DNA of 64,000 nucleotides, taken from assembly GCF_014196925.1 (NCBI RefSeq), contig NZ_JACIEN010000001.1, forward strand, positions 744,001-808,000. The letters are read 5' to 3'. Below the pieces are notes generated by a model that saw only the letters and a list, made by a program, of their open reading frames with translations, did no database searches and was not told where the DNA came from. Both the position numbers and the translations under genes were made by a program. This document shows positions 1 through 64,000 of this stretch, one piece after another. This DNA comes from Chelatococcus caeni (GTDB lineage: Bacteria; Pseudomonadota; Alphaproteobacteria; Rhizobiales; Beijerinckiaceae). Each line of letters starts with the position of its first letter. Within the stretch, counting starts at the first letter, position 1.

Positions 1-2032
1 CGCCGATGCGCCGCGCCGATGTGAGGATCAGCCGCTTCTTGGCACGGGTCATGGCGACATAGAACAGCCGCCGCTCGGCCTCTAGCGCCCGCTCCGACTT
101 TGCTGCGCGCAGCGGCCAGATGCCGTCCACGACGTCCAGCATCGCGACGGTGTCGAACTCCCGCCCCTTGGCCCGCAGCGCCGTCATGAGGTGAACCGGC
201 TTCTTCCACAGCGCGTCCGCCCCGTCGTCGGAATCCATGCCCGGCAATCGCACCAGCGTATCCTTCGCCTTTTCGAGATCGTCGACGAAACCCTGGAAGT
301 CCTCACCATAGCTCTCGGAAAACTCGACCAGATAGGCAAATGGTGGATCGGCAAGGAAGATGTCCTCTACGCTCCGTCCATAGTCCTTCTTGAAGCCCGA
401 GTAGAGCGTCTGCAGCGCTTCGATCGCGGTCCGGACCGTCGGCGCGTGGATCAACTGGCGCAGCTTCCTGGCGAAACTCGCGGCGGTCGCGCCATCGTCC
501 GTCTGCCCCCGGATCGGCCCTTCGTAGATCTGCAACTGGTCGATCGCCGCATCGTAGGATTTGGGACGCACTGATCTCAGGTGCTTGGCGATCGCATCGG
601 CCTCCACCTTCCGCAGTGGATAGCGTTGTACCGAATGACAGAGAGCCATTACGTCGTCGACGATCGTTGGCACCGCAATGCCGAGGCCCGCCATGGTGCG
701 GGTCCTGAGGGCGCCGACCAGCCGGTCGAAGGTGTCGGACAGGAAGAGGTGGAGATCCTCGGCTGCGCAGAACGGAATGTCCTCGCGTGCCAGCAGGATT
801 TGGTAAGGGATCAACTGGGCGCGCTTGCGCGACAGGAGCGCCATGCGCGCACCAGGCGACTTGCGACCGACGAAGTCGCGGATTTCCGCGAGGACGTTCT
901 CCACCGAGTCGATGAACGTGTCGCCCGCGTAGATGGTGATATGGGCATCGACGCTCGAAACCGGATGCATCGCCTTCTCCACGCGACGCTGGTTGTGCGC
1001 GATCAGTCGCGCCGATTTCTTGACGATGTTGCGTGGGCTTCGATAGTTCTTCTCCAGGATATAGGTTGCGAAGGGGCGCTTCAGGTGTCGCTCCGGCTCG
1101 AGGATGAAGTCCGGAGCCGCACCGCGCCATTCGAAGATCGCCTGGTCGTCGTCGCCCACGATGGTGAGGGCCGACCTGTTGCGCTCGGCAATCGAAAGGA
1201 TCAGTGCAAGATCTAGCGGATTGATGTCCTGGAACTCATCGACGAGGATCTCGCAGATGCGCTCGTCCGGCGTCGGAAGATTGCCTGCCTGTACCTGTCG
1301 CCGCTGGTCGAGCCACGCCCCGTATTTCTGGTCCTCGAGCGTGAAGGATCCCGTCGCGAACTGCTGCAGGCAGGCCGCGTTGAAGTAGGGCAGCGCGACC
1401 TCGAGGAACGGTTCCCAGCGGCGGGTCGCAAGTACGCCGAGATCCTCGAGGCAAACCATGTAATCCTCAAGCAGAGGCAGCAGCCCGAGCTGCTCAAGCG
1501 CATCGAGCCGGTCGTCGGCCATGCGCAGCGAGCCATCCTCATGGTCGAAACCGAGAGTCTTCATCATGTCGAGAAGGCCCGCGAGCAGTTTCGGCAGCTT
1601 GAACGGCTGGTGCTTCATGCCCTTCTCAAGCGCGGGCACGGACGACCACGCCGGAGCCAGCACGTTCTTGACCAGTGATCCTAGCTCGAACTCCGACACA
1701 TGGAGCCGCGGAGCGCCTGACATCGCGCGCAGCCGCCTGTGCCCCCAACCGTTCAGGGTGACCACATCGGCGCGGCTGGCGAATCCTGCGAAGGCAGGAT
1801 CACCCAGGCGGGCGCGCAATTCGTCGCGCGCCGCCCGGGTGAACGATACGATCAGGTAGGACGATCTGCCGTTCGAGCGACGATGCAGTTCGGTGCACCG
1901 GTGTAGCAGGGACAGCGTCTTGCCGCTGCCAGCAGGCGCGAGGAGCCGGATGTCGGGTTCCGCGGCATTCACGAAGGCGAGCTGGGTCTGGTCAAGTCCA
2001 CCCGACGCCGACAATGCTGCAGAATGAGTCAA
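1..2032 (-). CDS. UvrD/PcrA-like superfamily 1 DNA helicase, C-terminus cut by window edge
   Basis: An open frame runs from a TTG start at 2032 to the left edge (about 677 codons). GGAGG lies six bases before the TTG, while no ATG is near, so TTG is the best start. Superfamily 1 helicase motifs appear in order: Walker A APAGSGKT near residue 35, the Walker B/DEFQDINP segment near 265, VGDDDQAIFEWRGA (motif III) near 290, NYRSPRNIV (motif IV), the ALRAKGREFDTV segment (motif V) and FYVAMTRAKKRLIL (motif VI) just before the edge. The family unwinds DNA 3' to 5' using ATP in repair and replication. Gene-level role (UvrD, PcrA or a mobile-element helicase) cannot be settled because the C-terminus is missing. 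All open frames on the opposite strand here are shadows. Confidence 0.88.
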   Translation of the reverse strand, partial: MTHSAALSASGGLDQTQLAFVNAAEPDIRLLAPAGSGKTLSLLHRCTELHRRSNGRSSYLIVSFTRAARDELRARLGDPAFAGFASRADVVTLNGWGHRRLRAMSGAPRLHVSEFELGSLVKNVLAPAWSSVPALEKGMKHQPFKLPKLLAGLLDMMKTLGFDHEDGSLRMADDRLDALEQLGLLPLLEDYMVCLEDLGVLATRRWEPFLEVALPYFNAACLQQFATGSFTLEDQKYGAWLDQRRQVQAGNLPTPDERICEILVDEFQDINPLDLALILSIAERNRSALTIVGDDDQAIFEWRGAAPDFILEPERHLKRPFATYILEKNYRSPRNIVKKSARLIAHNQRRVEKAMHPVSSVDAHITIYAGDTFIDSVENVLAEIRDFVGRKSPGARMALLSRKRAQLIPYQILLAREDIPFCAAEDLHLFLSDTFDRLVGALRTRTMAGLGIAVPTIVDDVMALCHSVQRYPLRKVEADAIAKHLRSVRPKSYDAAIDQLQIYEGPIRGQTDDGATAASFARKLRQLIHAPTVRTAIEALQTLYSGFKKDYGRSVEDIFLADPPFAYLVEFSESYGEDFQGFVDDLEKAKDTLVRLPGMDSDDGADALWKKPVHLMTALRAKGREFDTVAMLDVVDGIWPLRAAKSERALEAERRLFYVAMTRAKKRLILTSARRIG

Positions 2033-2280
2033 GTTCAGCCTCCACCAAAACGCCAGGGGCCGGCTACTGATGGCGGTTATCCTCTGGACTCGATTGATAG
2101 CCGACCGTTTGCAACCGACACCCCAATCGGCCTCCATGGATCCTTGGCTGTTCAGGAGGGCTGACCCGAGCTAAAGGACCGATATAGCATGAAATTGCGG
2201 CTCATCTAGCCGAACCGATCTTTGATGTAGTTTGTAATCTCACTGGTGCTTTCGATCGGCGCAAAAAGATTGCCCGACCG
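2033..2280. other. Intergenic region between helicase and autotransporter remnant
   Basis: About 250 bases without a convincing gene. The first 20 bases beyond the helicase start hold its Shine-Dalgarno sequence; the rest presumably contains the helicase promoter. I see no RNA gene or repeat. Confidence 0.5.
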
Positions 2281-2681
2281 GACGGCCTGGCGCTGGAGCC
2301 GCAGGATCAGCTCGTGTGGCAGCACATGGCCTTCGACCGCACGCAGGACCGCTTCGCCATCATCGACTACGACACGCCGGGCGCCCTTTCCGGTCGCCTG
2401 GGCGTTCGCCTCGCCGGCGCCTTCGCGGCGGGCGGCATGATGATCAAGCCGTCGCTGACGGCGAACCTCTGGCACGAGATTCTCGGCACGGACAAGACCA
2501 CCTTTTCCGGCACGGCGCTGCGTCGGGCGGCCAGGACGCGACCGCGGTCGAAATCGCGGGCGGGATTTCGGCGCAGGTCACGGAGACCGTGGGCCTGTGG
2601 GGCAACGTCTCCTATCTCAGGGACATCGCTGAGCCCGATCAAAAGACCTGGCGTGGCAATAGCGGCTTGCGTGTGACCTGA
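2281..2681 (+). pseudogene. Remnant of an autotransporter beta-barrel domain, frameshifted
   Basis: Translation from 2281 reads like the last 130 residues of a type V autotransporter barrel (ALEPQDQLVWQHMAFDRTQD, then IDYDTPGALSGRLGVRLAG). Around 2510-2530 the homology jumps to another frame (VTETVGLWGNVSYLRDIAEP, then WRGNSGLRV), which fits loss of one base. The frame ends ...GLRVT followed by TGA TAA; the family normally ends in an aromatic residue, so TGA probably replaced TGG. No start codon, signal peptide or passenger lies upstream. It is a dead tail fragment; an intact autotransporter gene sits at 33460-35616. Confidence 0.75.
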
Positions 2682-3340
2682 TAACCTCCCAACCCTCTCC
2701 GGGTCGCACGCGGAACGGCCAGACGCCCTTCCGCCGGACCGTTCTCTTCTGCTCCACACCTCACGCCGCTGTGGGTGGCCGAAGCGCCGAAGCGAGCATA
2801 GCCGGACCCGGACCGTCGAAAGCGGGGCAATCCGGGTAGAAGGCCGATGCCCCAATGGGGCTTTGCTGTTCTTTCAGGCTGACCCGCCACAACGCTCATG
2901 GCTCCCCATGGTGCGCCCGTTCATAGAGCTATAGCGTAGACGTATTGCTCCTCTCATCAGTGCGGCCCGCCGGACGAGATTCGAACTGCAACCGTATGAT
3001 CGACCGCAAGCGTAAGTCTGCTTTCTTGGACTCGCTCTCCAGAAGCGGCCAGTCTCGTTCCGGCCCCAAACGCGACGCTCCAGATGGTCTCGGAAAGGGC
3101 GGGTTCTGGCCTCTAAAGAGGATTGCCTGATAGCTAGTGACTACGCTTGGAACCGTAGCGAAGTACGTGCCGCACCGCTGGATGTCTGGAGGCCGTTTCC
3201 CGCATTCAAAGGTGCTCCGTTGACGACGCAATCCGGTCGATGGGCTGCGCTGCCATAGCCTTGCATCGGAGAAAACGAGCCGGGCCCCCAGGGGGCCTTA
3301 CCAGAAGACTCGGACGGCCTGGAAGTCACGCCTGGGTCGA
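2682..3340. other. Gene-poor stretch, no supported feature
   Basis: Several short overlapping open frames occur on both strands but none has a ribosome site plus protein-like sequence. The stretch is probably debris downstream of the autotransporter remnant. Confidence 0.5.
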
Positions 3341-3550
3341 CTACCGCCGAACCGGCCTGGTCTTGCGTTTCCGGACGTCGGGGGAGGGCGCCCGCCTGAT
3401 CGTCGCCGACTCGGAAGCCTGCCGGCGTTCCTCGATCCAGGCTTCGACCTCCGCCAGGTCCCACACGACGCATCGGGGTGTGAGGAAGAACCGCCGCGGA
3501 AACTCCCCCCGCTGTTCCAGCTCATAGATGGTCGTGTCCGCCAACGGCAC
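3341..3550 (-). CDS. AlpA-family small helix-turn-helix DNA-binding protein
   Basis: A 69-residue basic protein with the AlpA/excisionase-like winged-helix pattern: TTIYELEQRGEFPRRF (recognition helix and turn), then PRCVVWDLAEVEAWIEERR. The frame stays open upstream to a TAA, and residues before the GTG at 3550 (TELREIVPLADTTIYELE) also fit the first helix of the fold, so the true start may be further upstream or lost. AlpA proteins are phage or island activators and excisionase relatives. No integrase is nearby in the window, so this looks like a stranded mobile-element gene. Confidence 0.6.
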   Translation of the reverse strand: MPLADTTIYELEQRGEFPRRFFLTPRCVVWDLAEVEAWIEERRQASESATIRRAPSPDVRKRKTRPVRR

Positions 3551-3920
3551 GATCTCGCGCAGCTCGGTTCGGCGGTCGGGTGGGTGAAGCCGCTCCTGAA
3601 TTTCGCACTTGCATTAGTCTATAAAATCTATCAACATTATAGAATGATCATGACGGGTTGCACATTTCGTTCGGCCGTCGCCTTCGTTTCCCGATCAGGC
3701 AGGGGCCCATCCTTCCATGGCGCCTGCTTGGGTGGTGCCGTCCATCGAGCGCGGCCTGCTTTCGACCTTGTTGTCAGCGGCAGGGCTTCTCGGCGCGCTG
3801 CCCGCCGTAACACCGCCGAGGCGGACCTCCGCCTCTAATCCACGCCGTCCATCTTCCCCCGACACAGCGCCGGAGTTTCTCCGAAGGAGATTTCGCGCGC
3901 TCGAGCCGGTTCTGATCACC
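3551..3920. other. Promoter/leader region of sulfur operon A
   Basis: The 370 bases hold the Rrf2-type dyad (3612-3640), a perfect 8-bp hairpin with a CC loop at 3818-3835 (GAGGCGGA and TCCGCCTC), and a GAAGGAG sequence near 3885 that is about 30 bases from the likely ATG. A frame in phase with the next gene is open from 3717, but its extra 68 residues resemble no flavin monooxygenase, so I treat it as leader. Confidence 0.5.
3612..3640. promoter_or_regulatory. Putative Rrf2 operator, site 1 (operon A)
   Basis: Arms CATTAGTCTAT and ATCAACATTAT flank a 7-bp spacer. The 29-bp element matches the site at 27910-27938 (read on the minus strand) at 21 of 29 positions, including a continuous AGTCTATAAAATC. 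It also contains a TCTATAA/TTATAGA inverted repeat (3618-3624, 3637-3643). Assignment to the Rrf2 protein at 22292-22741 is inference from its own matching upstream site. Confidence 0.55.
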
Positions 3921-4925
3921 ATGCCATATGCACTCTCGCTTCTTGATAAGAGCCCCGTTCCCGAGGGGGCAACCGCGGCCGAGGCGCTCGGTCACACCAT
4001 CGCGCTCGCCAAGCGCGCCGAAGCCTTGGGCTATCGGCGTTTCTGGGTGGCTGAGCACCACGGCACGGAGCGTCACGCTTCCTCCGCGCCAGAGATACTG
4101 GTGGCCCATCTCCTGGCCCATACGTCGCGCATCCGCATCGGCTCCGGCGGGGTCATGCTGCAACACTACAGCCCCTACAAGGTGGCGGAGACCTTCAACG
4201 TGCTCGCGGCACTCGCGCCCGGCCGGGTCGACCTCGGTATCGGCAAGGCTCCGGGCGGCCTACCGCTGTCGACGAAGGCCCTGCAGGTTCTTCACGACAG
4301 GTCCGAGCCGCCGAGCTTCGCGTCGAGGCTGGCGGATCTCGACGCTTTCCTGACCGGTTTAACGGCGCCCGATCATCCGCTTGCGGGCGCAGTGGCAACG
4401 CCGATCCCGGCGGAGCCCCCGCAGCGCATCCTTCTCGGAACGGGGCCCGAGACGGCAACCCTGGCCGCGCAGCACGGCTGGGATTTCGCCTATGCCGGAC
4501 ATTTCGACGGCGATCCCGGCCATCTCGCCCGTTCGGTTGAGGCGTATCGTCAACTGACCGGCCGCGCTCCTCTGCTGGCGATCCATGCCTTCGCGGCCGA
4601 GACGCTGGAGGAAGCGCTGGCGCGCGTCGAGCGGTTGCGCATCTACAAGGTGCATCTGCCGAACGGGCAGAGCGCCAATGTGGGCACGCATGAGATGGCG
4701 GCGGAGTTCGCACGTCAGGCCGGCGCGGACGACTACCGCGTCGAGGAGCGAGTGCCCTACGTCGCGACCGGAACGGCTGAGCACGTGAAGCGCGAGCTCG
4801 ATGGCCTGGCGGCCCGTCATGGCATCCGCGAGTTCGTCATTGACCTCCCCGTAGCCGACCCGATCTCCCGCCTGTCGTCGATCGAACTTCTGGCGAGCGT
4901 CTACCAATCGTCTCTTGCAGTCTGA
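3921..4925 (+). CDS. LLM-class flavin-dependent monooxygenase, CmoO/YtmO-like
   Basis: A 334-residue bacterial-luciferase-fold monooxygenase of the MsnO8/group 1 type. It opens with LSLLDKSPVPEGATAAEALG, then RRFWVAEHHG (active-site HH), IRIGSGGVMLQHYSPYKVAE and GRVDLGIGKAPGG. The ATG at 3921 aligns with the family N-terminus, although the only good ribosome site is about 30 bases away. It leads an operon containing a second monooxygenase, an M20 deacylase, a GNAT acetyltransferase and a cystine-type importer, the composition of the B. subtilis S-alkylcysteine pathway in which YtmO (CmoO) oxidises the thioether. An FMN reductase is not in this operon; the one at 26914-27477 or a housekeeping reductase could supply FMNH2. 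The stop overlaps the upstream-most possible start of the next gene. Confidence 0.85.
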   Translation: MPYALSLLDKSPVPEGATAAEALGHTIALAKRAEALGYRRFWVAEHHGTERHASSAPEILVAHLLAHTSRIRIGSGGVMLQHYSPYKVAETFNVLAALAPGRVDLGIGKAPGGLPLSTKALQVLHDRSEPPSFASRLADLDAFLTGLTAPDHPLAGAVATPIPAEPPQRILLGTGPETATLAAQHGWDFAYAGHFDGDPGHLARSVEAYRQLTGRAPLLAIHAFAAETLEEALARVERLRIYKVHLPNGQSANVGTHEMAAEFARQAGADDYRVEERVPYVATGTAEHVKRELDGLAARHGIREFVIDLPVADPISRLSSIELLASVYQSSLAV

Positions 4926-4947
4926 ACAACGCGAGCGGAGCAGCGCG

Positions 4948-6294
4948 ATGAGCACCAATGACATCAGGTTCGGCATCATGTTGAACGGTGCCGGTGGCCA
5001 TATGAATTCCTGGAAACATCCAAGTGGTCCGGCGGATGCCAGCGTCAATCTCGATTTCTACGTCGAGACAGCGCGCAAGGCCGAGGACAACGGCATTGCC
5101 TTCGCCTTCGTCGCTGATGGGCTCTACATCAACGAAAAGTCCATCCCGCACTTCCTCAACCGCTTCGAGCCGCTGACGATCCTGTCGGCGCTCGCCACGC
5201 GGACGTCGAAGATCGGCCTCGCCGGCACCGTCTCGACCTCCTATTCGGACCCTTTCACCGTGGCGCGCCAGCTGGCGTCGCTTGATCTCATCAGCGGTGG
5301 GCGTGCCGGCTGGAACGTCGTGACGACGCCGCTGGAAGGCACAGCCAGGAACTACAGCCGGCAGCACCCGGAGCACGCGCTGCGCTACGAGATCGCCGAC
5401 GAATATCTGACGGTCGCGCAGGGCTTGTGGGACAGCTGGGATGATGACGCCTTCGTCCGCGACCGCGAGAGCGGGCAGTTCTTCGACAGCAGCAAGCTCC
5501 ATGCGCTCGATCACAACGGACGTTTCTTCCAGGTCGCCGGTCCGCTCAACATCGGCCGCTCGCCGCAAGGGCAGCCCGTCATCTTCCAGGCGGGATCCTC
5601 GGAGGCCGGCATCGGTCTGGCCGGCAAATATGCGGATGCGGTCTTCACCCATTCGCCCTCGCTCGAGGAGACTCGCGCCTTTCGCCAGCAGGTGAGGGCA
5701 AGTGCTGTAGCCCACGGCCGCCATGCCGACGACGTGAAGATCTTTCCAGGCATCGCTCCGATCGTGGGGGCGAGCGACGCCGAGGCGGAGGCGAAATACC
5801 GTGTGATCCGCGATCTCATCTCCATCGAGGAGGCGCTCGCCTATCTCGGCCGCTATTTCGATCATCACGACTTCAGCCAGTACCCGCTGGACGCGCCTTT
5901 CCCCGACATCGGCGATCTCGGCAAGAACAGCTTCCGTTCCACGACAGACCGCATCAAGGCGAACGCGCGCCGCAACGGCTCCACCCTGCGCGACGTGGCG
6001 CTCGAGGTAGCGACGCCGAAGCCCAATTTCATTGGCGCGGGCGAGACGGTCGCGGGCGAGATCATCCGCTGGATCGACGAAGGGGCGGCGGACGGCTTCA
6101 TCCTCGGCTTTTCCGTCATCGCCGAGGGGTTCGACGATTTCGCAGTCCACGTGCTGCCGGTGCTGGAGGCGCGCGGCCGCTACGCCCGCACGCTACCCGG
6201 CAAGACGCTGCGCGACCATCTCGGCCTGCCGCGCAAGGAGAGCCGCTATGCCGTCGGTGCGCCCGTGCCGGAGCAGAGGCGAGCGGCGCGATGA
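4948..6294 (+). CDS. NtaA/SnaA/DszA-family FMN-dependent monooxygenase, CmoJ/YtnJ-like
   Basis: A 448-residue luciferase-fold enzyme of the nitrilotriacetate/dibenzothiophene-sulfone monooxygenase group. Diagnostic stretches are NGAGGHMNSWKHPSG near the N-terminus, VSTSYSDPFTVARQLASLD, GRAGWNVVTTP, a QGLWDSWDDDAF segment, SPQGQPVIFQAGSSEAG and the C-terminal LRDHLGL. GCGGAG precedes the ATG at 4948; an in-frame upstream ATG at 4915 would overlap the previous gene. In the related Bacillus operon YtnJ (CmoJ) cleaves the C-S bond of N-acetylated S-substituted cysteines. Together with the M20 and GNAT genes that follow, the same role is likely here. Confidence 0.85.
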   Translation: MSTNDIRFGIMLNGAGGHMNSWKHPSGPADASVNLDFYVETARKAEDNGIAFAFVADGLYINEKSIPHFLNRFEPLTILSALATRTSKIGLAGTVSTSYSDPFTVARQLASLDLISGGRAGWNVVTTPLEGTARNYSRQHPEHALRYEIADEYLTVAQGLWDSWDDDAFVRDRESGQFFDSSKLHALDHNGRFFQVAGPLNIGRSPQGQPVIFQAGSSEAGIGLAGKYADAVFTHSPSLEETRAFRQQVRASAVAHGRHADDVKIFPGIAPIVGASDAEAEAKYRVIRDLISIEEALAYLGRYFDHHDFSQYPLDAPFPDIGDLGKNSFRSTTDRIKANARRNGSTLRDVALEVATPKPNFIGAGETVAGEIIRWIDEGAADGFILGFSVIAEGFDDFAVHVLPVLEARGRYARTLPGKTLRDHLGLPRKESRYAVGAPVPEQRRAAR

Positions 6295-7478
6295 CCGGCC
6301 GACTTTCCGGCATCGAGCGCGCCACGGCAGTCCAGGCGGCGATTGGCGCCTTCGCCGATGAATTCGTGGCGTTGCGGCGCGACCTCCACCGGCACCCGGA
6401 GCTGGCCTTCGAGGAGCATCGCACGAGCGCCATCGTGGCGGAGTTCCTTGCACGCTGGGGATATGAGGTGACCGCCGGCATCGGCGGCACCGGCGTCGTC
6501 GGTACGCTGCGGCGCGGCAACGGGCTGCGGCATCTCGGCCTCCGGGCCGACATGGACGCGCTGCCCATCATCGAGGCGACGGGGCTGCCCTGGGCGAGCC
6601 GGCAGACGGGCGCGATGCACGCCTGCGGCCATGATGGGCACACGGCGATTCTGCTCGCCGCGGCACGACACCTCGCCGAATCCGGCGACTTCAACGGCGC
6701 GCTTACCGTCATCTTCCAACCCGCCGAGGAAATCGGCGCCGGTGCGCGGCGCATGATCGGGGAGGGGCTCTTTGAGCGCTTTCCCTGTGATGCGGTTTTC
6801 GGCCTGCACAATTGGCCCGGCCTTGCGAACGGCCGTTTTGCCGTCATCGACGGCCCTGCAATGGCCGCGGTGGACAAGGCGCTCGTGACGGTGTGCGGCA
6901 AGGGCGGCCATGGCGCGGCCCCGCACGAGACGGTGGATCCCGTCGTGGCGAGCGCCCATGTGATTACCGCATTGCAGAGCATCGTGGCGCGCAACGTCGA
7001 TCCGCTCGACGCCGGCGTCGTCACGGTGGGCGCGATCCACGGCGGCTCGGCTTCCAACGTCATTCCCGACAGCGTGGAGATGAAGCTCACGCTGCGCTCC
7101 TTCCGGCCGGAGGTGCGTGCGCTGCTTGAAGCGCGTGTGCCGGCGCTGGTGCGCGCCCAGGCCGAAAGCTTCGGCGCCACGGCCGAGGTGACGTATCAGC
7201 GCGGCTTCCCGGCGGTCGTCAACCGTCCGGGCGACGCCGAGATCGTGCGTTCCGTCGTGGCGGAGAGCCACGGCGTGGCTGCGATCGCCGGCGATTTCCG
7301 GCCACGGACGGCGAGCGAGGACTTCGCCTTCTTCCTCGAAGAAAGGCCCGGCGCCTTCATCTTCGTAGGCAACGGCGACAGCGCGCCCTTGCACAGCCCG
7401 GCCTACGATTTCAACGACGCAAACCTCATCCCGGCGGCGACCGTCTGGGTCAGGCTCGCCGAGAGCTTCCTTTCCTGA
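6291..7478 (+). CDS. M20-family N-acyl amino acid amidohydrolase, SndA/YtnL-like
   Basis: 395 residues of the M20D aminoacylase/IAA-amino acid hydrolase type. Metal ligands are visible in MHACGHDGHTAILLA, in FQPAEEIGAGARRMIGEG and in the C-terminal RTASEDFAFFLEERPGAF. The dimerisation domain sits between about residues 190 and 300. Its ATG overlaps the preceding stop (ATGA), so translation is coupled. In the Bacillus S-alkylcysteine pathway the homologue removes the N-acetyl group after C-S oxidation, releasing cysteine; this is the probable role here. Other N-acyl amino acid substrates remain possible. Confidence 0.87.
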   Translation: MTGRLSGIERATAVQAAIGAFADEFVALRRDLHRHPELAFEEHRTSAIVAEFLARWGYEVTAGIGGTGVVGTLRRGNGLRHLGLRADMDALPIIEATGLPWASRQTGAMHACGHDGHTAILLAAARHLAESGDFNGALTVIFQPAEEIGAGARRMIGEGLFERFPCDAVFGLHNWPGLANGRFAVIDGPAMAAVDKALVTVCGKGGHGAAPHETVDPVVASAHVITALQSIVARNVDPLDAGVVTVGAIHGGSASNVIPDSVEMKLTLRSFRPEVRALLEARVPALVRAQAESFGATAEVTYQRGFPAVVNRPGDAEIVRSVVAESHGVAAIAGDFRPRTASEDFAFFLEERPGAFIFVGNGDSAPLHSPAYDFNDANLIPAATVWVRLAESFLS

Positions 7479-7505
7479 TCGACCATCTGTCGCGAGGCGA
7501 TGCGC

Positions 7506-8051
7506 ATGACCGACCAGTTCATCTACACGACCCCGCTCGATCCCCGCGCCACACCGCTGATCGAGGACCTGATCCACGAATATGACAGCCGCTACGGCGA
7601 TCTCTTCGACCGCGAGGGGGCGGTCGTGGAGCTCAACCGCTATCCGCCCGAGGCGTTCGCGCCGCCGGAGGGAAATTTCCTGCTTCTCCTGCGCGACGGA
7701 GAGACCATCGGTGGCGGCGCCTTCAAGCGCTATGACGCGACGACAGCGGAGTTCAAGCGCATCTGGACACGCCGCAATCTGCGTCGGCAGGGCCTGGCGC
7801 GCCGGCTCCTCGCGGAGCTCGAAGCGCAGGCGCTCCGTCAAGGTTACGCGCGCATCTATCTAACCACCGGTTTCCGGCAGCCGGAGGCGACGGGGCTTTA
7901 TCTCACCTCCGGCTATCGGGCCCTCTTCGATCCCGACGAGGACCTGGCGGTTCGGCGCAAGCTTCCCTTCGAGAAGGTGCTCGGTGTGGGGAAAGAACCG
8001 GTCGACCTTGCTCGCGCCGGCCCCGTGTCAACGAGCGTTCCTGCGGCCTGA
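7506..8051 (+). CDS. GNAT-family N-acetyltransferase, SnaA/YtmI-like
   Basis: 181 residues with a GNAT core: the acetyl-CoA pyrophosphate-binding loop is [18 protein letters not shown] around residue 100, followed by [26 protein letters not shown] is eight bases before the ATG at 7506 and only two before an alternative ATG at 7500, which favours 7506. In the pathway this operon resembles, the enzyme N-acetylates the S-alkylcysteine before the monooxygenase attacks it. The last 25 residues are low-complexity and probably unstructured. Confidence 0.8.
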
Positions 8052-8068
8052 GGCGTGGAGGACATCCC

Positions 8069-9937
8069 ATGAGCGCTTCCACCGACTTTGCCGACTTCAA
8101 GAAGATCGCTTCACCCCAGACGGAGGCGCGTGCTCGCGGCGACTATTCCCACTATCGCGTCGTGCCCGCGCGCTATCCGGCCCGCACTGTCGGCACCGTC
8201 TTCTCGCTCGTCATCATCGCTGCGGTGCTGAATTCCGTCCTCGGCAATCCGCGCTGGGGTTGGGACGTTTTCGCCGAATGGTTCTTCGCCGCACCGGTGC
8301 TCGAAGGTCTCGCTCGCACACTGGTGCTGACGCTCCTTGGCGCGCTCTTCGGCTTCGCCTTCGGAACGGTACTGGCGCTGGCGCGCGTTTCCCGCTCGCC
8401 GCTGCTCTCCGGCCTGTCGTGGACCTATATCTGGATCTTCCGGTCGATCCCGCTGATCGTCCTGCTCCTCATCCTCAACAATCTGGGCTATCTCTACGAG
8501 ACGGTCTGGCTCGGCGTTCCCTACACGGACATCACCTTCTTCAGCTACGCGACGACGCAGCTCATCAGCCCCTTCACGGCCGCCGTCATCGGTCTTGCGC
8601 TCAATCAGGCGGCCTTTGCTTCCGAGATCATCCGCGGCGGCATTCTGTCCGTCGACCAAGGCCAGCTGGAGGCGGCCGCGGCACTCGGACTGCCGCGCAC
8701 CCACCAGGCACGCCGCATCATCCTGCCTCAGGCGATGCGGACCATCCTGCCGACAGCCTTCAACGACATCATCGGCCTCGCGAAGGGCACCTCCAACGTC
8801 TACATCCTTGCGCTGCCGGAGCTCTTCTACACCATCCAAGTCATCTATCGGCGCAATCTCGAGGTCATTCCGCTGCTGATGGTGGCAACGGTCTGGTATC
8901 TCATCATCCTCACGGTGTTGTCGATCGTACAGGCGCAGGTGGAGCGGCACTTCGCCCGCGGTGCCCTGCGCAATCCGCCGCCGACATTGCTCTCGCTGCT
9001 GCTCGCCCGCCTGCGTCCGCATCAGACCGCGCAGGAGGTCACCGAGAGGCGCGCCGAGGCGGCTGAGCGCGGCACGGCTCCCACGCTGCCTGCAATGGGT
9101 TCTGGCCTGCATGGCCGCGTGTCGGCCGTGTCGGAGGTGCGCCGGCAGGCCGCGGCCTTTCCCCGGCGGCAGGGAGCGGTCGGCGAGATCACCATCCACC
9201 AGGTGTCCAAGAGCTTCGGCCATCTCAAGGTGCTTGATGACGTGACGCTGAGTGTGGCAGCCGGCAGCGTCACCGCCATCCTCGGGCAGTCCGGCTCGGG
9301 CAAGTCGACGCTGCTGCGCGCCATCAATCACCTGGAGCGGGTGGACGACGGATTCATCGCCATCGACGGGGAACTCGTCGGCTACAGGCAGGAGGGCGAC
9401 ACGCTCTACGAATTGAAGGAGCGGGACATCCTGCGGCGCCGGATCGAAATCGGCATGGTCTTCCAGACCTTCAACCTGTTCCCCCATCTCACGGCCCTGG
9501 AGAACGTCATCGAGGCGCCGATGGCCGTGCGCGGCATCGGCCGTGCCGAGGCCGAGGCCGAGGCGCACGATCTCCTCGCCCGTGTCGGGCTCGCCGACAA
9601 GGCGCTGGCCTATCCCCGCCAGTTGTCTGGCGGTCAGCAGCAGCGCGTCGCGATCGCGCGGGCTCTCGCTCTCAAGCCCAAGGTCCTGCTGTTCGACGAG
9701 CCGACGTCGGCGCTCGATCCCGAGCTCGTCAACGAGGTCCTCGACGTCATCAAGGAACTCGCGCGGTCGGGAACGACACTCGTCATCGTGACGCATGAAA
9801 TCGGCTTCGCGCGCGAGGTCGCAGACCAGGTGGTCTTCATGGAACGGGGACGCGTGCTCGAGACCGGAACGCCGGAGAAGGTCTTCAACCGGCCGGACCA
9901 CGTCCGCACGGCCGAGTTCCTCGCCAAGGTGCTCTGA
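8069..9937 (+). CDS. Fused amino-acid ABC permease and ATPase (cystine/TcyMN type)
   Basis: 622 residues in two parts. Residues 1-310 form a HisM/TcyM-type inner-membrane permease with several hydrophobic helices and the EAA loop [21 protein letters not shown] hydrophilic linker (about 310-375) leads to a polar-amino-acid ABC ATPase: Walker [11 protein letters not shown]-loop [10 protein letters not shown], signature LSGGQQQRV, Walker [15 protein letters not shown] and switch His in THEIG. In most relatives these are separate genes; fusion fixes stoichiometry. With the two binding proteins that follow it would import cystine or an S-substituted cysteine. GGAGG precedes the ATG. Confidence 0.9.
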
Positions 9938-10028
9938 ACCGCCTGCCGGCGTGTCGCCCGAAGGCTCGCTTCATCCGTGACGGCGCGGGTATGGCCGCGC
10001 TCACCCTCATCAACCGAAAGGATTGTTC

Positions 10029-10982
10029 ATGACCAGCAACCGTTCCAGCCGCCTGTCGAAGCTCGCCGCGCTTGCCGTGGGCGCCCTCGTCGCAACCGTT
10101 TCGATCCCGGCTCCTCAGGCCGGGGCGCAGGAGGTCGATCTGAGCCCTGCGCAGCCGGGCCGCATTCGCGCCGAGAAGGTACCGGAGGCCATCGCGCGGA
10201 TTTCGCCGGAATACAAGTTGGTGACGCCGGGCAAGCTTACCGTCGCCTCCGTTCCCGGTCGCCTGCCCTTCGCGGTCTATGCGACGGACGCCAGGACCCC
10301 CGTCGGCTCCGAGCCGGATCTTGCGCAACTCGTCGCCGACAGCCTCGGCCTCGAACTGCTGCTCGTCCCCGTCGCCTGGGCCGATTGGCCGCTCGGCCTT
10401 CAATCAGGCAAGTTCGACGCGGTCATCCATAACGTCACTGTGACGGAGGAACGCAAGGCCAAGTTCGACTTCTCCAGCTATCGGCAGGATCTGCTCGGCT
10501 TCTACGTCGCCACCACGAGCAAAATCACGGAGATCAGCAAGCCCGAAGACGTGGCCGGGCTCAAGATCATCGTCAGTTCCGGCACCAACCAGGAGCAGAT
10601 CCTGCTGCGCTGGATCGAAGATAACAAGGGCAAGGGCCTGCCGGTGACCGAGGTACAATATTACGACGACGAGGCGGTGCTCGACCTCGCCCTGCAGTCG
10701 GGCCGCGCCGACGCCTATCTCGGTCCAAACGCCACCTCGGCCTTCAAGGCGGCGCGGGAGAAGAAAACACGGCTCGTTGGTACCTTCGCCGGGGGGTGGC
10801 CGGCGACCGCCGAAATCGCGGTTGCCACCCGCAAGGGCGCAGGTCTTGCCGATGCCGTGACCACGGCGCTCAACGCGCAGATCAAGAACGGCAACTACGT
10901 CAAGCTGCTCTCCCGCTGGTGCCTCTCCTCCGAGGCGGTCGAGCAGTCGCGCACCAACCCGCCCGGCCTTGCCAAGTTCTGA
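10029..10982 (+). CDS. Periplasmic amino-acid-type solute-binding protein (first of two)
   Basis: 317 residues with a Sec signal peptide (SKLAALAVGALVATVSIPA, cleavage near AGAQ) and the type II binding-protein fold of the SBP_bac_3 family: PFAVYATDARTPVGSEPDLA, SGKFDAVIHNVTVTEERKAK, FDFSSYRQDLLGFYV. AAAGGA lies before the ATG at 10029. It is clearly paralogous to the next gene, sharing the SGK-DAVI-NV-VTEERK core and the C-terminal TNPPGLAKF. It delivers substrate to the fused permease-ATPase. Confidence 0.9.
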   Translation: MTSNRSSRLSKLAALAVGALVATVSIPAPQAGAQEVDLSPAQPGRIRAEKVPEAIARISPEYKLVTPGKLTVASVPGRLPFAVYATDARTPVGSEPDLAQLVADSLGLELLLVPVAWADWPLGLQSGKFDAVIHNVTVTEERKAKFDFSSYRQDLLGFYVATTSKITEISKPEDVAGLKIIVSSGTNQEQILLRWIEDNKGKGLPVTEVQYYDDEAVLDLALQSGRADAYLGPNATSAFKAAREKKTRLVGTFAGGWPATAEIAVATRKGAGLADAVTTALNAQIKNGNYVKLLSRWCLSSEAVEQSRTNPPGLAKF

Positions 10983-11007
10983 CCCCACGGCCCTAAAGGA
11001 TACCGTC

Positions 11008-11937
11008 ATGAGCCTTCGCATCGCCGCGAGCGTGGTCATTCTGGCGGTGCTCGCCGCCCTGTCTCCGGCAACAGCCCAGCCCGCCGGCTTCGACTTCTCG
11101 TCCGAACAGAGTGGGCGCCCGCGCACCGGAAAGAACGAAGCGGCCATCGCCGCCATAGCCAAGGATTTCAAATTCGTCGAGCCAGGTGTGTTCACGGTGG
11201 CGATCAACCCGGGCGGGCCACCGCTCGCCACCTACGCCACCGACGCAAAGACCGTGATCGGCGCCGATCCGGATATCGCGCAACTGATCGCCGACAGCCT
11301 CGGCTTGCGGCTCAATCTCGTGCCGACCGCCTGGGCGGACTGGCCGCTCGGCCTCTCGTCCGGCAAGTACGATGCGGTGATCTCGAATGTCGGCGTCACC
11401 GAACAGCGGAAGGAGAAGTTCGACTTCTCCACCTACCGGCAGGGCCTGCACGGCTTCTTCGTCCGCGCCGACAGCCCAATCGGGTCGATCACGGAACCGA
11501 AGGATACGGCCGGCCTCAGGATCATCGTCGGCGCGGGAACGAACCAGGAGCGCATCCTCCTCGCCTGGAGCAAGGCCAATGTCGCGGCCGGGCTGAAACC
11601 ACTCGAGCTGCAATATTTCGACGACGAGGCGACCCGTTTCGTCGCACTCGCTTCGGGTCGTGCGGATGTGATCGTCCAACCGCACGCGCAGCTCGTCTTC
11701 ATTGCGGCGCGCGATCGCAACATCAAGCGGGTAGGGACGCTCAGTGCCGGCTGGCCGGAGCGCTCGGACGTCGCCATCACCACGCGCAAGGGCAGCGGGC
11801 TTGCAGAAGCGCTGACCATCGCCGTCAACGGCCTCATCGCCACGGGCAGCTACCGCGAGGCGCTCGCCCGCTGGGCGCTACTCGACGAAGCGCTCGATAA
11901 ATCTGAGACCAATCCCCCGGGCCTGCCGAAATTCTGA
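11008..11937 (+). CDS. Periplasmic amino-acid-type solute-binding protein (second of two)
   Basis: 309 residues, tandem paralogue of the previous gene with its own signal peptide (IAASVVILAVLAALSPATA, cleavage near AQP). Shared core: SGKYDAVISNVGVTEQRKEK, FDFSTYRQGLHGFFV, IIVGAGTNQERILLAW, and a C-terminal TNPPGLPKF. AAAGGA precedes the ATG at 11008. Two binding proteins with one transporter also occur in the Bacillus operon (TcyJ, TcyK), presumably widening the range of sulfur amino acids taken up. Confidence 0.9.
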   Translation: MSLRIAASVVILAVLAALSPATAQPAGFDFSSEQSGRPRTGKNEAAIAAIAKDFKFVEPGVFTVAINPGGPPLATYATDAKTVIGADPDIAQLIADSLGLRLNLVPTAWADWPLGLSSGKYDAVISNVGVTEQRKEKFDFSTYRQGLHGFFVRADSPIGSITEPKDTAGLRIIVGAGTNQERILLAWSKANVAAGLKPLELQYFDDEATRFVALASGRADVIVQPHAQLVFIAARDRNIKRVGTLSAGWPERSDVAITTRKGSGLAEALTIAVNGLIATGSYREALARWALLDEALDKSETNPPGLPKF

Positions 11938-11954
11938 GGCTGGGTGACGCCGCC

Positions 11955-12977
11955 ATGCCCGTTTCCCATGTCGCTTTTCTCACCCCAGGGAATTATCCCG
12001 AGGCTGATCCACTGGCCGGGCTGGAGGCCACCCTGCAGCTCTTCGCCTTTGGCGAAGAGCTTGGCTTCGACAGTGCCTGGGTGCGTCAGCGCCATCTCGA
12101 ACGCGGCGTTTCTTCCGCCGCGACCTTTCTTGCCGCCGCCAGCCAGCGTACGCGCCGCATCATGCTCGGCACTGCGGTTATCCAGATGGGGTACGAGAAT
12201 CCATTCCGCCTTGCCGAGGACTTAGCGACGGCGGATCTGCTGTCGCGTGGCCGGCTCAATGTCGGGCTCAGCGCCGGCCCGCCTGCCTATGCGGATTTGC
12301 TGGGCTCACGTTTCCTCGACGGTGCTGTCGACGCCGTCGATTATTCCCACAACCGCCTGCTGCGCCTGCGCGACAACATCGTGGCGGAGCCGATCGGCGG
12401 GGAGGATGTCGTCGTGCTGTCCCCCGCCGGTCCGCAACGTGCGCGCCTGCATCCGCGGGCGCCAGGGCTTGCCGAGCGGCTCTGGTATGGCGGTGGCTCT
12501 CTCGGCTCGGCAGAATGGGCGGGCCGGAACGGCTTCAATCTCCTGATCGGTAACATCGTGCGCGGCGAAAAGACGGACGACTTCTCCGAAGCACAGCTTG
12601 CGCAGCTGGACGTTTTCCTCGCGGGATGGACGGCGCCGCGGCCGCCACGCATTGCTCTTGGTCGGGTCGTCATACCCCTTGACGGCGCCGATGAATCGGC
12701 TCGCCGCCGCTACCGTGCCTATGCCGACAGCCGCCAGGCGCGCACGCGTTCGCCCCAAGGCGAGCGCCGCACGCTCTTCGCAGACGATGTCGTCGGCATG
12801 TCCGACGACATTCTTGAGAAGCTGCGCCGCGCTCCGGTCCTGCCGCGCGTTGACGAGTTCAGGCTCGAGCTCCCCTATGACTTCACCGAGGCCGAGTACC
12901 GACAGATCCTGAGCGATTTCGTTACCTGGATCGCCCCTGAGCTCGGCTGGCGACCGGCGTCGCTTTCTGCTGCATAG
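11955..12977 (+). CDS. LLM-class flavin-dependent monooxygenase, last gene of operon A
   Basis: 340 residues with the luciferase-like fold: HVAFLTPGNYPEADPLAGLE, FDSAWVRQRHLERGVSSAATF, IMLGTAVIQMGYENPFRLAEDLA and GRLNVGLSAGPPAYADLLGSR. It is distant from the operon's other two monooxygenases and closer to the KPN_01858-type enzyme at 14308-15369 in general layout. A separate S-containing substrate or a thiol-ester downstream step is possible. Only 17 bases separate it from the preceding binding-protein gene, and a strong hairpin follows it. Confidence 0.82.
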   Translation: MPVSHVAFLTPGNYPEADPLAGLEATLQLFAFGEELGFDSAWVRQRHLERGVSSAATFLAAASQRTRRIMLGTAVIQMGYENPFRLAEDLATADLLSRGRLNVGLSAGPPAYADLLGSRFLDGAVDAVDYSHNRLLRLRDNIVAEPIGGEDVVVLSPAGPQRARLHPRAPGLAERLWYGGGSLGSAEWAGRNGFNLLIGNIVRGEKTDDFSEAQLAQLDVFLAGWTAPRPPRIALGRVVIPLDGADESARRRYRAYADSRQARTRSPQGERRTLFADDVVGMSDDILEKLRRAPVLPRVDEFRLELPYDFTEAEYRQILSDFVTWIAPELGWRPASLSAA

Positions 12978-13000
12978 TGTGTGGACCAGAAGCGAAACAT

Positions 13001-13034
13001 AGCAGGAGCACCGGCCACAGCCGGTACTCCTGCT
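13001..13034. terminator. Bidirectional hairpin terminator between convergent operons A and B
   Basis: AGCAGGAGCACCGG (13001-13014) pairs with CCGGTACTCCTGCT (13021-13034) with a single mismatch and a six-base loop. It sits between the stop of the plus-strand monooxygenase (12977) and the stop of the minus-strand gene (13039). There is no clear T-run on either side, so it may act as a 3'-end stabiliser as well as a terminator. Confidence 0.65.
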
Positions 13035-13038
13035 CGTC

Positions 13039-13641
13039 TCATGCAGGCAGGGATGGCTCACCGAGCGACAGCATCAGCCGGTTCGCCCAGTTGAAGAAGG
13101 CGGCGCCATGGATGGCGTCTGCGATCTCCAGGTCGTCGAGGCCGGCATCCTGCAATCTCTCGATGTCGGCCGGACCGAAGGCGAGCGGTGTTGCGGTCAG
13201 GGCGACCGATGCGGCGATGATGGCGTTCCATCGCGGATCGATGTCCACGGCAACACCCTCGTCGAGCAGGCGCTGGACGTCGTCGCGGCGCTTGGAATAT
13301 TGCGCCGCGAAGCGCGCGTGGACCGAGGCGCAGTAGATGCAGCCGTTAAAGCGCGAGGTGGCAGTCGCGGCGAGCTCGCGCTCGGCCCGCGGCAGGCCTG
13401 CGCCGACATTGTAGAAGATGTCCTTGTCGGTCCGCGTGCGGGTGCCGAGGATGTCGGGATCACGGGCGAGCAGCATGAAATAGGGCGACTTGGCGCGGCC
13501 GGCATCGACGAGCCCCGCCCAGTGCCGCTCCGTGAGGTCCTTCTCGGCGAGGGGTTCGAGCCAGGGGAACCAATCGAGCTCTGCCTGAGTGAAGATGGCG
13601 GGCGCGTTGACGCCCTGATGCGACAGCGTGGCCTCGGTCAT
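13039..13641 (-). CDS. Alkylhydroperoxidase-domain protein, Avi_7169 type
   Basis: 200 residues of the AhpD/carboxymuconolactone-decarboxylase superfamily. The redox motif is FNGCIYCASVHARFAAQYS (C-x-x-C plus downstream His) near residue 105. It is the last gene of operon B and follows a second CMD-domain protein and a luciferase-like monooxygenase, the exact order of the TIGR04027-04030 families. Their biochemical role is not established; a thiol or peroxide-linked step in using an organosulfur compound is an inference from genetic company and the regulatory site upstream of the operon. Confidence 0.85.
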   Translation of the reverse strand: MTEATLSHQGVNAPAIFTQAELDWFPWLEPLAEKDLTERHWAGLVDAGRAKSPYFMLLARDPDILGTRTRTDKDIFYNVGAGLPRAERELAATATSRFNGCIYCASVHARFAAQYSKRRDDVQRLLDEGVAVDIDPRWNAIIAASVALTATPLAFGPADIERLQDAGLDDLEIADAIHGAAFFNWANRLMLSLGEPSLPA

Positions 13642-13663
13642 GGTGGGCTCCAGTTCAGCGGTT

Positions 13664-14281
13664 TCAGGCGGCGGGTGCGGGCGCAGGAACGGCAGCGAGC
13701 GCCTTGAGCCCGGCCACCACGCGCAGTTGGAAGGAGAGGAAGGCGACGATCTGCGACAGCGTCACGATCTCGGTCGTCGAGAAGCCGGCGTCGAGGAGCT
13801 TCTGCAGTGAGGCCGCGGCTGCATCGCGAGGCCTGTAGACGAGGAGGTGGGCATGTTCGAAGGCGGCTGAGAGACGCGGTCCCAACGCTGCCTGAACAAC
13901 CTCCGGCACCTGAAAAACGTTGCCTTCCGTGTTCTCGATGCTGAGGGGGCCGGCCGGATAACGGCCGCCTGGGCCTTGCGATCGGCCGGCGTCGGTGGCG
14001 ATCCCCACGGCGGCGGGAAGGGTGTCGTCGAGTGCCGTTTCGCGCAGTTGGAGACCATAGAAGGCTAGGGCCGGGGCTGCGCCGTGCAGGCCGGCAACGA
14101 AGGCAGCGACCGCGAAGCGCTCCTTGAGCGTCGGGCGGCCCGGATCGGTCGGTTCGAACAGGGCGCGATAGCTCGCCTGAGCGTTCTCGCGCGTCAGCGG
14201 GCGCTCGCCCCGCAGGCGGTCGAGCCGAGAGCCGGCTTCGATACCTGCCAGATGGTCTATGATGTCGGGACCGATGTTCAT
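13664..14281 (-). CDS. CMD-domain protein, Avi_7170 type
   Basis: 205 residues related to carboxymuconolactone decarboxylase. The start is placed at the ATG at 14281 (MNIGPDIIDHLAGIEAGSRL), which has GGAG nine bases upstream; the open frame extends to 14374 but would overlap the previous gene. No C-x-x-C redox pair is present, unlike its partner gene at 13039-13641. The C-terminal half contains FEHAHLLVYRPRDA and FSTTEIVTLSQIVAFLSFQL. The two genes probably act together, and the C-terminal AVPAPAPAA tail is low complexity. Confidence 0.82.
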   Translation of the reverse strand: MNIGPDIIDHLAGIEAGSRLDRLRGERPLTRENAQASYRALFEPTDPGRPTLKERFAVAAFVAGLHGAAPALAFYGLQLRETALDDTLPAAVGIATDAGRSQGPGGRYPAGPLSIENTEGNVFQVPEVVQAALGPRLSAAFEHAHLLVYRPRDAAAASLQKLLDAGFSTTEIVTLSQIVAFLSFQLRVVAGLKALAAVPAPAPAA

Positions 14282-14307
14282 GGTGTTGCGCTCCAGTGAA
14301 TGGGCAA

Positions 14308-15369
14308 TTACGGGCGTGTGGCTACGATGGTCGGGCGGCTCACAACAGGCGGAGCCGGTGCGCGACGTTTCCAACCGAGGGCCGGGGCGACCTCTTGCGC
14401 AAGGAGCGCGATGGAGCGCAGCACGTAAGGTGCGGGCGGGTCGGCCGGGTGCACCTGGAAGACGAGATCCGTGGCGCGGGCGAGAGCGCTGTCGGCGCTC
14501 AGCGTGGCGATAACATCGTCAGGCGTTCCCACGTGCAGATCCCGACGGGCAATGATCTCGGCAAGCGAGCCTTCAGGAGCAGGCTGGCCGGCCGCCCGCA
14601 GGCGTGCGGCGGCGCGTTCGAGGCCGATCTCCGCCAGCCTGAGCGCCTCGCCGCGGTCCTCGGCGACGAAAAGGCTCCGCGAGGCGAGGATGCGCGGCTC
14701 GCGCGCTACCGGCAGGGCCGCCAGATAGGCATCAATGATCGGATTCTGGATCGCGTCGAGGGTAAGATCCGGCGCTTCGGCAGGGCGTGGCTGCGTGCGC
14801 GACAGCATCAGGCCATCGCCGGTCGCGCCGGCAAGGTTCGCGCCGAAGGCGGAAAAGGTCGCGAGCCAGACATGGTCGAGGAGTTGGGGGGCGTCCGGAT
14901 GGAGCCGGTTGCCGGCCCCGAGGTCCTCGCCGGCCCAGGCCTTACGGACGACGTCGAGGTGGCGGCCGTAGATCTCCCCCCGCTTGTCCGCCGGGACGCC
15001 GAACGCCTCGAAGGATTCGCGCGTACCTCCTGTGCCGAAGCCCACCTCGAGGCGTCCGCCGGACAGGATGTCGGCGACGGCCGTGTCTTCCGCCACGCGC
15101 AGAGGGTTTTCCATCGGAAGGGTGATGACCCCGGTGCCGAGGCGGATGGTGGAAGTCCGCGCCGCCACATGGGCGAGAAAGACGGCTGGCGACGGCAGAC
15201 CGCCCTCGTCGGCATGGAAATGATGCTGCGCGACCCAGGCGGTATTGAACCCGAGTTCCTCGGCGCGGCCGATCTGCGCGGCAGCCAGCCGGTAGCGCTC
15301 CGCCGGTCCGGTCTCGTCGAGAAGGCGGGTAAAGAAGCCGAGCCGCTTGCGGTGGGGAACGTGCGTCAT
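14308..15369 (-). CDS. Putative FMN-dependent luciferase-like monooxygenase, KPN_01858 type
   Basis: 353 residues, luciferase fold: KRLGFFTRLLDETGPAERY at the N-terminus, FNTAWVAQHHFHADEGGLPS with the paired His, TIRLGTGVITLPMENPLRVAED and GGRLEVGFGTGGTRESFEAF. Its ATG overlaps the stop of the ATPase gene (ATGA at 15366-15369). In genomes carrying this cluster the enzyme always travels with a peptide-type importer and two CMD proteins; the substrate is unknown. It probably needs FMNH2 from a reductase encoded elsewhere, perhaps the one in operon C. Confidence 0.85.
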   Translation of the reverse strand: MTHVPHRKRLGFFTRLLDETGPAERYRLAAAQIGRAEELGFNTAWVAQHHFHADEGGLPSPAVFLAHVAARTSTIRLGTGVITLPMENPLRVAEDTAVADILSGGRLEVGFGTGGTRESFEAFGVPADKRGEIYGRHLDVVRKAWAGEDLGAGNRLHPDAPQLLDHVWLATFSAFGANLAGATGDGLMLSRTQPRPAEAPDLTLDAIQNPIIDAYLAALPVAREPRILASRSLFVAEDRGEALRLAEIGLERAAARLRAAGQPAPEGSLAEIIARRDLHVGTPDDVIATLSADSALARATDLVFQVHPADPPAPYVLRSIALLAQEVAPALGWKRRAPAPPVVSRPTIVATRP

Positions 15370-17024
15370 CTGTCCGATCCCGGTGAAAGGGTGCGCGCTC
15401 GCTCGACGCCCGTCCGGCCCGGGATGGCGGCGAGGAGATCACGCGTGTAGGAACTCGTCGGGGCGTGAAAGATCTGTTCGACCGGCCCGCTCTCCACCTG
15501 TCGTCCGCGATGGAGCACGGACACGCTGTCGGCGATCTGCCGGACGACGGCGAGGTCATGCGAGACGAAGAGATAGGTCAGTCCCAGGTCCCGCTGCAGC
15601 TCGTCGAGAAGCTTGAGGACCTGGGCCTGCACGGTGACGTCGAGAGCCGACACGGCCTCGTCGAGGACGAGCACCTGCGGCTCGAGCACGAGCGCGCGGG
15701 CAATCGCAACGCGCTGGCGCTGACCGCCGGACAGGGCATGCGGTGCACGCCCGAGGAGCGTTCGGGAAAGCCCGACGCGGTCGAGGAGGCTTTCGACGCT
15801 GCGGCGGCGCTCGTCCTTCTCGCGCTTGTCGAAGTTGAGTAGCGGCTCCTCGATGATCTCGAACACGTTTTGGCGCGGATCGAGCGACGCGAAGGGGTTC
15901 TGGTAGACGAGCTGAATCTTGCGCCGGAACCGCCGCAGGTCCGCTCGGTGCAGCGCCGCTATGTCCGTGCCGTCGACAAGGATGCGGCCGGCGGTCGGCT
16001 TCTCGAAACCGACGATGCTGCGGATTGTCGTGGTCTTGCCCGAGCCGGATTCGCCGACGAGCGCGTGCGTCGTGCCGCGGCGGAGCCTGAAGCTGATGCC
16101 ATCGACGGCACGGAAGGTCCCGCCATCGGCGAGCGGGAAATCATGGGTGAGATCTTCGACGATGACGGCGAAGTCGTCTGCCTCGTCCCGCTCCCGGATC
16201 GGTTCCGGTCGGGGCTGGCGGCGCACCGTCATGTCGAGCGAAGGGGCATCAGCGAGGAGGCGGCGGGCGTAGGCGCTGCGGGGGGCCGCGATGAGCGCGG
16301 CGGTCGGGCCCTCCTCCTGGATACGCCCGCCCTGCATGACGACGAGGCGGCCCGCGCGATCGGCGGCGACGCCGAGGTCGTGGGTGACGAGCAGAACCGA
16401 GGTGCCGAACTCCAGGCGCAATTCGTCGATCAGGTCGAGGATGCGCCTTTGCACCGTCACGTCGAGGCCGCTTGTCGGCTCGTCGGCGACGATGAGCTCG
16501 GGCTGCAGCGCGACCGCGATGGCGATGAGGACGCGCTGTTTCATCCCGCCGGACAGCTCGTGCGGATATTGCCGTGCCCTGAGCTCCGGCTCGGTCAGGC
16601 CGACGCGCGCCAGAAGCTCGACGACGCGCGATGCGATCGCCTTCTTGTCCCGCCAGCCGTGGATCTTGAGGATCTCGCCAACCTGGGCGCCGATGGTGCG
16701 GATGGGGTTGAGGGCGCTGCCGGGATCTTGGGGAATGAGGCTGATGCGGGCGCCGCGGATGGCATCGAGGCGCCGCGACGGCCAGCGCGAGATGTCGGTG
16801 CCGTCGAGCCGGATCTCGCCTTGGTCGATGCGGCCGTTCCCGGGCAGAAGGCCGATCACGGATTGCGCCGTCGTCGTCTTGCCCGAGCCGGATTCCCCGA
16901 CGAGCGCCACCACCTCGCCGCGATGGACGTCGAGTGAGACCCCGTGCACGACGCGGCTCCAGTCGTCCTTCTCCCGATAGGACACGGACAGGTCGCGGAT
17001 GGAAAGCAGAGGCGTCCCGCTCAT
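15366..17024 (-). CDS. Dual-domain peptide-type ABC transporter ATPase (DppDF fusion type)
   Basis: 552 residues with two complete ATPase domains. Domain 1 (about 5-250): Walker A GESGSGKTT, LSGGMKQRV, LIVADEPTSGLDVT. Domain 2 (about 285-535): Walker A GESGSGKTTT, LSGGQRQRV, VLVLDEAVSALDVT. The start is the ATG at 17024, preceded by AGGAG; the much longer frame to 17891 reads through the permease gene in the wrong phase. Overlaps the preceding permease stop by four bases. Energises import by the DppBC-like permeases upstream. Confidence 0.92.
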   Translation of the reverse strand: MSGTPLLSIRDLSVSYREKDDWSRVVHGVSLDVHRGEVVALVGESGSGKTTTAQSVIGLLPGNGRIDQGEIRLDGTDISRWPSRRLDAIRGARISLIPQDPGSALNPIRTIGAQVGEILKIHGWRDKKAIASRVVELLARVGLTEPELRARQYPHELSGGMKQRVLIAIAVALQPELIVADEPTSGLDVTVQRRILDLIDELRLEFGTSVLLVTHDLGVAADRAGRLVVMQGGRIQEEGPTAALIAAPRSAYARRLLADAPSLDMTVRRQPRPEPIRERDEADDFAVIVEDLTHDFPLADGGTFRAVDGISFRLRRGTTHALVGESGSGKTTTIRSIVGFEKPTAGRILVDGTDIAALHRADLRRFRRKIQLVYQNPFASLDPRQNVFEIIEEPLLNFDKREKDERRRSVESLLDRVGLSRTLLGRAPHALSGGQRQRVAIARALVLEPQVLVLDEAVSALDVTVQAQVLKLLDELQRDLGLTYLFVSHDLAVVRQIADSVSVLHRGRQVESGPVEQIFHAPTSSYTRDLLAAIPGRTGVERARTLSPGSDR

Positions 17025-17881
17025 GGCGTGCTCCTGCCGACCGCGCGGCTGATGCGGTTGGCCGACAGTACGACGGCGACAACGACGAGGCCGGGCGCGG
17101 CGGTGAGCCACCAGGCGGAGGAGATATAGTTGCGCCCCTCGGCGATCAGCAGGCCCCATTCTGGTGTCGGCGGCGGCGCGCCATAGCCGAGGAAGCCGAG
17201 CGTGGAAATGGACAGGATGGCGCTGCCGAACTGCAGCGCTGCGAAAGCGAAGGCCGAGGTCAGCGAGTTCGGCAGCACATGGCGCCACAGCACGGCGGCG
17301 TAGGTGCCACCGCTGCCGAAAGCCGCTTCCACATATTCGCTGCGCCGCACGCGGATCACGTCGGCACGCACGAGCCGCGCGAAACCGGCCACTGAGGCCG
17401 CGCCCACCGCAACCGCTGCATTGATGGTGCCGAAGCCGGTGAGAATGATGATGCTGAGCGACAGGAGCAGTGCCGGCACAGCGAGGAGCACATCCACGAT
17501 CCGCATCAGGGTGTCGTCGACAAGCCCGCCGATGGAACCGGCGACGAGGCCGAGCATCGTGCCGGCGACGAGCCCGATCGCGACCGCCACGAGAGCGCCC
17601 GAGAGCGAGTGGACGGAGCCATGTACGATGCGCGCAAACAGGTCGCGCCCGAGGGCATCCGTGCCGAGGAGATGGTCTGGGCTCGGCGGGCGCAGCTTCT
17701 CCGCAGGGACGCCGACCGTCGCGCTGTATTCCGTGAAGAGCGCGGGTGCGGCGGCCCACAGCACGACGAGGGCGATGACGAGCCACGCCAGGACGAGGCC
17801 GGGAGAGGCGCCGCGCAGGCGGTCGAGATGGCCGGACCCGCGCCCGGAAAAGGCATTGGTGACTGCGGGAGGCGTTGTCAT
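17021..17881 (-). CDS. Peptide-type ABC permease, DppC-like
   Basis: 286 residues. A cytoplasmic N-terminus is followed by a first helix (LAWLVIALVVLWAAAPALF), the typical DppC external segment PDHLLGTDALGRDLFARIVHG and further helices with the EAA loop EAAFGSGGTYAAVLWRHVLP. Start at 17881 overlaps the DppB-like stop (ATGA). Forms the inner-membrane channel with the next entry. Confidence 0.9.
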   Translation of the reverse strand: MTTPPAVTNAFSGRGSGHLDRLRGASPGLVLAWLVIALVVLWAAAPALFTEYSATVGVPAEKLRPPSPDHLLGTDALGRDLFARIVHGSVHSLSGALVAVAIGLVAGTMLGLVAGSIGGLVDDTLMRIVDVLLAVPALLLSLSIIILTGFGTINAAVAVGAASVAGFARLVRADVIRVRRSEYVEAAFGSGGTYAAVLWRHVLPNSLTSAFAFAALQFGSAILSISTLGFLGYGAPPPTPEWGLLIAEGRNYISSAWWLTAAPGLVVVAVVLSANRISRAVGRSTP

Positions 17882-18822
17882 GCCGGAGCACCTGTCTTCG
17901 ATCTCAGACGTGGGTCGAGCAGCGGGGAAGCAAGGTCGACGAAGAGCGTGATGACGACGAAGGCGACGGCGCAGAAGAGAACGACCGCCTGCAGGACGGC
18001 GGCATCCTGATTGCCCACCGCCTTGTGGGTGAGGGCGCCTATGCCATTGAGCCCGAAGACGGTCTCGGTCACCACCGCGCCCGCGAGGAGCTCGCCGAAC
18101 AGGACGCCGGCGATGGCGAGCGTCGGCAGGAGCGCGTTGCGCAGCACGTGTCGCCAGAAGGCGAAGGCACGCGAAGCGCCTTTGGCCCGGGCAACGGTCA
18201 CGAAGGGCTGGTGCGCCACCGCATCGAGGTTGCGCATGAGGATCTGTGCGAGCGGCGCCGAGATCGGCACGGCGATGGTCGCGACCGGCAGGATCAGCGC
18301 TTCCCAGGGTCCCGGATTGATGACGGATACCAGACGCAGCCGGAACGAGAATATCTGGATCAGCATGATGCCGAGCCAGAACACCGGCAGCGAGATGAAG
18401 AGCGAAGGCAGGACCTGTATCGCCGAGCGTAGCCAGGCGAAGGTGGCGAAGGTCGAGAGAAGGGTAACGGCGAAGGCGAGCACGACCGCGGCCAGGAACG
18501 CAAGGCAGGCCAGCCGAAGCGTGGCGGGGAGGTTTTCGGCAAGGAGCTGCCGCACCGGCACGCCCGCCTGTATGGAATAGCCGAAATCGCCACTCAGCAC
18601 ATTGCCGAGCGCGTGCAGATATTGGGCGGTGACGGACCGGTCTGCTCCATAGGACGCACGGATGTCGGCGATCTGCTCCTGGCTCAGTCCGAAGTCCGGA
18701 TTCAGGAACTTGATGAGGACGGCATCGCCGGGCAGCGCCTGCAGCAGGACGAAGGACAGCGTGAAGGCTGCCCAGAGCACCACGAGAGCCTGCCCGATCC
18801 GGCTGATGAGATATCGCGACAT
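17878..18822 (-). CDS. Peptide-type ABC permease, DppB-like
   Basis: 314 residues: MSRYLISRIGQALVVLWAAF, then the DppB signature LPGDAVLIKFLNPDFGLS, the SGDFGYSIQAGVPVRQLLAE segment and the EAA-like loop ARAKGASRAFAFWRHVLRN. About six membrane helices are visible. It follows the binding-protein gene by 72 bases and overlaps the DppC-like gene. Confidence 0.9.
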   Translation of the reverse strand: MSRYLISRIGQALVVLWAAFTLSFVLLQALPGDAVLIKFLNPDFGLSQEQIADIRASYGADRSVTAQYLHALGNVLSGDFGYSIQAGVPVRQLLAENLPATLRLACLAFLAAVVLAFAVTLLSTFATFAWLRSAIQVLPSLFISLPVFWLGIMLIQIFSFRLRLVSVINPGPWEALILPVATIAVPISAPLAQILMRNLDAVAHQPFVTVARAKGASRAFAFWRHVLRNALLPTLAIAGVLFGELLAGAVVTETVFGLNGIGALTHKAVGNQDAAVLQAVVLFCAVAFVVITLFVDLASPLLDPRLRSKTGAPA

Positions 18823-18894
18823 GATCGTCTGTTCCGGAAGATTCCGAGGCCCATCGGACCGGAAGCGATCGCTCCGGGTCCGATGGCGGCATTG

Positions 18895-20541
18895 TCACTT
18901 GTCGAGCCAGGTGCTGTAGAAGCTCGGCCGCGCCACCGCGTCGAAGGCGAGGCCCTTCACATGGGGCGCCGCGGCGAAGGCCTGCGGCTCCTCGAAGATC
19001 GGGATCTGGTAGGCCTGATCGATGATATAGGCCTGCACCTCGCGGGTGAGGGCGAGGCGCTTTTCCGGGTCGGTCTCGGCGGCGATCGCCTCGAGCCTGC
19101 CGTTGAGCGCTTCGTCCACGAAGCTCTTGATCTTGTCGCTCAGGCCGCCCTTCTGCCGCAGCACGTCCCGGTTCGCCGGGTGAAAATTGCTCTTGATTAC
19201 GTCCGGATCGGCCCGGCCCACCATGGTGTGGGCGACCGGCGTCTTCAGCGGATCGAGCAAGTCGACAGCGATGCTGCCGGAATCGGCGTTGAGGACGTTG
19301 AGCCTCACGCCGATCTGGGCCCATTGCTGCGCGACGAGCTGCAGCATGGCCTTGCTCTGCGGCTGCGGCAGGGATTCGTAGATGGAGAGCTCGAGCTTCA
19401 CTCCATCCCTGGCGAGGATGCCGTCGTGGCCCGGTTGCCATCCTGCCTCGGCCAGCAATTTCTTCGACCTCTGCGGGTCGTAGGCGAGCCTGGCGGACTG
19501 GTCCTCGTATCCGACGGCTGAGGAGGCGATGACGGACGTCGCCTTTGGATAGTGTCTGGAGAACAGGGTGTCGACGATCTCCTGCGTGTTCGTTGCGTGC
19601 AGGAGGGCCTTGCGCACGCGCGCATCCGCCACAAGCGGGTTGTCCGGCCGGAATACGAGGGCATTGTTCACGCCGCGCGTCGACGGCGCATAGATCAGGA
19701 AGCTCTGCGCCTCCACCTGCGGCTCATCATAGGCCTGAATCTGGCGGATGACGTCAGCCTGCCCTGAGAGCAGAGCGCCGATGCGCACGCTGTCTTCCGG
19801 TGTGACGATGAAGGTGATCCCGTCGAGATAGGCGCGTCCTTGATGGGCCAGCCTGGCCGGTCCCCAGTTGTAGTCGGTGCGCGCCTTCAGCTTCAGTTCC
19901 TTTCCGAGCGTCTCGCGCTCGACGACGAAGGGGCCTGAGCCGATAATTTTGGTGGCGTCGCCGAGCTCGTCGAAGCTGCGATCGAGCGTCGCGGGCGAGA
20001 CGAGCCCGGAGCCGATGACGGCGGTGCCCTGAAGGAAGCCGGGCGAAGGCCGCTTGAAGACGAACTTCACCGTGAGATCGTCGATGATCTCGCTGTGATC
20101 GTAGTTGTTGATCACCTCGGAGACAGGGAATTTTCTGCTCTTGTCGCCGCGGCCATACGTATCGAAGTTCCTGGCGACGGCCCGTGCATCGAGCGGCGTA
20201 CCGTCGGAAAAGGTGACGCCGGGGCGGATCTTGAACGTGTATTCGGTCAGCGTGTCATTGACCGTCCAGGACGTGGCGATCCACGGTTCGATCTCGAGTG
20301 TCTGCGGGTTCTGATAGGTCAGCTTGTCGGTGATCTGATTGAGGATGCCGCTGTTTGGATAGAACCCGCCGGCCGTCGGATAGAGATTGGTGTGGGCCTG
20401 CTGCTCCAGATAGATGAGCGTGCCGCCAGTCACCGGTTGCGCCAAGGCAGGCGCAGCCATCGCCAGGGAGGCGAGGGACAGAGCATAAAGACCTGCGACA
20501 AGCAGAGAACGTCTCGTTGCGAAGGATGAAGTACCGCTCAT
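18895..20541 (-). CDS. Extracellular solute-binding protein, family 5, KPN_01854 type
   Basis: 548 residues. The ATG at 20541 begins MSGTSSFATRRSLLVAGLYA, a signal peptide cleaved near PALAQP; AGGTGAT is upstream. The mature protein has the family 5 fold: GGTLIYLEQQAHTNLYPTAG, FKIRPGVTFSDGTPLDARAV, and a DPEKRLALTREVQAYIIDQA segment near the C-terminus. It is the first gene of operon B, so it is transcribed from the region containing the dyad at 20709-20737. Peptide-like or larger organosulfur ligands are expected from the fold; the ligand itself is unknown. Confidence 0.9.
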   Translation of the reverse strand: MSGTSSFATRRSLLVAGLYALSLASLAMAAPALAQPVTGGTLIYLEQQAHTNLYPTAGGFYPNSGILNQITDKLTYQNPQTLEIEPWIATSWTVNDTLTEYTFKIRPGVTFSDGTPLDARAVARNFDTYGRGDKSRKFPVSEVINNYDHSEIIDDLTVKFVFKRPSPGFLQGTAVIGSGLVSPATLDRSFDELGDATKIIGSGPFVVERETLGKELKLKARTDYNWGPARLAHQGRAYLDGITFIVTPEDSVRIGALLSGQADVIRQIQAYDEPQVEAQSFLIYAPSTRGVNNALVFRPDNPLVADARVRKALLHATNTQEIVDTLFSRHYPKATSVIASSAVGYEDQSARLAYDPQRSKKLLAEAGWQPGHDGILARDGVKLELSIYESLPQPQSKAMLQLVAQQWAQIGVRLNVLNADSGSIAVDLLDPLKTPVAHTMVGRADPDVIKSNFHPANRDVLRQKGGLSDKIKSFVDEALNGRLEAIAAETDPEKRLALTREVQAYIIDQAYQIPIFEEPQAFAAAPHVKGLAFDAVARPSFYSTWLDK

Positions 20542-20628
20542 CGGATCACCTAGAATATGACGTTGTTGCGGCCTTGGCCGGACGGCAGCTCTCCGCTTCG
20601 GCAGAGGATGTCGTGACTGCCCCGATTC

Positions 20629-20660
20629 GGCCCCAGCGACGCCGTTGCGTGGCTGGGGCC
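20629..20660 (-). promoter_or_regulatory. Perfect 9-bp hairpin in the operon B leader
   Basis: GGCCCCAGC (20629-20637) and GCTGGGGCC (20652-20660) form a perfect stem with a 14-base loop, about 90 bases upstream of the binding-protein ATG and downstream of the dyad operator. No T-run follows on the transcribed strand, so it is not a standard terminator. It could stabilise the leader or take part in attenuation. Confidence 0.45.
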
Positions 20661-20708
20661 GACGCGACGCAAGGCATCGGTGCCAAACCATCACAATCCA
20701 TTAAATCC

Positions 20709-20737
20709 ATAATGTCTACTGAATTAATATAAATAAG
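20709..20737. promoter_or_regulatory. Putative Rrf2 operator, site 2 (operon B)
   Basis: Arms ATAATGTCTAC and ATATAAATAAG with a 7-bp spacer align with the other three sites in spacing and in the TCTA / AT-A-AT-A core. It is the weakest match of the four. It lies about 170 bases before the binding-protein ATG, in an AT-rich promoter-like stretch. An imperfect outer repeat (CACAATC near 20692 and GATTGTG near 20740) encloses it. Confidence 0.42.
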
Positions 20738-20839
20738 CTCGATTGTGGATGCCGCTCAGGCTGAGAGACACCGGCACATACCCGCAACTGCTTGCCTTCG
20801 CCGGGCTTTCGGCCTGTCCCCTCAGGCGAGACAGTGCAC

Positions 20840-22222
20840 CTATAAAGGTCGCGTCGCGGCGTTATGGGTGGCCGTGTCATGGAGAATGCGCCGAGCGAGC
20901 CGGGAGCATTGCGTCCTGATGTCGGGGACGGCCACGATTTCCCAGAAGGCGGCGCGCGTGACGGGGCCGATGGCGAACAGCCGCGTGGATGCCCTGCCAT
21001 CATCGGCGATCAGTGCTCCGTCCGTCGCGACGTCGAGCCCGATGGCGAGCGGGTCGATCCGTGCGTGGCCACTGGCGAAGAGGGAGCGCAGAAGCGGGTT
21101 CTTCGTCTCCCGGGGATTCGTCACAATGCCGGTACACGACACGATCGCGTCGACATCGAGCGTCTCCTCGCGTCGCTCGCCCCGACGACGGAAGCGCACC
21201 CGTGCCCCGCTGCCGCGCTCCTCGCTCGCGACCATCTTCCCGGCGAAAAGCTGGACGCGGCCGGTCGCCAGCGCCGCCCTGAGCCGCGTGTCGACCTCCG
21301 GGGGCGTGCGGTGGCGATGAACGTCCCACCATGCACGGGCGTGGGCCATGAAGCGCCGCTTCGAGCCTTCCGAGAAACTCTGCCAGATGCGTTGCGTATG
21401 CGGGCGCAGTCCATCAATGACGCTGCGCCAATCCTCGCCGCGTCCCTCGGCCCAGGCGATCGTCTCGCGCAGCCAATGCATGAAGTAGCTGATATCGGTG
21501 CCGAAGGGAATGTCGGCGGCATCGATGGTCATCGGCGCCACGCGGCGATGCACCTGCGGCAGGAGGCCCCGGCGCGACATCGCGACGATGGGGCCGCGGT
21601 GCCCCGCATCGAGGAGCGACAGCACATAGTCCACCATCGTGAGCCCCGTGCCGAGGATGAGCACCGTAGCCTCGGGATCGATGCCGGAAACGGACGGCGA
21701 GACCCATGGGCTGACGTGGCAGCCGTCCTGGCGCGGTTCCTCGTGGCCGGTAGCGAGGACCGCGACGTGGCCGGGGACGCTGGTGCCGTCGTCCAGACGC
21801 ACCTCGACCCCCAAGGGCCGCTCGGCGATATCGATGCAGGTGCCCTGTACGATCGACAGCCGCCCGGGCCGACCGGTACCGGGCAGGTGCGGTTCGATGA
21901 GGCTGCGCAAATAAGACCCATAGGCGCTGCGCGGGGCGAAGAAGAACGGTTCGGCGTCTTCGGTACCCGCGAGCCTGCCGGTTCTGACGAGCCAATGCCA
22001 GAAGTGCTGCGGCTCGTCGGCGAAGGCGCCCATATTGGCGGCCGCCACGTTGAGCAGGTGGTTGCTGCTCGGGGCCGAGAAGGCGACGCCGGGACCGGGC
22101 TCATCGCGCTGCTCGATCAGGGTGATCCGGAGATCGGGGAGCGGCTCGCGCAGCAGATGGCAGGCAAGCAGGGTGCCGCTTGCACCGCCTCCGATGATGA
22201 TCACGCGCGGGGTCGACAGCAT
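20840..22222 (-). CDS. FAD/NAD(P)-binding oxidoreductase (NAD_binding_9 type)
   Basis: 460 residues. The N-terminal dinucleotide fold reads VIIIGGGASGTLLACHLLRE, followed by EPGPGVAFSAPSSNHLLNVAAANMG, a signature of the HcbG/NAD_binding_9 group. A second GxGxT segment (ATVLILGTGLTMVDYVLSLL) near residue 195 would bind NAD(P). It lies 69 bases downstream of the rrf2 gene on the same strand and may be co-transcribed. Relatives occur next to organosulfur and sulfonate monooxygenase genes, so a redox role in sulfur scavenging is plausible; the reaction is unknown. Confidence 0.8.
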   Translation of the reverse strand: MLSTPRVIIIGGGASGTLLACHLLREPLPDLRITLIEQRDEPGPGVAFSAPSSNHLLNVAAANMGAFADEPQHFWHWLVRTGRLAGTEDAEPFFFAPRSAYGSYLRSLIEPHLPGTGRPGRLSIVQGTCIDIAERPLGVEVRLDDGTSVPGHVAVLATGHEEPRQDGCHVSPWVSPSVSGIDPEATVLILGTGLTMVDYVLSLLDAGHRGPIVAMSRRGLLPQVHRRVAPMTIDAADIPFGTDISYFMHWLRETIAWAEGRGEDWRSVIDGLRPHTQRIWQSFSEGSKRRFMAHARAWWDVHRHRTPPEVDTRLRAALATGRVQLFAGKMVASEERGSGARVRFRRRGERREETLDVDAIVSCTGIVTNPRETKNPLLRSLFASGHARIDPLAIGLDVATDGALIADDGRASTRLFAIGPVTRAAFWEIVAVPDIRTQCSRLARRILHDTATHNAATRPL

Positions 22223-22291
22223 GGGCCTCTCCAGGTTCGTCCGCGTTCTCTGTCGCCGGAACGAGGAGGCGGGCGGGCCCGCGAGGCGCCG

Positions 22292-22741
22292 TCAGATGTG
22301 GTAGATGAACTCCAACTCTCTGACGGTGCCGAGCGCGCGCATGTCCGCGAGACTGCGCTCGTCCAGCACGGCTGCGATGGCGTTACGCACATCCAGCATC
22401 ATCAGGCGCACGGAGCAGTGCTCCTCCGAGGCGCAGTCGTCGCAAGGCTCGTAGCGTGTACGACTGGCGCAAGGGATCGGCGCCAAAGGTCCATCGAGGA
22501 CCCGAATAACCTGCCCCACAGAGATGTCGTGAGCGGGGCGGGCCAGGCGATAGCCGCCCTGCTTGCCCTTGCGGCTCTGAACGAAGCCGGCATTGCGCAG
22601 TTCGGCGAGAATCGCGTCGAGAAACTTCTTCGGAATGCTCTCCGCTTCGGCAATGTCCGAAACCTGTGCTAGTTCCTCACGTCCGAGACCTGCAAGGTGG
22701 ACAAGGGCCTTGAGGCCATACTTCCCTTTTTTTGTCAGCAT
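22292..22741 (-). CDS. Rrf2-family transcriptional regulator with four-cysteine cluster motif
   Basis: 149 residues. The winged helix lies in the first 75 (LTKKGKYGLKALVHLAGL, then SIPKKFLDAILAELRNAGFV and RKGKQGGYRLARP). Residues 91-109 carry C91, C100, C103 and C109 (C-x8-C-x2-C-x5-C), positioned like the Fe-S ligands of IscR/RirA-type members, so Fe-S or cysteine sensing is likely. CymR, another member, controls cysteine metabolism. A near-perfect inverted repeat 29-59 bases upstream of the ATG suggests autoregulation, and similar sites precede the three sulfur operons. No clear ribosome site is visible. Confidence 0.88.
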   Translation of the reverse strand: MLTKKGKYGLKALVHLAGLGREELAQVSDIAEAESIPKKFLDAILAELRNAGFVQSRKGKQGGYRLARPAHDISVGQVIRVLDGPLAPIPCASRTRYEPCDDCASEEHCSVRLMMLDVRNAIAAVLDERSLADMRALGTVRELEFIYHI

Positions 22742-22769
22742 GATACGGCGGCAGCGTCCAGCGGGAGGG

Positions 22770-22800
22770 TATTATTTCTAGGTAAGTTATAGAAATAATA
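22770..22800. promoter_or_regulatory. Putative Rrf2 autoregulatory operator, site 3
   Basis: TATTATTTCTA (22770-22780) and TAGAAATAATA (22790-22800) are perfect 11-bp inverted arms around a 9-bp spacer. This is the most symmetrical dyad of the region and stands out from GC-rich surroundings. It lies between the divergent-looking end of the monooxygenase gene (22842) and the rrf2 ATG (22741), so it can only serve the rrf2 transcript. Confidence 0.7.
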
Positions 22801-22841
22801 GGGCCTTTGCCCCGCTCCGTCGAGCGGCCACCGTGCCGCAG

Positions 22842-24194
22842 CTACGCGAATTCGAGCACCTGTCGCGCCGGATCGAAGAAGCGGTTCGCCGGACGCTCGA
22901 GCCCGTAGTGATCGCGCAGGGTGCGGCCGTCATAGCGTGTCCGGAACAATCCGCGTTTCTGCAGGATCGGGACGACCTCCTGCGCGAAGACATCGAACAG
23001 ATAAGGAAGGATCGGCGGCATCACGTTGAAGCCGTCGGCGGCGCCGCTCTCGAACCAGTCCGCAATGATGGCGGCAATCTGCTCGGGCGTGCCGACGGCG
23101 GTCAGGTGCCCCCGCGCCCCCGCTAGGCTGTGGAGCAGGGCGCGCAATGTCGGGCGCTCGCGCCTGACGAGGGCGATGATCACCTCCGTGCGGCTGCGGG
23201 CGGCCTGGACGGTCTCGGGATCGGGGAAGTCGTCGACCGACAGCACAGCGTCGAGGTCGAGATGGGAGAAATCGTGCCCGCCGAAGCGATTGGACAGGTG
23301 CTCGAGCCCGACGGCCGGAACTGTCAGCTCGTTTAGCTCGCGGTTGAGGCGCTCGGCTTCCGCCTCGGTAGAGCCGAGCACGGGGCTGATGCCGGGCAGG
23401 ATGACAATCTCGTCCGGCAACCGCCCGAGGGCAGCCGCCTGATCCTTGATGTCGGCGTAGAAGGCGGCGGCGGCCGCCTTCTCGAGATGGGCCGTAAAGA
23501 TCGCTTCGGCATGGGTGGCAGCAAAGCGCCGCCCGGTCGTCGATGAACCCGCCTGGACGAAGACGGGCCGGCCCTGGGGGGGCCGAGCGATGTTCAAGGG
23601 GCCGCGCACCTTGTGCCAGCGCCCGACGTGGTCAATGCGCCGGATGCGCGCCGGCTCAGCGTAGCGGCCCGCGCGGCGATCGTCGCGAACGGCATCGTCG
23701 GCCCAGCTGTCCCAGAGTTTGGAGACGACCTCTACGAACTCGGTCGCTCGCTCGTAACGCTCGGCATGCTCGATCTGGTGGTCATAGCCGAAGTTCGGCC
23801 CTGCGCCCGTGACCCAGGAGGTGACGATGTTCCAGCCGATCCGACCGTTGCTGATGTGATCGAGCGAGGCGAACTGGCGCGCGAGATTATAGGGCTCGGT
23901 ATAGGTCGTCGAGGCGGTGGCGATAAGGCCGAGCCGTTCAGTGACGCCGGCGAGGGCCGCGAGCGTCGTCAGCGGCTCGAGCCCGCCGCGCGCGTTGTGC
24001 TCGACTTCGTGACCGATGGCAAGCGCATCGGCGAAGAAGATTGCGTCGAACAGGGCGGCCTCGGCGCGGCGCGCCAGATCCTGATAATAGCTGATGTCCG
24101 TCAGGGACTGCGGCGTGGCGGCAGGATGGCGCCAGGCGGCCTCATGGTGGCCGCGACCATGGACGAAGAGATTGAGGTGGAGCTGTCTGGTCAT
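22842..24194 (-). CDS. DszA/NtaA/SnaA-family FMN-dependent monooxygenase
   Basis: 450 residues of the same broad group as the gene at 4948-6294: LHLNLFVHGRGHHEAAWRHP at the N-terminus, FDAIFFADALAIG, ASTTYTEPYNLARQFASLD, GRIGWNIVTSWVTGAGPNFG, a SKLWDSWADDAV segment and RPPQGRPVFVQAGSS. It terminates operon C, 29 bases after the SsuB-like ATPase. The usual partner of such an importer is SsuD (about 380 residues, different motifs); here a DszA/DmoA-type enzyme replaces it, suggesting a substrate such as a sulfone, sulfide or bulky sulfonate. FMNH2 would come from the reductase heading the operon. Confidence 0.87.
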   Translation of the reverse strand: MTRQLHLNLFVHGRGHHEAAWRHPAATPQSLTDISYYQDLARRAEAALFDAIFFADALAIGHEVEHNARGGLEPLTTLAALAGVTERLGLIATASTTYTEPYNLARQFASLDHISNGRIGWNIVTSWVTGAGPNFGYDHQIEHAERYERATEFVEVVSKLWDSWADDAVRDDRRAGRYAEPARIRRIDHVGRWHKVRGPLNIARPPQGRPVFVQAGSSTTGRRFAATHAEAIFTAHLEKAAAAAFYADIKDQAAALGRLPDEIVILPGISPVLGSTEAEAERLNRELNELTVPAVGLEHLSNRFGGHDFSHLDLDAVLSVDDFPDPETVQAARSRTEVIIALVRRERPTLRALLHSLAGARGHLTAVGTPEQIAAIIADWFESGAADGFNVMPPILPYLFDVFAQEVVPILQKRGLFRTRYDGRTLRDHYGLERPANRFFDPARQVLEFA

Positions 24195-24223
24195 GACGGT
24201 TCTCCCGGGTCGGGTTGCGGCTG

Positions 24224-24964
24224 TCAGGCGTAGACGCCGAGCGCCGCGAGAAGGCTTCGGCGAAGGTTTTCATGGCGGCCGTCAGAGGCGCGCCGCGGGT
24301 GAGGAAGGTCGACGGTCCGGTCGAGCACGATGCGGCCGTCCTCCATGACGAGCACGCGATCAGCAAGCGTGAGCGCCTCGTCGACGTCATGCGTGACGAG
24401 GAGCACCGTCGGCTTGTACTTGCCGATCAACTGGAACAGCAGCGCGTGCATGCGCAGGCGGGTCAGCGCGTCGAGCGCACCGAAGGGTTCGTCAGCGAGC
24501 AGCAGTTCCGGGGCTTGTGCTAGCGAGCGCGCAAGGGCGACGCGCTGCTTCTCGCCACCGGACAGGGTCTCCGGCCAGGCGGCCTCCCGGCCGGCGAGGC
24601 CGACATCTGCGAGCAACTTGAGGGCTCGCGTCCGGGCGTCGGAAGCCTGCAGGCCGAGCATCACGTTGTCGAGGACGCGCGCCCAGGGCAGCAGCCGCGC
24701 ATCCTGGAAAAGCACCGACGATTTCGCCGGTACGTCGAGGCTGCCGCTCCGTTCCGCATCATCATCGAGCCGGGCGAGTGCCCTGAGCAGAGTGCTCTTG
24801 CCCGAACCGCTGCGGCCGATAAGGGCGACGAACTCGCCCGCCCGGATGGAGAGCGTGATGCCGTCGAGGATCGGGCGGCGGCCGAAGCCCCGGGCGAGGC
24901 CATCGAGTGCGACCGCGACGGGACGGGCGATCGACTCGGTGGTTTCGAGGCGCAGCAGGGTCAT
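24224..24964 (-). CDS. Sulfonate-type ABC transporter ATPase, SsuB-like
   Basis: 246 residues with Walker A IGRSGSGKST, Q-loop LFQDARLLPW (the DARLLPW form is typical of SsuB/TauB), signature LSGGEKQRV, LLLADEPFGALDALTR and THDVDEAL. The start overlaps the permease stop (ATGA at 24961-24964). It drives uptake through the SsuC-like permease. Confidence 0.92.
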   Translation of the reverse strand: MTLLRLETTESIARPVAVALDGLARGFGRRPILDGITLSIRAGEFVALIGRSGSGKSTLLRALARLDDDAERSGSLDVPAKSSVLFQDARLLPWARVLDNVMLGLQASDARTRALKLLADVGLAGREAAWPETLSGGEKQRVALARSLAQAPELLLADEPFGALDALTRLRMHALLFQLIGKYKPTVLLVTHDVDEALTLADRVLVMEDGRIVLDRTVDLPHPRRASDGRHENLRRSLLAALGVYA

Positions 24965-25833
24965 GATCCGATCACCTTACGGTAGGCGAGCGCCCGGCGT
25001 TCCCACCAGCGGACGGCGCTGTCGGAGACAAGGCCGAGAACGGCATAGACGACGAGCCCCACCACGATGACGTCCGTCTGGCCGTAGTCGCGCGCGCGGT
25101 TCATCAGGTAGCCGATGCCTTCCGTCGTATTGATCTGCTCGAGAACGACGAGGGCCGTCCAGCACATGGTTACGGCGAGCCTCAGGCCGGTGAAGAAGCC
25201 CGGCAGGGCGCCCGGCAGGGCGACGCGGCGGATGAACTGCGCCCGCGACAACCCGACCGTGCGGGCGAGCTCGACGTAGCGAAGATCGATGCCGCGCAGC
25301 GCGGCATGGGTGTTGATATAGACCGGAACCAGCACGCTCGTGACGATGAGGGCGATCTTCATCGTCTCGCCGATGCCGAGCCACAGGATGGCGAGCGGGA
25401 TGAGCGCCAGCGTCGGGATGGCGCGCTTGATCTGCACGAGACCGTCGATGGTTGCCTCGCCGAGTCGCGTCAGGCCGGCAATGAGCGCGAGAATGAGACC
25501 GAGGGCGACGCCGATGGCAAGGCCGAGGTAAGCCCGTTCGGCCGAGGCGAGGAAGTGCTGCTGCAGCACGCCGTCGATCATCAGGTCATAGCCGGTCACG
25601 ACTGCCGTCGAAGGTGCGGCGAGCAGGCGAGGGGACAACAGCCCGGTCAGCGAGGCGAGTTCCCAGATCGCCAGAACGAGGACCGGGCCGAACAGGTGAC
25701 CGCCTGGGCCGAGCCGCCGCGGCGTAAGGGGCCGCGCAGTGCGCTCTGCCGCACCGGGCTTAGGCACAGCCTTGCCCGAAAAGCCGTGCCAGGCGGGGTC
25801 CGAGTAGAACTCGTGCGGGGACAGAATGGTCAT
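24961..25833 (-). CDS. Sulfonate-type ABC permease, SsuC-like
   Basis: 290 residues. The ATG at 25833 (MTILSPHEFYSDPAWHGFSG) has GAGGGAG upstream; a longer frame to 25863 lacks one. A long hydrophilic N-terminus of about 55 residues precedes six helices (LFGPVLVLAIWELASLTGLL onwards) and the EAA loop ELARTVGLSRAQFIRRVALP. It belongs to the nitrate/sulfonate/taurine permease group. Confidence 0.9.
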   Translation of the reverse strand: MTILSPHEFYSDPAWHGFSGKAVPKPGAAERTARPLTPRRLGPGGHLFGPVLVLAIWELASLTGLLSPRLLAAPSTAVVTGYDLMIDGVLQQHFLASAERAYLGLAIGVALGLILALIAGLTRLGEATIDGLVQIKRAIPTLALIPLAILWLGIGETMKIALIVTSVLVPVYINTHAALRGIDLRYVELARTVGLSRAQFIRRVALPGALPGFFTGLRLAVTMCWTALVVLEQINTTEGIGYLMNRARDYGQTDVIVVGLVVYAVLGLVSDSAVRWWERRALAYRKVIGS

Positions 25834-25866
25834 GGCTCGCTCCCTCGTCATCCGTCGCGGCACTTT

Positions 25867-26868
25867 TCAGTCTCTGGTCGCCGCGGCAATGACGGCGTCA
25901 AAGCGCAGGTCGAACTGCCTGGACGCATCGAGGCGCTCCGGCAGGTCACCCGCCTCGTGGATGATGTCGACCAGCTCCTGCTGGCGCGGCACGAGCTCGG
26001 ACAGCAGCGGGAAGGTCGGCTCGCCCTCGGAGACGGCGATGGCGCGTCCGTCGGCAGCCGACAGGCGCTGGCGATCCACGAAATAGGCCTTGACCCAGGC
26101 GTCGGTGTTGGCGGCGGCCCAACGCTTCGCCGTGATCCAACGCGTCACGAAATCGCGAATAGCGGCGGCCTTGCCGGGCTCGGAGAGCGCCTTGGTGCTG
26201 GCGTAGAGATAGGACAGGCGCCGCGGCAGCCGGTCGTGCTCGCTATCGGGAAGTGCGCTTGCCCCCTCGGTGTCGGCGAGGTAGCGCGAGAAGTGGGGCT
26301 CGTTCAGGACGGCCACATCGACCTGCCCGGTGCGGATCGCATCCGGGAAATCGGAAACGCGCAGAGGCACGAGGACGACGTCCTTGCGCGTCAACCCTGC
26401 GGCCTTGAGCGCATGCAGCACGAACGGCTGCCGACCGGTGCCCTCGGCGTAGGAGATGCGCTTGCCCTTGAGATCCTCGAGCGTCTTCACCGTCAGGCCG
26501 GGCCGGACGGCGAGCGAATAGTCGACGACCGCGCTCGTCACCGCCGCGACGATCGGAATGGCCTCGCCCGCCGCCTGCGCCTGGATGGGGGGCGTGTTGC
26601 CTACGGAAGCGAGATCGAGGGCGCCCGCACGGAAGGCCTCCAGGATGGCAGGTCCACCGAGAAAATTGGCGTAGGTGACGTCGGCAACAAACCTGTCCTG
26701 CTCGCCGGAAGCCTTCATGAGCGTCTGCAGGGCCTCGTTCTGGTCGGCGACAACCAGTTTCGTGCCGGGCGGCACATCGCGCGGCACGGCGTCGTTCGCT
26801 GCCCCGGCCGGCGATGATCCGACGGCGGCGGCGAGCATGAGGGCTGCGAGCCCGATCTTGAGGGTCAT
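25867..26868 (-). CDS. Sulfonate-type periplasmic binding protein, SsuA-like
   Basis: 333 residues with a signal peptide (LKIGLAALMLAAAVGSSPAG, cleavage near AGAAN). Family features: ALDLASVGNTPPIQAQAAGE, LEDLKGKRISYAEGTGRQPF and VDVAVLNEPHFSRYL. AGGAG precedes the ATG. It lies 45 bases after the FMN reductase gene and 33 bases before the permease. Confidence 0.9.
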   Translation of the reverse strand: MTLKIGLAALMLAAAVGSSPAGAANDAVPRDVPPGTKLVVADQNEALQTLMKASGEQDRFVADVTYANFLGGPAILEAFRAGALDLASVGNTPPIQAQAAGEAIPIVAAVTSAVVDYSLAVRPGLTVKTLEDLKGKRISYAEGTGRQPFVLHALKAAGLTRKDVVLVPLRVSDFPDAIRTGQVDVAVLNEPHFSRYLADTEGASALPDSEHDRLPRRLSYLYASTKALSEPGKAAAIRDFVTRWITAKRWAAANTDAWVKAYFVDRQRLSAADGRAIAVSEGEPTFPLLSELVPRQQELVDIIHEAGDLPERLDASRQFDLRFDAVIAAATRD

Positions 26869-26913
26869 GGACGATCTCTCCTGGCCGTGATCTGGCCGTG
26901 ATGTTCCCGGCGC

Positions 26914-27477
26914 TCAGGCGACGCGGGCGACCGGCCGGCGGTCGGTGTTGCCGAGCGACAGCAGCCGGTCGAACTCGAAGGCGGCGTCCGCAACGCGCTG
27001 CTGCAACGGGGGTGACAGCGCACCGTCGGCGAAATCCTCTCTGCCGGCATAGACGGCGGTCGGCACGGTCTGGGCGCCGAAGAAGCCGAACAGCGGCCGG
27101 AGCTGATGTTCGACGACGAGCGCGTGGCGATGGCCACCGCCCGTTGCCGAGGCGATCACCGGCTTGCCCGCCAGGGCGTGCGGCTCGACGAGATCGAAGA
27201 GGTGCTTGAAGAGCCCGGTGTAGGAGCCCTTGTAGACCGGGCTGCCGACGATGAGGCCGTCAGCCGCCTCGATCGCATGGATGACTGCTGCGGCACGCGG
27301 CGCGAGCGCGTCGCGACTGAAGGCGCTGATCTCCTCGCCAATGTCGAGGAGATCGAACACATCGAGATCGATGCTGCGCCAGCCGCCCACTTCGGCGGCG
27401 ATGGCTTCAACGAGGAACCGCGTGCGGGACGGGCGATGCGTGTTGCCGCTCACGGCGACGATGCTCAACCGGCTCAT
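26914..27477 (-). CDS. NADPH-dependent FMN reductase, MsuE/SsuE-like
   Basis: 187 residues of the flavodoxin-like reductase family: LSIVAVSGNTHRPSRTRFLV (flavin phosphate loop), then ADGLIVGSPVYKGSYTGLFK and GKPVIASATGGGHRHALVVE. It supplies FMNH2 to the monooxygenases of operon C. GGGAGG is six bases before the ATG, and the ATG is overlapped by the stop of a 53-codon upstream ORF (ATGA). An in-phase open frame continues upstream about 80 codons but has no ATG, GTG or TTG. Confidence 0.9.
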   Translation of the reverse strand: MSRLSIVAVSGNTHRPSRTRFLVEAIAAEVGGWRSIDLDVFDLLDIGEEISAFSRDALAPRAAAVIHAIEAADGLIVGSPVYKGSYTGLFKHLFDLVEPHALAGKPVIASATGGGHRHALVVEHQLRPLFGFFGAQTVPTAVYAGREDFADGALSPPLQQRVADAAFEFDRLLSLGNTDRRPVARVA

Positions 27478-27635
27478 CGCTGGCCTCCCGTGTGGACGGA
27501 CTGGACTGGCCGTGCCGTCCGGCTGGCGATCGGCTTCGCGATCGAAGTTGAGAGGACCCGGTTCGGGCGTCCGATCGCGGACGAGCGAACGGGCGCGCTC
27601 GACCCGGCGCGGATCGATGCTGCGAAAATCGGCAT
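27474..27635 (-). CDS. Possible small upstream ORF (53 aa) overlapping the FMN reductase start
   Basis: ATG at 27635 has AAGGGAG six bases upstream, and the TGA stop overlaps the reductase ATG by four bases, the layout of a translationally coupled gene. The product begins MPIFAASIRAGSSAP and ends VQSVHTGGQR; it is rich in Ser, Arg and Ala with no recognisable domain. It may be a true small protein, or a device that carries ribosomes into the operon after leader-peptide control. Third-position GC is high, as in neighbouring genes. I do not recognise it. Confidence 0.42.
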   Translation of the reverse strand: MPIFAASIRAGSSAPVRSSAIGRPNRVLSTSIAKPIASRTARPVQSVHTGGQR

Positions 27636-27692
27636 AGAAGCTCCCTTCATCGGCGCGGGGCCGACGTTCCGAAAGGAATTCAGGATGATGTG

Positions 27693-27702
27693 AAGGCGCC
27701 TT
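27693..27702. promoter_or_regulatory. Palindrome downstream of the Cys-Cys leader peptide
   Basis: AAGGCGCCTT, a perfect 10-bp palindrome, begins 12 bases after the leader peptide stop on the transcribed strand. It could form part of an attenuator or anti-attenuator helix, but no T-run follows. Confidence 0.3.
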
Positions 27703-27713
27703 ACGCCCGAGCC

Positions 27714-27752
27714 TCAGCTACGACAGCAGGCCCTCGCGAGAAAACGTGGCAT
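27714..27752 (-). CDS. Putative cysteine-sensing leader peptide MPRFLARACCRS
   Basis: A 12-residue ORF (ATG at 27752, TGA at 27714-27716) with GAGAGG six bases upstream. Two adjacent Cys codons (TGC TGT) sit near its end, as expected for a leader peptide whose translation reports cysteinyl-tRNA supply. It lies in the 5' leader of a sulfur-acquisition operon, between a SAM-II riboswitch and the first genes. Cysteine-rich leader peptides ahead of sulfur genes are known in other bacteria; this particular one is inference from sequence. Confidence 0.6.
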   Translation of the reverse strand: MPRFLARACCRS

Positions 27753-27777
27753 CTGCAACCTCTCGATCGTAGACCAC

Positions 27778-27796
27778 GAGGCGGAGGTTCGCTCCG
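27778..27796 (-). promoter_or_regulatory. Hairpin between riboswitch and leader peptide
   Basis: On the transcribed strand CGGAG and CTCCG pair around a five-base loop directly after the riboswitch core. It may be the expression platform or a stabilising element. The GGAG inside the stem could also be a sequestered ribosome site. Confidence 0.35.
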
Positions 27797-27797
27797 T

Positions 27798-27850
27798 GGC
27801 GCTTTAGCGTTTGATGACGCGGCGCAAGCTGCAATCTCAAATCACCGCGG
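27798..27850 (-). ncRNA. SAM-II riboswitch
   Basis: The minus strand reads CGCGG TGATTTG ... GCTTGCG CCGCG TCATCAAA CGCTAAAG. This matches the SAM-II (metA/metX) aptamer: helix P1 formed by CGCGG and CCGCG, conserved UGAUUU at the start of loop 1, UUGC just before the P1 3' strand, a CAAA segment that can pair with UUUG in the loop (P2 pseudoknot), and the terminal GCUAAA. SAM-II elements are typical of alphaproteobacteria and usually precede methionine biosynthesis genes. Here it lies about 320 bases upstream of the FMN reductase ATG on the same strand, so operon C is probably shut down by S-adenosylmethionine. Confidence 0.8.
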
Positions 27851-27874
27851 CGCCCGCTCCGTTCGAGCGGGCGC
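27850..27874 (-). promoter_or_regulatory. Perfect 10-bp GC-rich hairpin just 5' of the riboswitch
   Basis: GCGCCCGCTC (27850-27859) and GAGCGGGCGC (27865-27874) pair around a five-base loop. It abuts the P1 helix and probably protects the transcript 5' end or insulates aptamer folding. Confidence 0.5.
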
Positions 27875-27909
27875 AACTCATAGCAACACGGGTGCCGGCG
27901 AGTGTCAAC

Positions 27910-27938
27910 CTAATCTCTATCGATTTTATAGACTTTAG
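27910..27938. promoter_or_regulatory. Putative Rrf2 operator, site 4 (operon C)
   Basis: Arms CTAATCTCTAT and ATAGACTTTAG (9 of 11 positions complementary) surround a 7-bp spacer. It lies just upstream of the leader hairpin and riboswitch, where the operon C promoter must be. Its minus-strand 13-mer AGTCTATAAAATC is identical to that at site 1 and has the same orientation relative to the downstream operon. Confidence 0.62.
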
Positions 27939-28078
27939 ATTCGAGCCGCGGTTCCACGGTCTTTTCCCCTGCCGGTTCGAGCGCCAGACCTCGGACAGGG
28001 GGAAGAGAGAAGCCCTGGCAACGATCCGGTGGGGTTGATCGGCGGGCCACGTATACTATTATCTCTACGGGATTAGTC

Positions 28079-28576
28079 GTGTATTGGGGTCGCAAAGTGG
28101 ATGCCCAATGTCGAGCCGACCCGACCAAGGCGGGCCGTCCGGGCGCATTTCCCTGGCGAACCCGTCTCCTGCTTTGGTGTTCGACCAGCCCGTGGCGGGG
28201 TGCATATGCCAGCGAGCCGGAAATCGTCGATCTGGTCGAGCGCCTCACGGCGGAGGGGTGGCTCGTCCGCACAGCTTATCCACGCAACTTTCTTCTATGG
28301 CGGCACGGCCAAGTTCTCGCGCGAGGAGATTGCCGGCTCGTCGTCCTGCCGCGGACGTTCGGACGCCTTTCGGATCTGGAGATCAACGTCTTTCTTGCGA
28401 CCGAGATTTTTCGCGCATGGCGGCAGCACACGAACAACGACGGTCGTGTCGACTGGGACGGTCAACTCGATCGCCTCTGTCAGCGCATGGCGGCGCGCTC
28501 GGGCGTGATCTTGTCGGACCACTCACGGCTGTACCGCAGGGCGGAAAGGGAAATCCTCATGACCGTCTGGGGCTGA
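28079..28576 (+). CDS. Hypothetical protein (165 aa)
   Basis: Residues 45-165 look protein-like (EIVDLVERLTAEGWLVRTAY, LEINVFLATEIFRAWRQHTN) with helical, charged composition; the first 40 residues do not, so the real start may be internal. Two other frames overlap the same bases, but this one has the most natural amino-acid usage. I do not recognise a domain. Confidence 0.4.
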   Translation: MYWGRKVDAQCRADPTKAGRPGAFPWRTRLLLWCSTSPWRGAYASEPEIVDLVERLTAEGWLVRTAYPRNFLLWRHGQVLARGDCRLVVLPRTFGRLSDLEINVFLATEIFRAWRQHTNNDGRVDWDGQLDRLCQRMAARSGVILSDHSRLYRRAEREILMTVWG

Positions 28577-28695
28577 CCCTTCGATAGAAGTAAATATATA
28601 TAATTAGTTGACATTTGAATTGCGCTACGCATACTGATGTCGGGAAGTGCCTACTGCAAATCGCCGCCCATGTCGGCATGACGGGGGATCTGACG
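28577..28695. other. AT-rich spacer with likely promoter
   Basis: The stretch TATATATAATTAGTTGACATTTG near 28595-28620 contains TTGACA and AT-rich hexamers, unusual in this GC-rich region, and probably drives the small genes that follow. Confidence 0.4.
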
Positions 28696-28887
28696 ATGAA
28701 CGAGACATTTCCGAACCTCCTGCGCGCCTGGCTTGCACTGCTCGTCTCGCGTTTTTCCGCCGCGAATGTCGAGCAGTCGGACGCCCCGCCACCGCAATCG
28801 GTGCGGGTTCGTGAGGATGCCGACGATGCCGCGCGCCTCACCGACGAGCATGTGCTCTGGGGCTGGGTGCCGCACGGGCTCTGGTAA
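28696..28887 (+). CDS. Hypothetical small protein (63 aa)
   Basis: Starts MNETFPNLLRAWLALLVSRF and ends HVLWGWVPHGLW. A GGGGAT sequence is suitably placed upstream. It could be a membrane-associated peptide, with one amphipathic or weakly hydrophobic helix at residues 6-20. No domain is recognised. Confidence 0.42.
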   Translation: MNETFPNLLRAWLALLVSRFSAANVEQSDAPPPQSVRVREDADDAARLTDEHVLWGWVPHGLW

Positions 28888-28944
28888 TTGCTGCGCAACG
28901 CACGCGCGGTCCGTTTTCATGCCATCTGACGAGGAGAGTAGGGG

Positions 28945-29277
28945 ATGACACGTCGCCTGCCGGCCCTCCATGAGGGCCACGCTCCGATTGAGCTGCACGA
29001 AGCTTTCGCGCACGCCCTGGAGGCTTTCGAGCATTGGGATCGCCGGACCGCCGAACCCAGAGTCCGTTTCGACGGCCGGGATGTGCCGATCAGCTCGGTA
29101 TTCGGCCGCATGCGGACATGTTTCGATATTCTGCCTCTGCGTTTGCGCGAAGCCGTCGCCGACGTCGTCGGCGGGGGCGCGGCGGCCGTCGCGGAAGACG
29201 GTCGTGCGACCTTCGCAGACGCTGCCGTTCACCTGCGCGCCATGTGCCTCAGGAGGCTCCGGCGCGCGGTGGCATAG
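28945..29277 (+). CDS. Hypothetical protein (110 aa)
   Basis: GGAGAGTAGGGG precedes the ATG. The product has an acidic helical N-terminus (ELHEAFAHALEAFEHWDRR), a compact middle (RVRFDGRDVPISSVFGRM) and an Arg-rich end (AMCLRRLRRAVA). Codon use resembles neighbouring real genes. The product is unrecognised. It may be co-transcribed with the small membrane protein at 29375-29527. Confidence 0.55.
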   Translation: MTRRLPALHEGHAPIELHEAFAHALEAFEHWDRRTAEPRVRFDGRDVPISSVFGRMRTCFDILPLRLREAVADVVGGGAAAVAEDGRATFADAAVHLRAMCLRRLRRAVA

Positions 29278-29327
29278 GCCCCGCCGGCGAGGCCTGAAAG
29301 TTTCGTCGACGCTTCAAGGAACAAACG

Positions 29328-29362
29328 CGCCATGCAGCCCGTTGGTTTCGGGCTGCATGGCG
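29328..29362. promoter_or_regulatory. Perfect 13-bp hairpin immediately before a ribosome site
   Basis: CGCCATGCAGCCC (29328-29340) and GGGCTGCATGGCG (29350-29362) flank a nine-base loop. GGAGGA of the next small gene starts two bases after the stem. There is no T-run, so it is not an ordinary terminator; it may act as an attenuator, an RNA processing site or an mRNA stabiliser. Confidence 0.6.
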
Positions 29363-29374
29363 TTGGAGGACGAT

Positions 29375-29527
29375 ATGGCTGATTTCATGAGCAGCATCCC
29401 CCGGCCTGTGCGGTCGGCGCGAAGGGCGTGGCTTTCGGACGCGACCGCACGAATGGCGGTCGCCTACAGCCTATTCGCCCTGTGCTTCGGCTTCACGCTC
29501 GCCGTCATCGTCGGCGTCGTTCGCTAA
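29375..29527 (+). CDS. Small single-pass membrane protein (50 aa)
   Basis: GGAGGA four bases before the ATG and a TAA stop bound a 50-residue protein: a basic N-terminal half (SIPRPVRSARRAWLSDATAR) and one strongly hydrophobic helix (VAYSLFALCFGFTLAVIVGV) ending at the C-terminus. The positive-inside rule puts the N-terminus in the cytoplasm. Function unknown. It is directly downstream of the 13-bp hairpin. Confidence 0.65.
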   Translation: MADFMSSIPRPVRSARRAWLSDATARMAVAYSLFALCFGFTLAVIVGVVR

Positions 29528-29782
29528 AAGCTGCAGTGGATCAGAAAACCAGCGCTAGAGGCGATCGGGCCCTCGGGCGCCGTCCGCGCGACCACCTGGC
29601 CGTCGAGGTGACACATTACCTCGTGGGTCCGACCTGCCCCGGCTTCTGCGCCGCCTCCCGCCTCCGGATCGCGAGGCGGTGATGCACTCCGACGTCAGGG
29701 CGAGCGTGAAGGGGCCGCGCTGCTCCGCATCGCGAGGCGTTTCGGTCGAGGCAAGAACCGTCGACAGGATGAGCCAGTGGAG

Positions 29783-30000
29783 CTAGTCGCCATCGGCGTC
29801 GATCAGCCGTCTCAGGAACAAGCTCGGCACATACTCGCCGAACTTGGCTGTCGATAGATTTCCGACGAACATGGCAATGCGGTCGACCGATATCGACGGC
29901 ATTGCGACTTGCCGGACGATCGGCCCATTTCATGTATGCATTCACATTAGGATCGTCGCGCGGATTATTCCTCACGACGACTGCGACGGCACTTCGACCA
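29783..30000 (-). pseudogene. Frameshifted remnant of an unidentified protein
   Basis: Two protein-like segments lie in adjacent frames on the minus strand: RNNPRDDPNVNAYMKWAD, then after a one-base shift near 29926 GPIVRQVAMPSISVDRIAMF continuing VGNLSTAKFGEYVPSLFLRR and ending at a TAG. The second segment reads like a folded domain. I cannot name the family. The continuity across the frame change is what suggests a degraded gene. Confidence 0.4.
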
Positions 30001-30660
30001 TCGACGCCAGGCCAAGTGGCCACGGTCGCCACCGCGACTTGGACCTTTCTCGCGGACCAGCCGTGACGGATTCCAATTTGCGCTCTTGATCGCTGCACCA
30101 TCGCCTGATCGCCGTCGTGTCCGCCACGCGACTGATACAAACCCTTGAACCTCTGGACGATCGAGTGGGAATGACGGATACAAACGGCGGCAATAGCGTA
30201 GGTTTGGCAGTGGTTTTCGCCGTTGTTTGATTGCCGTTCTCGTCCGTCTTTCTCTCCCATTGTTTGGCGTACTCCATTTCGGTCTCGCAGGACCGATCTG
30301 AGAGCACTCTCAGGATGATGTAGAGCCTTTTCGATGGGTGGGAGTGCTCTGGCCGTGGAATGGCGTGCACAAAGGCGGGGCTGCTTTGCGCCGCAAGTAG
30401 GTCATTCCGGGAGCCGTTGCCCGCACCCAAGAGCAGACATCGCCGACGGAAGTGCAGCGGCGGGGCTACGCCCGGAGTTGGAAAGCCGATTGCCAGGAAT
30501 CGACTGGTAGACGCATGGGTGATTGCCCAAACATTTCTTGTGAAGGCCGCTCCGCAGCAACGCGAGGGGTCGAAGCCGAGTGGCCGAGACCCTTCTGGGG
30601 CTCGGTTCACGAGAACCCGAATGGCGGCGCTGACGCGCCATACCGCACGCTATATAGAAG

Positions 30661-30840
30661 GTGCTCGAACGCCTTCTGGGCGAGTGCTTCGGGACCAAAC
30701 CAGCCGTCGTCTATCTGGAGCCATTCGACGACGAGGAGCAAAAACAGTTCTTTGACGCCGCTTTCCCCGGTGAGGACTTTGCCTCATTCGTGAAGGAAAC
30801 GGAGCCGTTCGAACTGCACCCGCTGCTTAAGCCTATGTGC
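30661..30840 (+). pseudogene. Fragment, possibly of a NACHT/STAND-type NTPase
   Basis: About 60 residues (LERLLGECFGTKPAVVYLEP, FDDEEQKQFFDAAFPGEDFA, SFVKETEPFELHPLLKPM) look like the linker after the NTPase core in large STAND proteins, where a phrase such as ...ELHPLLKNP is common. No start or remaining domains are present. Family assignment is weak. Such proteins occur in defence islands. Confidence 0.3.
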
Positions 30841-30898
30841 AAAGCGGCGGCCGGCCGTTCACGAGCAAGCGGCAGAATTTATCAGCTTGGACACGGGA

Positions 30899-31345
30899 TC
30901 AGCCCTGCGACGGCTTCCAGTCGGCCGGTGGAATGACGTTGACCATCCACGGGATCCCGAACCTGTCGATCAGGGAACCGAAGCCGGGAGACCAGAAGGT
31001 CTCGCCGAAAGGCATGACAGCTTTGCCGCCTTCGGACAGCTGATCGAACCAGCGTTGGCCTTCGGCCTTGTCCTCGGTATGGAGCGTAACGTCGAAGCCA
31101 TTTTTGGGTTTGTCGATGTTGGGGGCCCATCCGGTGTCCATGTCGGCGCCCATCAGCGCCTGGTCCCCCACGTCGAGCCAGCAGTGCATCAGCCAGGTCT
31201 TGTACTTCTCATCGGTAATCGGCATGCCAGGAGGCGCATCGCCATAGGGCATGGCGGCGGTGATCTTTCCGCCCAGGACCCTCGCGTAGAACTCGAATGC
31301 CTCGCGACATTGGCCCTGGAAGCTCAGGCTGGTCACGATCTTCAT
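30899..31345 (-). CDS. VOC-family protein, PhnB/glyoxalase-like
   Basis: 148 residues starting MKIVTSLSFQGQCREAFEFY; GGGAG is upstream of the ATG at 31345. The two beta-alpha-beta-beta-beta modules of the vicinal oxygen chelate fold are recognisable: FYARVLGGKITAAMPYGDAP, then MHCWLDVGDQALMGADM and the final FGSLIDRFGIPWMVNVIPP. PhnB-like members are usually uncharacterised and often linked to ArsR and SRPBCC genes, traces of which may lie just upstream. Catalytic activity is unproven. Confidence 0.82.
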   Translation of the reverse strand: MKIVTSLSFQGQCREAFEFYARVLGGKITAAMPYGDAPPGMPITDEKYKTWLMHCWLDVGDQALMGADMDTGWAPNIDKPKNGFDVTLHTEDKAEGQRWFDQLSEGGKAVMPFGETFWSPGFGSLIDRFGIPWMVNVIPPADWKPSQG

Positions 31346-31602
31346 GCTCGTCTCCCTTTTGATTGGTGCTTCGGCGCGCGTCAGAAATGAATTGAGCTGC
31401 AGGACTGTACTCCACCTGCTCGGCCTACGGTCAGCGCGTGACATCGAGAACCTCGCCGTCGTCGAACGGCGAGACATGGAAGTTCATCGCCCTTCGGCTG
31501 GCCGTCCTGGAACATTGGGGATGGCTGTGCCGCAGGCATGGTCCGCTTCCTTTCTGCGTTAGATCCCAGGGAAAGCAGCCGTCGATTGCCTTCCTTCATC
31601 TA

Positions 31603-31616
31603 TGTTGATATCAACA
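31603..31616. promoter_or_regulatory. Perfect 14-bp palindrome, ArsR/MarR operator-like
   Basis: TGTTGATATCAACA is fully self-complementary and AT-rich in GC-rich surroundings. It precedes the remnants leading to the VOC gene on the minus strand. No cognate regulator gene remains nearby. Confidence 0.45.
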
Positions 31617-31759
31617 TGTGTGTCAACGTTTCAGATGCACGCTCCTGCCAACATTCCGACGGACGGGCGAGTCCGGTTGCCGCGCCTCCCTCGAAGCTCA
31701 ATGCGGGCTTACGATGCCGTAACGGAATAGGCTGCGGGCCGTATCGACGACCGTTTCTT

Positions 31760-32246
31760 CCCGGGCGCTGGGCCGCCTCCCGGCATTCGCCGAGCCTTTT
31801 CGCCGGTGCTCCTGCGAATGGGCGTGCCTGCCGGTTCTTCTGTCTCCCCTGTTTGCACCTTCGCAGCGAACTCGCCGAGGTTTTCACTGAGAATTCTCGC
31901 GACATCGAACAGCGTAACGACATCACCGCTCACGCCGATGAAACGCTGCCCCTTCGCTGCATTCGCCGTCCTTCGCGAGGATGTGGAGGCCCGCCAGGTC
32001 GCGGACATCGACCATGCCGAAGTCAAGCCAGGCAGGGGCGGGGGCCTTCGAGAAGCTGCTTGATGACGATCGAAGCGGAGATGTCCGGCCCCGGAACGGG
32101 CCCGAAATGCCAACCGGGTTGACGACCGACATCTCGAGGGAGCCACCCTCGCAGTCAATGAAGTCCCAGGCCGCTCGCTCGGCAAGGACCTGACGGCACC
32201 GGCTTTCGCCATTCTCAAGCCCCGCGGCCGCGGTCTTCACCTTCAA
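31760..32246 (-). pseudogene. NAD-dependent epimerase/dihydroflavonol reductase-like pseudogene
   Basis: Minus-strand fragments in successive frames follow the middle and C-terminal half of an extended SDR: LAERAAWDFIDCEGGSLEMS with VVNPVGISGPF, then WLDFGMVDVRDLAGLHILAK, then KGQRFIGVSGDVVTLFDVAR and ILSENLGEFAAKV. At least two frame changes are needed and the NAD-binding N-terminus is absent. It is a decayed gene. Confidence 0.7.
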
Positions 32247-32537
32247 CGACTATGTGACGGCCGGTATCAAGATCGCAGGTCAAGCCGAAACCCAGCGAAC
32301 CGCCGTAGAGCAGAGCAGAGCAGAGCAAGTCTTCCGCCATGTTAAATCAGTACCTGCACTTCGGGACATGGCTCTGCCGCTGATCCGGCTCTGCCGGCAG
32401 GGACCTTTGTCGACGTCCGACCGTTGGGCCGACCGGGCAAGATCTCGGCGTTGCGCGATCCCTTCACCCTTCGGACCTCAGAGATAAAGTCGGGACTTCT
32501 ACGCCGGACGATCCCGCCGTGCGGCGACTTGGCCGGT

Positions 32538-33071
32538 TCATTTCTCGGCTGGTCCACCGCGGCTGGTCAGAAGTGCCCTCAGCCGTGGCACGTAAGGTCT
32601 GACGGTATCGGCGAAGGGAGCGCCCTCGAGGCGCATCGCCCACAGCGCGCGGATCTGCTCGTCGACAGCGTCGAGCGCCTCCTTCTTCTGCAGCGGGTCG
32701 AGCTCCTTCATGGCCTTGATGCCTTCCCTGGCGCCGGAGAGCATCGCCTCAACCTCCGCGCGGGGGATCGCGGCGACAAAACCCCGGATGGTTTCTCCGA
32801 GGGCGACCTTCCAGCGCTCGCGCGAGAAGCCGGCCCCGGCGATCAGCCCCCCGGCGGCGGCGTCCTCGTCGAACCACTCGTCGGCAATCTCCTCGTCATA
32901 GGCGAAATCGCCGAACTGCGGCTTCAGCCGCTCGATGAGGTCGACCACCGCAGCGGCATCGCGGCTCGACAGCGCATAGGCCGGTCCGGTCCACCACCGC
33001 ATGCCGACGAGAACGGCGGCGGCGAGCGCGACGCCGCACAGCAGCTGCAGCCCACTGCGCAGTTCAGTCAT
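32538..33071 (-). CDS. Hypothetical membrane-anchored or exported protein (177 aa)
   Basis: The ATG at 33071 gives MTELRSGLQLLCGVALAAAV, an uncleaved anchor or signal helix, then a helical soluble domain (DAAAVVDLIERLKPQFGDFA ... LDPLQKKEALDAVDEQIRAL). The start overlaps the end of the lipoprotein gene upstream, so the two are probably coupled. No family recognised. Third gene of a possible unit headed by the autotransporter. Confidence 0.65.
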   Translation of the reverse strand: MTELRSGLQLLCGVALAAAVLVGMRWWTGPAYALSSRDAAAVVDLIERLKPQFGDFAYDEEIADEWFDEDAAAGGLIAGAGFSRERWKVALGETIRGFVAAIPRAEVEAMLSGAREGIKAMKELDPLQKKEALDAVDEQIRALWAMRLEGAPFADTVRPYVPRLRALLTSRGGPAEK

Positions 33072-33429
33072 AGCAATCCGCCATCGTCGCGCGCGCCTGC
33101 CGGCCGGCATGGCTCTGGATGAGGGAGCCGCCGGTCGAGGCGGCCTGTGCTGCGATCATGCCGCCCCGCCCGCCGAAGCCGCCGAAACCGCCGACGAGCG
33201 ACAGGGCGCTGCCGATCACCGCAGCGCCGGTCTGGGCCTCGGCGGCCTTGTTGGCCGCCTCCATGCAGGCCCGCTCGATCTCGGCGGCGTTGCGCTTGCC
33301 GCGCCGGGGCGTTTCCGCCGGCGCGGAAGCGGCGACGCGGGCGCCTGCGGGAACACCGGCATCGGGCGTCGAGGTCTGGTTGCAGGCTCCGACCAGGAGG
33401 CAGCAGAACAGGAGAAGCAGTCGCTTCAT
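33064..33429 (-). CDS. Small lipoprotein (121 aa)
   Basis: MKRLLLLFCCLLVGACNQTS contains a lipobox (LVGAC, Cys 16). The mature part has a short basic helix with a Cys (AAEIERACMEAANKAAEAQT) and a glycine-rich hydrophobic stretch (LSLVGGFGGFGGRGGMIAAQ), ending MADCYD; two Cys may form a disulfide. The glycine-rich helix resembles a glycine-zipper. GGAG lies before the ATG at 33429. It directly follows the autotransporter gene on the same strand and may assist its surface display; that is inference. Confidence 0.72.
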   Translation of the reverse strand: MKRLLLLFCCLLVGACNQTSTPDAGVPAGARVAASAPAETPRRGKRNAAEIERACMEAANKAAEAQTGAAVIGSALSLVGGFGGFGGRGGMIAAQAASTGGSLIQSHAGRQARATMADCYD

Positions 33430-33459
33430 GGTCACTCCGGGCAATGTTGCTTGTAGGGG

Positions 33460-35616
33460 TCAGAAGGAGGTCTGGAAGCGCACGGCGCCCGACAGGGTCG
33501 CGTCGTAGCCGCGCGTGGCGGCATGCACCGCAAGCGACAGCTGCGCCCGTTCGCCGATCTTCTGGTCGAGGTCCGCGCCCACGCGCACCCAGGTCTCGCG
33601 CGTCGTGCCACCGCCGTAGTCGAAGCCGTAGAGGCCGAGCACCTGGCCCCTGGCCCGCGTCGCGTCGCCCGTGCCGTGCACCAGCTCGAGCGAGCCGCCG
33701 AGCGTTGTCGTCGCTCCGAGCGCCGTGCGCGCCGGGACGCCGAGGCGTCCCTCGCCGGTGACGAGCGTCTGGGCGTCGAAGCGTGCCGGGAAGGAGCCGA
33801 AGGTCTCGGTATAGCCGTCGACGACGGTGCGCCCGACGGCGAGCGAGACGAAGGGATTGATCGTGGTGGCCCCCAGCGTCAGGGCGTTCTGCCAGTCCGC
33901 CCGCAGCCGCAAGACGCCCGCGCGCACGCTGGTGTCGCCCTGCGAGGTGGTGAGCGAGCCGCCGTTCGTGTAGCTGCGGCGGATGTCGGCGTCCCAGCCG
34001 CCATAGAGGCCGGTGAGCGACAGGAGGATGGGGATGCCCTGGGGCCGCCAGTCGATCTCGCCGATCACGTACTGGCCGTCGAGCTTGCTGCTGCCGCCGG
34101 TCATCAGGTCCTGGCGGGCGTGGCTCGTGCCGAGGCCGAGCCCGACGCGGACCTGGCCCTGGAAGAGATCGGCGCAGAGCCCCGCCTCGGCGAGCCCGCC
34201 GGTGGCGTCGCGGCCGTTGCCGTAATGGGCGAGGTCGCCGTTGACCCAGAAGCAGGTGCCGCCGGGCAGGGTCGGATAGTCCATCAGCGGCCGGTGGTGG
34301 CTGCCGTTCATGGGGAGCCAGGCGAGATTCTGGCCGATGCGGGAGAGCTGGGCGGCGCCGTAGAGCGTGCGGTTGTATTCGAGGACATTCATCAGGCCGG
34401 TGCCAACGCCGCTCACCCGTGCGATGTATGCGTGCGCTGCGCCGGGATCGTCTGGATCCTCCATCTGGCCGACGACGACGCTGCCGTCGTCGGATACGCC
34501 GTTCGCCTCCGTCAGGACCATGGAGCCGACGCCTACCCCGTTCGATGATAACCAGTCGGCGACGGACACCATGCCGGTGGTCTCGGTCCAGCGGAAGGCT
34601 TGGGAGAAGCTCGTTCCCGGTGCGTCGGACCATCCGACCACCACCGCCCCGTCACCGGAAACGGCCGTCGCCTGGCTCGAGGGGCCGCCGAGCGTGCCGA
34701 GGTCCTGCATCTGCGGATTGCCGGACACGCCTCCGGTTCCCCCTTCCACCCACCGGAAGGCATGGCTGTGCCATGACGTGCTCAGGGAGGAATACCCGAC
34801 CACCACGCGCCCGTCGCGCGACACGGCGGTGGCCTCGGCGAAGGTGCCGCCCAGCGTTCCAAGGTCCTCGGGCGTCGCCGTACCGACCGTCGTGACCTCG
34901 CTCAGGTCCCAGCGCAAGGCGCGCCGGGACGCACCGCTGCCCGGGTCCACCCCCCAGCCGACGGCAAAGATACCATTGCCGGATATGGCGGTGGCGGATG
35001 CCGCCCTCTCGGGATCGAGCCCTTCGAGCCGGAACATTTGCGGGTTACCGACGACACCGGTGGTCGCACCCTCGACCCACACGAAAGCGTGCGGCAGCGC
35101 TCCGGTGTCGAGCCGCGTCGAATAGCCGACGATCCGCCTTCCGTCGTCGGAAATTCCGAGACCTGCACTCATGCCCGGATCAGCGAAGCCGTTGAGGGTG
35201 CCGAGGCTCTGCATGCCGTCGAAGGCCGTCCAGCGGAACGCCAGTTCCCGCCCGTCGGCGTCGACCGAGGCGCCGGTCGCTACGCCGCCGTCGGATACGT
35301 CATTCGCACGGGCGTGGCCTCCGCCGAGATCGCCGAGGTCCGTGACCGCCCCCGTGATGCGATCGTAGAGCAGCGCCCGGGCCCGCCCGTCTACATCGTC
35401 GCCCCTTCCCGCCACATAGGAGCCATTGCCGCTGATCGCGAATGCATTCTGCCAGGCTCCAACCGAAAAATCCGGAAGCGCGCCGAACGTCCCCTCGGCG
35501 CGCGCCTGCGACACGGCCGAGAGCGCCGTCGTCGCAAGGCACAGGATGGCGAGGCGCCGTATGCCGCCGCGCGGGAGACGGCCTTTGCGGATTGCGGCTG
35601 TGGGGCTGGACTGCAT
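33460..35616 (-). CDS. HAF-repeat autotransporter (type V secreted protein)
   Basis: 718 residues. A long signal peptide (LAILCLATTALSAVSQARAE) precedes a passenger of about 380 residues built from HAF repeats: DLGDLGGGHARANDVSDGG, SLGTLNGFADPGMSAGLGI, DLGTLGGTFAEATAVSRDG and DLGTLGGPSSQATAVSGDG, each followed by a VVVG-type strand and an AFRW motif, suggesting a beta-propeller. From about residue 440 the C-terminal half is the autotransporter barrel, ending in VRFQTSF with the expected terminal Phe. The passenger probably stays on the cell surface. The frameshifted barrel at 2281-2681 is a distant relative. Confidence 0.88.
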   Translation of the reverse strand: MQSSPTAAIRKGRLPRGGIRRLAILCLATTALSAVSQARAEGTFGALPDFSVGAWQNAFAISGNGSYVAGRGDDVDGRARALLYDRITGAVTDLGDLGGGHARANDVSDGGVATGASVDADGRELAFRWTAFDGMQSLGTLNGFADPGMSAGLGISDDGRRIVGYSTRLDTGALPHAFVWVEGATTGVVGNPQMFRLEGLDPERAASATAISGNGIFAVGWGVDPGSGASRRALRWDLSEVTTVGTATPEDLGTLGGTFAEATAVSRDGRVVVGYSSLSTSWHSHAFRWVEGGTGGVSGNPQMQDLGTLGGPSSQATAVSGDGAVVVGWSDAPGTSFSQAFRWTETTGMVSVADWLSSNGVGVGSMVLTEANGVSDDGSVVVGQMEDPDDPGAAHAYIARVSGVGTGLMNVLEYNRTLYGAAQLSRIGQNLAWLPMNGSHHRPLMDYPTLPGGTCFWVNGDLAHYGNGRDATGGLAEAGLCADLFQGQVRVGLGLGTSHARQDLMTGGSSKLDGQYVIGEIDWRPQGIPILLSLTGLYGGWDADIRRSYTNGGSLTTSQGDTSVRAGVLRLRADWQNALTLGATTINPFVSLAVGRTVVDGYTETFGSFPARFDAQTLVTGEGRLGVPARTALGATTTLGGSLELVHGTGDATRARGQVLGLYGFDYGGGTTRETWVRVGADLDQKIGERAQLSLAVHAATRGYDATLSGAVRFQTSF

Positions 35617-35829
35617 GAACGAACGCTCCGTCGGACTGGCAAGGGGATGCCGTGCCGGCCGCCGTGCGGCGCCGGACCGGGGAAGGTCGCTCGGAACGGA
35701 TCGGGCTGCCGCCCTGCGATGCGGGGCATCGTCAGGGGCGTCCGCTGCCGGGCAACGTCGTGACAGTGATAGTTGTTCTGCGTCTGTGCCCCGACACCCG
35801 GTGACAGGACGTGTGACACGGAAGGGAAG

Positions 35830-36792
35830 TCAGCCGGTCGCGAGAAGCCCCGCCCGCGCCTCCGACGGCGTCATGCCGAAGCGGCGGCGAAAGGCGCGGA
35901 TGAAATAGGAGATGTTGTTGAAGCCCGCGTCATAGGCGATGACATTGATCAACCGGCCGGAGGTGCGCGGATCCGTCAGCTCCCGGTAGGCTCGCGCCAG
36001 ACGCTGGCCGAGCACATAGTCGGTGAAGCTCTCGTCCGCGCTCTGGAACAGGCTGCGGATGTAGCGGGGGGTCACCCTGTGGGCTGCGGCTACGATCTCG
36101 AGCGAAACCTCCTCGCGGCGCGCCAGCCGGTCGCGGATGTCCTTCTTGACGGCGGCGAGCCGGGCGCCGCGCACCCCGCGCCGCTGCGCGACGACGCGCA
36201 CGTCGCCCGCCGCCCCGAGCGCCATCAGGGCGAGATCGCGCAGATGGCTGCCGGCAATGCCCGGAAGATCCTCGGACCACTGGGTGGGGTCGTCCATCAG
36301 GCCCCGGACATAGCCGGCGAGCAGCGACAGGACCGGAACCTCGGCGCGCCGGATGACGCGCCGCGCCGCCAGAGCCTCGAGGTCGAGGTCGAAGGCGGCC
36401 AGCCCGGCGACCGGCATGGTGAGGATCGCGGCCGAATAATGCTGCGGCACATGGCAGACGACGGGGCGGTCGGCCATCCACACATGCCCGTCGCCCGGCA
36501 TGCAGAGATGCTCCTGCTCCGAGCGCTCGCCGATGCCCACGAGCGCGTCCGGCGAAATGCACAGGACGAGATGGTCCTGCCCATCGCGAATGTGCGAGGT
36601 CGTGCGCACCGTGCGGCTCGCCGAGCCGGCGATGAGGGCGACGGAGAGGTTCGGCAGCCGCCGCGTCTTGAAGGTGAAGTGAAAGGCGCTGTCTGGCGCG
36701 GGATCGACATCCATGCCGACGAGCTGGGCATAGGCATCCCGGATGCCGTTCCGGGTGTATTCCTGGAACTGCTGCGAAGAATAGTGCTGCAT
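35830..36792 (-). CDS. AraC-family transcriptional regulator
   Basis: 320 residues. The C-terminal 100 residues hold two helix-turn-helix motifs: VSLEIVAAAHRVTPRYIRSL and the signature NVIAYDAGFNNISYFIRAFR with RRFGMTPSEARA. The N-terminal AraC-binding-like domain includes HLVLCISPDALVGIGERSEQ. Two direct repeats of GCGCATAA 20 bp apart lie about 95-120 bases upstream of the ATG. It lies upstream of the autotransporter on the same strand; control of that gene is possible. Confidence 0.88.
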   Translation of the reverse strand: MQHYSSQQFQEYTRNGIRDAYAQLVGMDVDPAPDSAFHFTFKTRRLPNLSVALIAGSASRTVRTTSHIRDGQDHLVLCISPDALVGIGERSEQEHLCMPGDGHVWMADRPVVCHVPQHYSAAILTMPVAGLAAFDLDLEALAARRVIRRAEVPVLSLLAGYVRGLMDDPTQWSEDLPGIAGSHLRDLALMALGAAGDVRVVAQRRGVRGARLAAVKKDIRDRLARREEVSLEIVAAAHRVTPRYIRSLFQSADESFTDYVLGQRLARAYRELTDPRTSGRLINVIAYDAGFNNISYFIRAFRRRFGMTPSEARAGLLATG

Positions 36793-36883
36793 CTCGGTCG
36801 CCGGCGAGTCGGATAGGCATAGGTCCGTGGGTGAGACCGGAAGCTAGACGGCGGTTTTCGCGGCGTGCAACCGCTCGTCGGGT

Positions 36884-36912
36884 GCGCATAATCTTTTGCT
36901 GGCGCGCATAAC
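36884..36912. promoter_or_regulatory. Two direct GCGCATAA repeats, AraC-site-like
   Basis: GCGCATAAT (36884-36892) and GCGCATAAC (36904-36912) are spaced exactly 20 bp start to start, two helical turns, as expected for tandem AraC subunits. They lie between the two AraC-family genes, upstream of the one at 35830-36792. Confidence 0.5.
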
Positions 36913-36935
36913 TGGTCAGAGACGGCCAGCCGATC

Positions 36936-37907
36936 TCAGTCGGCGCTGCGGGTCCGGCGATGGCGACCGGGAGAGACGCCGAAGCGGCGGCGGTAGGCGG
37001 TGACGAAATTCGACAGCTGCCGATAGCCGAGGCTCCAGGCCAGCTGCTTCAGCGGCATGTCGAGCCCCTCCTCAATGGCCCGGCGCGCCGCCCGCAGCCG
37101 CGCCTCCAGGAGATAGTCGAACACCGTCATGCCGAAGAGCTGGCGGAAACCCGAATTGAGCCGCTTGCTCGAAAGCCCGACCTCATCGGCGAGATCATCG
37201 AGCCGCGGTGGCGAGCCGAGGTTCGCCAGGAGCCGCGCCCGGGCCTCGTGCACGCGGCTGATCTCGCGCGGGCTGAGCGTCTCGGGCCGCTGCGAAGTCT
37301 CCGCGAGGGCATCGAGGGAATGGGTCAGCAGCTCCAACGCCTTGGCCTCGCGCCACAGGCCGCCCATGGTACCGCCATAGGCGGGCCTGCTGATCTCCGC
37401 CGCCGTGCGGGCAAGCGATGCTCCGAGAGCCTGCATTCGCGCAACCGGCAGCAGTCCGTTGGCAAGGACAGCGCGGGGCAAGGGTGGAAGACCGTCGCGC
37501 ATGGCGAGATCCTCAAGCGCCTCAGGCGTGAGGATGAGCGTGACCGCCCGCCACGGCTTGCCTGCTGCGAGCCGGTAGGAGATCTTCCGTCCGGCGAGGC
37601 TGACGGCATAGAACCGGCCGTCATCGTTCCAGACCGCATCCTCGTTACCCTCGGCCGTCATCGTGCCGGCGCCGGCCAGCATGGCGCCAAGGACGAGATG
37701 GCCTGCCGGCGCGTCACCGAGCGCCGAGAGCTGAGAAGCATGGCTTACCACGCCCTCGACGCGGTACAGCGCAATTCCCGGGCGAACGATCTCGCGCTGC
37801 AGGAGTCCCGTGAACGGCCCCTCTGCGCACCGCGCAAGGCCGTCCGGATCATAGGTACTCTCGAGGCTCCGCTCCGGCAGATCGAAAACCCATCCAGCCT
37901 CGTCCAT
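36936..37907 (-). CDS. AraC-family transcriptional regulator (second)
   Basis: 323 residues from the ATG at 37907 (MDEAGWVFDLPERSLESTYD); the frame is open to 38021. The C-terminus carries the double HTH: RLDDLADEVGLSSKRLNSGF and LDMPLKQLAWSLGYRQLSNF followed by YRRRFGVSPGRHRR. The N-terminal part (HLVLGAMLAGAGTMTAEGNE) resembles siderophore/PchR-type regulators, which sense iron chelates, but the match is general. It is not close to an uptake gene, so its target is unknown. Confidence 0.85.
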   Translation of the reverse strand: MDEAGWVFDLPERSLESTYDPDGLARCAEGPFTGLLQREIVRPGIALYRVEGVVSHASQLSALGDAPAGHLVLGAMLAGAGTMTAEGNEDAVWNDDGRFYAVSLAGRKISYRLAAGKPWRAVTLILTPEALEDLAMRDGLPPLPRAVLANGLLPVARMQALGASLARTAAEISRPAYGGTMGGLWREAKALELLTHSLDALAETSQRPETLSPREISRVHEARARLLANLGSPPRLDDLADEVGLSSKRLNSGFRQLFGMTVFDYLLEARLRAARRAIEEGLDMPLKQLAWSLGYRQLSNFVTAYRRRFGVSPGRHRRTRSAD

Positions 37908-38336
37908 GCTCAACCCTACGGAAAGCGGCCGCCGCTCTTCCCGCAGCTTTGCCGCTTCACGTGTGGTTCGGCAAGCCGTGCGCTTGTCCGCTTCGCCCGG
38001 GGTGATGACACCGGGCGTCACGCCATGGCCTCAGCAGCATCGCGGCGCATTCCTTGAAACTGAACGTATCTGGTCAAGCCAGTCCTCGATTGCCGAGCCG
38101 TGGATCTGCGCAAGTCCACATATTTGCGTCACATGCAACCGCAAGCTGCCGGCCGGCTGAGGCTGGTCAAGGTTGCGCAGACCGGTCGGCGGCGGATGGC
38201 TTGGTCTTCTCCAGGATTTTCACGGCTCCTTTCTGCTCGAGTTCGTCGGGCGGCGCCGCATTGCTGTGCGTCGATGGCGGACCGATCCACAGCATCGTTT
38301 CCTCCCGGAGCGCTGACGCCGCCGGCTCATTGCCAT
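37908..38336. other. Upstream region of the AraC gene, no gene supported
   Basis: No frame here has both a ribosome site and a protein-like translation. It probably includes the promoter of the AraC gene and further debris. Confidence 0.45.
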
Positions 38337-38446
38337 CCGCGTGGCCGGTGCGAGCCAATCGGATGACGTTCGAGCCAGCGCACCACCGCATCGACGAGCG
38401 AGGTCTGGAAATTGAAGGCCGGCTTGTAGCCTGGGATCAGTCCTCA
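38337..38446 (-). pseudogene. C-terminal fragment of an epimerase-like protein
   Basis: About 35 residues (GLIPGYKPAFNFQTSLVDAV, then VRWLERHPIGSH) read like the last helix of an NAD-dependent epimerase. The rest of the gene is missing, and it abuts the PIN-domain fragment. Confidence 0.4.
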
Positions 38447-38663
38447 CCGAGCCCCTTGAGCACGGCACTGGGTCGAGCGTATGCACCGTGGCGCCATGTT
38501 CCGATGCGACGGCGAGATGCAGCGCATCGCCGGCGCGGAGCCCGAGAGCATGCTGATCGGCGAACTTCGCCGCCGTCCGGAACTGCCCGTCCGTCACGGG
38601 CAGCACGGTAAAGCTCTCGGCGACCAGCTTGTTGAACATGGCGAGCGCGGCTGACGCTGACAT
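38438..38663 (-). pseudogene. VapC-type PIN-domain toxin fragment
   Basis: MSASAALAMFNKLVAESFTV, then ALGLRAGDALHLAVASEHGA and TVHTLD match the second half of VapC toxins, where the GDALHLA segment carries an acidic active-site residue. The N-terminal strand with the first Asp is absent, no antitoxin gene is next to it, and the last residues (VLKGLGED) continue in another frame. A dead toxin remnant. Confidence 0.6.
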
Positions 38664-38704
38664 CTCGGCGCATAACACCTCGAAGGTGCCGGTGCGCGTC
38701 GACG

Positions 38705-39373
38705 TCAGGCAGCGGCGGTCCTGTTCTGGAGCCGGGACACCAGGCGCACGAAGGGCCAGAACATCAGGAAATAGATGATGGCCGCGGCGATGAGCGGCGT
38801 CGGGTTGTAAGTGAGGCCCTGCGCGATCTGCGCCGAACGCAGCAGCTCCTGCAGGGCGACCGCCGAGGCGATCGATGTCTGCTTCACCAGTTCCACGGTG
38901 TTGCTGACGAGATCCGGCAGCACGTTCCGCGTCCCCTGCGGCACCACCACATAGGTCATGCTCTGGCCCCAGGTCAGGCCCGTCGAGCGCGCGGCCTCTC
39001 GCTGCCCGCGCGGCACCGACTCGAGACCGGCGCGGAAGATCTCGGCGAAATAGCTCGAACCGTTCAGTGTGAGCGCAAGGACGGCGGCGGAAAACTCGCC
39101 AAGCTGGAGGCCGAGGAACGGCAGGCCGTAGAAGATGAAAATGAGCAGGACGAGCGGCGGGATGGCCCGCATGACGTCGACATAGGCCACGATGATGCCG
39201 CGCAGGACAGGGCTTCTCGCTTCCTGCGCCAGGGCGACCAGCAGCCCGCAGAGCACCGCGAGCGGCACCGCGACGAGAGCCAGCGTGGCCGTCAGCCACA
39301 GACCCTCGGCGAGAAGCGGCCAGACTTCCCGCAGGATGTCGAAGTTGAGGAAGGTGGTCGTGAAATCGCGCAT
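38705..39373 (-). CDS. Amino-acid-type ABC permease (second permease of the ureide importer)
   Basis: 222 residues, HisM/GltK type: PLLAEGLWLTATLALVAVPL, an EAA loop EAARSTGLTWGQSMTYVVVP and a C-terminal VRLVSRLQNRTAAA. The ATG at 39373 overlaps the previous permease's stop by one base. The much longer frame running to 40645 is out of phase with the genes it crosses. Confidence 0.9.
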   Translation of the reverse strand: MRDFTTTFLNFDILREVWPLLAEGLWLTATLALVAVPLAVLCGLLVALAQEARSPVLRGIIVAYVDVMRAIPPLVLLIFIFYGLPFLGLQLGEFSAAVLALTLNGSSYFAEIFRAGLESVPRGQREAARSTGLTWGQSMTYVVVPQGTRNVLPDLVSNTVELVKQTSIASAVALQELLRSAQIAQGLTYNPTPLIAAAIIYFLMFWPFVRLVSRLQNRTAAA

Positions 39374-40047
39374 CAGTGCCTCGGGTGTCCGTAGGCCCGC
39401 TCCAGCCAACGTGTGAAGCGCACGAAGGGGAGGAAGAGAGCGAGGAACAGCATGGCGCCGACGGTCAGCGCCGTCGGATTGGCGACGTTCGACTGGATGG
39501 AGGAGGTGACGTTGAGAAGCTCGGGCACCGCGACGACGGAGCCGAGCGTGGTGCCCTTGCTGATGCCGATGGCACGATTTGTGAGGGGCGGGATGCCGAG
39601 CCGGATCGCCTGCGGCAGCACGACATAGGCCAGCGTCTGGTTGAAGCCGAGCCCCGTCGAGCGGCCGGCTTCCCACTGCCCCTTCGGTACCGAGGTGATG
39701 CCGGCCCAGAAGATTTCCTCGGCGAAGGCTGAGAGCACCATCGACAGCGCCACCACCGTCGCCGTGAAGGGCGACAGCACGAGGCCCGAGAAGGGCAACG
39801 CGAAATAGGCGAGGATGATGAGGACAAGCTGCGGGATGGAGCGGAAGAGGTCGATGTAGAAGATGATCAGCGCGTTGAGGGGGCGGATGCCGTAGAGCCG
39901 CAGCACCGCGAGCAGGAGGCCAAGCGGGATGCCGATGGCGACCGTCAGGATCGACATCTCGACGGTGATCAGGAAGCCGTGGAGGATGTCCGGCCAATAG
40001 CCCGAGAGGCGCGAGAAATCGAAGAAGTAGCGGATGATCTCGTCCAT
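39373..40047 (-). CDS. Amino-acid-type ABC permease (first permease of the ureide importer)
   Basis: 224 residues: [40 protein letters not shown] and the EAA loop [20 protein letters not shown]. It lies seven bases after the ATPase gene. It and the following permease form the heterodimeric channel of a polar-amino-acid type importer. Confidence 0.9.
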
Positions 40048-40053
40048 CGCCCG

Positions 40054-40818
40054 TCACGTCCTGGTGCGGTTGACGAAATCGCGGATGCGCTGGTGGCGCG
40101 GCTCGACCAGGATTTCGTGCGGCGTGCCGACATCGAGCACCTTGCCCTCGTCCATGAACACGACACGGTCCGCCACCTCGCGGGCGAACTGCATTTCGTG
40201 CGTCACGACGATCATCGTCATGCCGAGCTGCTTGGTACGCATCATCACGTTGAGCACCTCGCCGACAAGCTCGGGATCGAGCGCGGAGGTCGGCTCGTCG
40301 AAGAGCATCACCTGCGGTTCGAGCGCCATCGCCCGCGCGATGCCCACCCGCTGCTGCTGGCCGCCGGAGAGCTGGGCGGGATAGGCGTCCGCCCTGTGGG
40401 CGAGGCCGACGAGATCGAGGTGGTGCCGGGCCTTCTCCTCCGCCGCAGCCTTGGACAGGCCCGCCACCTTGCGCATGGCGAGGGTGACGTTCCCGAGCGC
40501 GGTCATGTGCGGATAGAGGTTGATGCCCTGGAAGACCATGCCGATGCGCCGGCGCAGGGCATTGAGGTCGACCTTGCGGCCGGTGATCTCCTGTCCGCCG
40601 ACGGTGATGCGCCCGCCCGTCGGCTCCTCCAGCCGGTTGATGCACCTGAGGCAGGTGCTCTTGCCCGAGCCGGACGAGCCGACGATGACGACGGCTTCGC
40701 CGGCGGCCACGGCAAGGTCGATGCCTTTGAGGACCTCCACGTTGCCGAAGGACTTGCGCAGGTCCTTAATGACCACGATGTCGCGGGCGGCATCGGTTCC
40801 GTTTGCTGTGGCCGTCAT
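40054..40818 (-). CDS. Amino-acid-type ABC transporter ATPase
   Basis: 254 residues with Walker [12 protein letters not shown]-loop [10 protein letters not shown], signature LSGGQQQRV, Walker [15 protein letters not shown] and [10 protein letters not shown]. It sits 12 bases after the binding-protein gene, completing a binding protein, ATPase, permease, permease operon. Confidence 0.92.
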
Positions 40819-40830
40819 GTCATCCCGCCG

Positions 40831-41700
40831 TCAGTTGCAGACCGCTTTGTGCTCGGTGGGGTCATAGCCCTCGAAGTCGGGCGCCCCGTAGCCGGGAAAC
40901 GCGACCGTGGCGGACGATTCCGTTTCGGGCTTCACGCCGAACCACTTCTCGTGGATCGCGGCGAGCGTGCCGTCCTGCTTGAGGCACTCGATGGCCTCGT
41001 CGATCTTGTTGCGGAAGGCGACGTCATCCTTGCGGAAGGCGAGGCCGAAGTTGCGGCCGGTCGACAATACGAACGGCACCTCGGCGTGCGGCGTCTGGGT
41101 GGCGATGTAGCGCGAGACCGGCGCATCGGCGAGATTGGCGAAGGCGCGGCCGATCATCACCGCCTGCACTGCATCCGCGTTCTTGTTGTAGCGCTGGATC
41201 GTGAAGCCGTACTTGGCCTCGTTGTCGCTCGCCCACTTGTCGGAGACCGAGCCGTTGTTGACGGTGATCGCCTTGCCCTTCAGGTCCTCGGGCCCGGAGA
41301 CGGTGTTGCCCTTCTCGACGAGGAAGCCAATGCCGGTCGGCATGTAGGGTTCGCTGAACAGCATCTGCTCGGCGCGTTCCTTGGTGATGTTCGTCGGCGC
41401 GGCGATCAGCTCGTAGCGCTTGGAGAAGAGGCCGGCGAAGATCGCCGAATAGTTGACGTCGACGACCTCGACGCCCGGCCGGCCCAGCTTCTCGGCGATG
41501 GCTGTGGCGAAGTCATAGGCAAAGCCTGTCACCTCGCCGCTCGGCTTCTTGAAGGCGAAGGGCGCGAAGCCGACGTCGAGCGCGACCTTCAGCTTCTGAT
41601 CCTGCGGGTGGTCGGCATCCTGCGCGGCGGCGGGCACGGCCGCGGCGAGCGCAAGACCGCAGAGTGCGGCGCGAAACATCCGCAACGTTGGCTTCTTCAT
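40831..41700 (-). CDS. Periplasmic binding protein, family 3, of the ureide-linked importer
   Basis: 289 residues; the ATG at 41700 has AGGAG upstream and begins a signal peptide (FRAALCGLALAAAVPAAAQ). Family features: VALDVGFAPFAFKKPSGEVT, YELIAAPTNITKERAEQMLF and the C-terminal IHEKWFGV. Two Cys in the mature protein (ECLKQ near the end and AVCN at the C-terminus) may form a disulfide. Located opposite the catabolic operon across lysR, suggesting a linked substrate. Confidence 0.9.
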   Translation of the reverse strand: MKKPTLRMFRAALCGLALAAAVPAAAQDADHPQDQKLKVALDVGFAPFAFKKPSGEVTGFAYDFATAIAEKLGRPGVEVVDVNYSAIFAGLFSKRYELIAAPTNITKERAEQMLFSEPYMPTGIGFLVEKGNTVSGPEDLKGKAITVNNGSVSDKWASDNEAKYGFTIQRYNKNADAVQAVMIGRAFANLADAPVSRYIATQTPHAEVPFVLSTGRNFGLAFRKDDVAFRNKIDEAIECLKQDGTLAAIHEKWFGVKPETESSATVAFPGYGAPDFEGYDPTEHKAVCN

Positions 41701-41831
41701 TCCTGGCTCCTCTGAGAGTGTCCCGACAAGCAAAGGGCAGGCCATTCGAGGGCGTGCCTCACAGTGCCGGTATGGCTCGAAGCGTATCAGTGACAAGCCA
41801 TGAGGTGGTTATGATAATTCGTCGCCAGGAC

Positions 41832-41846
41832 ATAACGTCATGTTAA
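41832..41846. promoter_or_regulatory. Putative LysR box upstream of the importer operon
   Basis: ATAAC-gtcat-GTTAA contains the T-N11-A pattern with TAAC/GTTA arms and overlaps the lysR stop codon, about 133 bases before the binding-protein ATG. The same arms and spacing occur at 42780-42794. Confidence 0.55.
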
Positions 41847-42776
41847 GTGCGCGACATCGAAGTCCTCGCCCTGCGAGGCCGCAGGCGGCGGTGTGCCGAT
41901 GAGCTGGCGCAGGTCGCGCACGAAGGTGCGGGCGATGTGCGACATGGGCTCGAGGCGGGACGAGAGCAGATGGATGCGCATCGTGGTCTTCGGGACGAGG
42001 GGGCGCGCGACGATGTCGGGCCAGGTGCGACCGGACAGGACGAATTCGTCCACGATGGCGACGCCCGCACCCGCCTGCACGAGCGCGCAGGCCTGCGGCG
42101 TGAAGCGCACCTGCGTGTTGACGCGCACGGGCGCGCGGCTGGTGCGCAGCGCCTGCTCGACGTGGAGGCCGTAGGGGGTCTGCGGGCCGTAGCCGATCAG
42201 GGGAAATGGCGCGAGGTCCGCCACCCTGACGGACTTGAGCGCTGCCAGCGGGTGCTCCTGCGGGCAGATGACCATGAGCCGTCCCTCGGCGATCTGGCTC
42301 GAAAAGACCGTCGGCTCGTCGACGGGCAGCACCGTCAGGCCGAGATCGACGCGGTTGGCGCCGACCCTGGCGACGAGATCCGTCAGGGTCAGAATCTCGA
42401 GCTCGATGCGCACGTCCGGATAGCTGGCGCGGAAACGGGCAATGGCCGTCGGAACGATCGCCTGGCCGATGCTGGGGCTGGCGACGATGCGCACGGAGCC
42501 TGTGCCGCGCCGGCGCAGTTCCTCCGCGATCTCGTTCACCCGCAGGACGCCCTGATGCACCTGGTCGACCTCGGCAAAGAGCCGCCGCGCCTCCGGCGTC
42601 GGCTGCACGCGGCCCTTCACGCGCTCGAACAGCTTCAGCTTCAGCCTGTCCTCCGTATAGGCCAGCAGCCGGCTGATGGCCGGTTGCGACACGGACAGGA
42701 GGCGGGCGGCTCCCGAAATCGAGCCGGTGATCATGATGGCGCGAAAAACCTCAATCTGCCGAAGGTTTAGGCTCAC
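41838..42776 (-). CDS. LysR-family transcriptional regulator
   Basis: 312 residues from a GTG at 42776 (VSLNLRQIEVFRAIMITGSI); GGAG is nine bases upstream, while an ATG at 42815 lacks a spaced ribosome site. The HTH is SISGAARLLSVSQPAISRLL. The effector domain follows from about residue 90. Its own ribosome site lies inside a LysR box (42780-42794), and a second box overlaps its stop codon ahead of the importer operon, so it likely controls both the importer and the divergent catabolic operon. It resembles NocR/OccR-type regulators in the first 100 residues. Confidence 0.9.
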   Translation of the reverse strand: MSLNLRQIEVFRAIMITGSISGAARLLSVSQPAISRLLAYTEDRLKLKLFERVKGRVQPTPEARRLFAEVDQVHQGVLRVNEIAEELRRRGTGSVRIVASPSIGQAIVPTAIARFRASYPDVRIELEILTLTDLVARVGANRVDLGLTVLPVDEPTVFSSQIAEGRLMVICPQEHPLAALKSVRVADLAPFPLIGYGPQTPYGLHVEQALRTSRAPVRVNTQVRFTPQACALVQAGAGVAIVDEFVLSGRTWPDIVARPLVPKTTMRIHLLSSRLEPMSHIARTFVRDLRQLIGTPPPAASQGEDFDVAHLT

Positions 42777-42779
42777 CCG

Positions 42780-42794
42780 ATAACACTCCGTTAT
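42780..42794. promoter_or_regulatory. Putative LysR box in the lysR/catabolic-operon divergent promoter
   Basis: ATAAC-actcc-GTTAT is a perfect 5-bp dyad with a T-N11-A core. On the minus strand it contains the GGAG ribosome site of lysR itself, so binding would interfere with the 5' end of the lysR gene. It is about 100 bases upstream of the amidohydrolase ATG. Confidence 0.62.
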
Positions 42795-42895
42795 GGATCG
42801 CCTAAAAATTAGCATGCCTCGCTCTGGCTTTCACCCGCTATCTTGCCGGCGAGGGCGCTCCTCCGGGCGCGGCATGCATGAACGACAGGTGGTCC

Positions 42896-44245
42896 ATGAG
42901 CGATTTCGATCTCGTGCTTCGCGGCAAGGTGGTCACGGCCGATGCGGTCATCGAGCGCGGCTATGTTGCCGTTTCCGGCGGCAAGGTGGCCCGTGTCGGT
43001 GAGGGTGCGCCGCCGTCGGCCCGCGAAACACAGGATGTCGGCGACAGCTGGATCATCCCCGGCGTCATCGACGGCCAGGTGCATTGCTACAGCGCCGGGC
43101 GCGAGGAGGGCATCGGCACAGGCTCGCGCGCCGCGGCGGCCGGCGGCATCACCGTGATGGTCGACATGCCCTACGACCAGCCCGAGCCCGTCACCAGCGC
43201 GGCGCTCTTCCGCGAGAAGGTGGGCGTCGTCGAGCGCGAAGCGCATGTCGACGTCGCCCTTTACGCGACGATCGCGCCCGAGAACGGGCTCGACGCCATC
43301 CCCGGCCTCGTCGAGGCGGGGGCCTGCGCCTTCAAGTTCTCGACCTTCGAGGCCAATCCCACGCGCTTCCCGCGCATCGGCGACGACACGCTCTACGAAG
43401 CTTTCCGCCGGGTGAAGCCGTCCGGCCTCCTGTGCGGCGTGCACAACCAGGATCAGGAGCTGACGCGCAAGAACATCGCCCGCGCCATGGAGACGGGCGA
43501 CACCGGCTGGGACGCCTTCGGCCGCGCCAACAACATGCTGGTCGAGAATCTCGCCACCGCGCGCATCTACGAACTCGGCGCCGAAACAGGTGCGCGTGCC
43601 CATGCGGTGCACGTCTCGACCTCGCGTGGCTTCGAGATCTGCAACATGTACAAGCGCAACGGCCACGCGGCGACGGTGGAGACCTGCGTTCAGTACCTCA
43701 TGCTGAACGAGGAGGAGCATGTGCGCCGCTTCGGAGCCAAGACGAAGCACTATCCGCCGATCCGCCCGAGGGCCGAGATGGAGCGGCTGTGGACGCACAT
43801 CGCGGCCGGCCACTGCGATTTCGTCTCCTCGGACCATGTCTCCTGGGGGCTCGAGACGAAGAACGATCCGGTCATCTTCAAGAACATGTCCGGGGGGCCG
43901 GGTCTCGAGACGCTGCTGCCGGCTTTCTGGACCGGCTGCGAGGAGCACGGCATCTCTCCGACGATGGTCGTCAAGCAGCTCTGCGAGGGGCCGGCGAAGG
44001 CCTTCCTCCTCGCCGACAAGGGACGGCTCGCCGAGGGTGCCGATGCGGACATCGTGGTGCTGGATCCAGGTCGCTTCGTGCACGACCCCGGCAAGAGCCT
44101 GTCGGCCGTGAAGTGGAGCTCCTTCGAGGGCCGCGAATTCTCCGTCCGTGTGGCGGCAACCTATGTGCGTGGCCAGCTCGTCTGGGACGGCTCGGCCATC
44201 CGCAACAAGGGCGGGGACGGCCGCTTCCTGCGTCCGGCGGCCTGA
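42896..44245 (+). CDS. Cyclic amidohydrolase, allantoinase/dihydroorotase family
   Basis: 449 residues; AGGTGG precedes the ATG at 42896. The amidohydrolase barrel is evident: GVIDGQVHCYSAGREEG after the first strands, AGACAFKFSTFEA (Lys to be carboxylated), LLCGVHNQDQEL, AHAVHVSTSRGF and DFVSSDHVSW (Asp). The usual D-x-H-x-H metal motif is D-G-Q-V-H here, so the first His is Gln. A subgroup of allantoinase-like proteins shares this change. The neighbouring N-carbamoyl/allantoate hydrolase and racemase suggest ring opening of a hydantoin- or allantoin-like compound. Confidence 0.88.
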   Translation: MSDFDLVLRGKVVTADAVIERGYVAVSGGKVARVGEGAPPSARETQDVGDSWIIPGVIDGQVHCYSAGREEGIGTGSRAAAAGGITVMVDMPYDQPEPVTSAALFREKVGVVEREAHVDVALYATIAPENGLDAIPGLVEAGACAFKFSTFEANPTRFPRIGDDTLYEAFRRVKPSGLLCGVHNQDQELTRKNIARAMETGDTGWDAFGRANNMLVENLATARIYELGAETGARAHAVHVSTSRGFEICNMYKRNGHAATVETCVQYLMLNEEEHVRRFGAKTKHYPPIRPRAEMERLWTHIAAGHCDFVSSDHVSWGLETKNDPVIFKNMSGGPGLETLLPAFWTGCEEHGISPTMVVKQLCEGPAKAFLLADKGRLAEGADADIVVLDPGRFVHDPGKSLSAVKWSSFEGREFSVRVAATYVRGQLVWDGSAIRNKGGDGRFLRPAA

Positions 44246-44255
44246 CGGCGCGGCC

Positions 44256-45503
44256 ATGCAGATCAATGCCGAGCGGTTGTGGGCGCGGCTTGCCGCGCTC
44301 GCCGAGATCACGGACAAGGCGGAGCCCTGGACGCGGCGGTCCTTCACGCCGCGATTCCTCGAAGGCCGGGCCTGGCTGGAGAAGGAGTTCGCGGCCGCGG
44401 GGCTCGCGGTCTCGCGCGACGCCGGCGGCAATCTCGTCGGGCATCTGCCGGGCCGTGAGGCGGCGCGCGTGCCGATCGTTCTCGGTTCGCATTCCGACAC
44501 GGTGCCGGCGGGCGGGCGCTTCGACGGCACGCTCGGCGTGCTCGCCGGGCTCGAGGTGGCCCAGTCGCTGCAGGAACAGGGCATCGTCCTCGACCACCCG
44601 CTCGAGGTCATCGACTTCCTCGCCGAGGAGCCGAGCGACTTCGGCCTCTCCTGCATCGGCAGCCGGGCGGTTGCCGGCGCATTGACGCAGGACATGCTGG
44701 CGATGACGCGGCCCGACGGCATGACGCTCGCCGAGGGGCTCGCCTATGTGGGCGGCCGCCCCGACGCCCTCGCTGAGGCGGCGCGCCCACGCGGCGCGAT
44801 CGCGGCCTATCTCGAGGTCCACATCGAGCAGGGCCGTGTGTTGGAGAGCGAGGGACGCGACATCGGCATCGTCACCGATATCGTCGGCATCCGCCGCGAG
44901 CGTATCGTCGTGTCCGGCCGGGCCGATCATGCCGGCGCGACGCCCATGAACCTGCGGCACGATGCGCTCGTTGGCGCGGCGCGCATCATCGATGCGGCCC
45001 ATCGCAAGGCCTTCGCCGGCGGCACCGACGACAAGCCGATGGTCGCGACGGTCGGCTATCTCGTCAATCAGCCGAACGCCGCCAATGCCGTGCCGGGCCG
45101 TGTCGAGATGATCCTCGAGGTGCGCTCCGGCGACGAGCTGGCCGTGTCGGCCTTCACGCAGGAGCTGCTTGCCGCCGCCGCACCGGCGCTTGCCGAGCTC
45201 GGCGTCAGTGCCACGTCCTCCCTCATCAGCCATGTCCCGCCGACGCCCTGCGCGGAACCGATCCGCACCGCGATCGTGCGAGCGGCCGACGGGCTCGGTC
45301 TCAACCATCGGGCCATGCCGAGCGGGGCCGGCCATGACGGCATGTTCGTCTCGCGTGTCGGCCCCATCGGCATGATCTTCGTGCCGTGCCGGGACGGGCG
45401 CAGCCACGCGCCGGAGGAATGGATCGAGCCCGAACAGGCGGCCACCGGCGCGCGTGCGCTCGCGGCGGCGGTCCTGGAGCTCGACCGCGCGCTCGCCCGG
45501 TGA
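44256..45503 (+). CDS. M20 amidohydrolase: N-carbamoyl-L-amino acid hydrolase / allantoate amidohydrolase type
   Basis: 415 residues from the ATG at 44256. Family landmarks: LGSHSDTVPAGGRFDGTLGV (metal His and Asp), DFLAEEPSDFGLSCIGSRAV, EVHIEQGRVLESEGRDIGIV and PSGAGHDGMFVSRVGPIGMI. It would remove the carbamoyl or ureido group from the linear product of the cyclic amidohydrolase, releasing ammonia and CO2. It starts 10 bases after that gene. The longer frame back to 44148 overlaps the upstream gene and lacks family similarity. Confidence 0.88.
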   Translation: MQINAERLWARLAALAEITDKAEPWTRRSFTPRFLEGRAWLEKEFAAAGLAVSRDAGGNLVGHLPGREAARVPIVLGSHSDTVPAGGRFDGTLGVLAGLEVAQSLQEQGIVLDHPLEVIDFLAEEPSDFGLSCIGSRAVAGALTQDMLAMTRPDGMTLAEGLAYVGGRPDALAEAARPRGAIAAYLEVHIEQGRVLESEGRDIGIVTDIVGIRRERIVVSGRADHAGATPMNLRHDALVGAARIIDAAHRKAFAGGTDDKPMVATVGYLVNQPNAANAVPGRVEMILEVRSGDELAVSAFTQELLAAAAPALAELGVSATSSLISHVPPTPCAEPIRTAIVRAADGLGLNHRAMPSGAGHDGMFVSRVGPIGMIFVPCRDGRSHAPEEWIEPEQAATGARALAAAVLELDRALAR

Positions 45504-46165
45504 CGGTCATGGATGTCGCGGCCGCCGACCTGCCGGAACGGGACCTCTACAAGCTGCTCGTCAACACGGTGCTGCCGCGCCCCATCGCGCTGGTCACGAG
45601 CTGCGACAGGGCAGGGCGGGTCAATGCGGCGCCGTTCAGCTTCTTCAACGCCTTCAGCCATGCCCCGCCGCTCGTCGTCCTCGGCATCGAGGGGCGGGAG
45701 GGGCAGGAGCCGAGCAAGGACACGCTCCGCAACATCCGCGAGACGGGCGGTTTCGTCGTCAATCTCGTGGACCGGGCGCTGGTGCCGGCGATGACCGTCT
45801 GCGGCATCGATTTCCCGCCCGAAGTGGAGGAGCTCGCCATGGCAGGGCTCGACACGTTGCCCTCACGGGCCGTCGCGGCCCCGCGGATTGCGGCGTCTCC
45901 GGTCCAGTTCGAGTGCCGGGAACGGGTCTCGCTCGGGCTCGGCACGCGCCACCGGACGCTCGTCATCGGCGAGATCGTCCATCTGTGGATCCGCGACGGT
46001 CTCGTCGACGAGCAGGGCCATGTCGATGTCGATGCGCTCGACCTCGTCGGGCGCCTGCATGGCGCCGACTGGTACGTGACGACGCGAGACCGCTTCCGCG
46101 AACCGCGCAAGACACAAGCAGACCTTGAGGCAGGCGCCGCCGCGCCGCCGGAGAAAGAGCCATGA
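45500..46165 (+). CDS. Flavin reductase-like domain protein (FMN-binding split barrel)
   Basis: 221 residues from a GTG that overlaps the preceding TGA; an ATG at 45509 is an alternative. The split-barrel fold reads YKLLVNTVLPRPIALVTSCD, NAAPFSFFNAFSHAPPLVVL and ETGGFVVNLVDRALVPAMTV. Such proteins bind FMN and either reduce it or use it directly. The operon has no two-component monooxygenase, so the function here is open; an FMN-binding oxidoreductase without a partner is possible. Confidence 0.82.
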   Translation: MTVMDVAAADLPERDLYKLLVNTVLPRPIALVTSCDRAGRVNAAPFSFFNAFSHAPPLVVLGIEGREGQEPSKDTLRNIRETGGFVVNLVDRALVPAMTVCGIDFPPEVEELAMAGLDTLPSRAVAAPRIAASPVQFECRERVSLGLGTRHRTLVIGEIVHLWIRDGLVDEQGHVDVDALDLVGRLHGADWYVTTRDRFREPRKTQADLEAGAAAPPEKEP

Positions 46166-46863
46166 GCAGCGAACGGCACGGAACCGTCTACGTCATCAAT
46201 CCCAACTCCAGCACCGCGGTCACGCAGGGCATCGATGCCGCGGTGGCCCCCTTGCGCAGCACCGACGGGCCGGCCATCGCCTGCCTGACGCTCGCCGAAG
46301 GGCCCGCCGGCATCCAGTCCCAGCGCGACGTGGACGGCATCGTCGGGCCGCTGCTCGCGCGAGCGGCGCCGCTCGAGGACGAGGCCGGCGCCTTCGTCAT
46401 CGCCTGTTTCAGCGATCCCGGTCTCCATGCCCTGCGCGAGCAGAGCAGCCGGCCGGTGCTCGGCATCGCCGAATGCGGCGTCCTCACGGCGCTGACGCTC
46501 GGCCAGCGCTTCGGCGTCATCGCCATCCTGCCGACCTCCATCCCGCGGCACCTGCGCTACTTCGGCGCCATGGGCGTCTCGGCGCGCCTCGCCGGCGACC
46601 GGGCCATCGGCCTCGGCGTGACGGAACTCGCCGACGAGGAGCGCACGCTCGCCCGCATGAGCGAGGTGGGGCGCGTCCTGCGCGATACGGACGGCGCGGA
46701 CGTCATCGTCATGGGCTGCGCCGGCATGGCGCGTTTCCGCGATCCGCTCGAGGCGGCGCTCGGCGTGCCGGTGGTGGAGCCGACCCAGGCCGCGGTCGCG
46801 ATGGCTCTCGGCCGGGTGTGCCTCGGCTGGTCCGGCAAGACCGGACGCGGGGCGGCGGCATGA
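46162..46863 (+). CDS. Asp/Glu/hydantoin racemase family protein
   Basis: 233 residues: VYVINPNSSTAVTQGIDAAV at the N-terminus, AFVIACFSDPGLHALREQ with the first catalytic Cys, and DVIVMGCAGMARFRDPLEAA with the second. This matches hydantoin racemase, which interconverts 5-substituted hydantoin enantiomers, and supports a cyclic-ureide substrate. ATGA overlaps the flavin-reductase gene before it and the oxidase gene after it. Confidence 0.88.
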   Translation: MSSERHGTVYVINPNSSTAVTQGIDAAVAPLRSTDGPAIACLTLAEGPAGIQSQRDVDGIVGPLLARAAPLEDEAGAFVIACFSDPGLHALREQSSRPVLGIAECGVLTALTLGQRFGVIAILPTSIPRHLRYFGAMGVSARLAGDRAIGLGVTELADEERTLARMSEVGRVLRDTDGADVIVMGCAGMARFRDPLEAALGVPVVEPTQAAVAMALGRVCLGWSGKTGRGAAA

Positions 46864-48299
46864 ACTCCCTTGTCGACGAACTCGCCCGCGTCGTCGGTGC
46901 CGACCACGTGCTGACGGCGGCCGGTGAGCAGGCGCCCTATGTCACCGACTGGCTGGGCAAATATCGCGGCAGCGCGCTCGCCGTCGTCCGGCCCGGTTCG
47001 AGCGAGGAGGTGCGCCGTGTGCTCGCGGCCTGCCATGAGGCGGGGGCGATCGTGGTGCCGCAGGGCGGGCATACCAGCCTCTCGGGCGGCGCGACGCCGG
47101 ACGGGAGCGGCAATGCGGTGGTCCTGTCGCTCACGCGGATGAACCGCATTCGCGAGATCGATCCCATCGGCAACACGATCACGGTCGATGCCGGCTGCGT
47201 TCTCGCCCGCGTGCAGGAGGCCGCGCGCGAGGCCGGGCGCTTTTTCCCGCTGAGTCTCGGCGCCGAGGGCAGCTGCACCATCGGCGGCAATCTGGCCGCC
47301 AACGCCGGAGGCGTCGCCGTGCTGCGCTACGGCACGATGCGCGAGCTGACGCTCGGGCTCGAGGTGGTGCTGCCGGACGGCCGCATGTGGGATGGGCTGA
47401 AGGCCCTGCGCAAGGATAACTCCGGCTATTCCCTCAGGGATCTATTCATTGGATCGGAAGGCACCCTCGGTGTCATCACTGGCGCCGTGCTGAAGCTGTT
47501 TCCCGAGCCGCGTGCGCGAGCGGCGGCCTTCGTCGCGGTGCCTGGGCTCGATGCGGCGCTCGGCCTCCTTGCGGTGGTGCGCGAGCGCTGCGGCGATCGC
47601 CTGACGGCCTTCGAGTTCATGACCGACGTGTGCCTCGACCTCGTCACGCGGCATGTCGCTGACGCGCGTCTGCCCTTCGGGTCATTGCCCGCCGCCGCCG
47701 TGCTCGTGGAGCTGTCGGACACCGATGGAGAAGCGGCTCTCGCCGAACGGCTCGAAACGGCGCTCGTCGATGCGGTCGAGGCCGGGCTCGCGGAAGACGC
47801 GGTGGTCGCCCAGGACGGCACCCAGGCTCGCGCCTTCTGGCGTCTGCGCGAGGGCATCTCGGAGGCGCTGGTGCGCGCCGGCAAGGCCGCCAAGCACGAC
47901 GTCTCCGTGCCGGTCGCTGAGATGGCCGCCTTCGTGCGCGAGGCCGGGGCGGCGGTCGAGGAGAGTGCGCCGGGGGCGCGTCCGGTCGTCTTCGGGCATC
48001 TCGGCGACGGCAACCTCCATTACAACGTGCTGCGGCCGGAGGTTGCGAGCGAGGAAGCCTTCGCCGCCGCGGCTCCGGCTCTCACGCGCCGCGTGCACGA
48101 CGTCGTTGCCCGCCATCAGGGCTCGATCAGCGCCGAGCACGGCATCGGCCAGCTGCGCGTCGGCGAGATGTCCGGGTGCAAGTCGCCGCTCGAACTGGAA
48201 CTGATGAGCGCGCTCAAGACCGTGCTCGACCCGCAATGGCGTTTCAACCCGGGCAAGCTGCTGCCGCCGGATATGCCGGCACGCCGGCCGGTGGAATGA
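46860..48299 (+). CDS. FAD-binding oxidase, D-lactate/2-hydroxy-acid dehydrogenase type
   Basis: 479 residues of the FAD_binding_4/FAD-oxidase_C family: VVPQGGHTSLSGGATPDGSG (FAD pyrophosphate site), LSLGAEGSCTIGGNLAANAG, LFIGSEGTLGVITGAVLKLF, VFGHLGDGNLHYNVL and SISAEHGIGQ near the end. It probably oxidises a 2-hydroxy acid released by the upstream enzymes to a 2-oxo acid for the DapA-family enzyme that follows. A closely similar pair of genes sits at 55240-57578. Confidence 0.9.
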   Translation: MNSLVDELARVVGADHVLTAAGEQAPYVTDWLGKYRGSALAVVRPGSSEEVRRVLAACHEAGAIVVPQGGHTSLSGGATPDGSGNAVVLSLTRMNRIREIDPIGNTITVDAGCVLARVQEAAREAGRFFPLSLGAEGSCTIGGNLAANAGGVAVLRYGTMRELTLGLEVVLPDGRMWDGLKALRKDNSGYSLRDLFIGSEGTLGVITGAVLKLFPEPRARAAAFVAVPGLDAALGLLAVVRERCGDRLTAFEFMTDVCLDLVTRHVADARLPFGSLPAAAVLVELSDTDGEAALAERLETALVDAVEAGLAEDAVVAQDGTQARAFWRLREGISEALVRAGKAAKHDVSVPVAEMAAFVREAGAAVEESAPGARPVVFGHLGDGNLHYNVLRPEVASEEAFAAAAPALTRRVHDVVARHQGSISAEHGIGQLRVGEMSGCKSPLELELMSALKTVLDPQWRFNPGKLLPPDMPARRPVE

Positions 48300-48311
48300 G
48301 AGGAGTCTCCC

Positions 48312-49244
48312 ATGGCTTTGTTGGATGAGGGCGCCTCCGGCGTCTTCGTGATCGGCGTCACCCCTTTCGCTGAGGACGGGGCGCTCGACCTCGACAGCAC
48401 GGATCGTGCCGTCGACTTCTATCTCGAGCGCGGGGCCACGGGCCTGACCGTGCTCGGCATGATGGGCGAGGCGCCCAAGCTCACGGCAGAGGAAGCGCGC
48501 AGCTTCGTGCGCCGCGTCCTGGCGCGTGTGGGTGGACGGGTGCCGGTCGTCGCCGGCGTGTCGGCGCCCGGCTTTGCGCCGATGCGCGAACTCGCCGAGA
48601 AGGTGATGGACGACGGGGCCGCCGGTGTCATGGTGGCGCCCCCCGCGAGCCTGCGCACCGACGACCAGATCTACAACTACTACGAGATGGCGGCAGAGAC
48701 GCTGGGGGCGGCGACGCCGTTCGTCCTGCAGGACTTTCCCCTGGCGACCGGGGTGCAGATTGCGCCCGGTGTCATTCAGCGCATCGTCAGGGCCATCCCC
48801 TCCTGCGTCATGCTCAAGCACGAAGACTGGCCGGGCCTTGCGAAAATCGCGGCCCTGAGGGCCGCAAGCGACCGCGGCGAGACGCGGCGCATCTCGATCC
48901 TCGTCGGCAACGGCGGAATCCTCCTGCCGGAGGAGCTGTCGCGCGGGGCGGACGGCGCGATGACGGGCTTCGCCTACCCGGAGATGTTGGTCGACGTCTG
49001 GCGGGCGCACGCCGCCGGCAATGTCGAGCGGGCGCACGATCTGTTCGACGCCTATCTGCCGCTGGCGCGCTACGAGCAGCAGCCGGGTCTCGGCCTCGCC
49101 ATCCGCAAATATGTGCTGGCGCGGCGCGGCGCCATCGCCTCGGCGACCTTGCGCAAGCCGGGCGGCAAGCTCTCGCAGGCCGATATCGCCGATATCGAGC
49201 GTCTCATCGCGCGGCAGGAACGCCGCCTCTCGGAGTTGGGCTGA
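48312..49244 (+). CDS. DapA-family lyase/aldolase, variant active site
   Basis: 310 residues of the dihydrodipicolinate synthase/N-acetylneuraminate lyase family. The Schiff-base Lys is in SCVMLKHEDWPG and the GxxGE-type loop in LGMMGEAPKL. The usual catalytic Tyr motif (LYN-P) reads VLQDFPLATG, so Tyr is replaced. AGGAG is upstream. A retro-aldol or dehydratase step on a 2-oxo acid is likely from the operon, but the missing Tyr suggests altered chemistry. Confidence 0.87.
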   Translation: MALLDEGASGVFVIGVTPFAEDGALDLDSTDRAVDFYLERGATGLTVLGMMGEAPKLTAEEARSFVRRVLARVGGRVPVVAGVSAPGFAPMRELAEKVMDDGAAGVMVAPPASLRTDDQIYNYYEMAAETLGAATPFVLQDFPLATGVQIAPGVIQRIVRAIPSCVMLKHEDWPGLAKIAALRAASDRGETRRISILVGNGGILLPEELSRGADGAMTGFAYPEMLVDVWRAHAAGNVERAHDLFDAYLPLARYEQQPGLGLAIRKYVLARRGAIASATLRKPGGKLSQADIADIERLIARQERRLSELG

Positions 49245-50029
49245 TGGATCTTGGACTGAAGGGCAAGCGGGCGCTGGTTCTGGGGGCGAGCCGCGGCCTT
49301 GGGGCGGCGATCGCCCGCACGCTGGCGGAAGAGGGCGCGAGCGTCGTCGCGGCCGCGCGCAGCGAGGAGAAGATCAGGGCCTGGGCCGGCGCCCTGCCGG
49401 CCGAGGTCGGCGGGCGCGTCACCGCCGCGCGGCTCGACCTCGCCGACCTCGCCAGCGTCGAGGCGCTCGTCGAGCGGCTGATCGCGGAGGGCGGCGTGGA
49501 CATCCTCGTCAACAATTCCGGCGGGCCGCCGCCGGCCGATGCGCGCGAGGCCAAGCGCGCCGACTGGCTGGTGCAGTTCGAGGCGATGGCGGCCAACCTC
49601 TTCCACCTCACCCAGCGCCTCCTGCCCGGCATGCTGGCGAAGAAGTGGGGCCGCATCGTTACCATCGCCTCCTCGGGCGTCGAGCAGCCGATCCCGCGCC
49701 TTGCCCTGTCGAACGGCATCCGCTCGGCGGTGGTGGGCTGGTCGAAGACGCTGGCGAGCGAGGTGGCGGGCCAGGGCGTGACGGTGAACGTGGTGCTGCC
49801 CGGGCGCATCGAGACCGAGCGGGTGGAAGAGCTCGACGCGGCCAATGCGCAGCGCCAGGGCAAGACGCCGGAGGAGGTGGCCGAGGCCTCGAAGGCGACG
49901 ATCCCGGCCGGCCGCTACGGCACGCCGCAGGAATTCGCCGACGTGGTCGCCTTCCTTACGAGCGAGAAGGCCTCCTACGTCACCGGCGCCAAGCTCCGCA
50001 TCGACGGCGGCGCGACCCGCGGCATCTGA
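49244..50029 (+). CDS. SDR-family protein lacking the catalytic Tyr-x-x-x-Lys
   Basis: 261 residues: cofactor loop LGASRGLGAAIARTLAEEGA, NNSGGPPP after the fourth strand and the C-terminal TGAKLRIDGGATRGI. The catalytic Ser is present in the TIASSGVEQPIP region, but the aligned Y-x-x-x-K reads S-N-G-I-R, so both Tyr and Lys are replaced. A known SDR subgroup shares this change. Its ATG overlaps the previous stop (TGATG). It is the last gene of the operon. Confidence 0.88.
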   Translation: MDLGLKGKRALVLGASRGLGAAIARTLAEEGASVVAAARSEEKIRAWAGALPAEVGGRVTAARLDLADLASVEALVERLIAEGGVDILVNNSGGPPPADAREAKRADWLVQFEAMAANLFHLTQRLLPGMLAKKWGRIVTIASSGVEQPIPRLALSNGIRSAVVGWSKTLASEVAGQGVTVNVVLPGRIETERVEELDAANAQRQGKTPEEVAEASKATIPAGRYGTPQEFADVVAFLTSEKASYVTGAKLRIDGGATRGI

Positions 50030-50327
50030 GGCGGGAAGGCGCGCCTTATAGCGTGTCGGTGCGACCATCGGCCGTTCGGAGAGCATTCGGGAGCGCTTTC
50101 CTCCCACGTTCACGTCCTCCTGCCCGTCATCGTGGCTGCCGCTTTCGGCGCCGGCCTCGATCGCGCCCTGGCTGCGCCGGCGGTGGAGCGGTTCGATGAT
50201 TGGGAGGCGCATTGCGGTGAGGGGATGGGGGCGACCGCCCTAGGGCGGGGCGGCGCTGGTCGCCGGCGCTTCACCCTAGCTCGCGTGAGGGCGGAGCCCT
50301 TAGCGAAAATCGCCAGCGGGAGCCGGG
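50030..50327. other. Intergenic stretch after the catabolic operon
   Basis: No supported gene. A short GGGAG/CTCCC inverted repeat near 50090-50106 could be part of a terminator for the plus-strand operon, but it lacks a T-run. Confidence 0.4.
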
Positions 50328-50699
50328 TCATAGGTGCGATCGGGGATGTGTCCCTTGGGAATCGACGTACTGCCGCGCGAGCGTCGCTTCGAAGCGCAAA
50401 GCCGCGGCTCGTTCAGCCTGACCCAGGCGCTCGAATTGCGCAGCCGCATCCTCGCGCTCCTCGATTTCCGAGACCAGGACGCGCCGGATCTCTTGGTCAC
50501 CCAGGGCGAGCCGCTCCACTTCCGCTGCGCCGCTCCAGAAATCTTCACCCGGCGCTGGGCCCGCGGCCGCGCGCGGCGCTTCGGCATTGTCGAGTGCCGC
50601 GACGAGATTTCGAAGCAATGCGATTTTCGGCCGATCCTTCTCCTTCAGGGCATGTCGCAGGTCGGCCCTCAGCCGGGTCTTCACAGACTCTGCGGTCAT
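50328..50699 (-). CDS. GatB/YqeY-domain protein (short form)
   Basis: 123 residues. The N-terminal helix MTAESVKTRLRADLRHALKE with DRPKIALLRNLVAALDNAEA is the YqeY start, and the C-terminal half (VLVSEIEEREDAAAQFERLG) is the compact version found in many proteobacteria, about 25 residues shorter than full YqeY. Proposed to interact with tRNA or GatB; its physiological role is not settled. Confidence 0.78.
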   Translation of the reverse strand: MTAESVKTRLRADLRHALKEKDRPKIALLRNLVAALDNAEAPRAAAGPAPGEDFWSGAAEVERLALGDQEIRRVLVSEIEEREDAAAQFERLGQAERAAALRFEATLARQYVDSQGTHPRSHL

Positions 50700-50774
50700 A
50701 ATATCCTCATTGCTCCCAATGTTGCGTTCAATAATTCCTCATCATATATAAATAGGGAATCATGAGGAGCTCCA

Positions 50775-51194
50775 ATGTCGAGCAAACTCGCTACGGTCGA
50801 GCAGGCCGCCGAAGAGCTTGGACTGCATCCCAAGACCGTGCTCCGCTATATTCGCGAGGGGCGCTTGTCGGCGACCAAGATCGGAAAGGCCTATCGCATC
50901 GATCGCGGCACGCTGGACGCGTTCGGCGGGGTCGTGCGGGGCCGTTCGGGTGCGGCCGATGTTCGCGCGACGTGCGTCGTCGAAATCGCTGACATCTCGC
51001 CCGAGGGAGCGGAGCGGACGGCATCGCTCCTCAATGCGGCCAGCATGACGGACGGGGCGCGGCCGGCGCCGTTGCATCTCAGTACGGCGTTCGACCCAAC
51101 GAGCCGCCATCTCAAGATCGTCCTTGTCGCAAGTCCATCGGACGCAGCGAAGCTGCTCGAGCTGGTGGATCTGCAGCTGCGTGCTCTCAAATGA
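50775..51194 (+). CDS. Excisionase/MerR-type helix-turn-helix protein
   Basis: 139 residues. The N-terminal 55 form an HTH_17 domain (VEQAAEELGLHPKTVLRYIR, then EGRLSATKIGKAYRIDRGTL). The C-terminal 75 residues are beta-rich and may bind a ligand (STAFDPTSRHLKIVLVASPS). The AT-rich stretch upstream (50725-50760) suggests its own promoter. The next gene, a hydrolase remnant, overlaps by four bases, a common pair in proteobacteria. Confidence 0.78.
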   Translation: MSSKLATVEQAAEELGLHPKTVLRYIREGRLSATKIGKAYRIDRGTLDAFGGVVRGRSGAADVRATCVVEIADISPEGAERTASLLNAASMTDGARPAPLHLSTAFDPTSRHLKIVLVASPSDAAKLLELVDLQLRALK

Positions 51195-51508
51195 CGGCCA
51201 CGTTCTATCGCAGCGACAAGGCTGCTGCCGAGATCGAGGCACTCTATCGAAAGGTCCTGGACCACTGGCCTGGCCCGAAGGAAGAGCGACGTTGGAAACG
51301 GAACGTCGGCGCCCTAAAGCGGTCATTGTGCCGTCGCCGGGCAACGGACATCGCTACACCCATGGTGCCAAGAGACACCGCACGAGACACCGCACGAGAC
51401 ACCGCTCGCCAGCAACGCATGCCCAAGGCGTCAAAGGCGGATCGATTTCGATCGCCATTAGGGCCAGCGATGAAGACGAAGTCGGCTTGCCGCGCGGCTG
51501 CAGGTTAA
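51191..51508 (+). pseudogene. Truncated alpha/beta hydrolase
   Basis: The first 35 residues (MTATFYRSDKAAAEIEALYR, then VLDHWPGPKEER) match the N-terminus of alpha/beta hydrolases encoded after this type of HTH gene. The sequence then loses homology; the nucleophile elbow and the rest of the 270-residue fold are missing. Three 12-bp tandem repeats (51372-51407) lie in the lost part. Confidence 0.5.
51372..51407 (+). repeat. Three tandem 12-bp repeats
   Basis: GAGACACCGCAC occurs three times in succession (51372-51383, 51384-51395, 51396-51407), the last with one change. It lies in the broken hydrolase gene and probably arose by slippage after inactivation. Confidence 0.75.
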
Positions 51509-51521
51509 AGAAAAGGCAAAA

Positions 51522-52685
51522 TTACAGAGACGGCTCTACCCGCCGAATGTCAGCCAATTTCTGCGCGCCGAGCATTCCCATCGTCGTCTGCAATTCCGCT
51601 GACAGCAGATCGAGCACCCGGGCGGCTCCCTCGGCGCCTCCCAGCGCGACGCCGTAAAGCGTGGCGCGACCGATCATGACACCACGAGCTCCCAGCGCCA
51701 GGAAGCGGGCAATGTCGGCTCCTCGTCGTACTCCGCTGTCCGCAAGAATTTCCAACCGGTCTCCGACGGCCTCTGCGATCCGCGGAAGAACCTCTGTCGG
51801 TCCCGGGGCGCAATCGAGATTGCGGGCGCCGTGGTTGGAGACCACGATGGCATCGACGCCATGGGAGCAGGCCGTCAGCGCGTCCTCGACGCGGAGCACC
51901 CCTTTCACGACGAGCTTGCCTCGCCAGCGTTGTCGCAGCAGGCGGACATCGTCCCAGGTTACGTCCTTCGCCAGGCTGACCTCGTCCGAGAGCGCCTCGC
52001 GGCCGAGCCGCGTGCGGAACTCCGCCGGATAATGTGCGTAGGTCGGAATTCCGGAAGTCGCCAGCGCGCGTAGCATGACCGCAACCGCCCATCGCGGATG
52101 CAGGGCGACATCGAGACCGGCCCGCCACGAGGCCTTGAGCGGGATTCCGAAGCCGTTCCGCAGGTTGTATTCGCGGTTCGGGCTGACTGCGGTATCTGCC
52201 GTCAGGACCAGCGTTTCCGCTCCCGCCGCCCAGGCCCGATCCAGCAGGTTCAGCGTCCGCCGGCGGTCTTTCCAGACATAGAGCTGAAACCAAAGATCAG
52301 CACCGGAGTCTGCCGCGATCCGTTCGATCGAGGTGATCGACTGCGTCGAAACGCAGAATGGAATGCCCGCGCGCGCCGCCGCCCGCGCGAGGGCGATTTC
52401 GCCGTCGTGCCAGACCAGTCCGGCCACCGCTGTCGGCGCGATGACGAGCGGCAAAGGCTGCCGCTTGCCGAGAAGCTCCGCTTCCGTCGACGTCCGGGCG
52501 ACATCGACGAGCACCGCCGGAGAGAGTGCGATGGCGTCGAGCCTGCGTCGATTGGCTAGAATCGAGACCTCGTCCTCGCAGCCGCGGTCGACATACTCGA
52601 ACAAGCCACGTGGTAGACGCCGCCGCGCAGCATTGCGGGCGTCCTCGACATTCAGGATGTGGGTGAAAGCGGAGAGTGCAGTCAT
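51522..52685 (-). CDS. FMN-dependent alpha-hydroxy acid dehydrogenase (LldD/mandelate dehydrogenase type)
   Basis: 387 residues. Active-site parts are visible: LFEYVDRGCEDEVS (Tyr), LWFQLYVWKD (Tyr), LVVKGVLRVEDA (Lys) and AIVVSNHGARNLDCAPGPTE (the catalytic His in N-H-G-x-R). It oxidises an L-2-hydroxy acid to a 2-oxo acid, passing electrons to quinone or oxygen. It is the last gene of a minus-strand operon with an amino-acid importer, an FAD-linked oxidase and a DapA-family lyase. Confidence 0.88.
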   Translation of the reverse strand: MTALSAFTHILNVEDARNAARRRLPRGLFEYVDRGCEDEVSILANRRRLDAIALSPAVLVDVARTSTEAELLGKRQPLPLVIAPTAVAGLVWHDGEIALARAAARAGIPFCVSTQSITSIERIAADSGADLWFQLYVWKDRRRTLNLLDRAWAAGAETLVLTADTAVSPNREYNLRNGFGIPLKASWRAGLDVALHPRWAVAVMLRALATSGIPTYAHYPAEFRTRLGREALSDEVSLAKDVTWDDVRLLRQRWRGKLVVKGVLRVEDALTACSHGVDAIVVSNHGARNLDCAPGPTEVLPRIAEAVGDRLEILADSGVRRGADIARFLALGARGVMIGRATLYGVALGGAEGAARVLDLLSAELQTTMGMLGAQKLADIRRVEPSL

Positions 52686-52717
52686 CGCTCCACACGGCCG
52701 GCACGAAATGACGCGGC

Positions 52718-53479
52718 TCAGCCGCGATTGTGGAAGTGGCTGAGGAAGATCCTGGTCGCCTCCTGCTTCGGCTGGCCGATGATCTCCCGCGCCGGGCCCT
52801 CCTCGACGATGACGCCGTCGCGCATGAAGACGACGCGGTCGGCGACCTCGCGGGCGAAGCCGATCTCGTGGGTGACGATGATCATGGTCATGCCTTCGGC
52901 GGCGAGATCGCGCATCACGCCGAGCACTTCGCCGACGAGCTCGGGGTCGAGCGCCGAGGTCGCCTCGTCGAAGAGCATGACCTCCGGTTCCATCGCCAGG
53001 GCGCGCGCGATGGCGACGCGCTGCTTCTGACCGCCCGAGAGCTTGTTCGGGAAGACGTCGACCTTGTCGCTCAGCCCGACCTTGGCGAGCAGCTTGCCGG
53101 CGAGCGCCTCGGCCTGTGGCTTGGGCAGCGCCTTCACCGAGACCGGGCCCTCCATCACGTTCTGGACGACGGTCATGTGCGGAAACAGGTTGAAATGCTG
53201 GAAGACCATGCCCGTATTCGAGCGGAAACGGGCCTGCTCGCGGGTGGCCGGCAGCTTCGATCCGTCGCCGAAGGCGAAGCTGTCCTTGCCGATGCGGATG
53301 CGCCCGCCATCGGGCATGACGAGCAGGTTGAGGCAGCGCAGCAGCGTCGACTTGCCGGAGCCGGACGGGCCGATCAGCGCCACGACCTGGCCGGGCTCGA
53401 CTTTGAGGTTGATGTCACGCAGCACCGCCAGCGCGCCGAAGCTCTTGCGCAGGCCGGAGACCTCGATCTTGTAGCTCAT
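52718..53479 (-). CDS. Amino-acid-type ABC transporter ATPase
   Basis: 253 residues: Walker [12 protein letters not shown]-loop [10 protein letters not shown], signature LSGGQKQRV, Walker [15 protein letters not shown] and [10 protein letters not shown]. It belongs to the importer with the following permease and binding protein and lies 12 bases after the permease gene. Confidence 0.92.
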
Positions 53480-53491
53480 CGCCTTACGCCC

Positions 53492-54157
53492 TCAATTGCT
53501 CTGGGCGAGCCGCTTCTCGGCTCCTTTGACGATCGCCGTCAGCGGCAGCAGCACGACGACGTAGATCGCTGCGATCACCGTGTAGACCTCGAGCGCGCGA
53601 TAGGTGTCCATCGCCGCCACCTGGCCCTGATAGAGCAGATCCGGCACCGCCAGCACCGAGACGAGCGAGGTGTTCTTGAACTGGATGATCGACTGGTTCA
53701 TCAGCGGCGGGATCATCCGCTTGATCGCCTGCGGCAGCACGATGCGGCGCATCACCCGTGCGGGCGTCATTCCGAGCGCGAGCCCCGCTTCGCTTTGCCC
53801 CGGCTCGATCGAGACGATGCCGCCGCGAATGACCTCCGCATAGAAGGAGCCGCCATAGAGCGTCAGCGTCACGATCGAGGCGGTGATCGCATCCAGCTTG
53901 ATCCCGGTCAGGATCGGCAGGGCGTAGTAGAACCACAGCAGCAGCACGAGCAACGGGGTCAGCCGGAACATCTCGATATAGGCCCAGGACAGCCAGCGTA
54001 GCGTAGGCGAGCGCGAGAGTTGCGCGATGCCGGCGATCAGACCGACGATCAGCCCAAGCAGCACGACCGCGATCGTAATACCGATCGTGACGCCGGTTCC
54101 CGTCAGGAAGATCCAGCGATAGCTCCAGACGATGTCGAAATTCCAAGTATAGGACAT
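53492..54157 (-). CDS. Amino-acid-type ABC permease
   Basis: 221 residues from the ATG at 54157 (MSYTWNFDIVWSYRWIFLTG). Helices GITIAVVLLGLIVGLIAGIA and MFRLTPLLVLLLWFYYALPI; EAA loop EAGLALGMTPARVMRRIVLP. It is the only permease gene in this operon, so the channel may be a homodimer. The gap to the binding-protein gene holds a strong hairpin. Confidence 0.9.
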   Translation of the reverse strand: MSYTWNFDIVWSYRWIFLTGTGVTIGITIAVVLLGLIVGLIAGIAQLSRSPTLRWLSWAYIEMFRLTPLLVLLLWFYYALPILTGIKLDAITASIVTLTLYGGSFYAEVIRGGIVSIEPGQSEAGLALGMTPARVMRRIVLPQAIKRMIPPLMNQSIIQFKNTSLVSVLAVPDLLYQGQVAAMDTYRALEVYTVIAAIYVVVLLPLTAIVKGAEKRLAQSN

Positions 54158-54216
54158 GCTGAACCCTGCCTGCGCGTGGCGCGGCCTTTCAGACGAAAGT
54201 CGATCGAACTTGGCGC

Positions 54217-54257
54217 GCCAGCTTCCCGCCATGCGGGAAGCTGGCGGGAAGCTGGCC
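54217..54257 (-). promoter_or_regulatory. Intercistronic stem-loop between binding protein and permease genes
   Basis: GCCAGCTTCCCGC (54217-54229) and GCGGGAAGCTGGC (54233-54245) form a perfect 13-bp stem with a CAT loop; a second copy of the 3' arm (GGGAAGCTGGC) follows at 54246-54256. Its place directly after the binding-protein stop fits the known role of such structures in stabilising the binding-protein mRNA so that it exceeds the permease. Confidence 0.7.
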
Positions 54258-54262
54258 GGTCC

Positions 54263-55111
54263 TCAGAGAGTAATACCCGCCGGGATGTCTTCAGAGGTGA
54301 CGCCAACCTGTTCCAGGCTTTCGACGACCGCGCTGCGGACGAGACCGAGGCCGCGCGCGTAGACGATCCAGGTGTTGACGAAATCCCGCCAGGTCTTGTC
54401 CGATTCACGGCGGAAGGCCGCGTTCGAGGTTGAGCCGAAGAAGGGCTGGGGCACGACCACCTTGCCGAGTCCGGGGTCGGCCTTCACTGCGCGCACGCCG
54501 CCCATCCAGAAGATGCATTGGGCGTCAACACGACCGGTGCGCAGCGCCAGCATGGCTTCGTTGATCGTCTTGAAGCGGCTGATCTGCGCCGTGGGGCATA
54601 GGAGCGTCGCAATCTGGTCATGGGCTGAGCCGACATCGACCGAGATTTTCACGTCCGGCCTATTCATGTCGGCCCAGTTCTGCGGCTCGAAGCCGGGCTT
54701 GGCGATGACGACCAGCGCGCTGTCATAGGCGCCGACCGAGAAATCGACGGCCATGGCGCGCTTCGGTGTGGGATTGAGGCCGAACATGATGTCGATCTTG
54801 TCGGCCTGAAGGTCGAGCACCGCATTGCCCCAGGTGGTTTCCACCAGCTCGAGCTCGACCTCCATGTCCTTCGCGAGCGCAGAGCCGATCGTGTAGAAAT
54901 GGCCGCTCCACTTGCCCGAGGCGGGGTCCTTGACGAACCATGGCGCGCTCGAGGTCACGGCGCCTAGCCGGAGCTTCTTGTTGGTGATGATGCGGTCGAA
55001 CGTATTTTTTCCCGCGGTCTGTGCGCTTGCCCCGTTGGAGGCCAGCGCGAATGCGCCGGCGGCCACCGCGCCAGCACCGATGAGGCCTGCCAGATCCCTG
55101 CGTGTCGTCAT
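54263..55111 (-). CDS. Periplasmic amino-acid-type binding protein
   Basis: 282 residues with a possible Tat-like signal (MTTRRDLAGLIGAGAVAAGA, cleavage near ASAQ). SBP_bac_3 features: NKKLRLGAVTSSAPWFVKDP, DIMFGLNPTPKRAMAVDFS and VDAQCIFWMGGVRAVK. GGGAG precedes the ATG. The gene lies 128 bases after the FAD-oxidase gene, and this gap could hold a secondary promoter. Confidence 0.88.
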   Translation of the reverse strand: MTTRRDLAGLIGAGAVAAGAFALASNGASAQTAGKNTFDRIITNKKLRLGAVTSSAPWFVKDPASGKWSGHFYTIGSALAKDMEVELELVETTWGNAVLDLQADKIDIMFGLNPTPKRAMAVDFSVGAYDSALVVIAKPGFEPQNWADMNRPDVKISVDVGSAHDQIATLLCPTAQISRFKTINEAMLALRTGRVDAQCIFWMGGVRAVKADPGLGKVVVPQPFFGSTSNAAFRRESDKTWRDFVNTWIVYARGLGLVRSAVVESLEQVGVTSEDIPAGITL

Positions 55112-55239
55112 TTATTCTTCTCCCGGCGTTATGGGGCGAACCCCGTCATGGTTGGTGAGCCAGGCTCCCGCTTCCCCTGCGGGCATCCGAGACCTTCCGC
55201 CCCTCACCGAAGGCGGCAGCGGATTTTTCCGTCGTTCTT

Positions 55240-56667
55240 TCAGCTGTGTTCGGGTGCCAGCAGCACGCCCGGATTCATCAGGTTCTGCGGATCGAACAGC
55301 GCCTTGACCTTGATCATCAGCTCGTAGCGAAGCGGATCGGCAAGACGCTCCAGCTCTTCGGTGAGCTTGCGGCCCACGCCGTGCTCGGCACTGAAGGTGC
55401 CGCCGAAGTGAGCCGCGACATCGTGGATTGCCCGCTCGACCTCCAGCGCAAAGCCTTCCGGATCGGGCAGCGCCGCCCAGAAGGCGTGGGTGAACATCAG
55501 GATGTAGTGCACGTTGCCATCGCCGAGATGGCAGACAACTTCGCTATACGCGTCCGGAAACAGCTTCGCCGCCACCTCGTCTGCGGCCTTGATGAAGGGC
55601 GCGACTTCGGAGGAGCGCACTGCGACGTCATGCGTGATACTGGCGCCTTCCTTCTTGTTGGCCTCGGAGACCGAGTGGCGAATGTGCCAGAACTCGGCGG
55701 CCTGCTGCTCCGAGGTGGCGATCACGGCGTCGAGCAGTTCGCCCTGCTCCAGCGCCGCGCCCAGCACCTCCTCGAGGATGTCGCGCAGACCCGTCGTCGC
55801 ATCCTCGCTGCCAAGCTCGATCAGGACCGACCAGGCGGGGATCTCGGCGAAGGGGAAGCGCGCACGTTCGGCATGCTTGCGCACCAGCGCGAATTGCGAG
55901 GCCGAGACCAGCTCGAAAGCCTGGATATAGGAACCCGCTCGATCCTGCAGCGCTGCCAGCAATGCAACCGCATCGGCCGGATCGGCGGCAGCCACCCAGG
56001 CATGGGCTGTGTTCGGGGTCTGCGGGTGTAGCCGCAGTGCCGCGCCCGTGATGACCCCGAGCGAACCTTCCGCGCCGATGAAGAGATGGCGCAGCATATA
56101 GCCCGTATTGTCCTTGCGCAGCGCGGTGAGATCGCTGAGCACGCGACCATCGGCCAGGACCACCTCCAGGCCGGCCACGAGATCCCGCATCGGACCGTAG
56201 CGAACAACGCCGGTGCCGCCGGCATTGGTCGAGATCAAGCCACCGATTTGGGCGCTACCCTCGCTGCCGAGATGCAGCGGGAACTGTCGCCCAGCCTCGG
56301 CCGCGGCATTGTGGAGATCGCCAAGCACAACGCCGGCATCGACAGTCGCGATGCCGGATGCGCGGTCGATGCCGCGGATGCGGTTCATGCGCCTCAGCGA
56401 GAGCATGATGCCGGGCTTGCCGGGACGATTGCTCTCTGGCACCGCACCAAAGCAAAGGCCGGTATTGCCACCGACCGGAAAGATTGGCTGCTCTTGCGCT
56501 GCGCACAGCGCGACGACGGCGGAAACCTCGGCTGTCGACGTCGGCTGGACCACGGCCAGCGTAGACCCTCGCCGGCGTTGGCGCCAATCGACCAGATAAG
56601 GCTCCATCTCGGCCGGGTCAGTGACCAGGCCCTTGTCGCCGACGATGGCGCGAAGCGCGTTGAGCAC
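55240..56667 (-). CDS. FAD-binding oxidase, D-2-hydroxy-acid dehydrogenase type
   Basis: 475 residues starting at a GTG with GAGGAG upstream. FAD_binding_4 parts: IFPVGGNTGLCFGAVPESN, LGSEGSAQIGGLISTNAGGT, LFIGAEGSLGVITGAALRLH; then CHLGDGNVHYILMF and FSAEHGVGRKL. It is a homologue of the gene at 46860-48299. It starts 11 bases after the DapA-family gene. Together they suggest oxidation of a hydroxy acid and cleavage of a 2-oxo acid. Confidence 0.9.
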   Translation of the reverse strand: MLNALRAIVGDKGLVTDPAEMEPYLVDWRQRRRGSTLAVVQPTSTAEVSAVVALCAAQEQPIFPVGGNTGLCFGAVPESNRPGKPGIMLSLRRMNRIRGIDRASGIATVDAGVVLGDLHNAAAEAGRQFPLHLGSEGSAQIGGLISTNAGGTGVVRYGPMRDLVAGLEVVLADGRVLSDLTALRKDNTGYMLRHLFIGAEGSLGVITGAALRLHPQTPNTAHAWVAAADPADAVALLAALQDRAGSYIQAFELVSASQFALVRKHAERARFPFAEIPAWSVLIELGSEDATTGLRDILEEVLGAALEQGELLDAVIATSEQQAAEFWHIRHSVSEANKKEGASITHDVAVRSSEVAPFIKAADEVAAKLFPDAYSEVVCHLGDGNVHYILMFTHAFWAALPDPEGFALEVERAIHDVAAHFGGTFSAEHGVGRKLTEELERLADPLRYELMIKVKALFDPQNLMNPGVLLAPEHS

Positions 56668-56678
56668 GGTCGCTCTCC

Positions 56679-57578
56679 TCAGGCGAGGCTGATGGCTTTG
56701 GCCTGCGCCGCAGCGACCTTGAGCTTGGCCATCGTCTGGTCGCTGGGGCCTGTCAATGGCAGGCGTACTCCGCCGACCGGCATGCCAGCCAGGGCCATGT
56801 ATTCCTTCAGCGGTCCGGGATTGGTCTCGACATAAATAGAGTCGACGACCGGATCGACCTTATCCTGCAGCTTCAGGGCCGCCTTGAGCTCGCCCTGGCG
56901 GGCCAGCTCGAAAATCTCGATCCAGATCTTCGGATAGATCGTGGCAGAGGCCAGCACGCCGCCGCGCGCGCCGAGCGCGACATGGGTTGCGAAGAGAGGC
57001 TCCTCGCCGGACAGGATCGCGATCTTGTCACCGGTGTATTTCACCGTCCGGATGAAGTCCGGCATGTCGTAGGAGGAATACTTCATGCCGATGATCGAAC
57101 CGTCCTCGGCCATGGCCTGGACGGTGTCGGCAAAAGCCGCAACCGTTGTTCGGCGCGGGATCTGATAGAGCATGACGGGAAGGTCGAGCGCATCACGATA
57201 GCGCCGAAAATAAGCGCGCATCCCGTCCTGGGTTCCTGGCGCATAATAGGGCGTGACCGTCATGACCGCGGCGGCGCCAGCGGCGGCGAAGTCGCGTCCA
57301 GCCTCCAGAGCATCCTCGAAACCAGTCGAGAGCACGCCCGGAATGACCGGCTTGCCATCGGCCGCTTCGACGCAGGCTGCGACGATCTTACGACGCTCGT
57401 CGCGTGAAAAGGCGGGATACTCGCCGGTGCCGCCGATGGGCACAATGCCCGCCGCTCCAGCATCGAGCTGGAAGCGGACGAGCCGGTGCAGCGCCTTTAC
57501 GTCAACAGCGCCGTCGCCGGTCAGCGGCGTGACGATCGCGGTGTAGAGGCCGTTCAACTGGTCGTGCGTAAGCGTCAT
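56679..57578 (-). CDS. DapA-family dihydrodipicolinate synthase/aldolase-like protein
   Basis: 299 residues from the ATG at 57578. The GGTGE loop (PIGGTGEYPAF), the catalytic Tyr (PVMLYQIPRRT) and the Schiff-base Lys (IIGMKYSSYDMP) are all present, so unlike the paralogue at 48312-49244 it has the standard active site. First gene of the minus-strand operon, divergent from the XRE-cupin regulator. The substrate is not predictable beyond a 2-oxo acid. Confidence 0.88.
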   Translation of the reverse strand: MTLTHDQLNGLYTAIVTPLTGDGAVDVKALHRLVRFQLDAGAAGIVPIGGTGEYPAFSRDERRKIVAACVEAADGKPVIPGVLSTGFEDALEAGRDFAAAGAAAVMTVTPYYAPGTQDGMRAYFRRYRDALDLPVMLYQIPRRTTVAAFADTVQAMAEDGSIIGMKYSSYDMPDFIRTVKYTGDKIAILSGEEPLFATHVALGARGGVLASATIYPKIWIEIFELARQGELKAALKLQDKVDPVVDSIYVETNPGPLKEYMALAGMPVGGVRLPLTGPSDQTMAKLKVAAAQAKAISLA

Positions 57579-57711
57579 GTGAACCATCCCTGCCGCGTTC
57601 GACCGCCACGCTCGGCCCTTCGCCGAGCACGCGCGGTTCACTGCCGGCGCATCGTTGGGATTGAAGCCTCTTTCACATAGGAGATCATGTCAACAAAAAG
57701 CTATAAAAATG

Positions 57712-57721
57712 TCGTATACGA
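57712..57721. promoter_or_regulatory. Palindrome in the dapA-like/regulator divergent promoter
   Basis: TCGTATACGA is a perfect 10-bp palindrome preceded by TG, giving TGTCGTATACGA. The first six bases match the TGTCGT of the repeats at 58487-58518, so one regulator may bind both regions. Confidence 0.42.
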
Positions 57722-57812
57722 TAATTACAGACCGGTGATCGCGATCGATCTCTTTTCATGCCCTCGCTGGGCGCTTATGACAGAAGCTTGGACGACGCGG
57801 CGGAGAAACGGC

Positions 57813-58451
57813 ATGCCGGAACTTTCATGGGCGGAGCAGACTGACGCCAACGAACCGCCAGAGGCGGGCCGTGGCGCCGACGAGCAGGGCGTCGACATCG
57901 GCGCCCGTCTGCTAAAGTTACGCAAGAGTCGGCGTCTGACGCTGCAAGACGTCAGCGCGCTCACGGGCGTCTCCGCTTCGGCTTTCTCGAAGATCGAGAG
58001 AAACGAACTGTCTCCGACCATTTCCACGATGCAGCGCATTGCGCAGGGGCTCGAAGTCGAGCTGGCGACCCTGCTATCCAGTGAAGAAAACGGGACTGCG
58101 CCCGGTTTCCCGGGACGGCGGAGCATCAGCCGCGCCGGGAGCGGAAGCAAGCATGCGACAGGCACGTGCAACAACGTGCTGCTCTGTGCCGACCTCAAGA
58201 ACAAGCGCGCGACTCCGATCCTGACCACCGTGACGGCGCGCTCACCGGATGAATATGCAGCCTGGGCGAAATCCGAGGCAGAAATCTTCGTGATGGTGCT
58301 GGAAGGTACGCTTGTCGTGCACAGCCGGCTGTACGAGCCGCTCGAGCTAAACAAGGGGGACTCAGTCTATTACGACGCCACGACCGAGCACACCTGGACC
58401 TCCAAGGGCGAAACCAACGCTGTCGTCCTGTGGGTGCTGGTCGACCTGTAG
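57813..58451 (+). CDS. XRE-family regulator with C-terminal cupin domain
   Basis: 212 residues from the ATG at 57813, which has GCGGAG seven bases upstream; in-frame ATGs at 57687 and 57777 lack one. The HTH (RKSRRLTLQDVSALTGVSAS, AFSKIERNELSPTISTMQRI) lies at about residues 35-90, and the cupin (EIFVMVLEGTLVVHSRLYEP, LELNKGDSVYYDATTEHTWT) at 140-212 would sense a small molecule. It lies between a divergent DapA operon and a co-directional importer operon, and probably regulates one or both. Confidence 0.86.
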   Translation: MPELSWAEQTDANEPPEAGRGADEQGVDIGARLLKLRKSRRLTLQDVSALTGVSASAFSKIERNELSPTISTMQRIAQGLEVELATLLSSEENGTAPGFPGRRSISRAGSGSKHATGTCNNVLLCADLKNKRATPILTTVTARSPDEYAAWAKSEAEIFVMVLEGTLVVHSRLYEPLELNKGDSVYYDATTEHTWTSKGETNAVVLWVLVDL

Positions 58452-58486
58452 CCCGCCCGCCGGAGCCACGGGCTTCCGAAGAAATA

Positions 58487-58518
58487 TGTCGTTTCAGAAA
58501 ATTTCTGTCGTTTCAGAA
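58487..58518. promoter_or_regulatory. Direct and inverted repeats before the importer operon
   Basis: TGTCGTTTCAGAA occurs twice (58487-58499 and 58506-58518), spaced 19 bp. Between them CAGAAA-A-TTTCTG forms a perfect palindrome (58495-58507). The block lies 55-86 bases upstream of the ATPase ATG and directly follows the regulator gene. Confidence 0.6.
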
Positions 58519-58572
58519 TTTTATTGTTGCCTGCGAGAAAACTTGGGTTAGCCTCTCGATCAGAGAGGGACC

Positions 58573-59730
58573 ATGACGCAAGCGACGCTAAAGGCGCAGT
58601 CATCCGTCACAGCGGGCGAGCCGGGGCTGCGGCTGCGCGACGTGCGTAAGTCGTTCGGCAGCGTCGCCGCGCTCCAGCCGACTTCCTTCGATGTTCCGGC
58701 CGGGACGCTCTGCTCGCTTCTTGGTCCCTCCGGCTGCGGCAAGACGACGACCCTGCGTATCGTCGCGGGCTTCGAGCTGCCGGATGCCGGACAAGTCTTG
58801 ATCCGCGGTGAGGACCGAACCTATGACCCGCCGCAGCGGCGCAAGCTCGGCATGGTCTTCCAGAACTACAGTCTGTTCCCGCATATGACGGTGGCGCAGA
58901 ACGTCGCCTTCGGGCTGCGGATGGCGCGGGTGAACCGGGCCGAGACCGAAGCGCGGACACGCCGCATGCTCGACATCGTGCATCTGCCCCAGCATGCCGA
59001 TCGCTATCCGCATCAGCTGTCGGGCGGCCAGCAGCAACGCGTCGCTCTGGCTCGCTCTCTGGTGACCGAACCTTCGATGCTGCTGCTCGACGAGCCGCTC
59101 GGCGCCCTCGACAAGAACTTGCGCGAGCAGATGCAGTTTGAGATCCGCCAGCTTCAGCGGGAGATCGGGATCACCACGCTTCTGGTCACGCATGATCAGG
59201 AGGAGGCGCTCACCATGAGCGACATGATCGTGGTGATGGACCGCGGCCGGATCCTGCAGGCTGGCTCGCCGACCGAGGTCTACGAGCATCCACGCACCCG
59301 TTTCGTTTCCGAATTCCTCGGCACCTCGAACATCATCGCCTGCACGGTGGCGGGAGTGGAAGGGGGCGGCCTACGGCTGCGGCTTCCTGGTGACGCGGGA
59401 AGCGGGTTCTTTGTCGCGGATGCCCCCGCTCGCCCGGCCGGCAGCACGGCTCTCGTGGCGATCCGGCCCGAGCACCTGCGCATCGCGCCCGCAACGCAGG
59501 CTGGTGCGGACGAGCCGCGTGCGACGGTCTCGGGCCATGTCTTCCGCGGCGCGGCGCATGTCTTCCAATTGAAACGGCCCGGTCTCGACCGGCCGTTGAT
59601 GGCCTATCGGCAGATCACCGGGCCGGTCGGCGAGACGGTGCTGCCGGTCGGGGCGGAAGTCGGCCTGTCCTGGCTGCCGGGTACGGCCCGGCTGCTCGAG
59701 GATGAACCGGTGCGCGAGGGCGCGGCGTGA
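58573..59730 (+). CDS. Spermidine/opine-type ABC transporter ATPase, PotA-like
   Basis: 385 residues: Walker [43 protein letters not shown] and THDQEEAL. The extra C-terminal 130 residues form the TOBE regulatory domain typical of the polyamine/opine/putrescine group (VAIRPEHLRI). It has AGAGGG before its ATG and overlaps the permease by GTGA. Confidence 0.92.
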   Translation: MTQATLKAQSSVTAGEPGLRLRDVRKSFGSVAALQPTSFDVPAGTLCSLLGPSGCGKTTTLRIVAGFELPDAGQVLIRGEDRTYDPPQRRKLGMVFQNYSLFPHMTVAQNVAFGLRMARVNRAETEARTRRMLDIVHLPQHADRYPHQLSGGQQQRVALARSLVTEPSMLLLDEPLGALDKNLREQMQFEIRQLQREIGITTLLVTHDQEEALTMSDMIVVMDRGRILQAGSPTEVYEHPRTRFVSEFLGTSNIIACTVAGVEGGGLRLRLPGDAGSGFFVADAPARPAGSTALVAIRPEHLRIAPATQAGADEPRATVSGHVFRGAAHVFQLKRPGLDRPLMAYRQITGPVGETVLPVGAEVGLSWLPGTARLLEDEPVREGAA

Positions 59731-60605
59731 CCGCCGCCGCGGCGACAGCAATCCGGCGCAGCCGCCGGGCTCTCGGTGCCGGTCTCTGGCCGGTCCTGCC
59801 GGCGATGATCTTCCTCCTCCTGTTTTTCCTGCTGCCGCTGGCCGAGAACGGCCTCCAGAGCCTTTACGTACCCGATGCTGCGGGCGAACCCGTCTTCTCG
59901 CTCGATTATTACGTGCGCCTGTTCACCGACGGCTATTATCTGGGTGTGCTCGGCCGGACGATCTGGGTCAGCTTGCTCGCGACGATCATTTGCATCCTGA
60001 TCGGCTATCCCGTCGCTTTTTTCATGGTCCGTCACGCCGGGCGCTGGAACGGGCTGATGATCTTCCTCCTGGTCGCGCCGCTGCTGACCTCGATCATCAT
60101 GCGCACCTTCGGCTGGAACGTGATCCTCGCCCGCAACGGCGTGCTCAATAGTACCCTGATGTCGTTGGGCCTGATCGAACGTCCCCTGCGGCTTCTGCAG
60201 GACCCGTCCGCCGTCATCATCGGCCTCGTCCATGTGCTGGTGCCGTTCATGGTCATCTCGATCGCGGCGGTGCTGAAAGGCATCGATACGCGTCTGGAGG
60301 AGGCTGCGGAGCTGCTCGGCGCCAGTCGCTGGCGCACCTTCCGCGAGATCACCCTGCCGCTCAGCCTCGACGGCATCGCGACCGGCGCCATCGTCGTCTT
60401 CATGCTGGCCAATGGCAGCTTCCTGACGATGCTCCTGCTCGGCGGGGGAAGCGTCGTCACTTTGCCGCTGCTGATCTATCAGCAGTTTCTGCTTGTCCAG
60501 AATCTCGGCTTCGCCGCCGCCATGGGCAATGTCCTGCTGGTGTTGGCCGTGATCTCGCTGTTCCTCCAGTTGCGCCTGATCCGGCGGGATGGAGGCGCCT
60601 CATGA
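59727..60605 (+). CDS. PotB-like ABC permease
   Basis: 292 residues starting at GTG. First helix LWPVLPAMIFLLLFFLLPLA; further helices and EAA loop EAAELLGASRWRTFREITLP. The start overlaps the ATPase stop. Pairs with the next permease in the spermidine/opine-type channel. Confidence 0.9.
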   Translation: MTAAAATAIRRSRRALGAGLWPVLPAMIFLLLFFLLPLAENGLQSLYVPDAAGEPVFSLDYYVRLFTDGYYLGVLGRTIWVSLLATIICILIGYPVAFFMVRHAGRWNGLMIFLLVAPLLTSIIMRTFGWNVILARNGVLNSTLMSLGLIERPLRLLQDPSAVIIGLVHVLVPFMVISIAAVLKGIDTRLEEAAELLGASRWRTFREITLPLSLDGIATGAIVVFMLANGSFLTMLLLGGGSVVTLPLLIYQQFLLVQNLGFAAAMGNVLLVLAVISLFLQLRLIRRDGGAS

Positions 60606-61426
60606 CCGCGACCGCGTCTTGGCGCAGGCTTGAACGGCGCCTGCCTATTCTGCTGCTGCTCGCCTTCGTGCTGATCTTCTTCGCCTTCCTGCTGGCGCCG
60701 ATCGTCTTCGTGGTCCTCGTCTCCTTCGGGGATTCCGAGATCATCGCCTTTCCGGTCACCAGCTATTCCCTGCGCTGGTACCATCGGCTGCTGGAATATC
60801 GGCCCTTGCTCGATTCGCTCTGGTTCAGCCTGAAGCTGGCGGGCGCATCGGCCGTCCTCGCCGCACTCTTCGGCGTGCCGGCGGCGCTTGCGCTCGCCCG
60901 CAGCCGTTCGGGCCTCGCCGATCTGGTCTCGACCGTCCTGCTGGCGCCGCTCTCGATCCCGATGATCCTGTTGGGCATCGCTCTGCTCTACAAGCTCTCG
61001 GCGATTGGGCTCGGCATCTCCTTCACCTCGCTGCTGATCGCCCATACTGTCGTCTCGATCCCTTATGTCGTGCGCACGGTGGTCGCGGTCTATCGCGGAA
61101 TCGGCCGCAATTACGAAGAGGCGGCCGCGATCCTCGGCGCCTCGCGACGACAGACCTTCACCTATGTGACGCTCCCGCTGATCGGCTCCGGAATCTTCAG
61201 CGGCATGCTGTTCGCGGTGCTGATTTCGCTCGACAACCTGTCGCTGTCGCTCTTCTTCGGCAGCGCTCAGACCAACACCTTGCCTGTGGTGATGCTGAGC
61301 TACCTGCAGAACCAGTTCGACCCCGCCATCGCCGCCATCGGCACCGTCCAGATGATCATCGCACTGGTCGCCCTGCTGCTGATCGAGCGCACCGTCGGCC
61401 TGAAATTCATGAGCTCGCCGTCGTGA
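60602..61426 (+). CDS. PotC-like ABC permease
   Basis: 274 residues: LLLLAFVLIFFAFLLAPIVF, the EAA loop EAAAILGASRRQTFTYVTLP and GMLFAVLISLDNLSLSLFF. ATGA overlaps the previous permease. Confidence 0.9.
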   Translation: MTATASWRRLERRLPILLLLAFVLIFFAFLLAPIVFVVLVSFGDSEIIAFPVTSYSLRWYHRLLEYRPLLDSLWFSLKLAGASAVLAALFGVPAALALARSRSGLADLVSTVLLAPLSIPMILLGIALLYKLSAIGLGISFTSLLIAHTVVSIPYVVRTVVAVYRGIGRNYEEAAAILGASRRQTFTYVTLPLIGSGIFSGMLFAVLISLDNLSLSLFFGSAQTNTLPVVMLSYLQNQFDPAIAAIGTVQMIIALVALLLIERTVGLKFMSSPS

Positions 61427-61470
61427 CGAAGCGGCACACCGCACAACATCCAAAAATGGGGAGAACCACC

Positions 61471-62508
61471 ATGAAGACGCTGAAGCCTTGTCGGCCTTTG
61501 CTCGCGCTTGCGGGGCTGGCTTTCACGGTTGCCATGCCCGCCCGCGCCGCCGACCTGACCGTCACCGCTTTCGGCGGTGTCTGGGAGAAGTCGTTGCGGA
61601 CCTGCTATGTCGAGCCTTTCCAGAAGAAGACCGGCAAGACTGTCGACGTGGTTCTCGGCACGCCGGCGCAATGGGTCAATCAGGTCGCCGCCAACCCGGC
61701 CAAGCCGCCTATCGACGTCTTCCTGACGCTCATCGACGGCGCCGAGGACGCGAAGGCGCGGGGCCTCGTCGAGAAGATCGACCCGGCCAAGGTCTCCAAC
61801 CTCGCCGACGTCCCGGAGCCGCTCAAGCAGGTCGTCGGCGGCGATGCCGTCGTGCTGCATTACGGTGCGGCCGGATTGGCCTATAACGAGGCCAAGATCA
61901 AGAATCCGCCGAAGAGCTGGGCCGAATTCATCGAGCGCACGCTCAAGGGTGAATGGCAGGCAGCCCTCCCGGGCATCAACGTCGCCAGCACGACGCCGAC
62001 CGCCGTGATCTGGAACTTCAACGACGTGCTCGGCGGCAAGGTCGGCGACATCTCGCCCGTTATCGCCAAGATGAAGGCCCTGCGCGACAGCGGCAACGTG
62101 ATCTTCTGGAACGATGTCAACCAGTTCCTGACGCAGATGCAGTCGGGCGAGGCCGATATCGGCATCTACTGGGACGGGCGGGCCTGGGCCGCTCGCGATG
62201 GCGGCTTCAAGTCGCTGAACTTCTATTATCCGGCGCCGGGCGGCGTCGTCAGCCCGACGGTGGTGCAGAAGGTCAAGAACGGGTCGCCGGCCGCCTGGGA
62301 GTTCATCGACTTCCTGTTCTCGTCCGAGCCGCAATCCTGCTGGGCCGCCGCGATCCAATATCCGGTCGCCAGCACAAAGGCGCAGTACAAGCCCGAGCAG
62401 AAGGCGCGAATGCCCAAGCTCGAGGACGTGCGCTGGCCGCCCTTCGCCGAGATCCCGGCCGCGATGCCGAAATGGGTCGAGACCTGGAACAAGGACATCG
62501 GCCGTTGA
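61471..62508 (+). CDS. PotD-type periplasmic binding protein
   Basis: 345 residues. The ATG at 61471 begins a signal peptide (RPLLALAGLAFTVAMPARA); a longer frame to 61423 overlaps the permease and is unlikely. The mature chain (DLTVTAFGGVWEKSLRTCYV) is the extracellular-binding family 1 type used for polyamines, opines or 2-aminoethylphosphonate. The following hydantoinase gene hints that the substrate is a cyclic amide or ureide. Confidence 0.88.
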   Translation: MKTLKPCRPLLALAGLAFTVAMPARAADLTVTAFGGVWEKSLRTCYVEPFQKKTGKTVDVVLGTPAQWVNQVAANPAKPPIDVFLTLIDGAEDAKARGLVEKIDPAKVSNLADVPEPLKQVVGGDAVVLHYGAAGLAYNEAKIKNPPKSWAEFIERTLKGEWQAALPGINVASTTPTAVIWNFNDVLGGKVGDISPVIAKMKALRDSGNVIFWNDVNQFLTQMQSGEADIGIYWDGRAWAARDGGFKSLNFYYPAPGGVVSPTVVQKVKNGSPAAWEFIDFLFSSEPQSCWAAAIQYPVASTKAQYKPEQKARMPKLEDVRWPPFAEIPAAMPKWVETWNKDIGR

Positions 62509-62602
62509 GCCTGGCGGGGCTGCCGGCCGCGGCAGCCCATTCTGATCCGCGAGCGCGGCGCCGCAAGCGCGCGCTCGCGCCCGAGACCATCTGGAGGTTT
62601 CC

Positions 62603-64000
62603 ATGGGCTACCGTGTGGGCGTCGATATCGGCGGCTCGTTCACCGATTTCGCGGTGTTCGACGAAGGGACGCAGAGCCTGAAGACGCTGAAGACCTTCTC
62701 CCGTCCCGACCAGCCGGGGGCGGAGGTCATGGAAGGCCTCAGGCTGATTGGCGAGCGCTACGGGATCACCCCCGCCGAGGTCTCCTATTTCACCCATGGC
62801 ACGACGGTCGGCATCAACACCGTGATCCAGCGCGAGGGGCTGAAGCTCGCGCTGTTCACTACCGAGGGCTTTCGTGATGTCCTCGAGGTCGCGCGTCTCA
62901 AGATCCCGGACATGTATAACCTTCTCTCCAGGCGCCCCGATCCACTGATCCCGCGCGATCTCGTTTTCGGCATCGGCGGACGCCTGCTGGCCGACGGCAC
63001 CGAGGATTGCCCGCTCGACGAGGCGAGCGTGATCCGCGCGGTCGAGGCGGCCAAAGCCGCGGGCTGCGAGGGCATCGTCGTCTCGCTTCTGCACGCCTAT
63101 CGCAACCCCGCCCATGAGGAGGCGGTCAAGGCGATCGCCGAGCGGCTCGCCCCGGAAATCCCGGTCTTCGCTTCGAGCGAGACCTGGCCGATCATCCGTG
63201 AGTACGAGCGCACCATCACGGCCACCATCGGCGCCTATGTGCAGCCGCGCGTCTCGCATTATCTGGGCTCTCTGCAGTCAGCGCTGAAGGAGGCAGGCGT
63301 CACGCCAGAGCCGCGGCTCACCAAGTCCAACGGCGGCGTCATGACCGCCGAGCAGGGCAAGAGCGAATGCGTGCAGATGATCCTGTCCGGCACCGCCTCG
63401 GGCGTCATCGGAGCCGCCTACGTCGCCGAGGTTTCCGGCATCAAGAACTGCATGAGCCTGGATATCGGCGGCACGTCCGCCGACGTCGCGGTCATCGTCG
63501 ACGGCCAGCCCCAATACGGCGTCGGCGAATTGATCGGAGAGTTCCAGATCTACATCCCCTCGGTCTCCGTGAGCTCGATCGGGGAGGGCGGCGGCTCGAT
63601 CGCCTGGGTCGACGCTCAGGGCGTGCTCAAGGTCGGCCCGGAAAGCGCCGGCTCGCGCCCCGGCCCTGCCTGTTATGGTCGTGGCGGCGAGCGCGCCACC
63701 ATCACGGACGCCTTTGCGGCGCTGGGCCTCGTCGGCCTGTCGGAGATCGGTTATTCGGCCGTCACCATCGACCGGGAAAAGGCACGCTCGGTCGTCGGCG
63801 AACTCGCGACCAAGCTCGGCCGCACGGTCGAGGAAACCGCCGAGGCGATCATCCGCATCGCCGTCTCCGGCATGTACACAGACGTCAGCGCGCTGGTCTC
63901 GCGTTTCGGCATCGATCCGCGCGACTTCTCCTGCCTCGCCTTCGGCGGCGCCGGCCCGATGATGGCCTGCTTCCTGTCGCGTGAGCTCAACATGCGCGAG
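62603..64000 (+). CDS. hyuA: Hydantoinase/oxoprolinase subunit A, truncated by window edge
   Basis: 466 codons from an ATG with GGAGG upstream to the right edge. The N-terminal actin-like ATP-binding motif VGVDIGGSFTDFAVFDEG, the FTHGTTVGINTVIQREGLKL segment and the second DIGGTSADVAVIVDG all fit N-methylhydantoinase/5-oxoprolinase subunit A, which hydrolyses cyclic amides with ATP. Subunit B should lie just outside the window. Together with the upstream importer it suggests uptake and ring opening of a hydantoin or oxoproline-like compound. Confidence 0.88.
   Translation, partial: MGYRVGVDIGGSFTDFAVFDEGTQSLKTLKTFSRPDQPGAEVMEGLRLIGERYGITPAEVSYFTHGTTVGINTVIQREGLKLALFTTEGFRDVLEVARLKIPDMYNLLSRRPDPLIPRDLVFGIGGRLLADGTEDCPLDEASVIRAVEAAKAAGCEGIVVSLLHAYRNPAHEEAVKAIAERLAPEIPVFASSETWPIIREYERTITATIGAYVQPRVSHYLGSLQSALKEAGVTPEPRLTKSNGGVMTAEQGKSECVQMILSGTASGVIGAAYVAEVSGIKNCMSLDIGGTSADVAVIVDGQPQYGVGELIGEFQIYIPSVSVSSIGEGGGSIAWVDAQGVLKVGPESAGSRPGPACYGRGGERATITDAFAALGLVGLSEIGYSAVTIDREKARSVVGELATKLGRTVEETAEAIIRIAVSGMYTDVSALVSRFGIDPRDFSCLAFGGAGPMMACFLSRELNMRE

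Follow-up and report, generated by a model that had tools for sequence, protein, structure and literature searches.

Four putative operators of an Rrf2-family regulator and a predicted sulfur regulon in Chelatococcus caeni

Three operons, an rrf2 gene and four dyads

The 64-kb stretch of Chelatococcus caeni DNA analysed here (the window) carries three predicted organosulfur operons and a gene for an Rrf2-family regulator, each preceded by a dyad-like sequence. Dyads were scored in bits with a held-out matrix, trained on sites from other genera that had been picked for an exact core.

3612–3649, plus strand: predicted operator 1, an overlapping pair before operon A (cores 3618–3634 and 3627–3643)
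3717–12977, plus strand: operon A, from a MsnO8-type LLM gene (first) to an LLM oxidoreductase gene (last)
13664–20694, minus strand: operon B, with a TIGR04028 SBP, a TIGR04027 LLM and a TIGR04029 CMD protein
20700–20738, minus strand: predicted operator 2, an overlapping pair before operon B (cores 20706–20722 and 20715–20731)
20840–22222, minus strand: NAD_binding_9 FAD/NAD(P) protein (profile match), directly after rrf2
22292–22741, minus strand: rrf2, encoding a 149-aa Rrf2-family regulator with cysteines 91, 100, 103 and 109
22770–22800, minus strand: predicted operator 3, before rrf2, an 11-bp dyad TATTATTTCTA-N9-TAGAAATAATA (31.4 bits)
22842–27477, minus strand: operon C, with an FMN reductase, an SsuA-, SsuC- and SsuB-like importer and an NtaA/DmoA monooxygenase
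27909–27939, minus strand: predicted operator 4, before operon C, core TCTATCGATTTTATAGA at 27916–27932 (37.0 bits, the highest score in the window)

The true start of the MsnO8-type gene of operon A is probably near 3930. Besides this gene and the LLM oxidoreductase gene, operon A encodes an NtaA/DmoA monooxygenase, an amidohydrolase, a GNAT protein, a 622-aa protein with a C-terminal ABC ATPase, and two cystine-type SBPs; we take it to resemble the ytmI/yxeK-type operons of B. subtilis. Operon B also encodes a double ABC ATPase and two permeases (17878–18822; within 17021–19441). The Rrf2 protein, whose length of 149 aa agrees with the first-pass annotation, matches the superfamily model TIGR00738 with 123.0 bits, over the curated cut-off of 73.3. 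Its four cysteines, spaced C-x8-C-x2-C-x5-C, are invariant in all 102 of 102 aligned sequences, a paralog included. Of 80 related loci, 17 likewise have a homolog of the NAD_binding_9 gene behind rrf2.

The core of the dyads is TCTA-N9-TAGA. The window has three exact copies, of which the one at 3627 precedes operon A, that at 22777 rrf2 and that at 27916 operon C; upstream of operon B, at 20715, there is a variant core, TCTA-N9-TATA. For spacers of 0 to 24 between TCTA and TAGA, lengths other than 9 are limited to 16 and 18, once each. The consensus of the predicted operator is about TAAnTCTAYnAAnTTnRTAGAnTTA. All four 29-mers of the first-pass annotation lie where it had placed them, with TCTA at arm positions 7–10 in common; those of sites 1 and 4 are identical at 21 of 29 positions and share the 13-mer AGTCTATAAAATC, which faces the operon in the same way at both sites and occurs just twice in the window, both strands counted. 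Other parts of that description need revision. In the proposed pair of 11-base arms, 4, 6, 10 and 9 of 11 positions pair at sites 1 to 4, so that the description does not fit site 1, where the weaker member of an overlapping pair had been chosen: the register 9 bp downstream, 3627–3643 (TCTATCAACATTATAGA), scores 32.5 bits versus 26.9 for 3618–3634. For site 3, a perfect 11-bp dyad requires the 22770–22800 form listed above; as originally drawn, 10 of 11 positions pair. Finally, “immediately upstream” is too loose, with operator 4 lying ~430 bp from the FMN-reductase start and a structured leader between them.

Sites 1 and 2 are both overlapping pairs with a 9-bp offset. Seven distinct 9-bp tandem pairs occur among 133 strong sites, where self-similarity of the motif alone predicts 0.4%–3.2%; this is at most suggestive of tandem operators as a real feature. 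Taken with the evidence below, the four sites are very probably operators of the 149-aa Rrf2 protein, which is predicted to repress operons A to C and its own gene as one autoregulated sulfur regulon.

The leader of operon C

Between operator 4 and operon C lie three further features.

27880–27908, minus strand: candidate promoter TTGACA-N17-TGCTAT, adjoining operator 4 and conserved in C. composti
27784–27858, minus strand: SAM-II-like aptamer (RF00521, 27.5 bits)
27714–27752, minus strand: leader ORF MPRFLARACCRS with Cys-Cys, behind a Shine-Dalgarno-like GAGAGG

A strict consensus promoter scan called nothing at 27880–27908. The position of operator 4, just upstream of the conserved TTGACA, fits activation as well as repression; Rrf2 might activate from the predicted operators, or its sign of control might depend on the promoter. 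Indeed, the sign of regulation by IscR differs between promoters, and IscR can activate. This reading is unlikely, if the strongest of the alternatives: a site before a regulator's own gene would usually imply autorepression, and CymR, a functional analogue, represses, according to an excerpt of PMC3828012.

The aptamer has core motifs of SAM-II, GGTGATTTGA, GCTTGC and CGCTAAAG, and falls under current annotation cut-offs: it scores 27.5 bits (28.3 in C. composti) against a gathering score of 36 for RF00521, which none of 20 loci of this aptamer variant reaches. At E≤1 the model is unspecific (matches in 10 of 14 control genomes), while at 0.002 no control genome (0/14) has a match. Of 249 genomes of the order, 48 carry a SAM-II-like aptamer at E≤1e-4, and an Rrf2-type operator precedes some of these aptamers, most often by 74–86 nt. 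Elsewhere, the operon C variant mostly precedes MetN/MetQ-type ABC importers. Pairing of the aptamer loop with the 3' strand in a pseudoknot is possible (2.92 of 4) and no higher than in shuffles; likewise, the fold of the leader RNA does not exceed shuffles in stability (z −1.28), and 21 of 200 shuffled sequences do as well.

The leader ORF has a counterpart in C. composti, MSRFLMRACCRS. As a general part of an Rrf2 regulon it was rejected: none of 44 entries for strong sites outside Chelatococcus, some of them redundant, has a Cys-Cys leader ORF. A single promoter-leader cassette in the order may stack three sulfur sensors, namely an Rrf2 operator, a SAM-II-like aptamer and a Cys-codon leader peptide, usually before MetN/MetQ-type importers and in Chelatococcus also before an organosulfur operon. 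In such a cassette, the operator would read the sulfur status of the cell, the aptamer SAM or a related metabolite, and the peptide charged tRNA-Cys; the stacked gate would need a joint shortage of total sulfur, SAM and cysteine to open fully. The stacked reading is tentative, at slightly less than an even chance; its odds are reduced by two operator-bearing aptamers (L267 and L275) that are followed by genes with no identification as sulfur genes.

Matrix scores and conservation of the sites

The four sites take ranks 1 to 4 in the window with the held-out matrix (27.8–37.0 bits), the overlapping register of site 1 aside, and the next matches score 21.8, 14.5 and 8.4 bits. The top score in 30 simulated windows is 17.1 bits. 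With 200 permuted matrices, a mean of 1.35 and a maximum of 3 of the top-four matches fall on the four sites, and the top score is at most 24.1 bits versus 37.0 for the real matrix. The match at 28595 (21.8 bits) is above all simulations; it was not accepted as a fifth site, having a core of TATA-N9-TTGA in an AT-rich patch before small ORFs without identification.

As the first-pass annotation had it, site 2 is the weakest of the four: its registers score 19.8 bits (20706) and 27.8 bits (20715), and the core of one half-site is broken (TATA for TAGA). Hence, site 2 could be a degenerate relic, with only sites 1, 3 and 4 serving as operators and operon B controlled in another way. This is improbable, as site 2 is still the fourth-best separate place in the window and has a second register at 9 bp, as does site 1.

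In related genomes, the predicted operator also precedes sulfur genes, by matrix score rather than by raw pattern count. The matrix check proposed in the first-pass annotation was run in both directions and recovered sulfur-gene neighbours. When a Chelatococcus matrix is applied to all 31 pattern matches of Mesorhizobium amorphae and Aminobacter (A. aganoensis), eight stand out, with a gap in scores from 25.0 down to 18.8 bits. Their neighbours are cysG (two), an FMN reductase-NtaA pair (two), a sulfate SBP-cysT pair (one), a sulfonate-type NMT1 SBP with an ABC ATPase (one), and ~310-aa proteins with weak LLM similarity (two). In annotated records, near rrf2 orthologs, sites precede an LLM oxidoreductase gene on a Mesorhizobium plasmid (34.3 bits), tauA in Shinella (28.3 bits) and a TauD-type dioxygenase gene in S. 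americanum (31.0 bits). The ortholog of Sinorhizobium meliloti (62.5%) is on pSymB and adjoins an SfnB gene; a weak site, of 19.0 bits, separates the SfnB gene from the next one. Among nine plasmid-borne ortholog loci, three have no match above 9 bits and a fourth none above 16.2.

Conservation of the site ahead of rrf2 orthologs ties the motif to Rrf2. In C. composti, an exact site lies 52 bp before rrf2. In 20 same-family loci, the best match in the 420 bp preceding rrf2 was ranked among all matches of its locus: it comes first in 11 loci and among the top three in 15. Permuted matrices give a mean of 2.4 and a maximum of 6 loci for first place, and 5.1 and 11 for the top three. The exact site is absent from 18 of these 20 loci and from 18 of 80 close-homolog loci. 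In the latter set, 46 sites are one homologous Mesorhizobium site, and some control words reach similar counts in homologous loci (ATCT-N15-AGAT, 90; CATA-N9-TATG, 48). Finally, 12 genomes with a close rrf2 ortholog have 33 pattern matches (31 for the reversed control), and 10 genomes without one have three (11 for the reversed control), a profile that is suggestive of the motif-Rrf2 tie.

Could the dyads be sulfur operators of another regulator, an Rrf2 paralog or a protein of another family, with rrf2 merely a target? The genome has three further Rrf2-type matches, the closest of which (45%–46%) heads a sulfate importer operon. Against this, predicted sites also precede solitary rrf2 orthologs of divergent genera; no matrix match exceeds 15 bits around the paralog or the sulfate operon that it heads; and the ortholog profile, suggestive only, points the same way. 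This alternative is quite improbable. The main reading, for its part, is weakened by the cysG and sulfate-importer operons of the C. caeni genome, neither of which has a match above 15 bits.

Whole-genome searches used IUPAC patterns, the full matrix being applied to the window and the loci. With up to three mismatches, TAANTCTA-N9-TAGANTTA occurs at six places in the genome, four of them these sites (site 2 in its 20706 register). Raw counts genome-wide are no higher than those of reversed-pattern controls (8 versus 8; 6 versus 11), and in eight genomes the reversed control is higher in all eight, so raw enrichment was rejected as proof. A pattern as common elsewhere had been named as grounds for refutation; this holds for raw counts but not for matrix score or position, and the signal resides in the location of the sites and the full matrix score. 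That the dyads are chance strings from AT-rich intergenic patches of a GC-rich genome is scarcely credible: the raw counts and the attraction of permuted matrices to these AT-rich places (mean 1.35 of 4) speak for it, but the ranking by the held-out matrix, the permuted-matrix limits and the reciprocal recovery of sulfur genes speak against it. Thus, the matrix tests and the conserved sites before rrf2 orthologs support the earlier proposal of one autoregulated Rrf2 sulfur regulon, as far as sequence can.

Proposed mechanism and known systems

What would the predicted switch do? An Rrf2 dimer would bind the TCTA-N9-TAGA dyad and, with sulfur sufficient, repress rrf2 and the three operons for organosulfur import and oxidative desulfurization. 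Under sulfur limitation, it would leave the DNA and the promoters would open. We infer from sequence that Rrf2 itself binds the dyads and acts as a repressor, with the four invariant cysteines as the seat of a sensor that may be an Fe-S cluster, a metal site or a thiol site. In other Hyphomicrobiales, the pair of Rrf2 and operator may serve a wider sulfur regulon that includes sulfate import, siroheme/sulfite reduction, sulfonates and SfnB-type genes.

Related soil bacteria share the predicted switch, again ahead of sulfur genes. Coordination of organosulfur use in alphaproteobacteria seems little documented. Among the literature matches listed, from a search with most subscription journals outside its coverage, none deals with an Rrf2 regulator of sulfur assimilation in alphaproteobacteria; they include IscR and RirA papers on iron. 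With a defined operator and protein, the question of regulation is directly testable, also in Sinorhizobium meliloti. The operon C leader would be unusual in that protein, RNA and peptide elements are stacked in it.

CymR of Bacillus and Staphylococcus is likewise an Rrf2-family protein that controls sulfur scavenging, and among solved structures its 2Y75 ranks second in sequence match to the Rrf2 described here. However, this Rrf2 scores 87.0 bits with the CymR model NF047409, below the cut-off of 195, and its cysteine segment is mostly gap in the 2Y75 alignment. CymR works in a complex with CysK that is responsive to O-acetylserine, according to the same excerpt (PMC3828012), whereas the genes adjoining rrf2 here are not cysK. 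The predicted regulon is analogous to that of CymR, but the regulator is not CymR. IscR, NsrR and RirA share the family and the cysteines in the C-terminal half; their equivalog models (TIGR02010, NF008240 and NF008886) give 69.7 of 207.55, 68.0 of 182 and 70.6 of 193 bits, all below cut-off. Conserved cysteines, candidate ligands of the kind found in Fe-S-binding Rrf2 regulators, are present here by sequence (102/102). NsrR has three Cys and one Asp as ligands, as part of PMC5411485 describes; the Rrf2 here differs in having four cysteines in the C-x8-C-x2-C-x5-C pattern, and in predicted targets that concern sulfur and not Fe-S, iron or NO. The core motifs of SAM-II are common to the operon C leader. 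The SAM-II elements of S. meliloti precede metA and metZ (PMC9373788, in part), whereas this variant is mostly found before MetN/MetQ importers and, in Chelatococcus, before operon C. Lastly, uORFC-8-2 (PMC8632094, in part), which precedes cysS in Rhodobacterales, is also a short alphaproteobacterial leader ORF in which two cysteine codons stand in tandem, whereas the operon C ORF is found not before cysS but behind a SAM-II-like aptamer and a predicted Rrf2 operator.

Predicted operators and the operons they precede

Is there an autoregulated Rrf2 sulfur regulon in the window? A first-pass annotation had proposed one from four dyads, each with 11-base arms around a 7-base spacer. With the site 1 register and the operon C layout corrected, that proposal appears right in substance: four sites form a predicted Rrf2 operator set. 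Sites 1–4 precede operon A, operon B, rrf2 and operon C, respectively. The host genome is 5.43 Mb in 19 contigs (the window is C1:744001-808000). Among named relatives, its Rrf2 protein is closest to that of Chelatococcus composti (93% identity), and the genome is therefore taken as Chelatococcus-like.

Features of the window
3717-12977, + strand: operon A; luciferase-type and NtaA/DmoA-type monooxygenases, amidohydrolase, GNAT, cystine-type ABC importer
20694 to 13664, − strand: operon B; TIGR04028 binding protein, two permeases, double ATPase, TIGR04027 LLM protein, TIGR04029 CMD protein
22292-22741, − strand: rrf2; a NAD_binding_9 protein gene comes next
27477 to 22842, − strand: operon C; FMN reductase, SsuA/C/B-like importer, NtaA-type monooxygenase
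27714-27858, − strand: SAM-II-like aptamer and leader ORF, between operator 4 and operon C

The window also holds a 718-aa ORF with an autotransporter beta-domain (33460-35616, − strand).

All four 29-mers had been located correctly. The arm register fits sites 3 and 4 (4, 6, 10 and 9 of 11 arm positions pair in sites 1–4). The common core is TCTA-N9-TAGA, with three exact copies (3627, 22777 and 27916); the core of site 2, at 20715, is TCTA-N9-TATA. Among spacers of 0–24 scanned in the window, only spacer 9 gave more than one copy. Site 1 is an overlapping pair of cores, and the original register was the weaker (3618, 26.9 bits, versus 3627, 9 bp downstream, 32.5 bits). Site 2 is likewise a pair (20706, 19.8 bits; 20715, 27.8 bits).

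Rrf2 most likely acts as a repressor, which would let go on sulfur limitation; the sign of control is judged from CymR-like biology and promoter position. Predicted operator 4 lies directly ahead of TTGACA-N17-TGCTAT at operon C, where a strict consensus promoter scan listed none. In C. composti, which has sites at operon C and rrf2, the operator core, TTGACA and TGCTAT are retained and the flanks have diverged.

Chance, proposed autoregulation and relatives

Could the sites be fortuitous? Genome-wide, the exact core occurs at 8 places, as does its reversed control, and the extended pattern (up to three mismatches) at 6 versus 11 for its reversed control. These counts are no higher than the controls, so raw counts are no proof. 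Four of the six extended-pattern places fall inside one 24-kb stretch, 0.45% of the genome (binomial chance ~6e-9, uncorrected for the region having been picked beforehand). The first-pass annotation had called for a matrix scan; with a held-out matrix of 10 site groups from Mesorhizobium, Labrys, Aminobacter and a Rhizobiaceae MAG, Chelatococcus left out, the four sites are the top four places in the window (37.0, 32.5, 31.4 and 27.8 bits). Next come the other, overlapping core of site 1 (26.9), 28595 (21.8), 20706 (19.8) and 28064 (14.5), then 8.4; the maximum in 30 simulated windows was 17.1 bits. With 200 column-permuted matrices, the sites took a mean of 1.35 of the top four matches and never more than 3 (best score 24.1), and thus AT-richness accounts for part of the signal, not all. 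The weaker operator-like matches include 28595, an AT-rich patch with TTGACA ahead of small ORFs, and 28064.

Is the motif tied to Rrf2? A same-family rrf2 search gave matches in 58 of 149 genomes (E ≤ 1e-45), from which 20 loci (~20 kb, two shorter) in 19 genomes were drawn. Only two contain the exact core. Ranked by the matrix, the top place in the 420 bp before rrf2 is also the top of the whole locus in 11 of the 20 and among the top three in 15, in line with the proposed autoregulatory site; permuted matrices gave means of 2.4 (maximum 6) and 5.1 (maximum 11). Tolerated operator variation looks like TCYA-N9-TRGA. This placement upstream of rrf2 argues that the motif belongs to Rrf2 and not to a different regulator of sulfur genes. 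A presence/absence profile agrees weakly: among genomes chosen by hand from the search list, 12 with an ortholog had 33 matches (reversed control 31) and 10 without had 3 (control 11).

Of 80 loci with a close rrf2 homolog (the top 80 of 516), 62 have an exact site. Spacer 9 gave 69 matches, spacer 16 gave 43 and others 0–8; the spacer-16 peak reflects the same Mesorhizobium sites, which have a second TCTA three bases ahead of the core. One Mesorhizobium group supplies 46 of the sites, and some control words match about as often owing to homology; the loci are mostly homologous, so the spectrum is no independent test. In both species annotated, M. ciceri (sbp-cysTWA-cysP followed by rrf2) and M. 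amorphae, the sites of this group stand before a sulfate/thiosulfate operon. Other contexts are NMT1-type binding proteins with ssuBC-like genes and, in Labrys, sfnB-sfnB-ssuD-ntaA with an FAD gene. An operator-like site (24.7 bits) also lies in a Labrys operon A homolog (L187:3989), after the GNAT gene and near the start of a permease-ATPase gene.

The related-genome check that had also been suggested was made reciprocally. A matrix built on six Chelatococcus sites scored every one of the 31 pattern places (up to three mismatches) in M. amorphae (17 places) and Aminobacter aganoensis (14), two of four genomes with complete match lists; sites in M. ciceri and Labrys were picked by eye, not from a complete list. 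Scores show a gap between 25.0 and 18.8, with eight places above and 23 below. The eight adjoin cysG operons (two, that of Aminobacter continuing with a nitrite/sulfite reductase-type gene), two FMN reductase-NtaA operons resembling operon C, the sulfate importer, an NMT1 binding protein next to an ABC ATPase, and, in two cases, ~310-aa proteins with weak LLM similarity (27–29%; one was scanned and had no NCBIfam match at 1e-20). Below the gap there is merely scattered ABC or LLM similarity nearby. Some of the eight had guided the choice of pattern; none was in the training of the reciprocal matrix. Five of nine plasmid-borne rrf2 ortholog loci have a match above 18 bits: Mesorhizobium (before an LLM oxidoreductase and ABC binding protein), Shinella (before tauA), S. 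americanum (before a TauD-type dioxygenase and sulfonate binding protein; another, 24.7 bits, before a Crp/Fnr gene), S. meliloti (19.0 bits, between SfnB and an FAD gene) and an Ensifer record without annotation. The Haematobacter, Azospirillum and Aureimonas loci have none above 9 bits, and Tistrella none above 16.2.

A SAM-II-like aptamer and a Cys-Cys leader ORF at operon C

The SAM-II-like aptamer scores 27.5 bits with RF00521 versus a gathering score of 36 (E 0.02 over 32 kb and 7.8e-4 over the whole genome). The leader ORF has 12 codons, MPRFLARACCRS, and a Shine-Dalgarno-like sequence; C. composti retains the aptamer and a counterpart of the ORF. The whole leader folds no more stably than shuffles. 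A third Chelatococcus genome has an operator (35.7 bits), aptamer and Cys-rich ORF in the same order, ~1.1 kb upstream of a MetN-like gene; a regular expression found a second aptamer core copy in the same 18-kb stretch (L228).

An operator of at least 27 bits lies 74–131 nt upstream in 6 of 26 family aptamer loci, three from Chelatococcus and three from one other genus. Downstream of 18 variant aptamer loci are ABC ATPase or permease genes (15), a MetQ gene (one), or, in the last two (L267 and L275), ORFs followed by a lipid A acyltransferase gene. By eye, seven loci (L265, L268, L269, L272, L274, L278 and L282) have a different AT-rich dyad, ~TTCTTTTTAnAGAACG, before the −35 and upstream of the aptamer. 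It is found where the Rrf2 operator is missing, as if another regulator held the same seat.

A model built from 19 variant aptamers matches 48 of 249 genomes of the order, in 21 of 112 genera (E ≤ 1e-4); the weakest matches may be something else, and none of 20 loci tested reached the Rfam SAM-II cut-off. A pseudoknot of the aptamer loop with the 3' strand could pair (2.92 of 4), though no better than shuffles do. Among 30 listed loci (L284-L313, some near-identical), a Cys-Cys leader ORF lies downstream in 11, versus 8 of 540 control windows. An Rrf2-type operator above 18 bits lies 47–100 nt upstream in six (four of one genus), versus 6 of 330 control windows and, with permuted matrices, a mean of 0.15 and a maximum of 3. 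PMC8632094 describes a Cys-Cys leader ORF for cysS in Rhodobacterales, and PMC9373788 places metA/metZ of S. meliloti under SAM-II control. Among the papers listed in literature searches, none reported operator, aptamer and leader ORF stacked together.

The Rrf2 protein

The window's Rrf2 protein scores above the Rrf2 superfamily cut-off and below those of the CymR, IscR, NsrR and RirA models. All 102 aligned sequences, a 45% identical paralog in the same genome among them, share cysteines 91, 100, 103 and 109. That second four-cysteine Rrf2 (G000:C1:1523101-1523511, L164) heads an rrf2-sbp-cysTWA sulfate importer operon, which has no operator matrix match above 15 bits; the paralog may use a different motif. 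Alignments to the closest solved structures by sequence, 4CIC and CymR 2Y75, show no cysteines matching the four-Cys segment. The protein may plausibly bind a cluster or metal. The window's Rrf2 would play a role analogous to that of CymR, but it belongs to a distinct, four-cysteine alphaproteobacterial branch.
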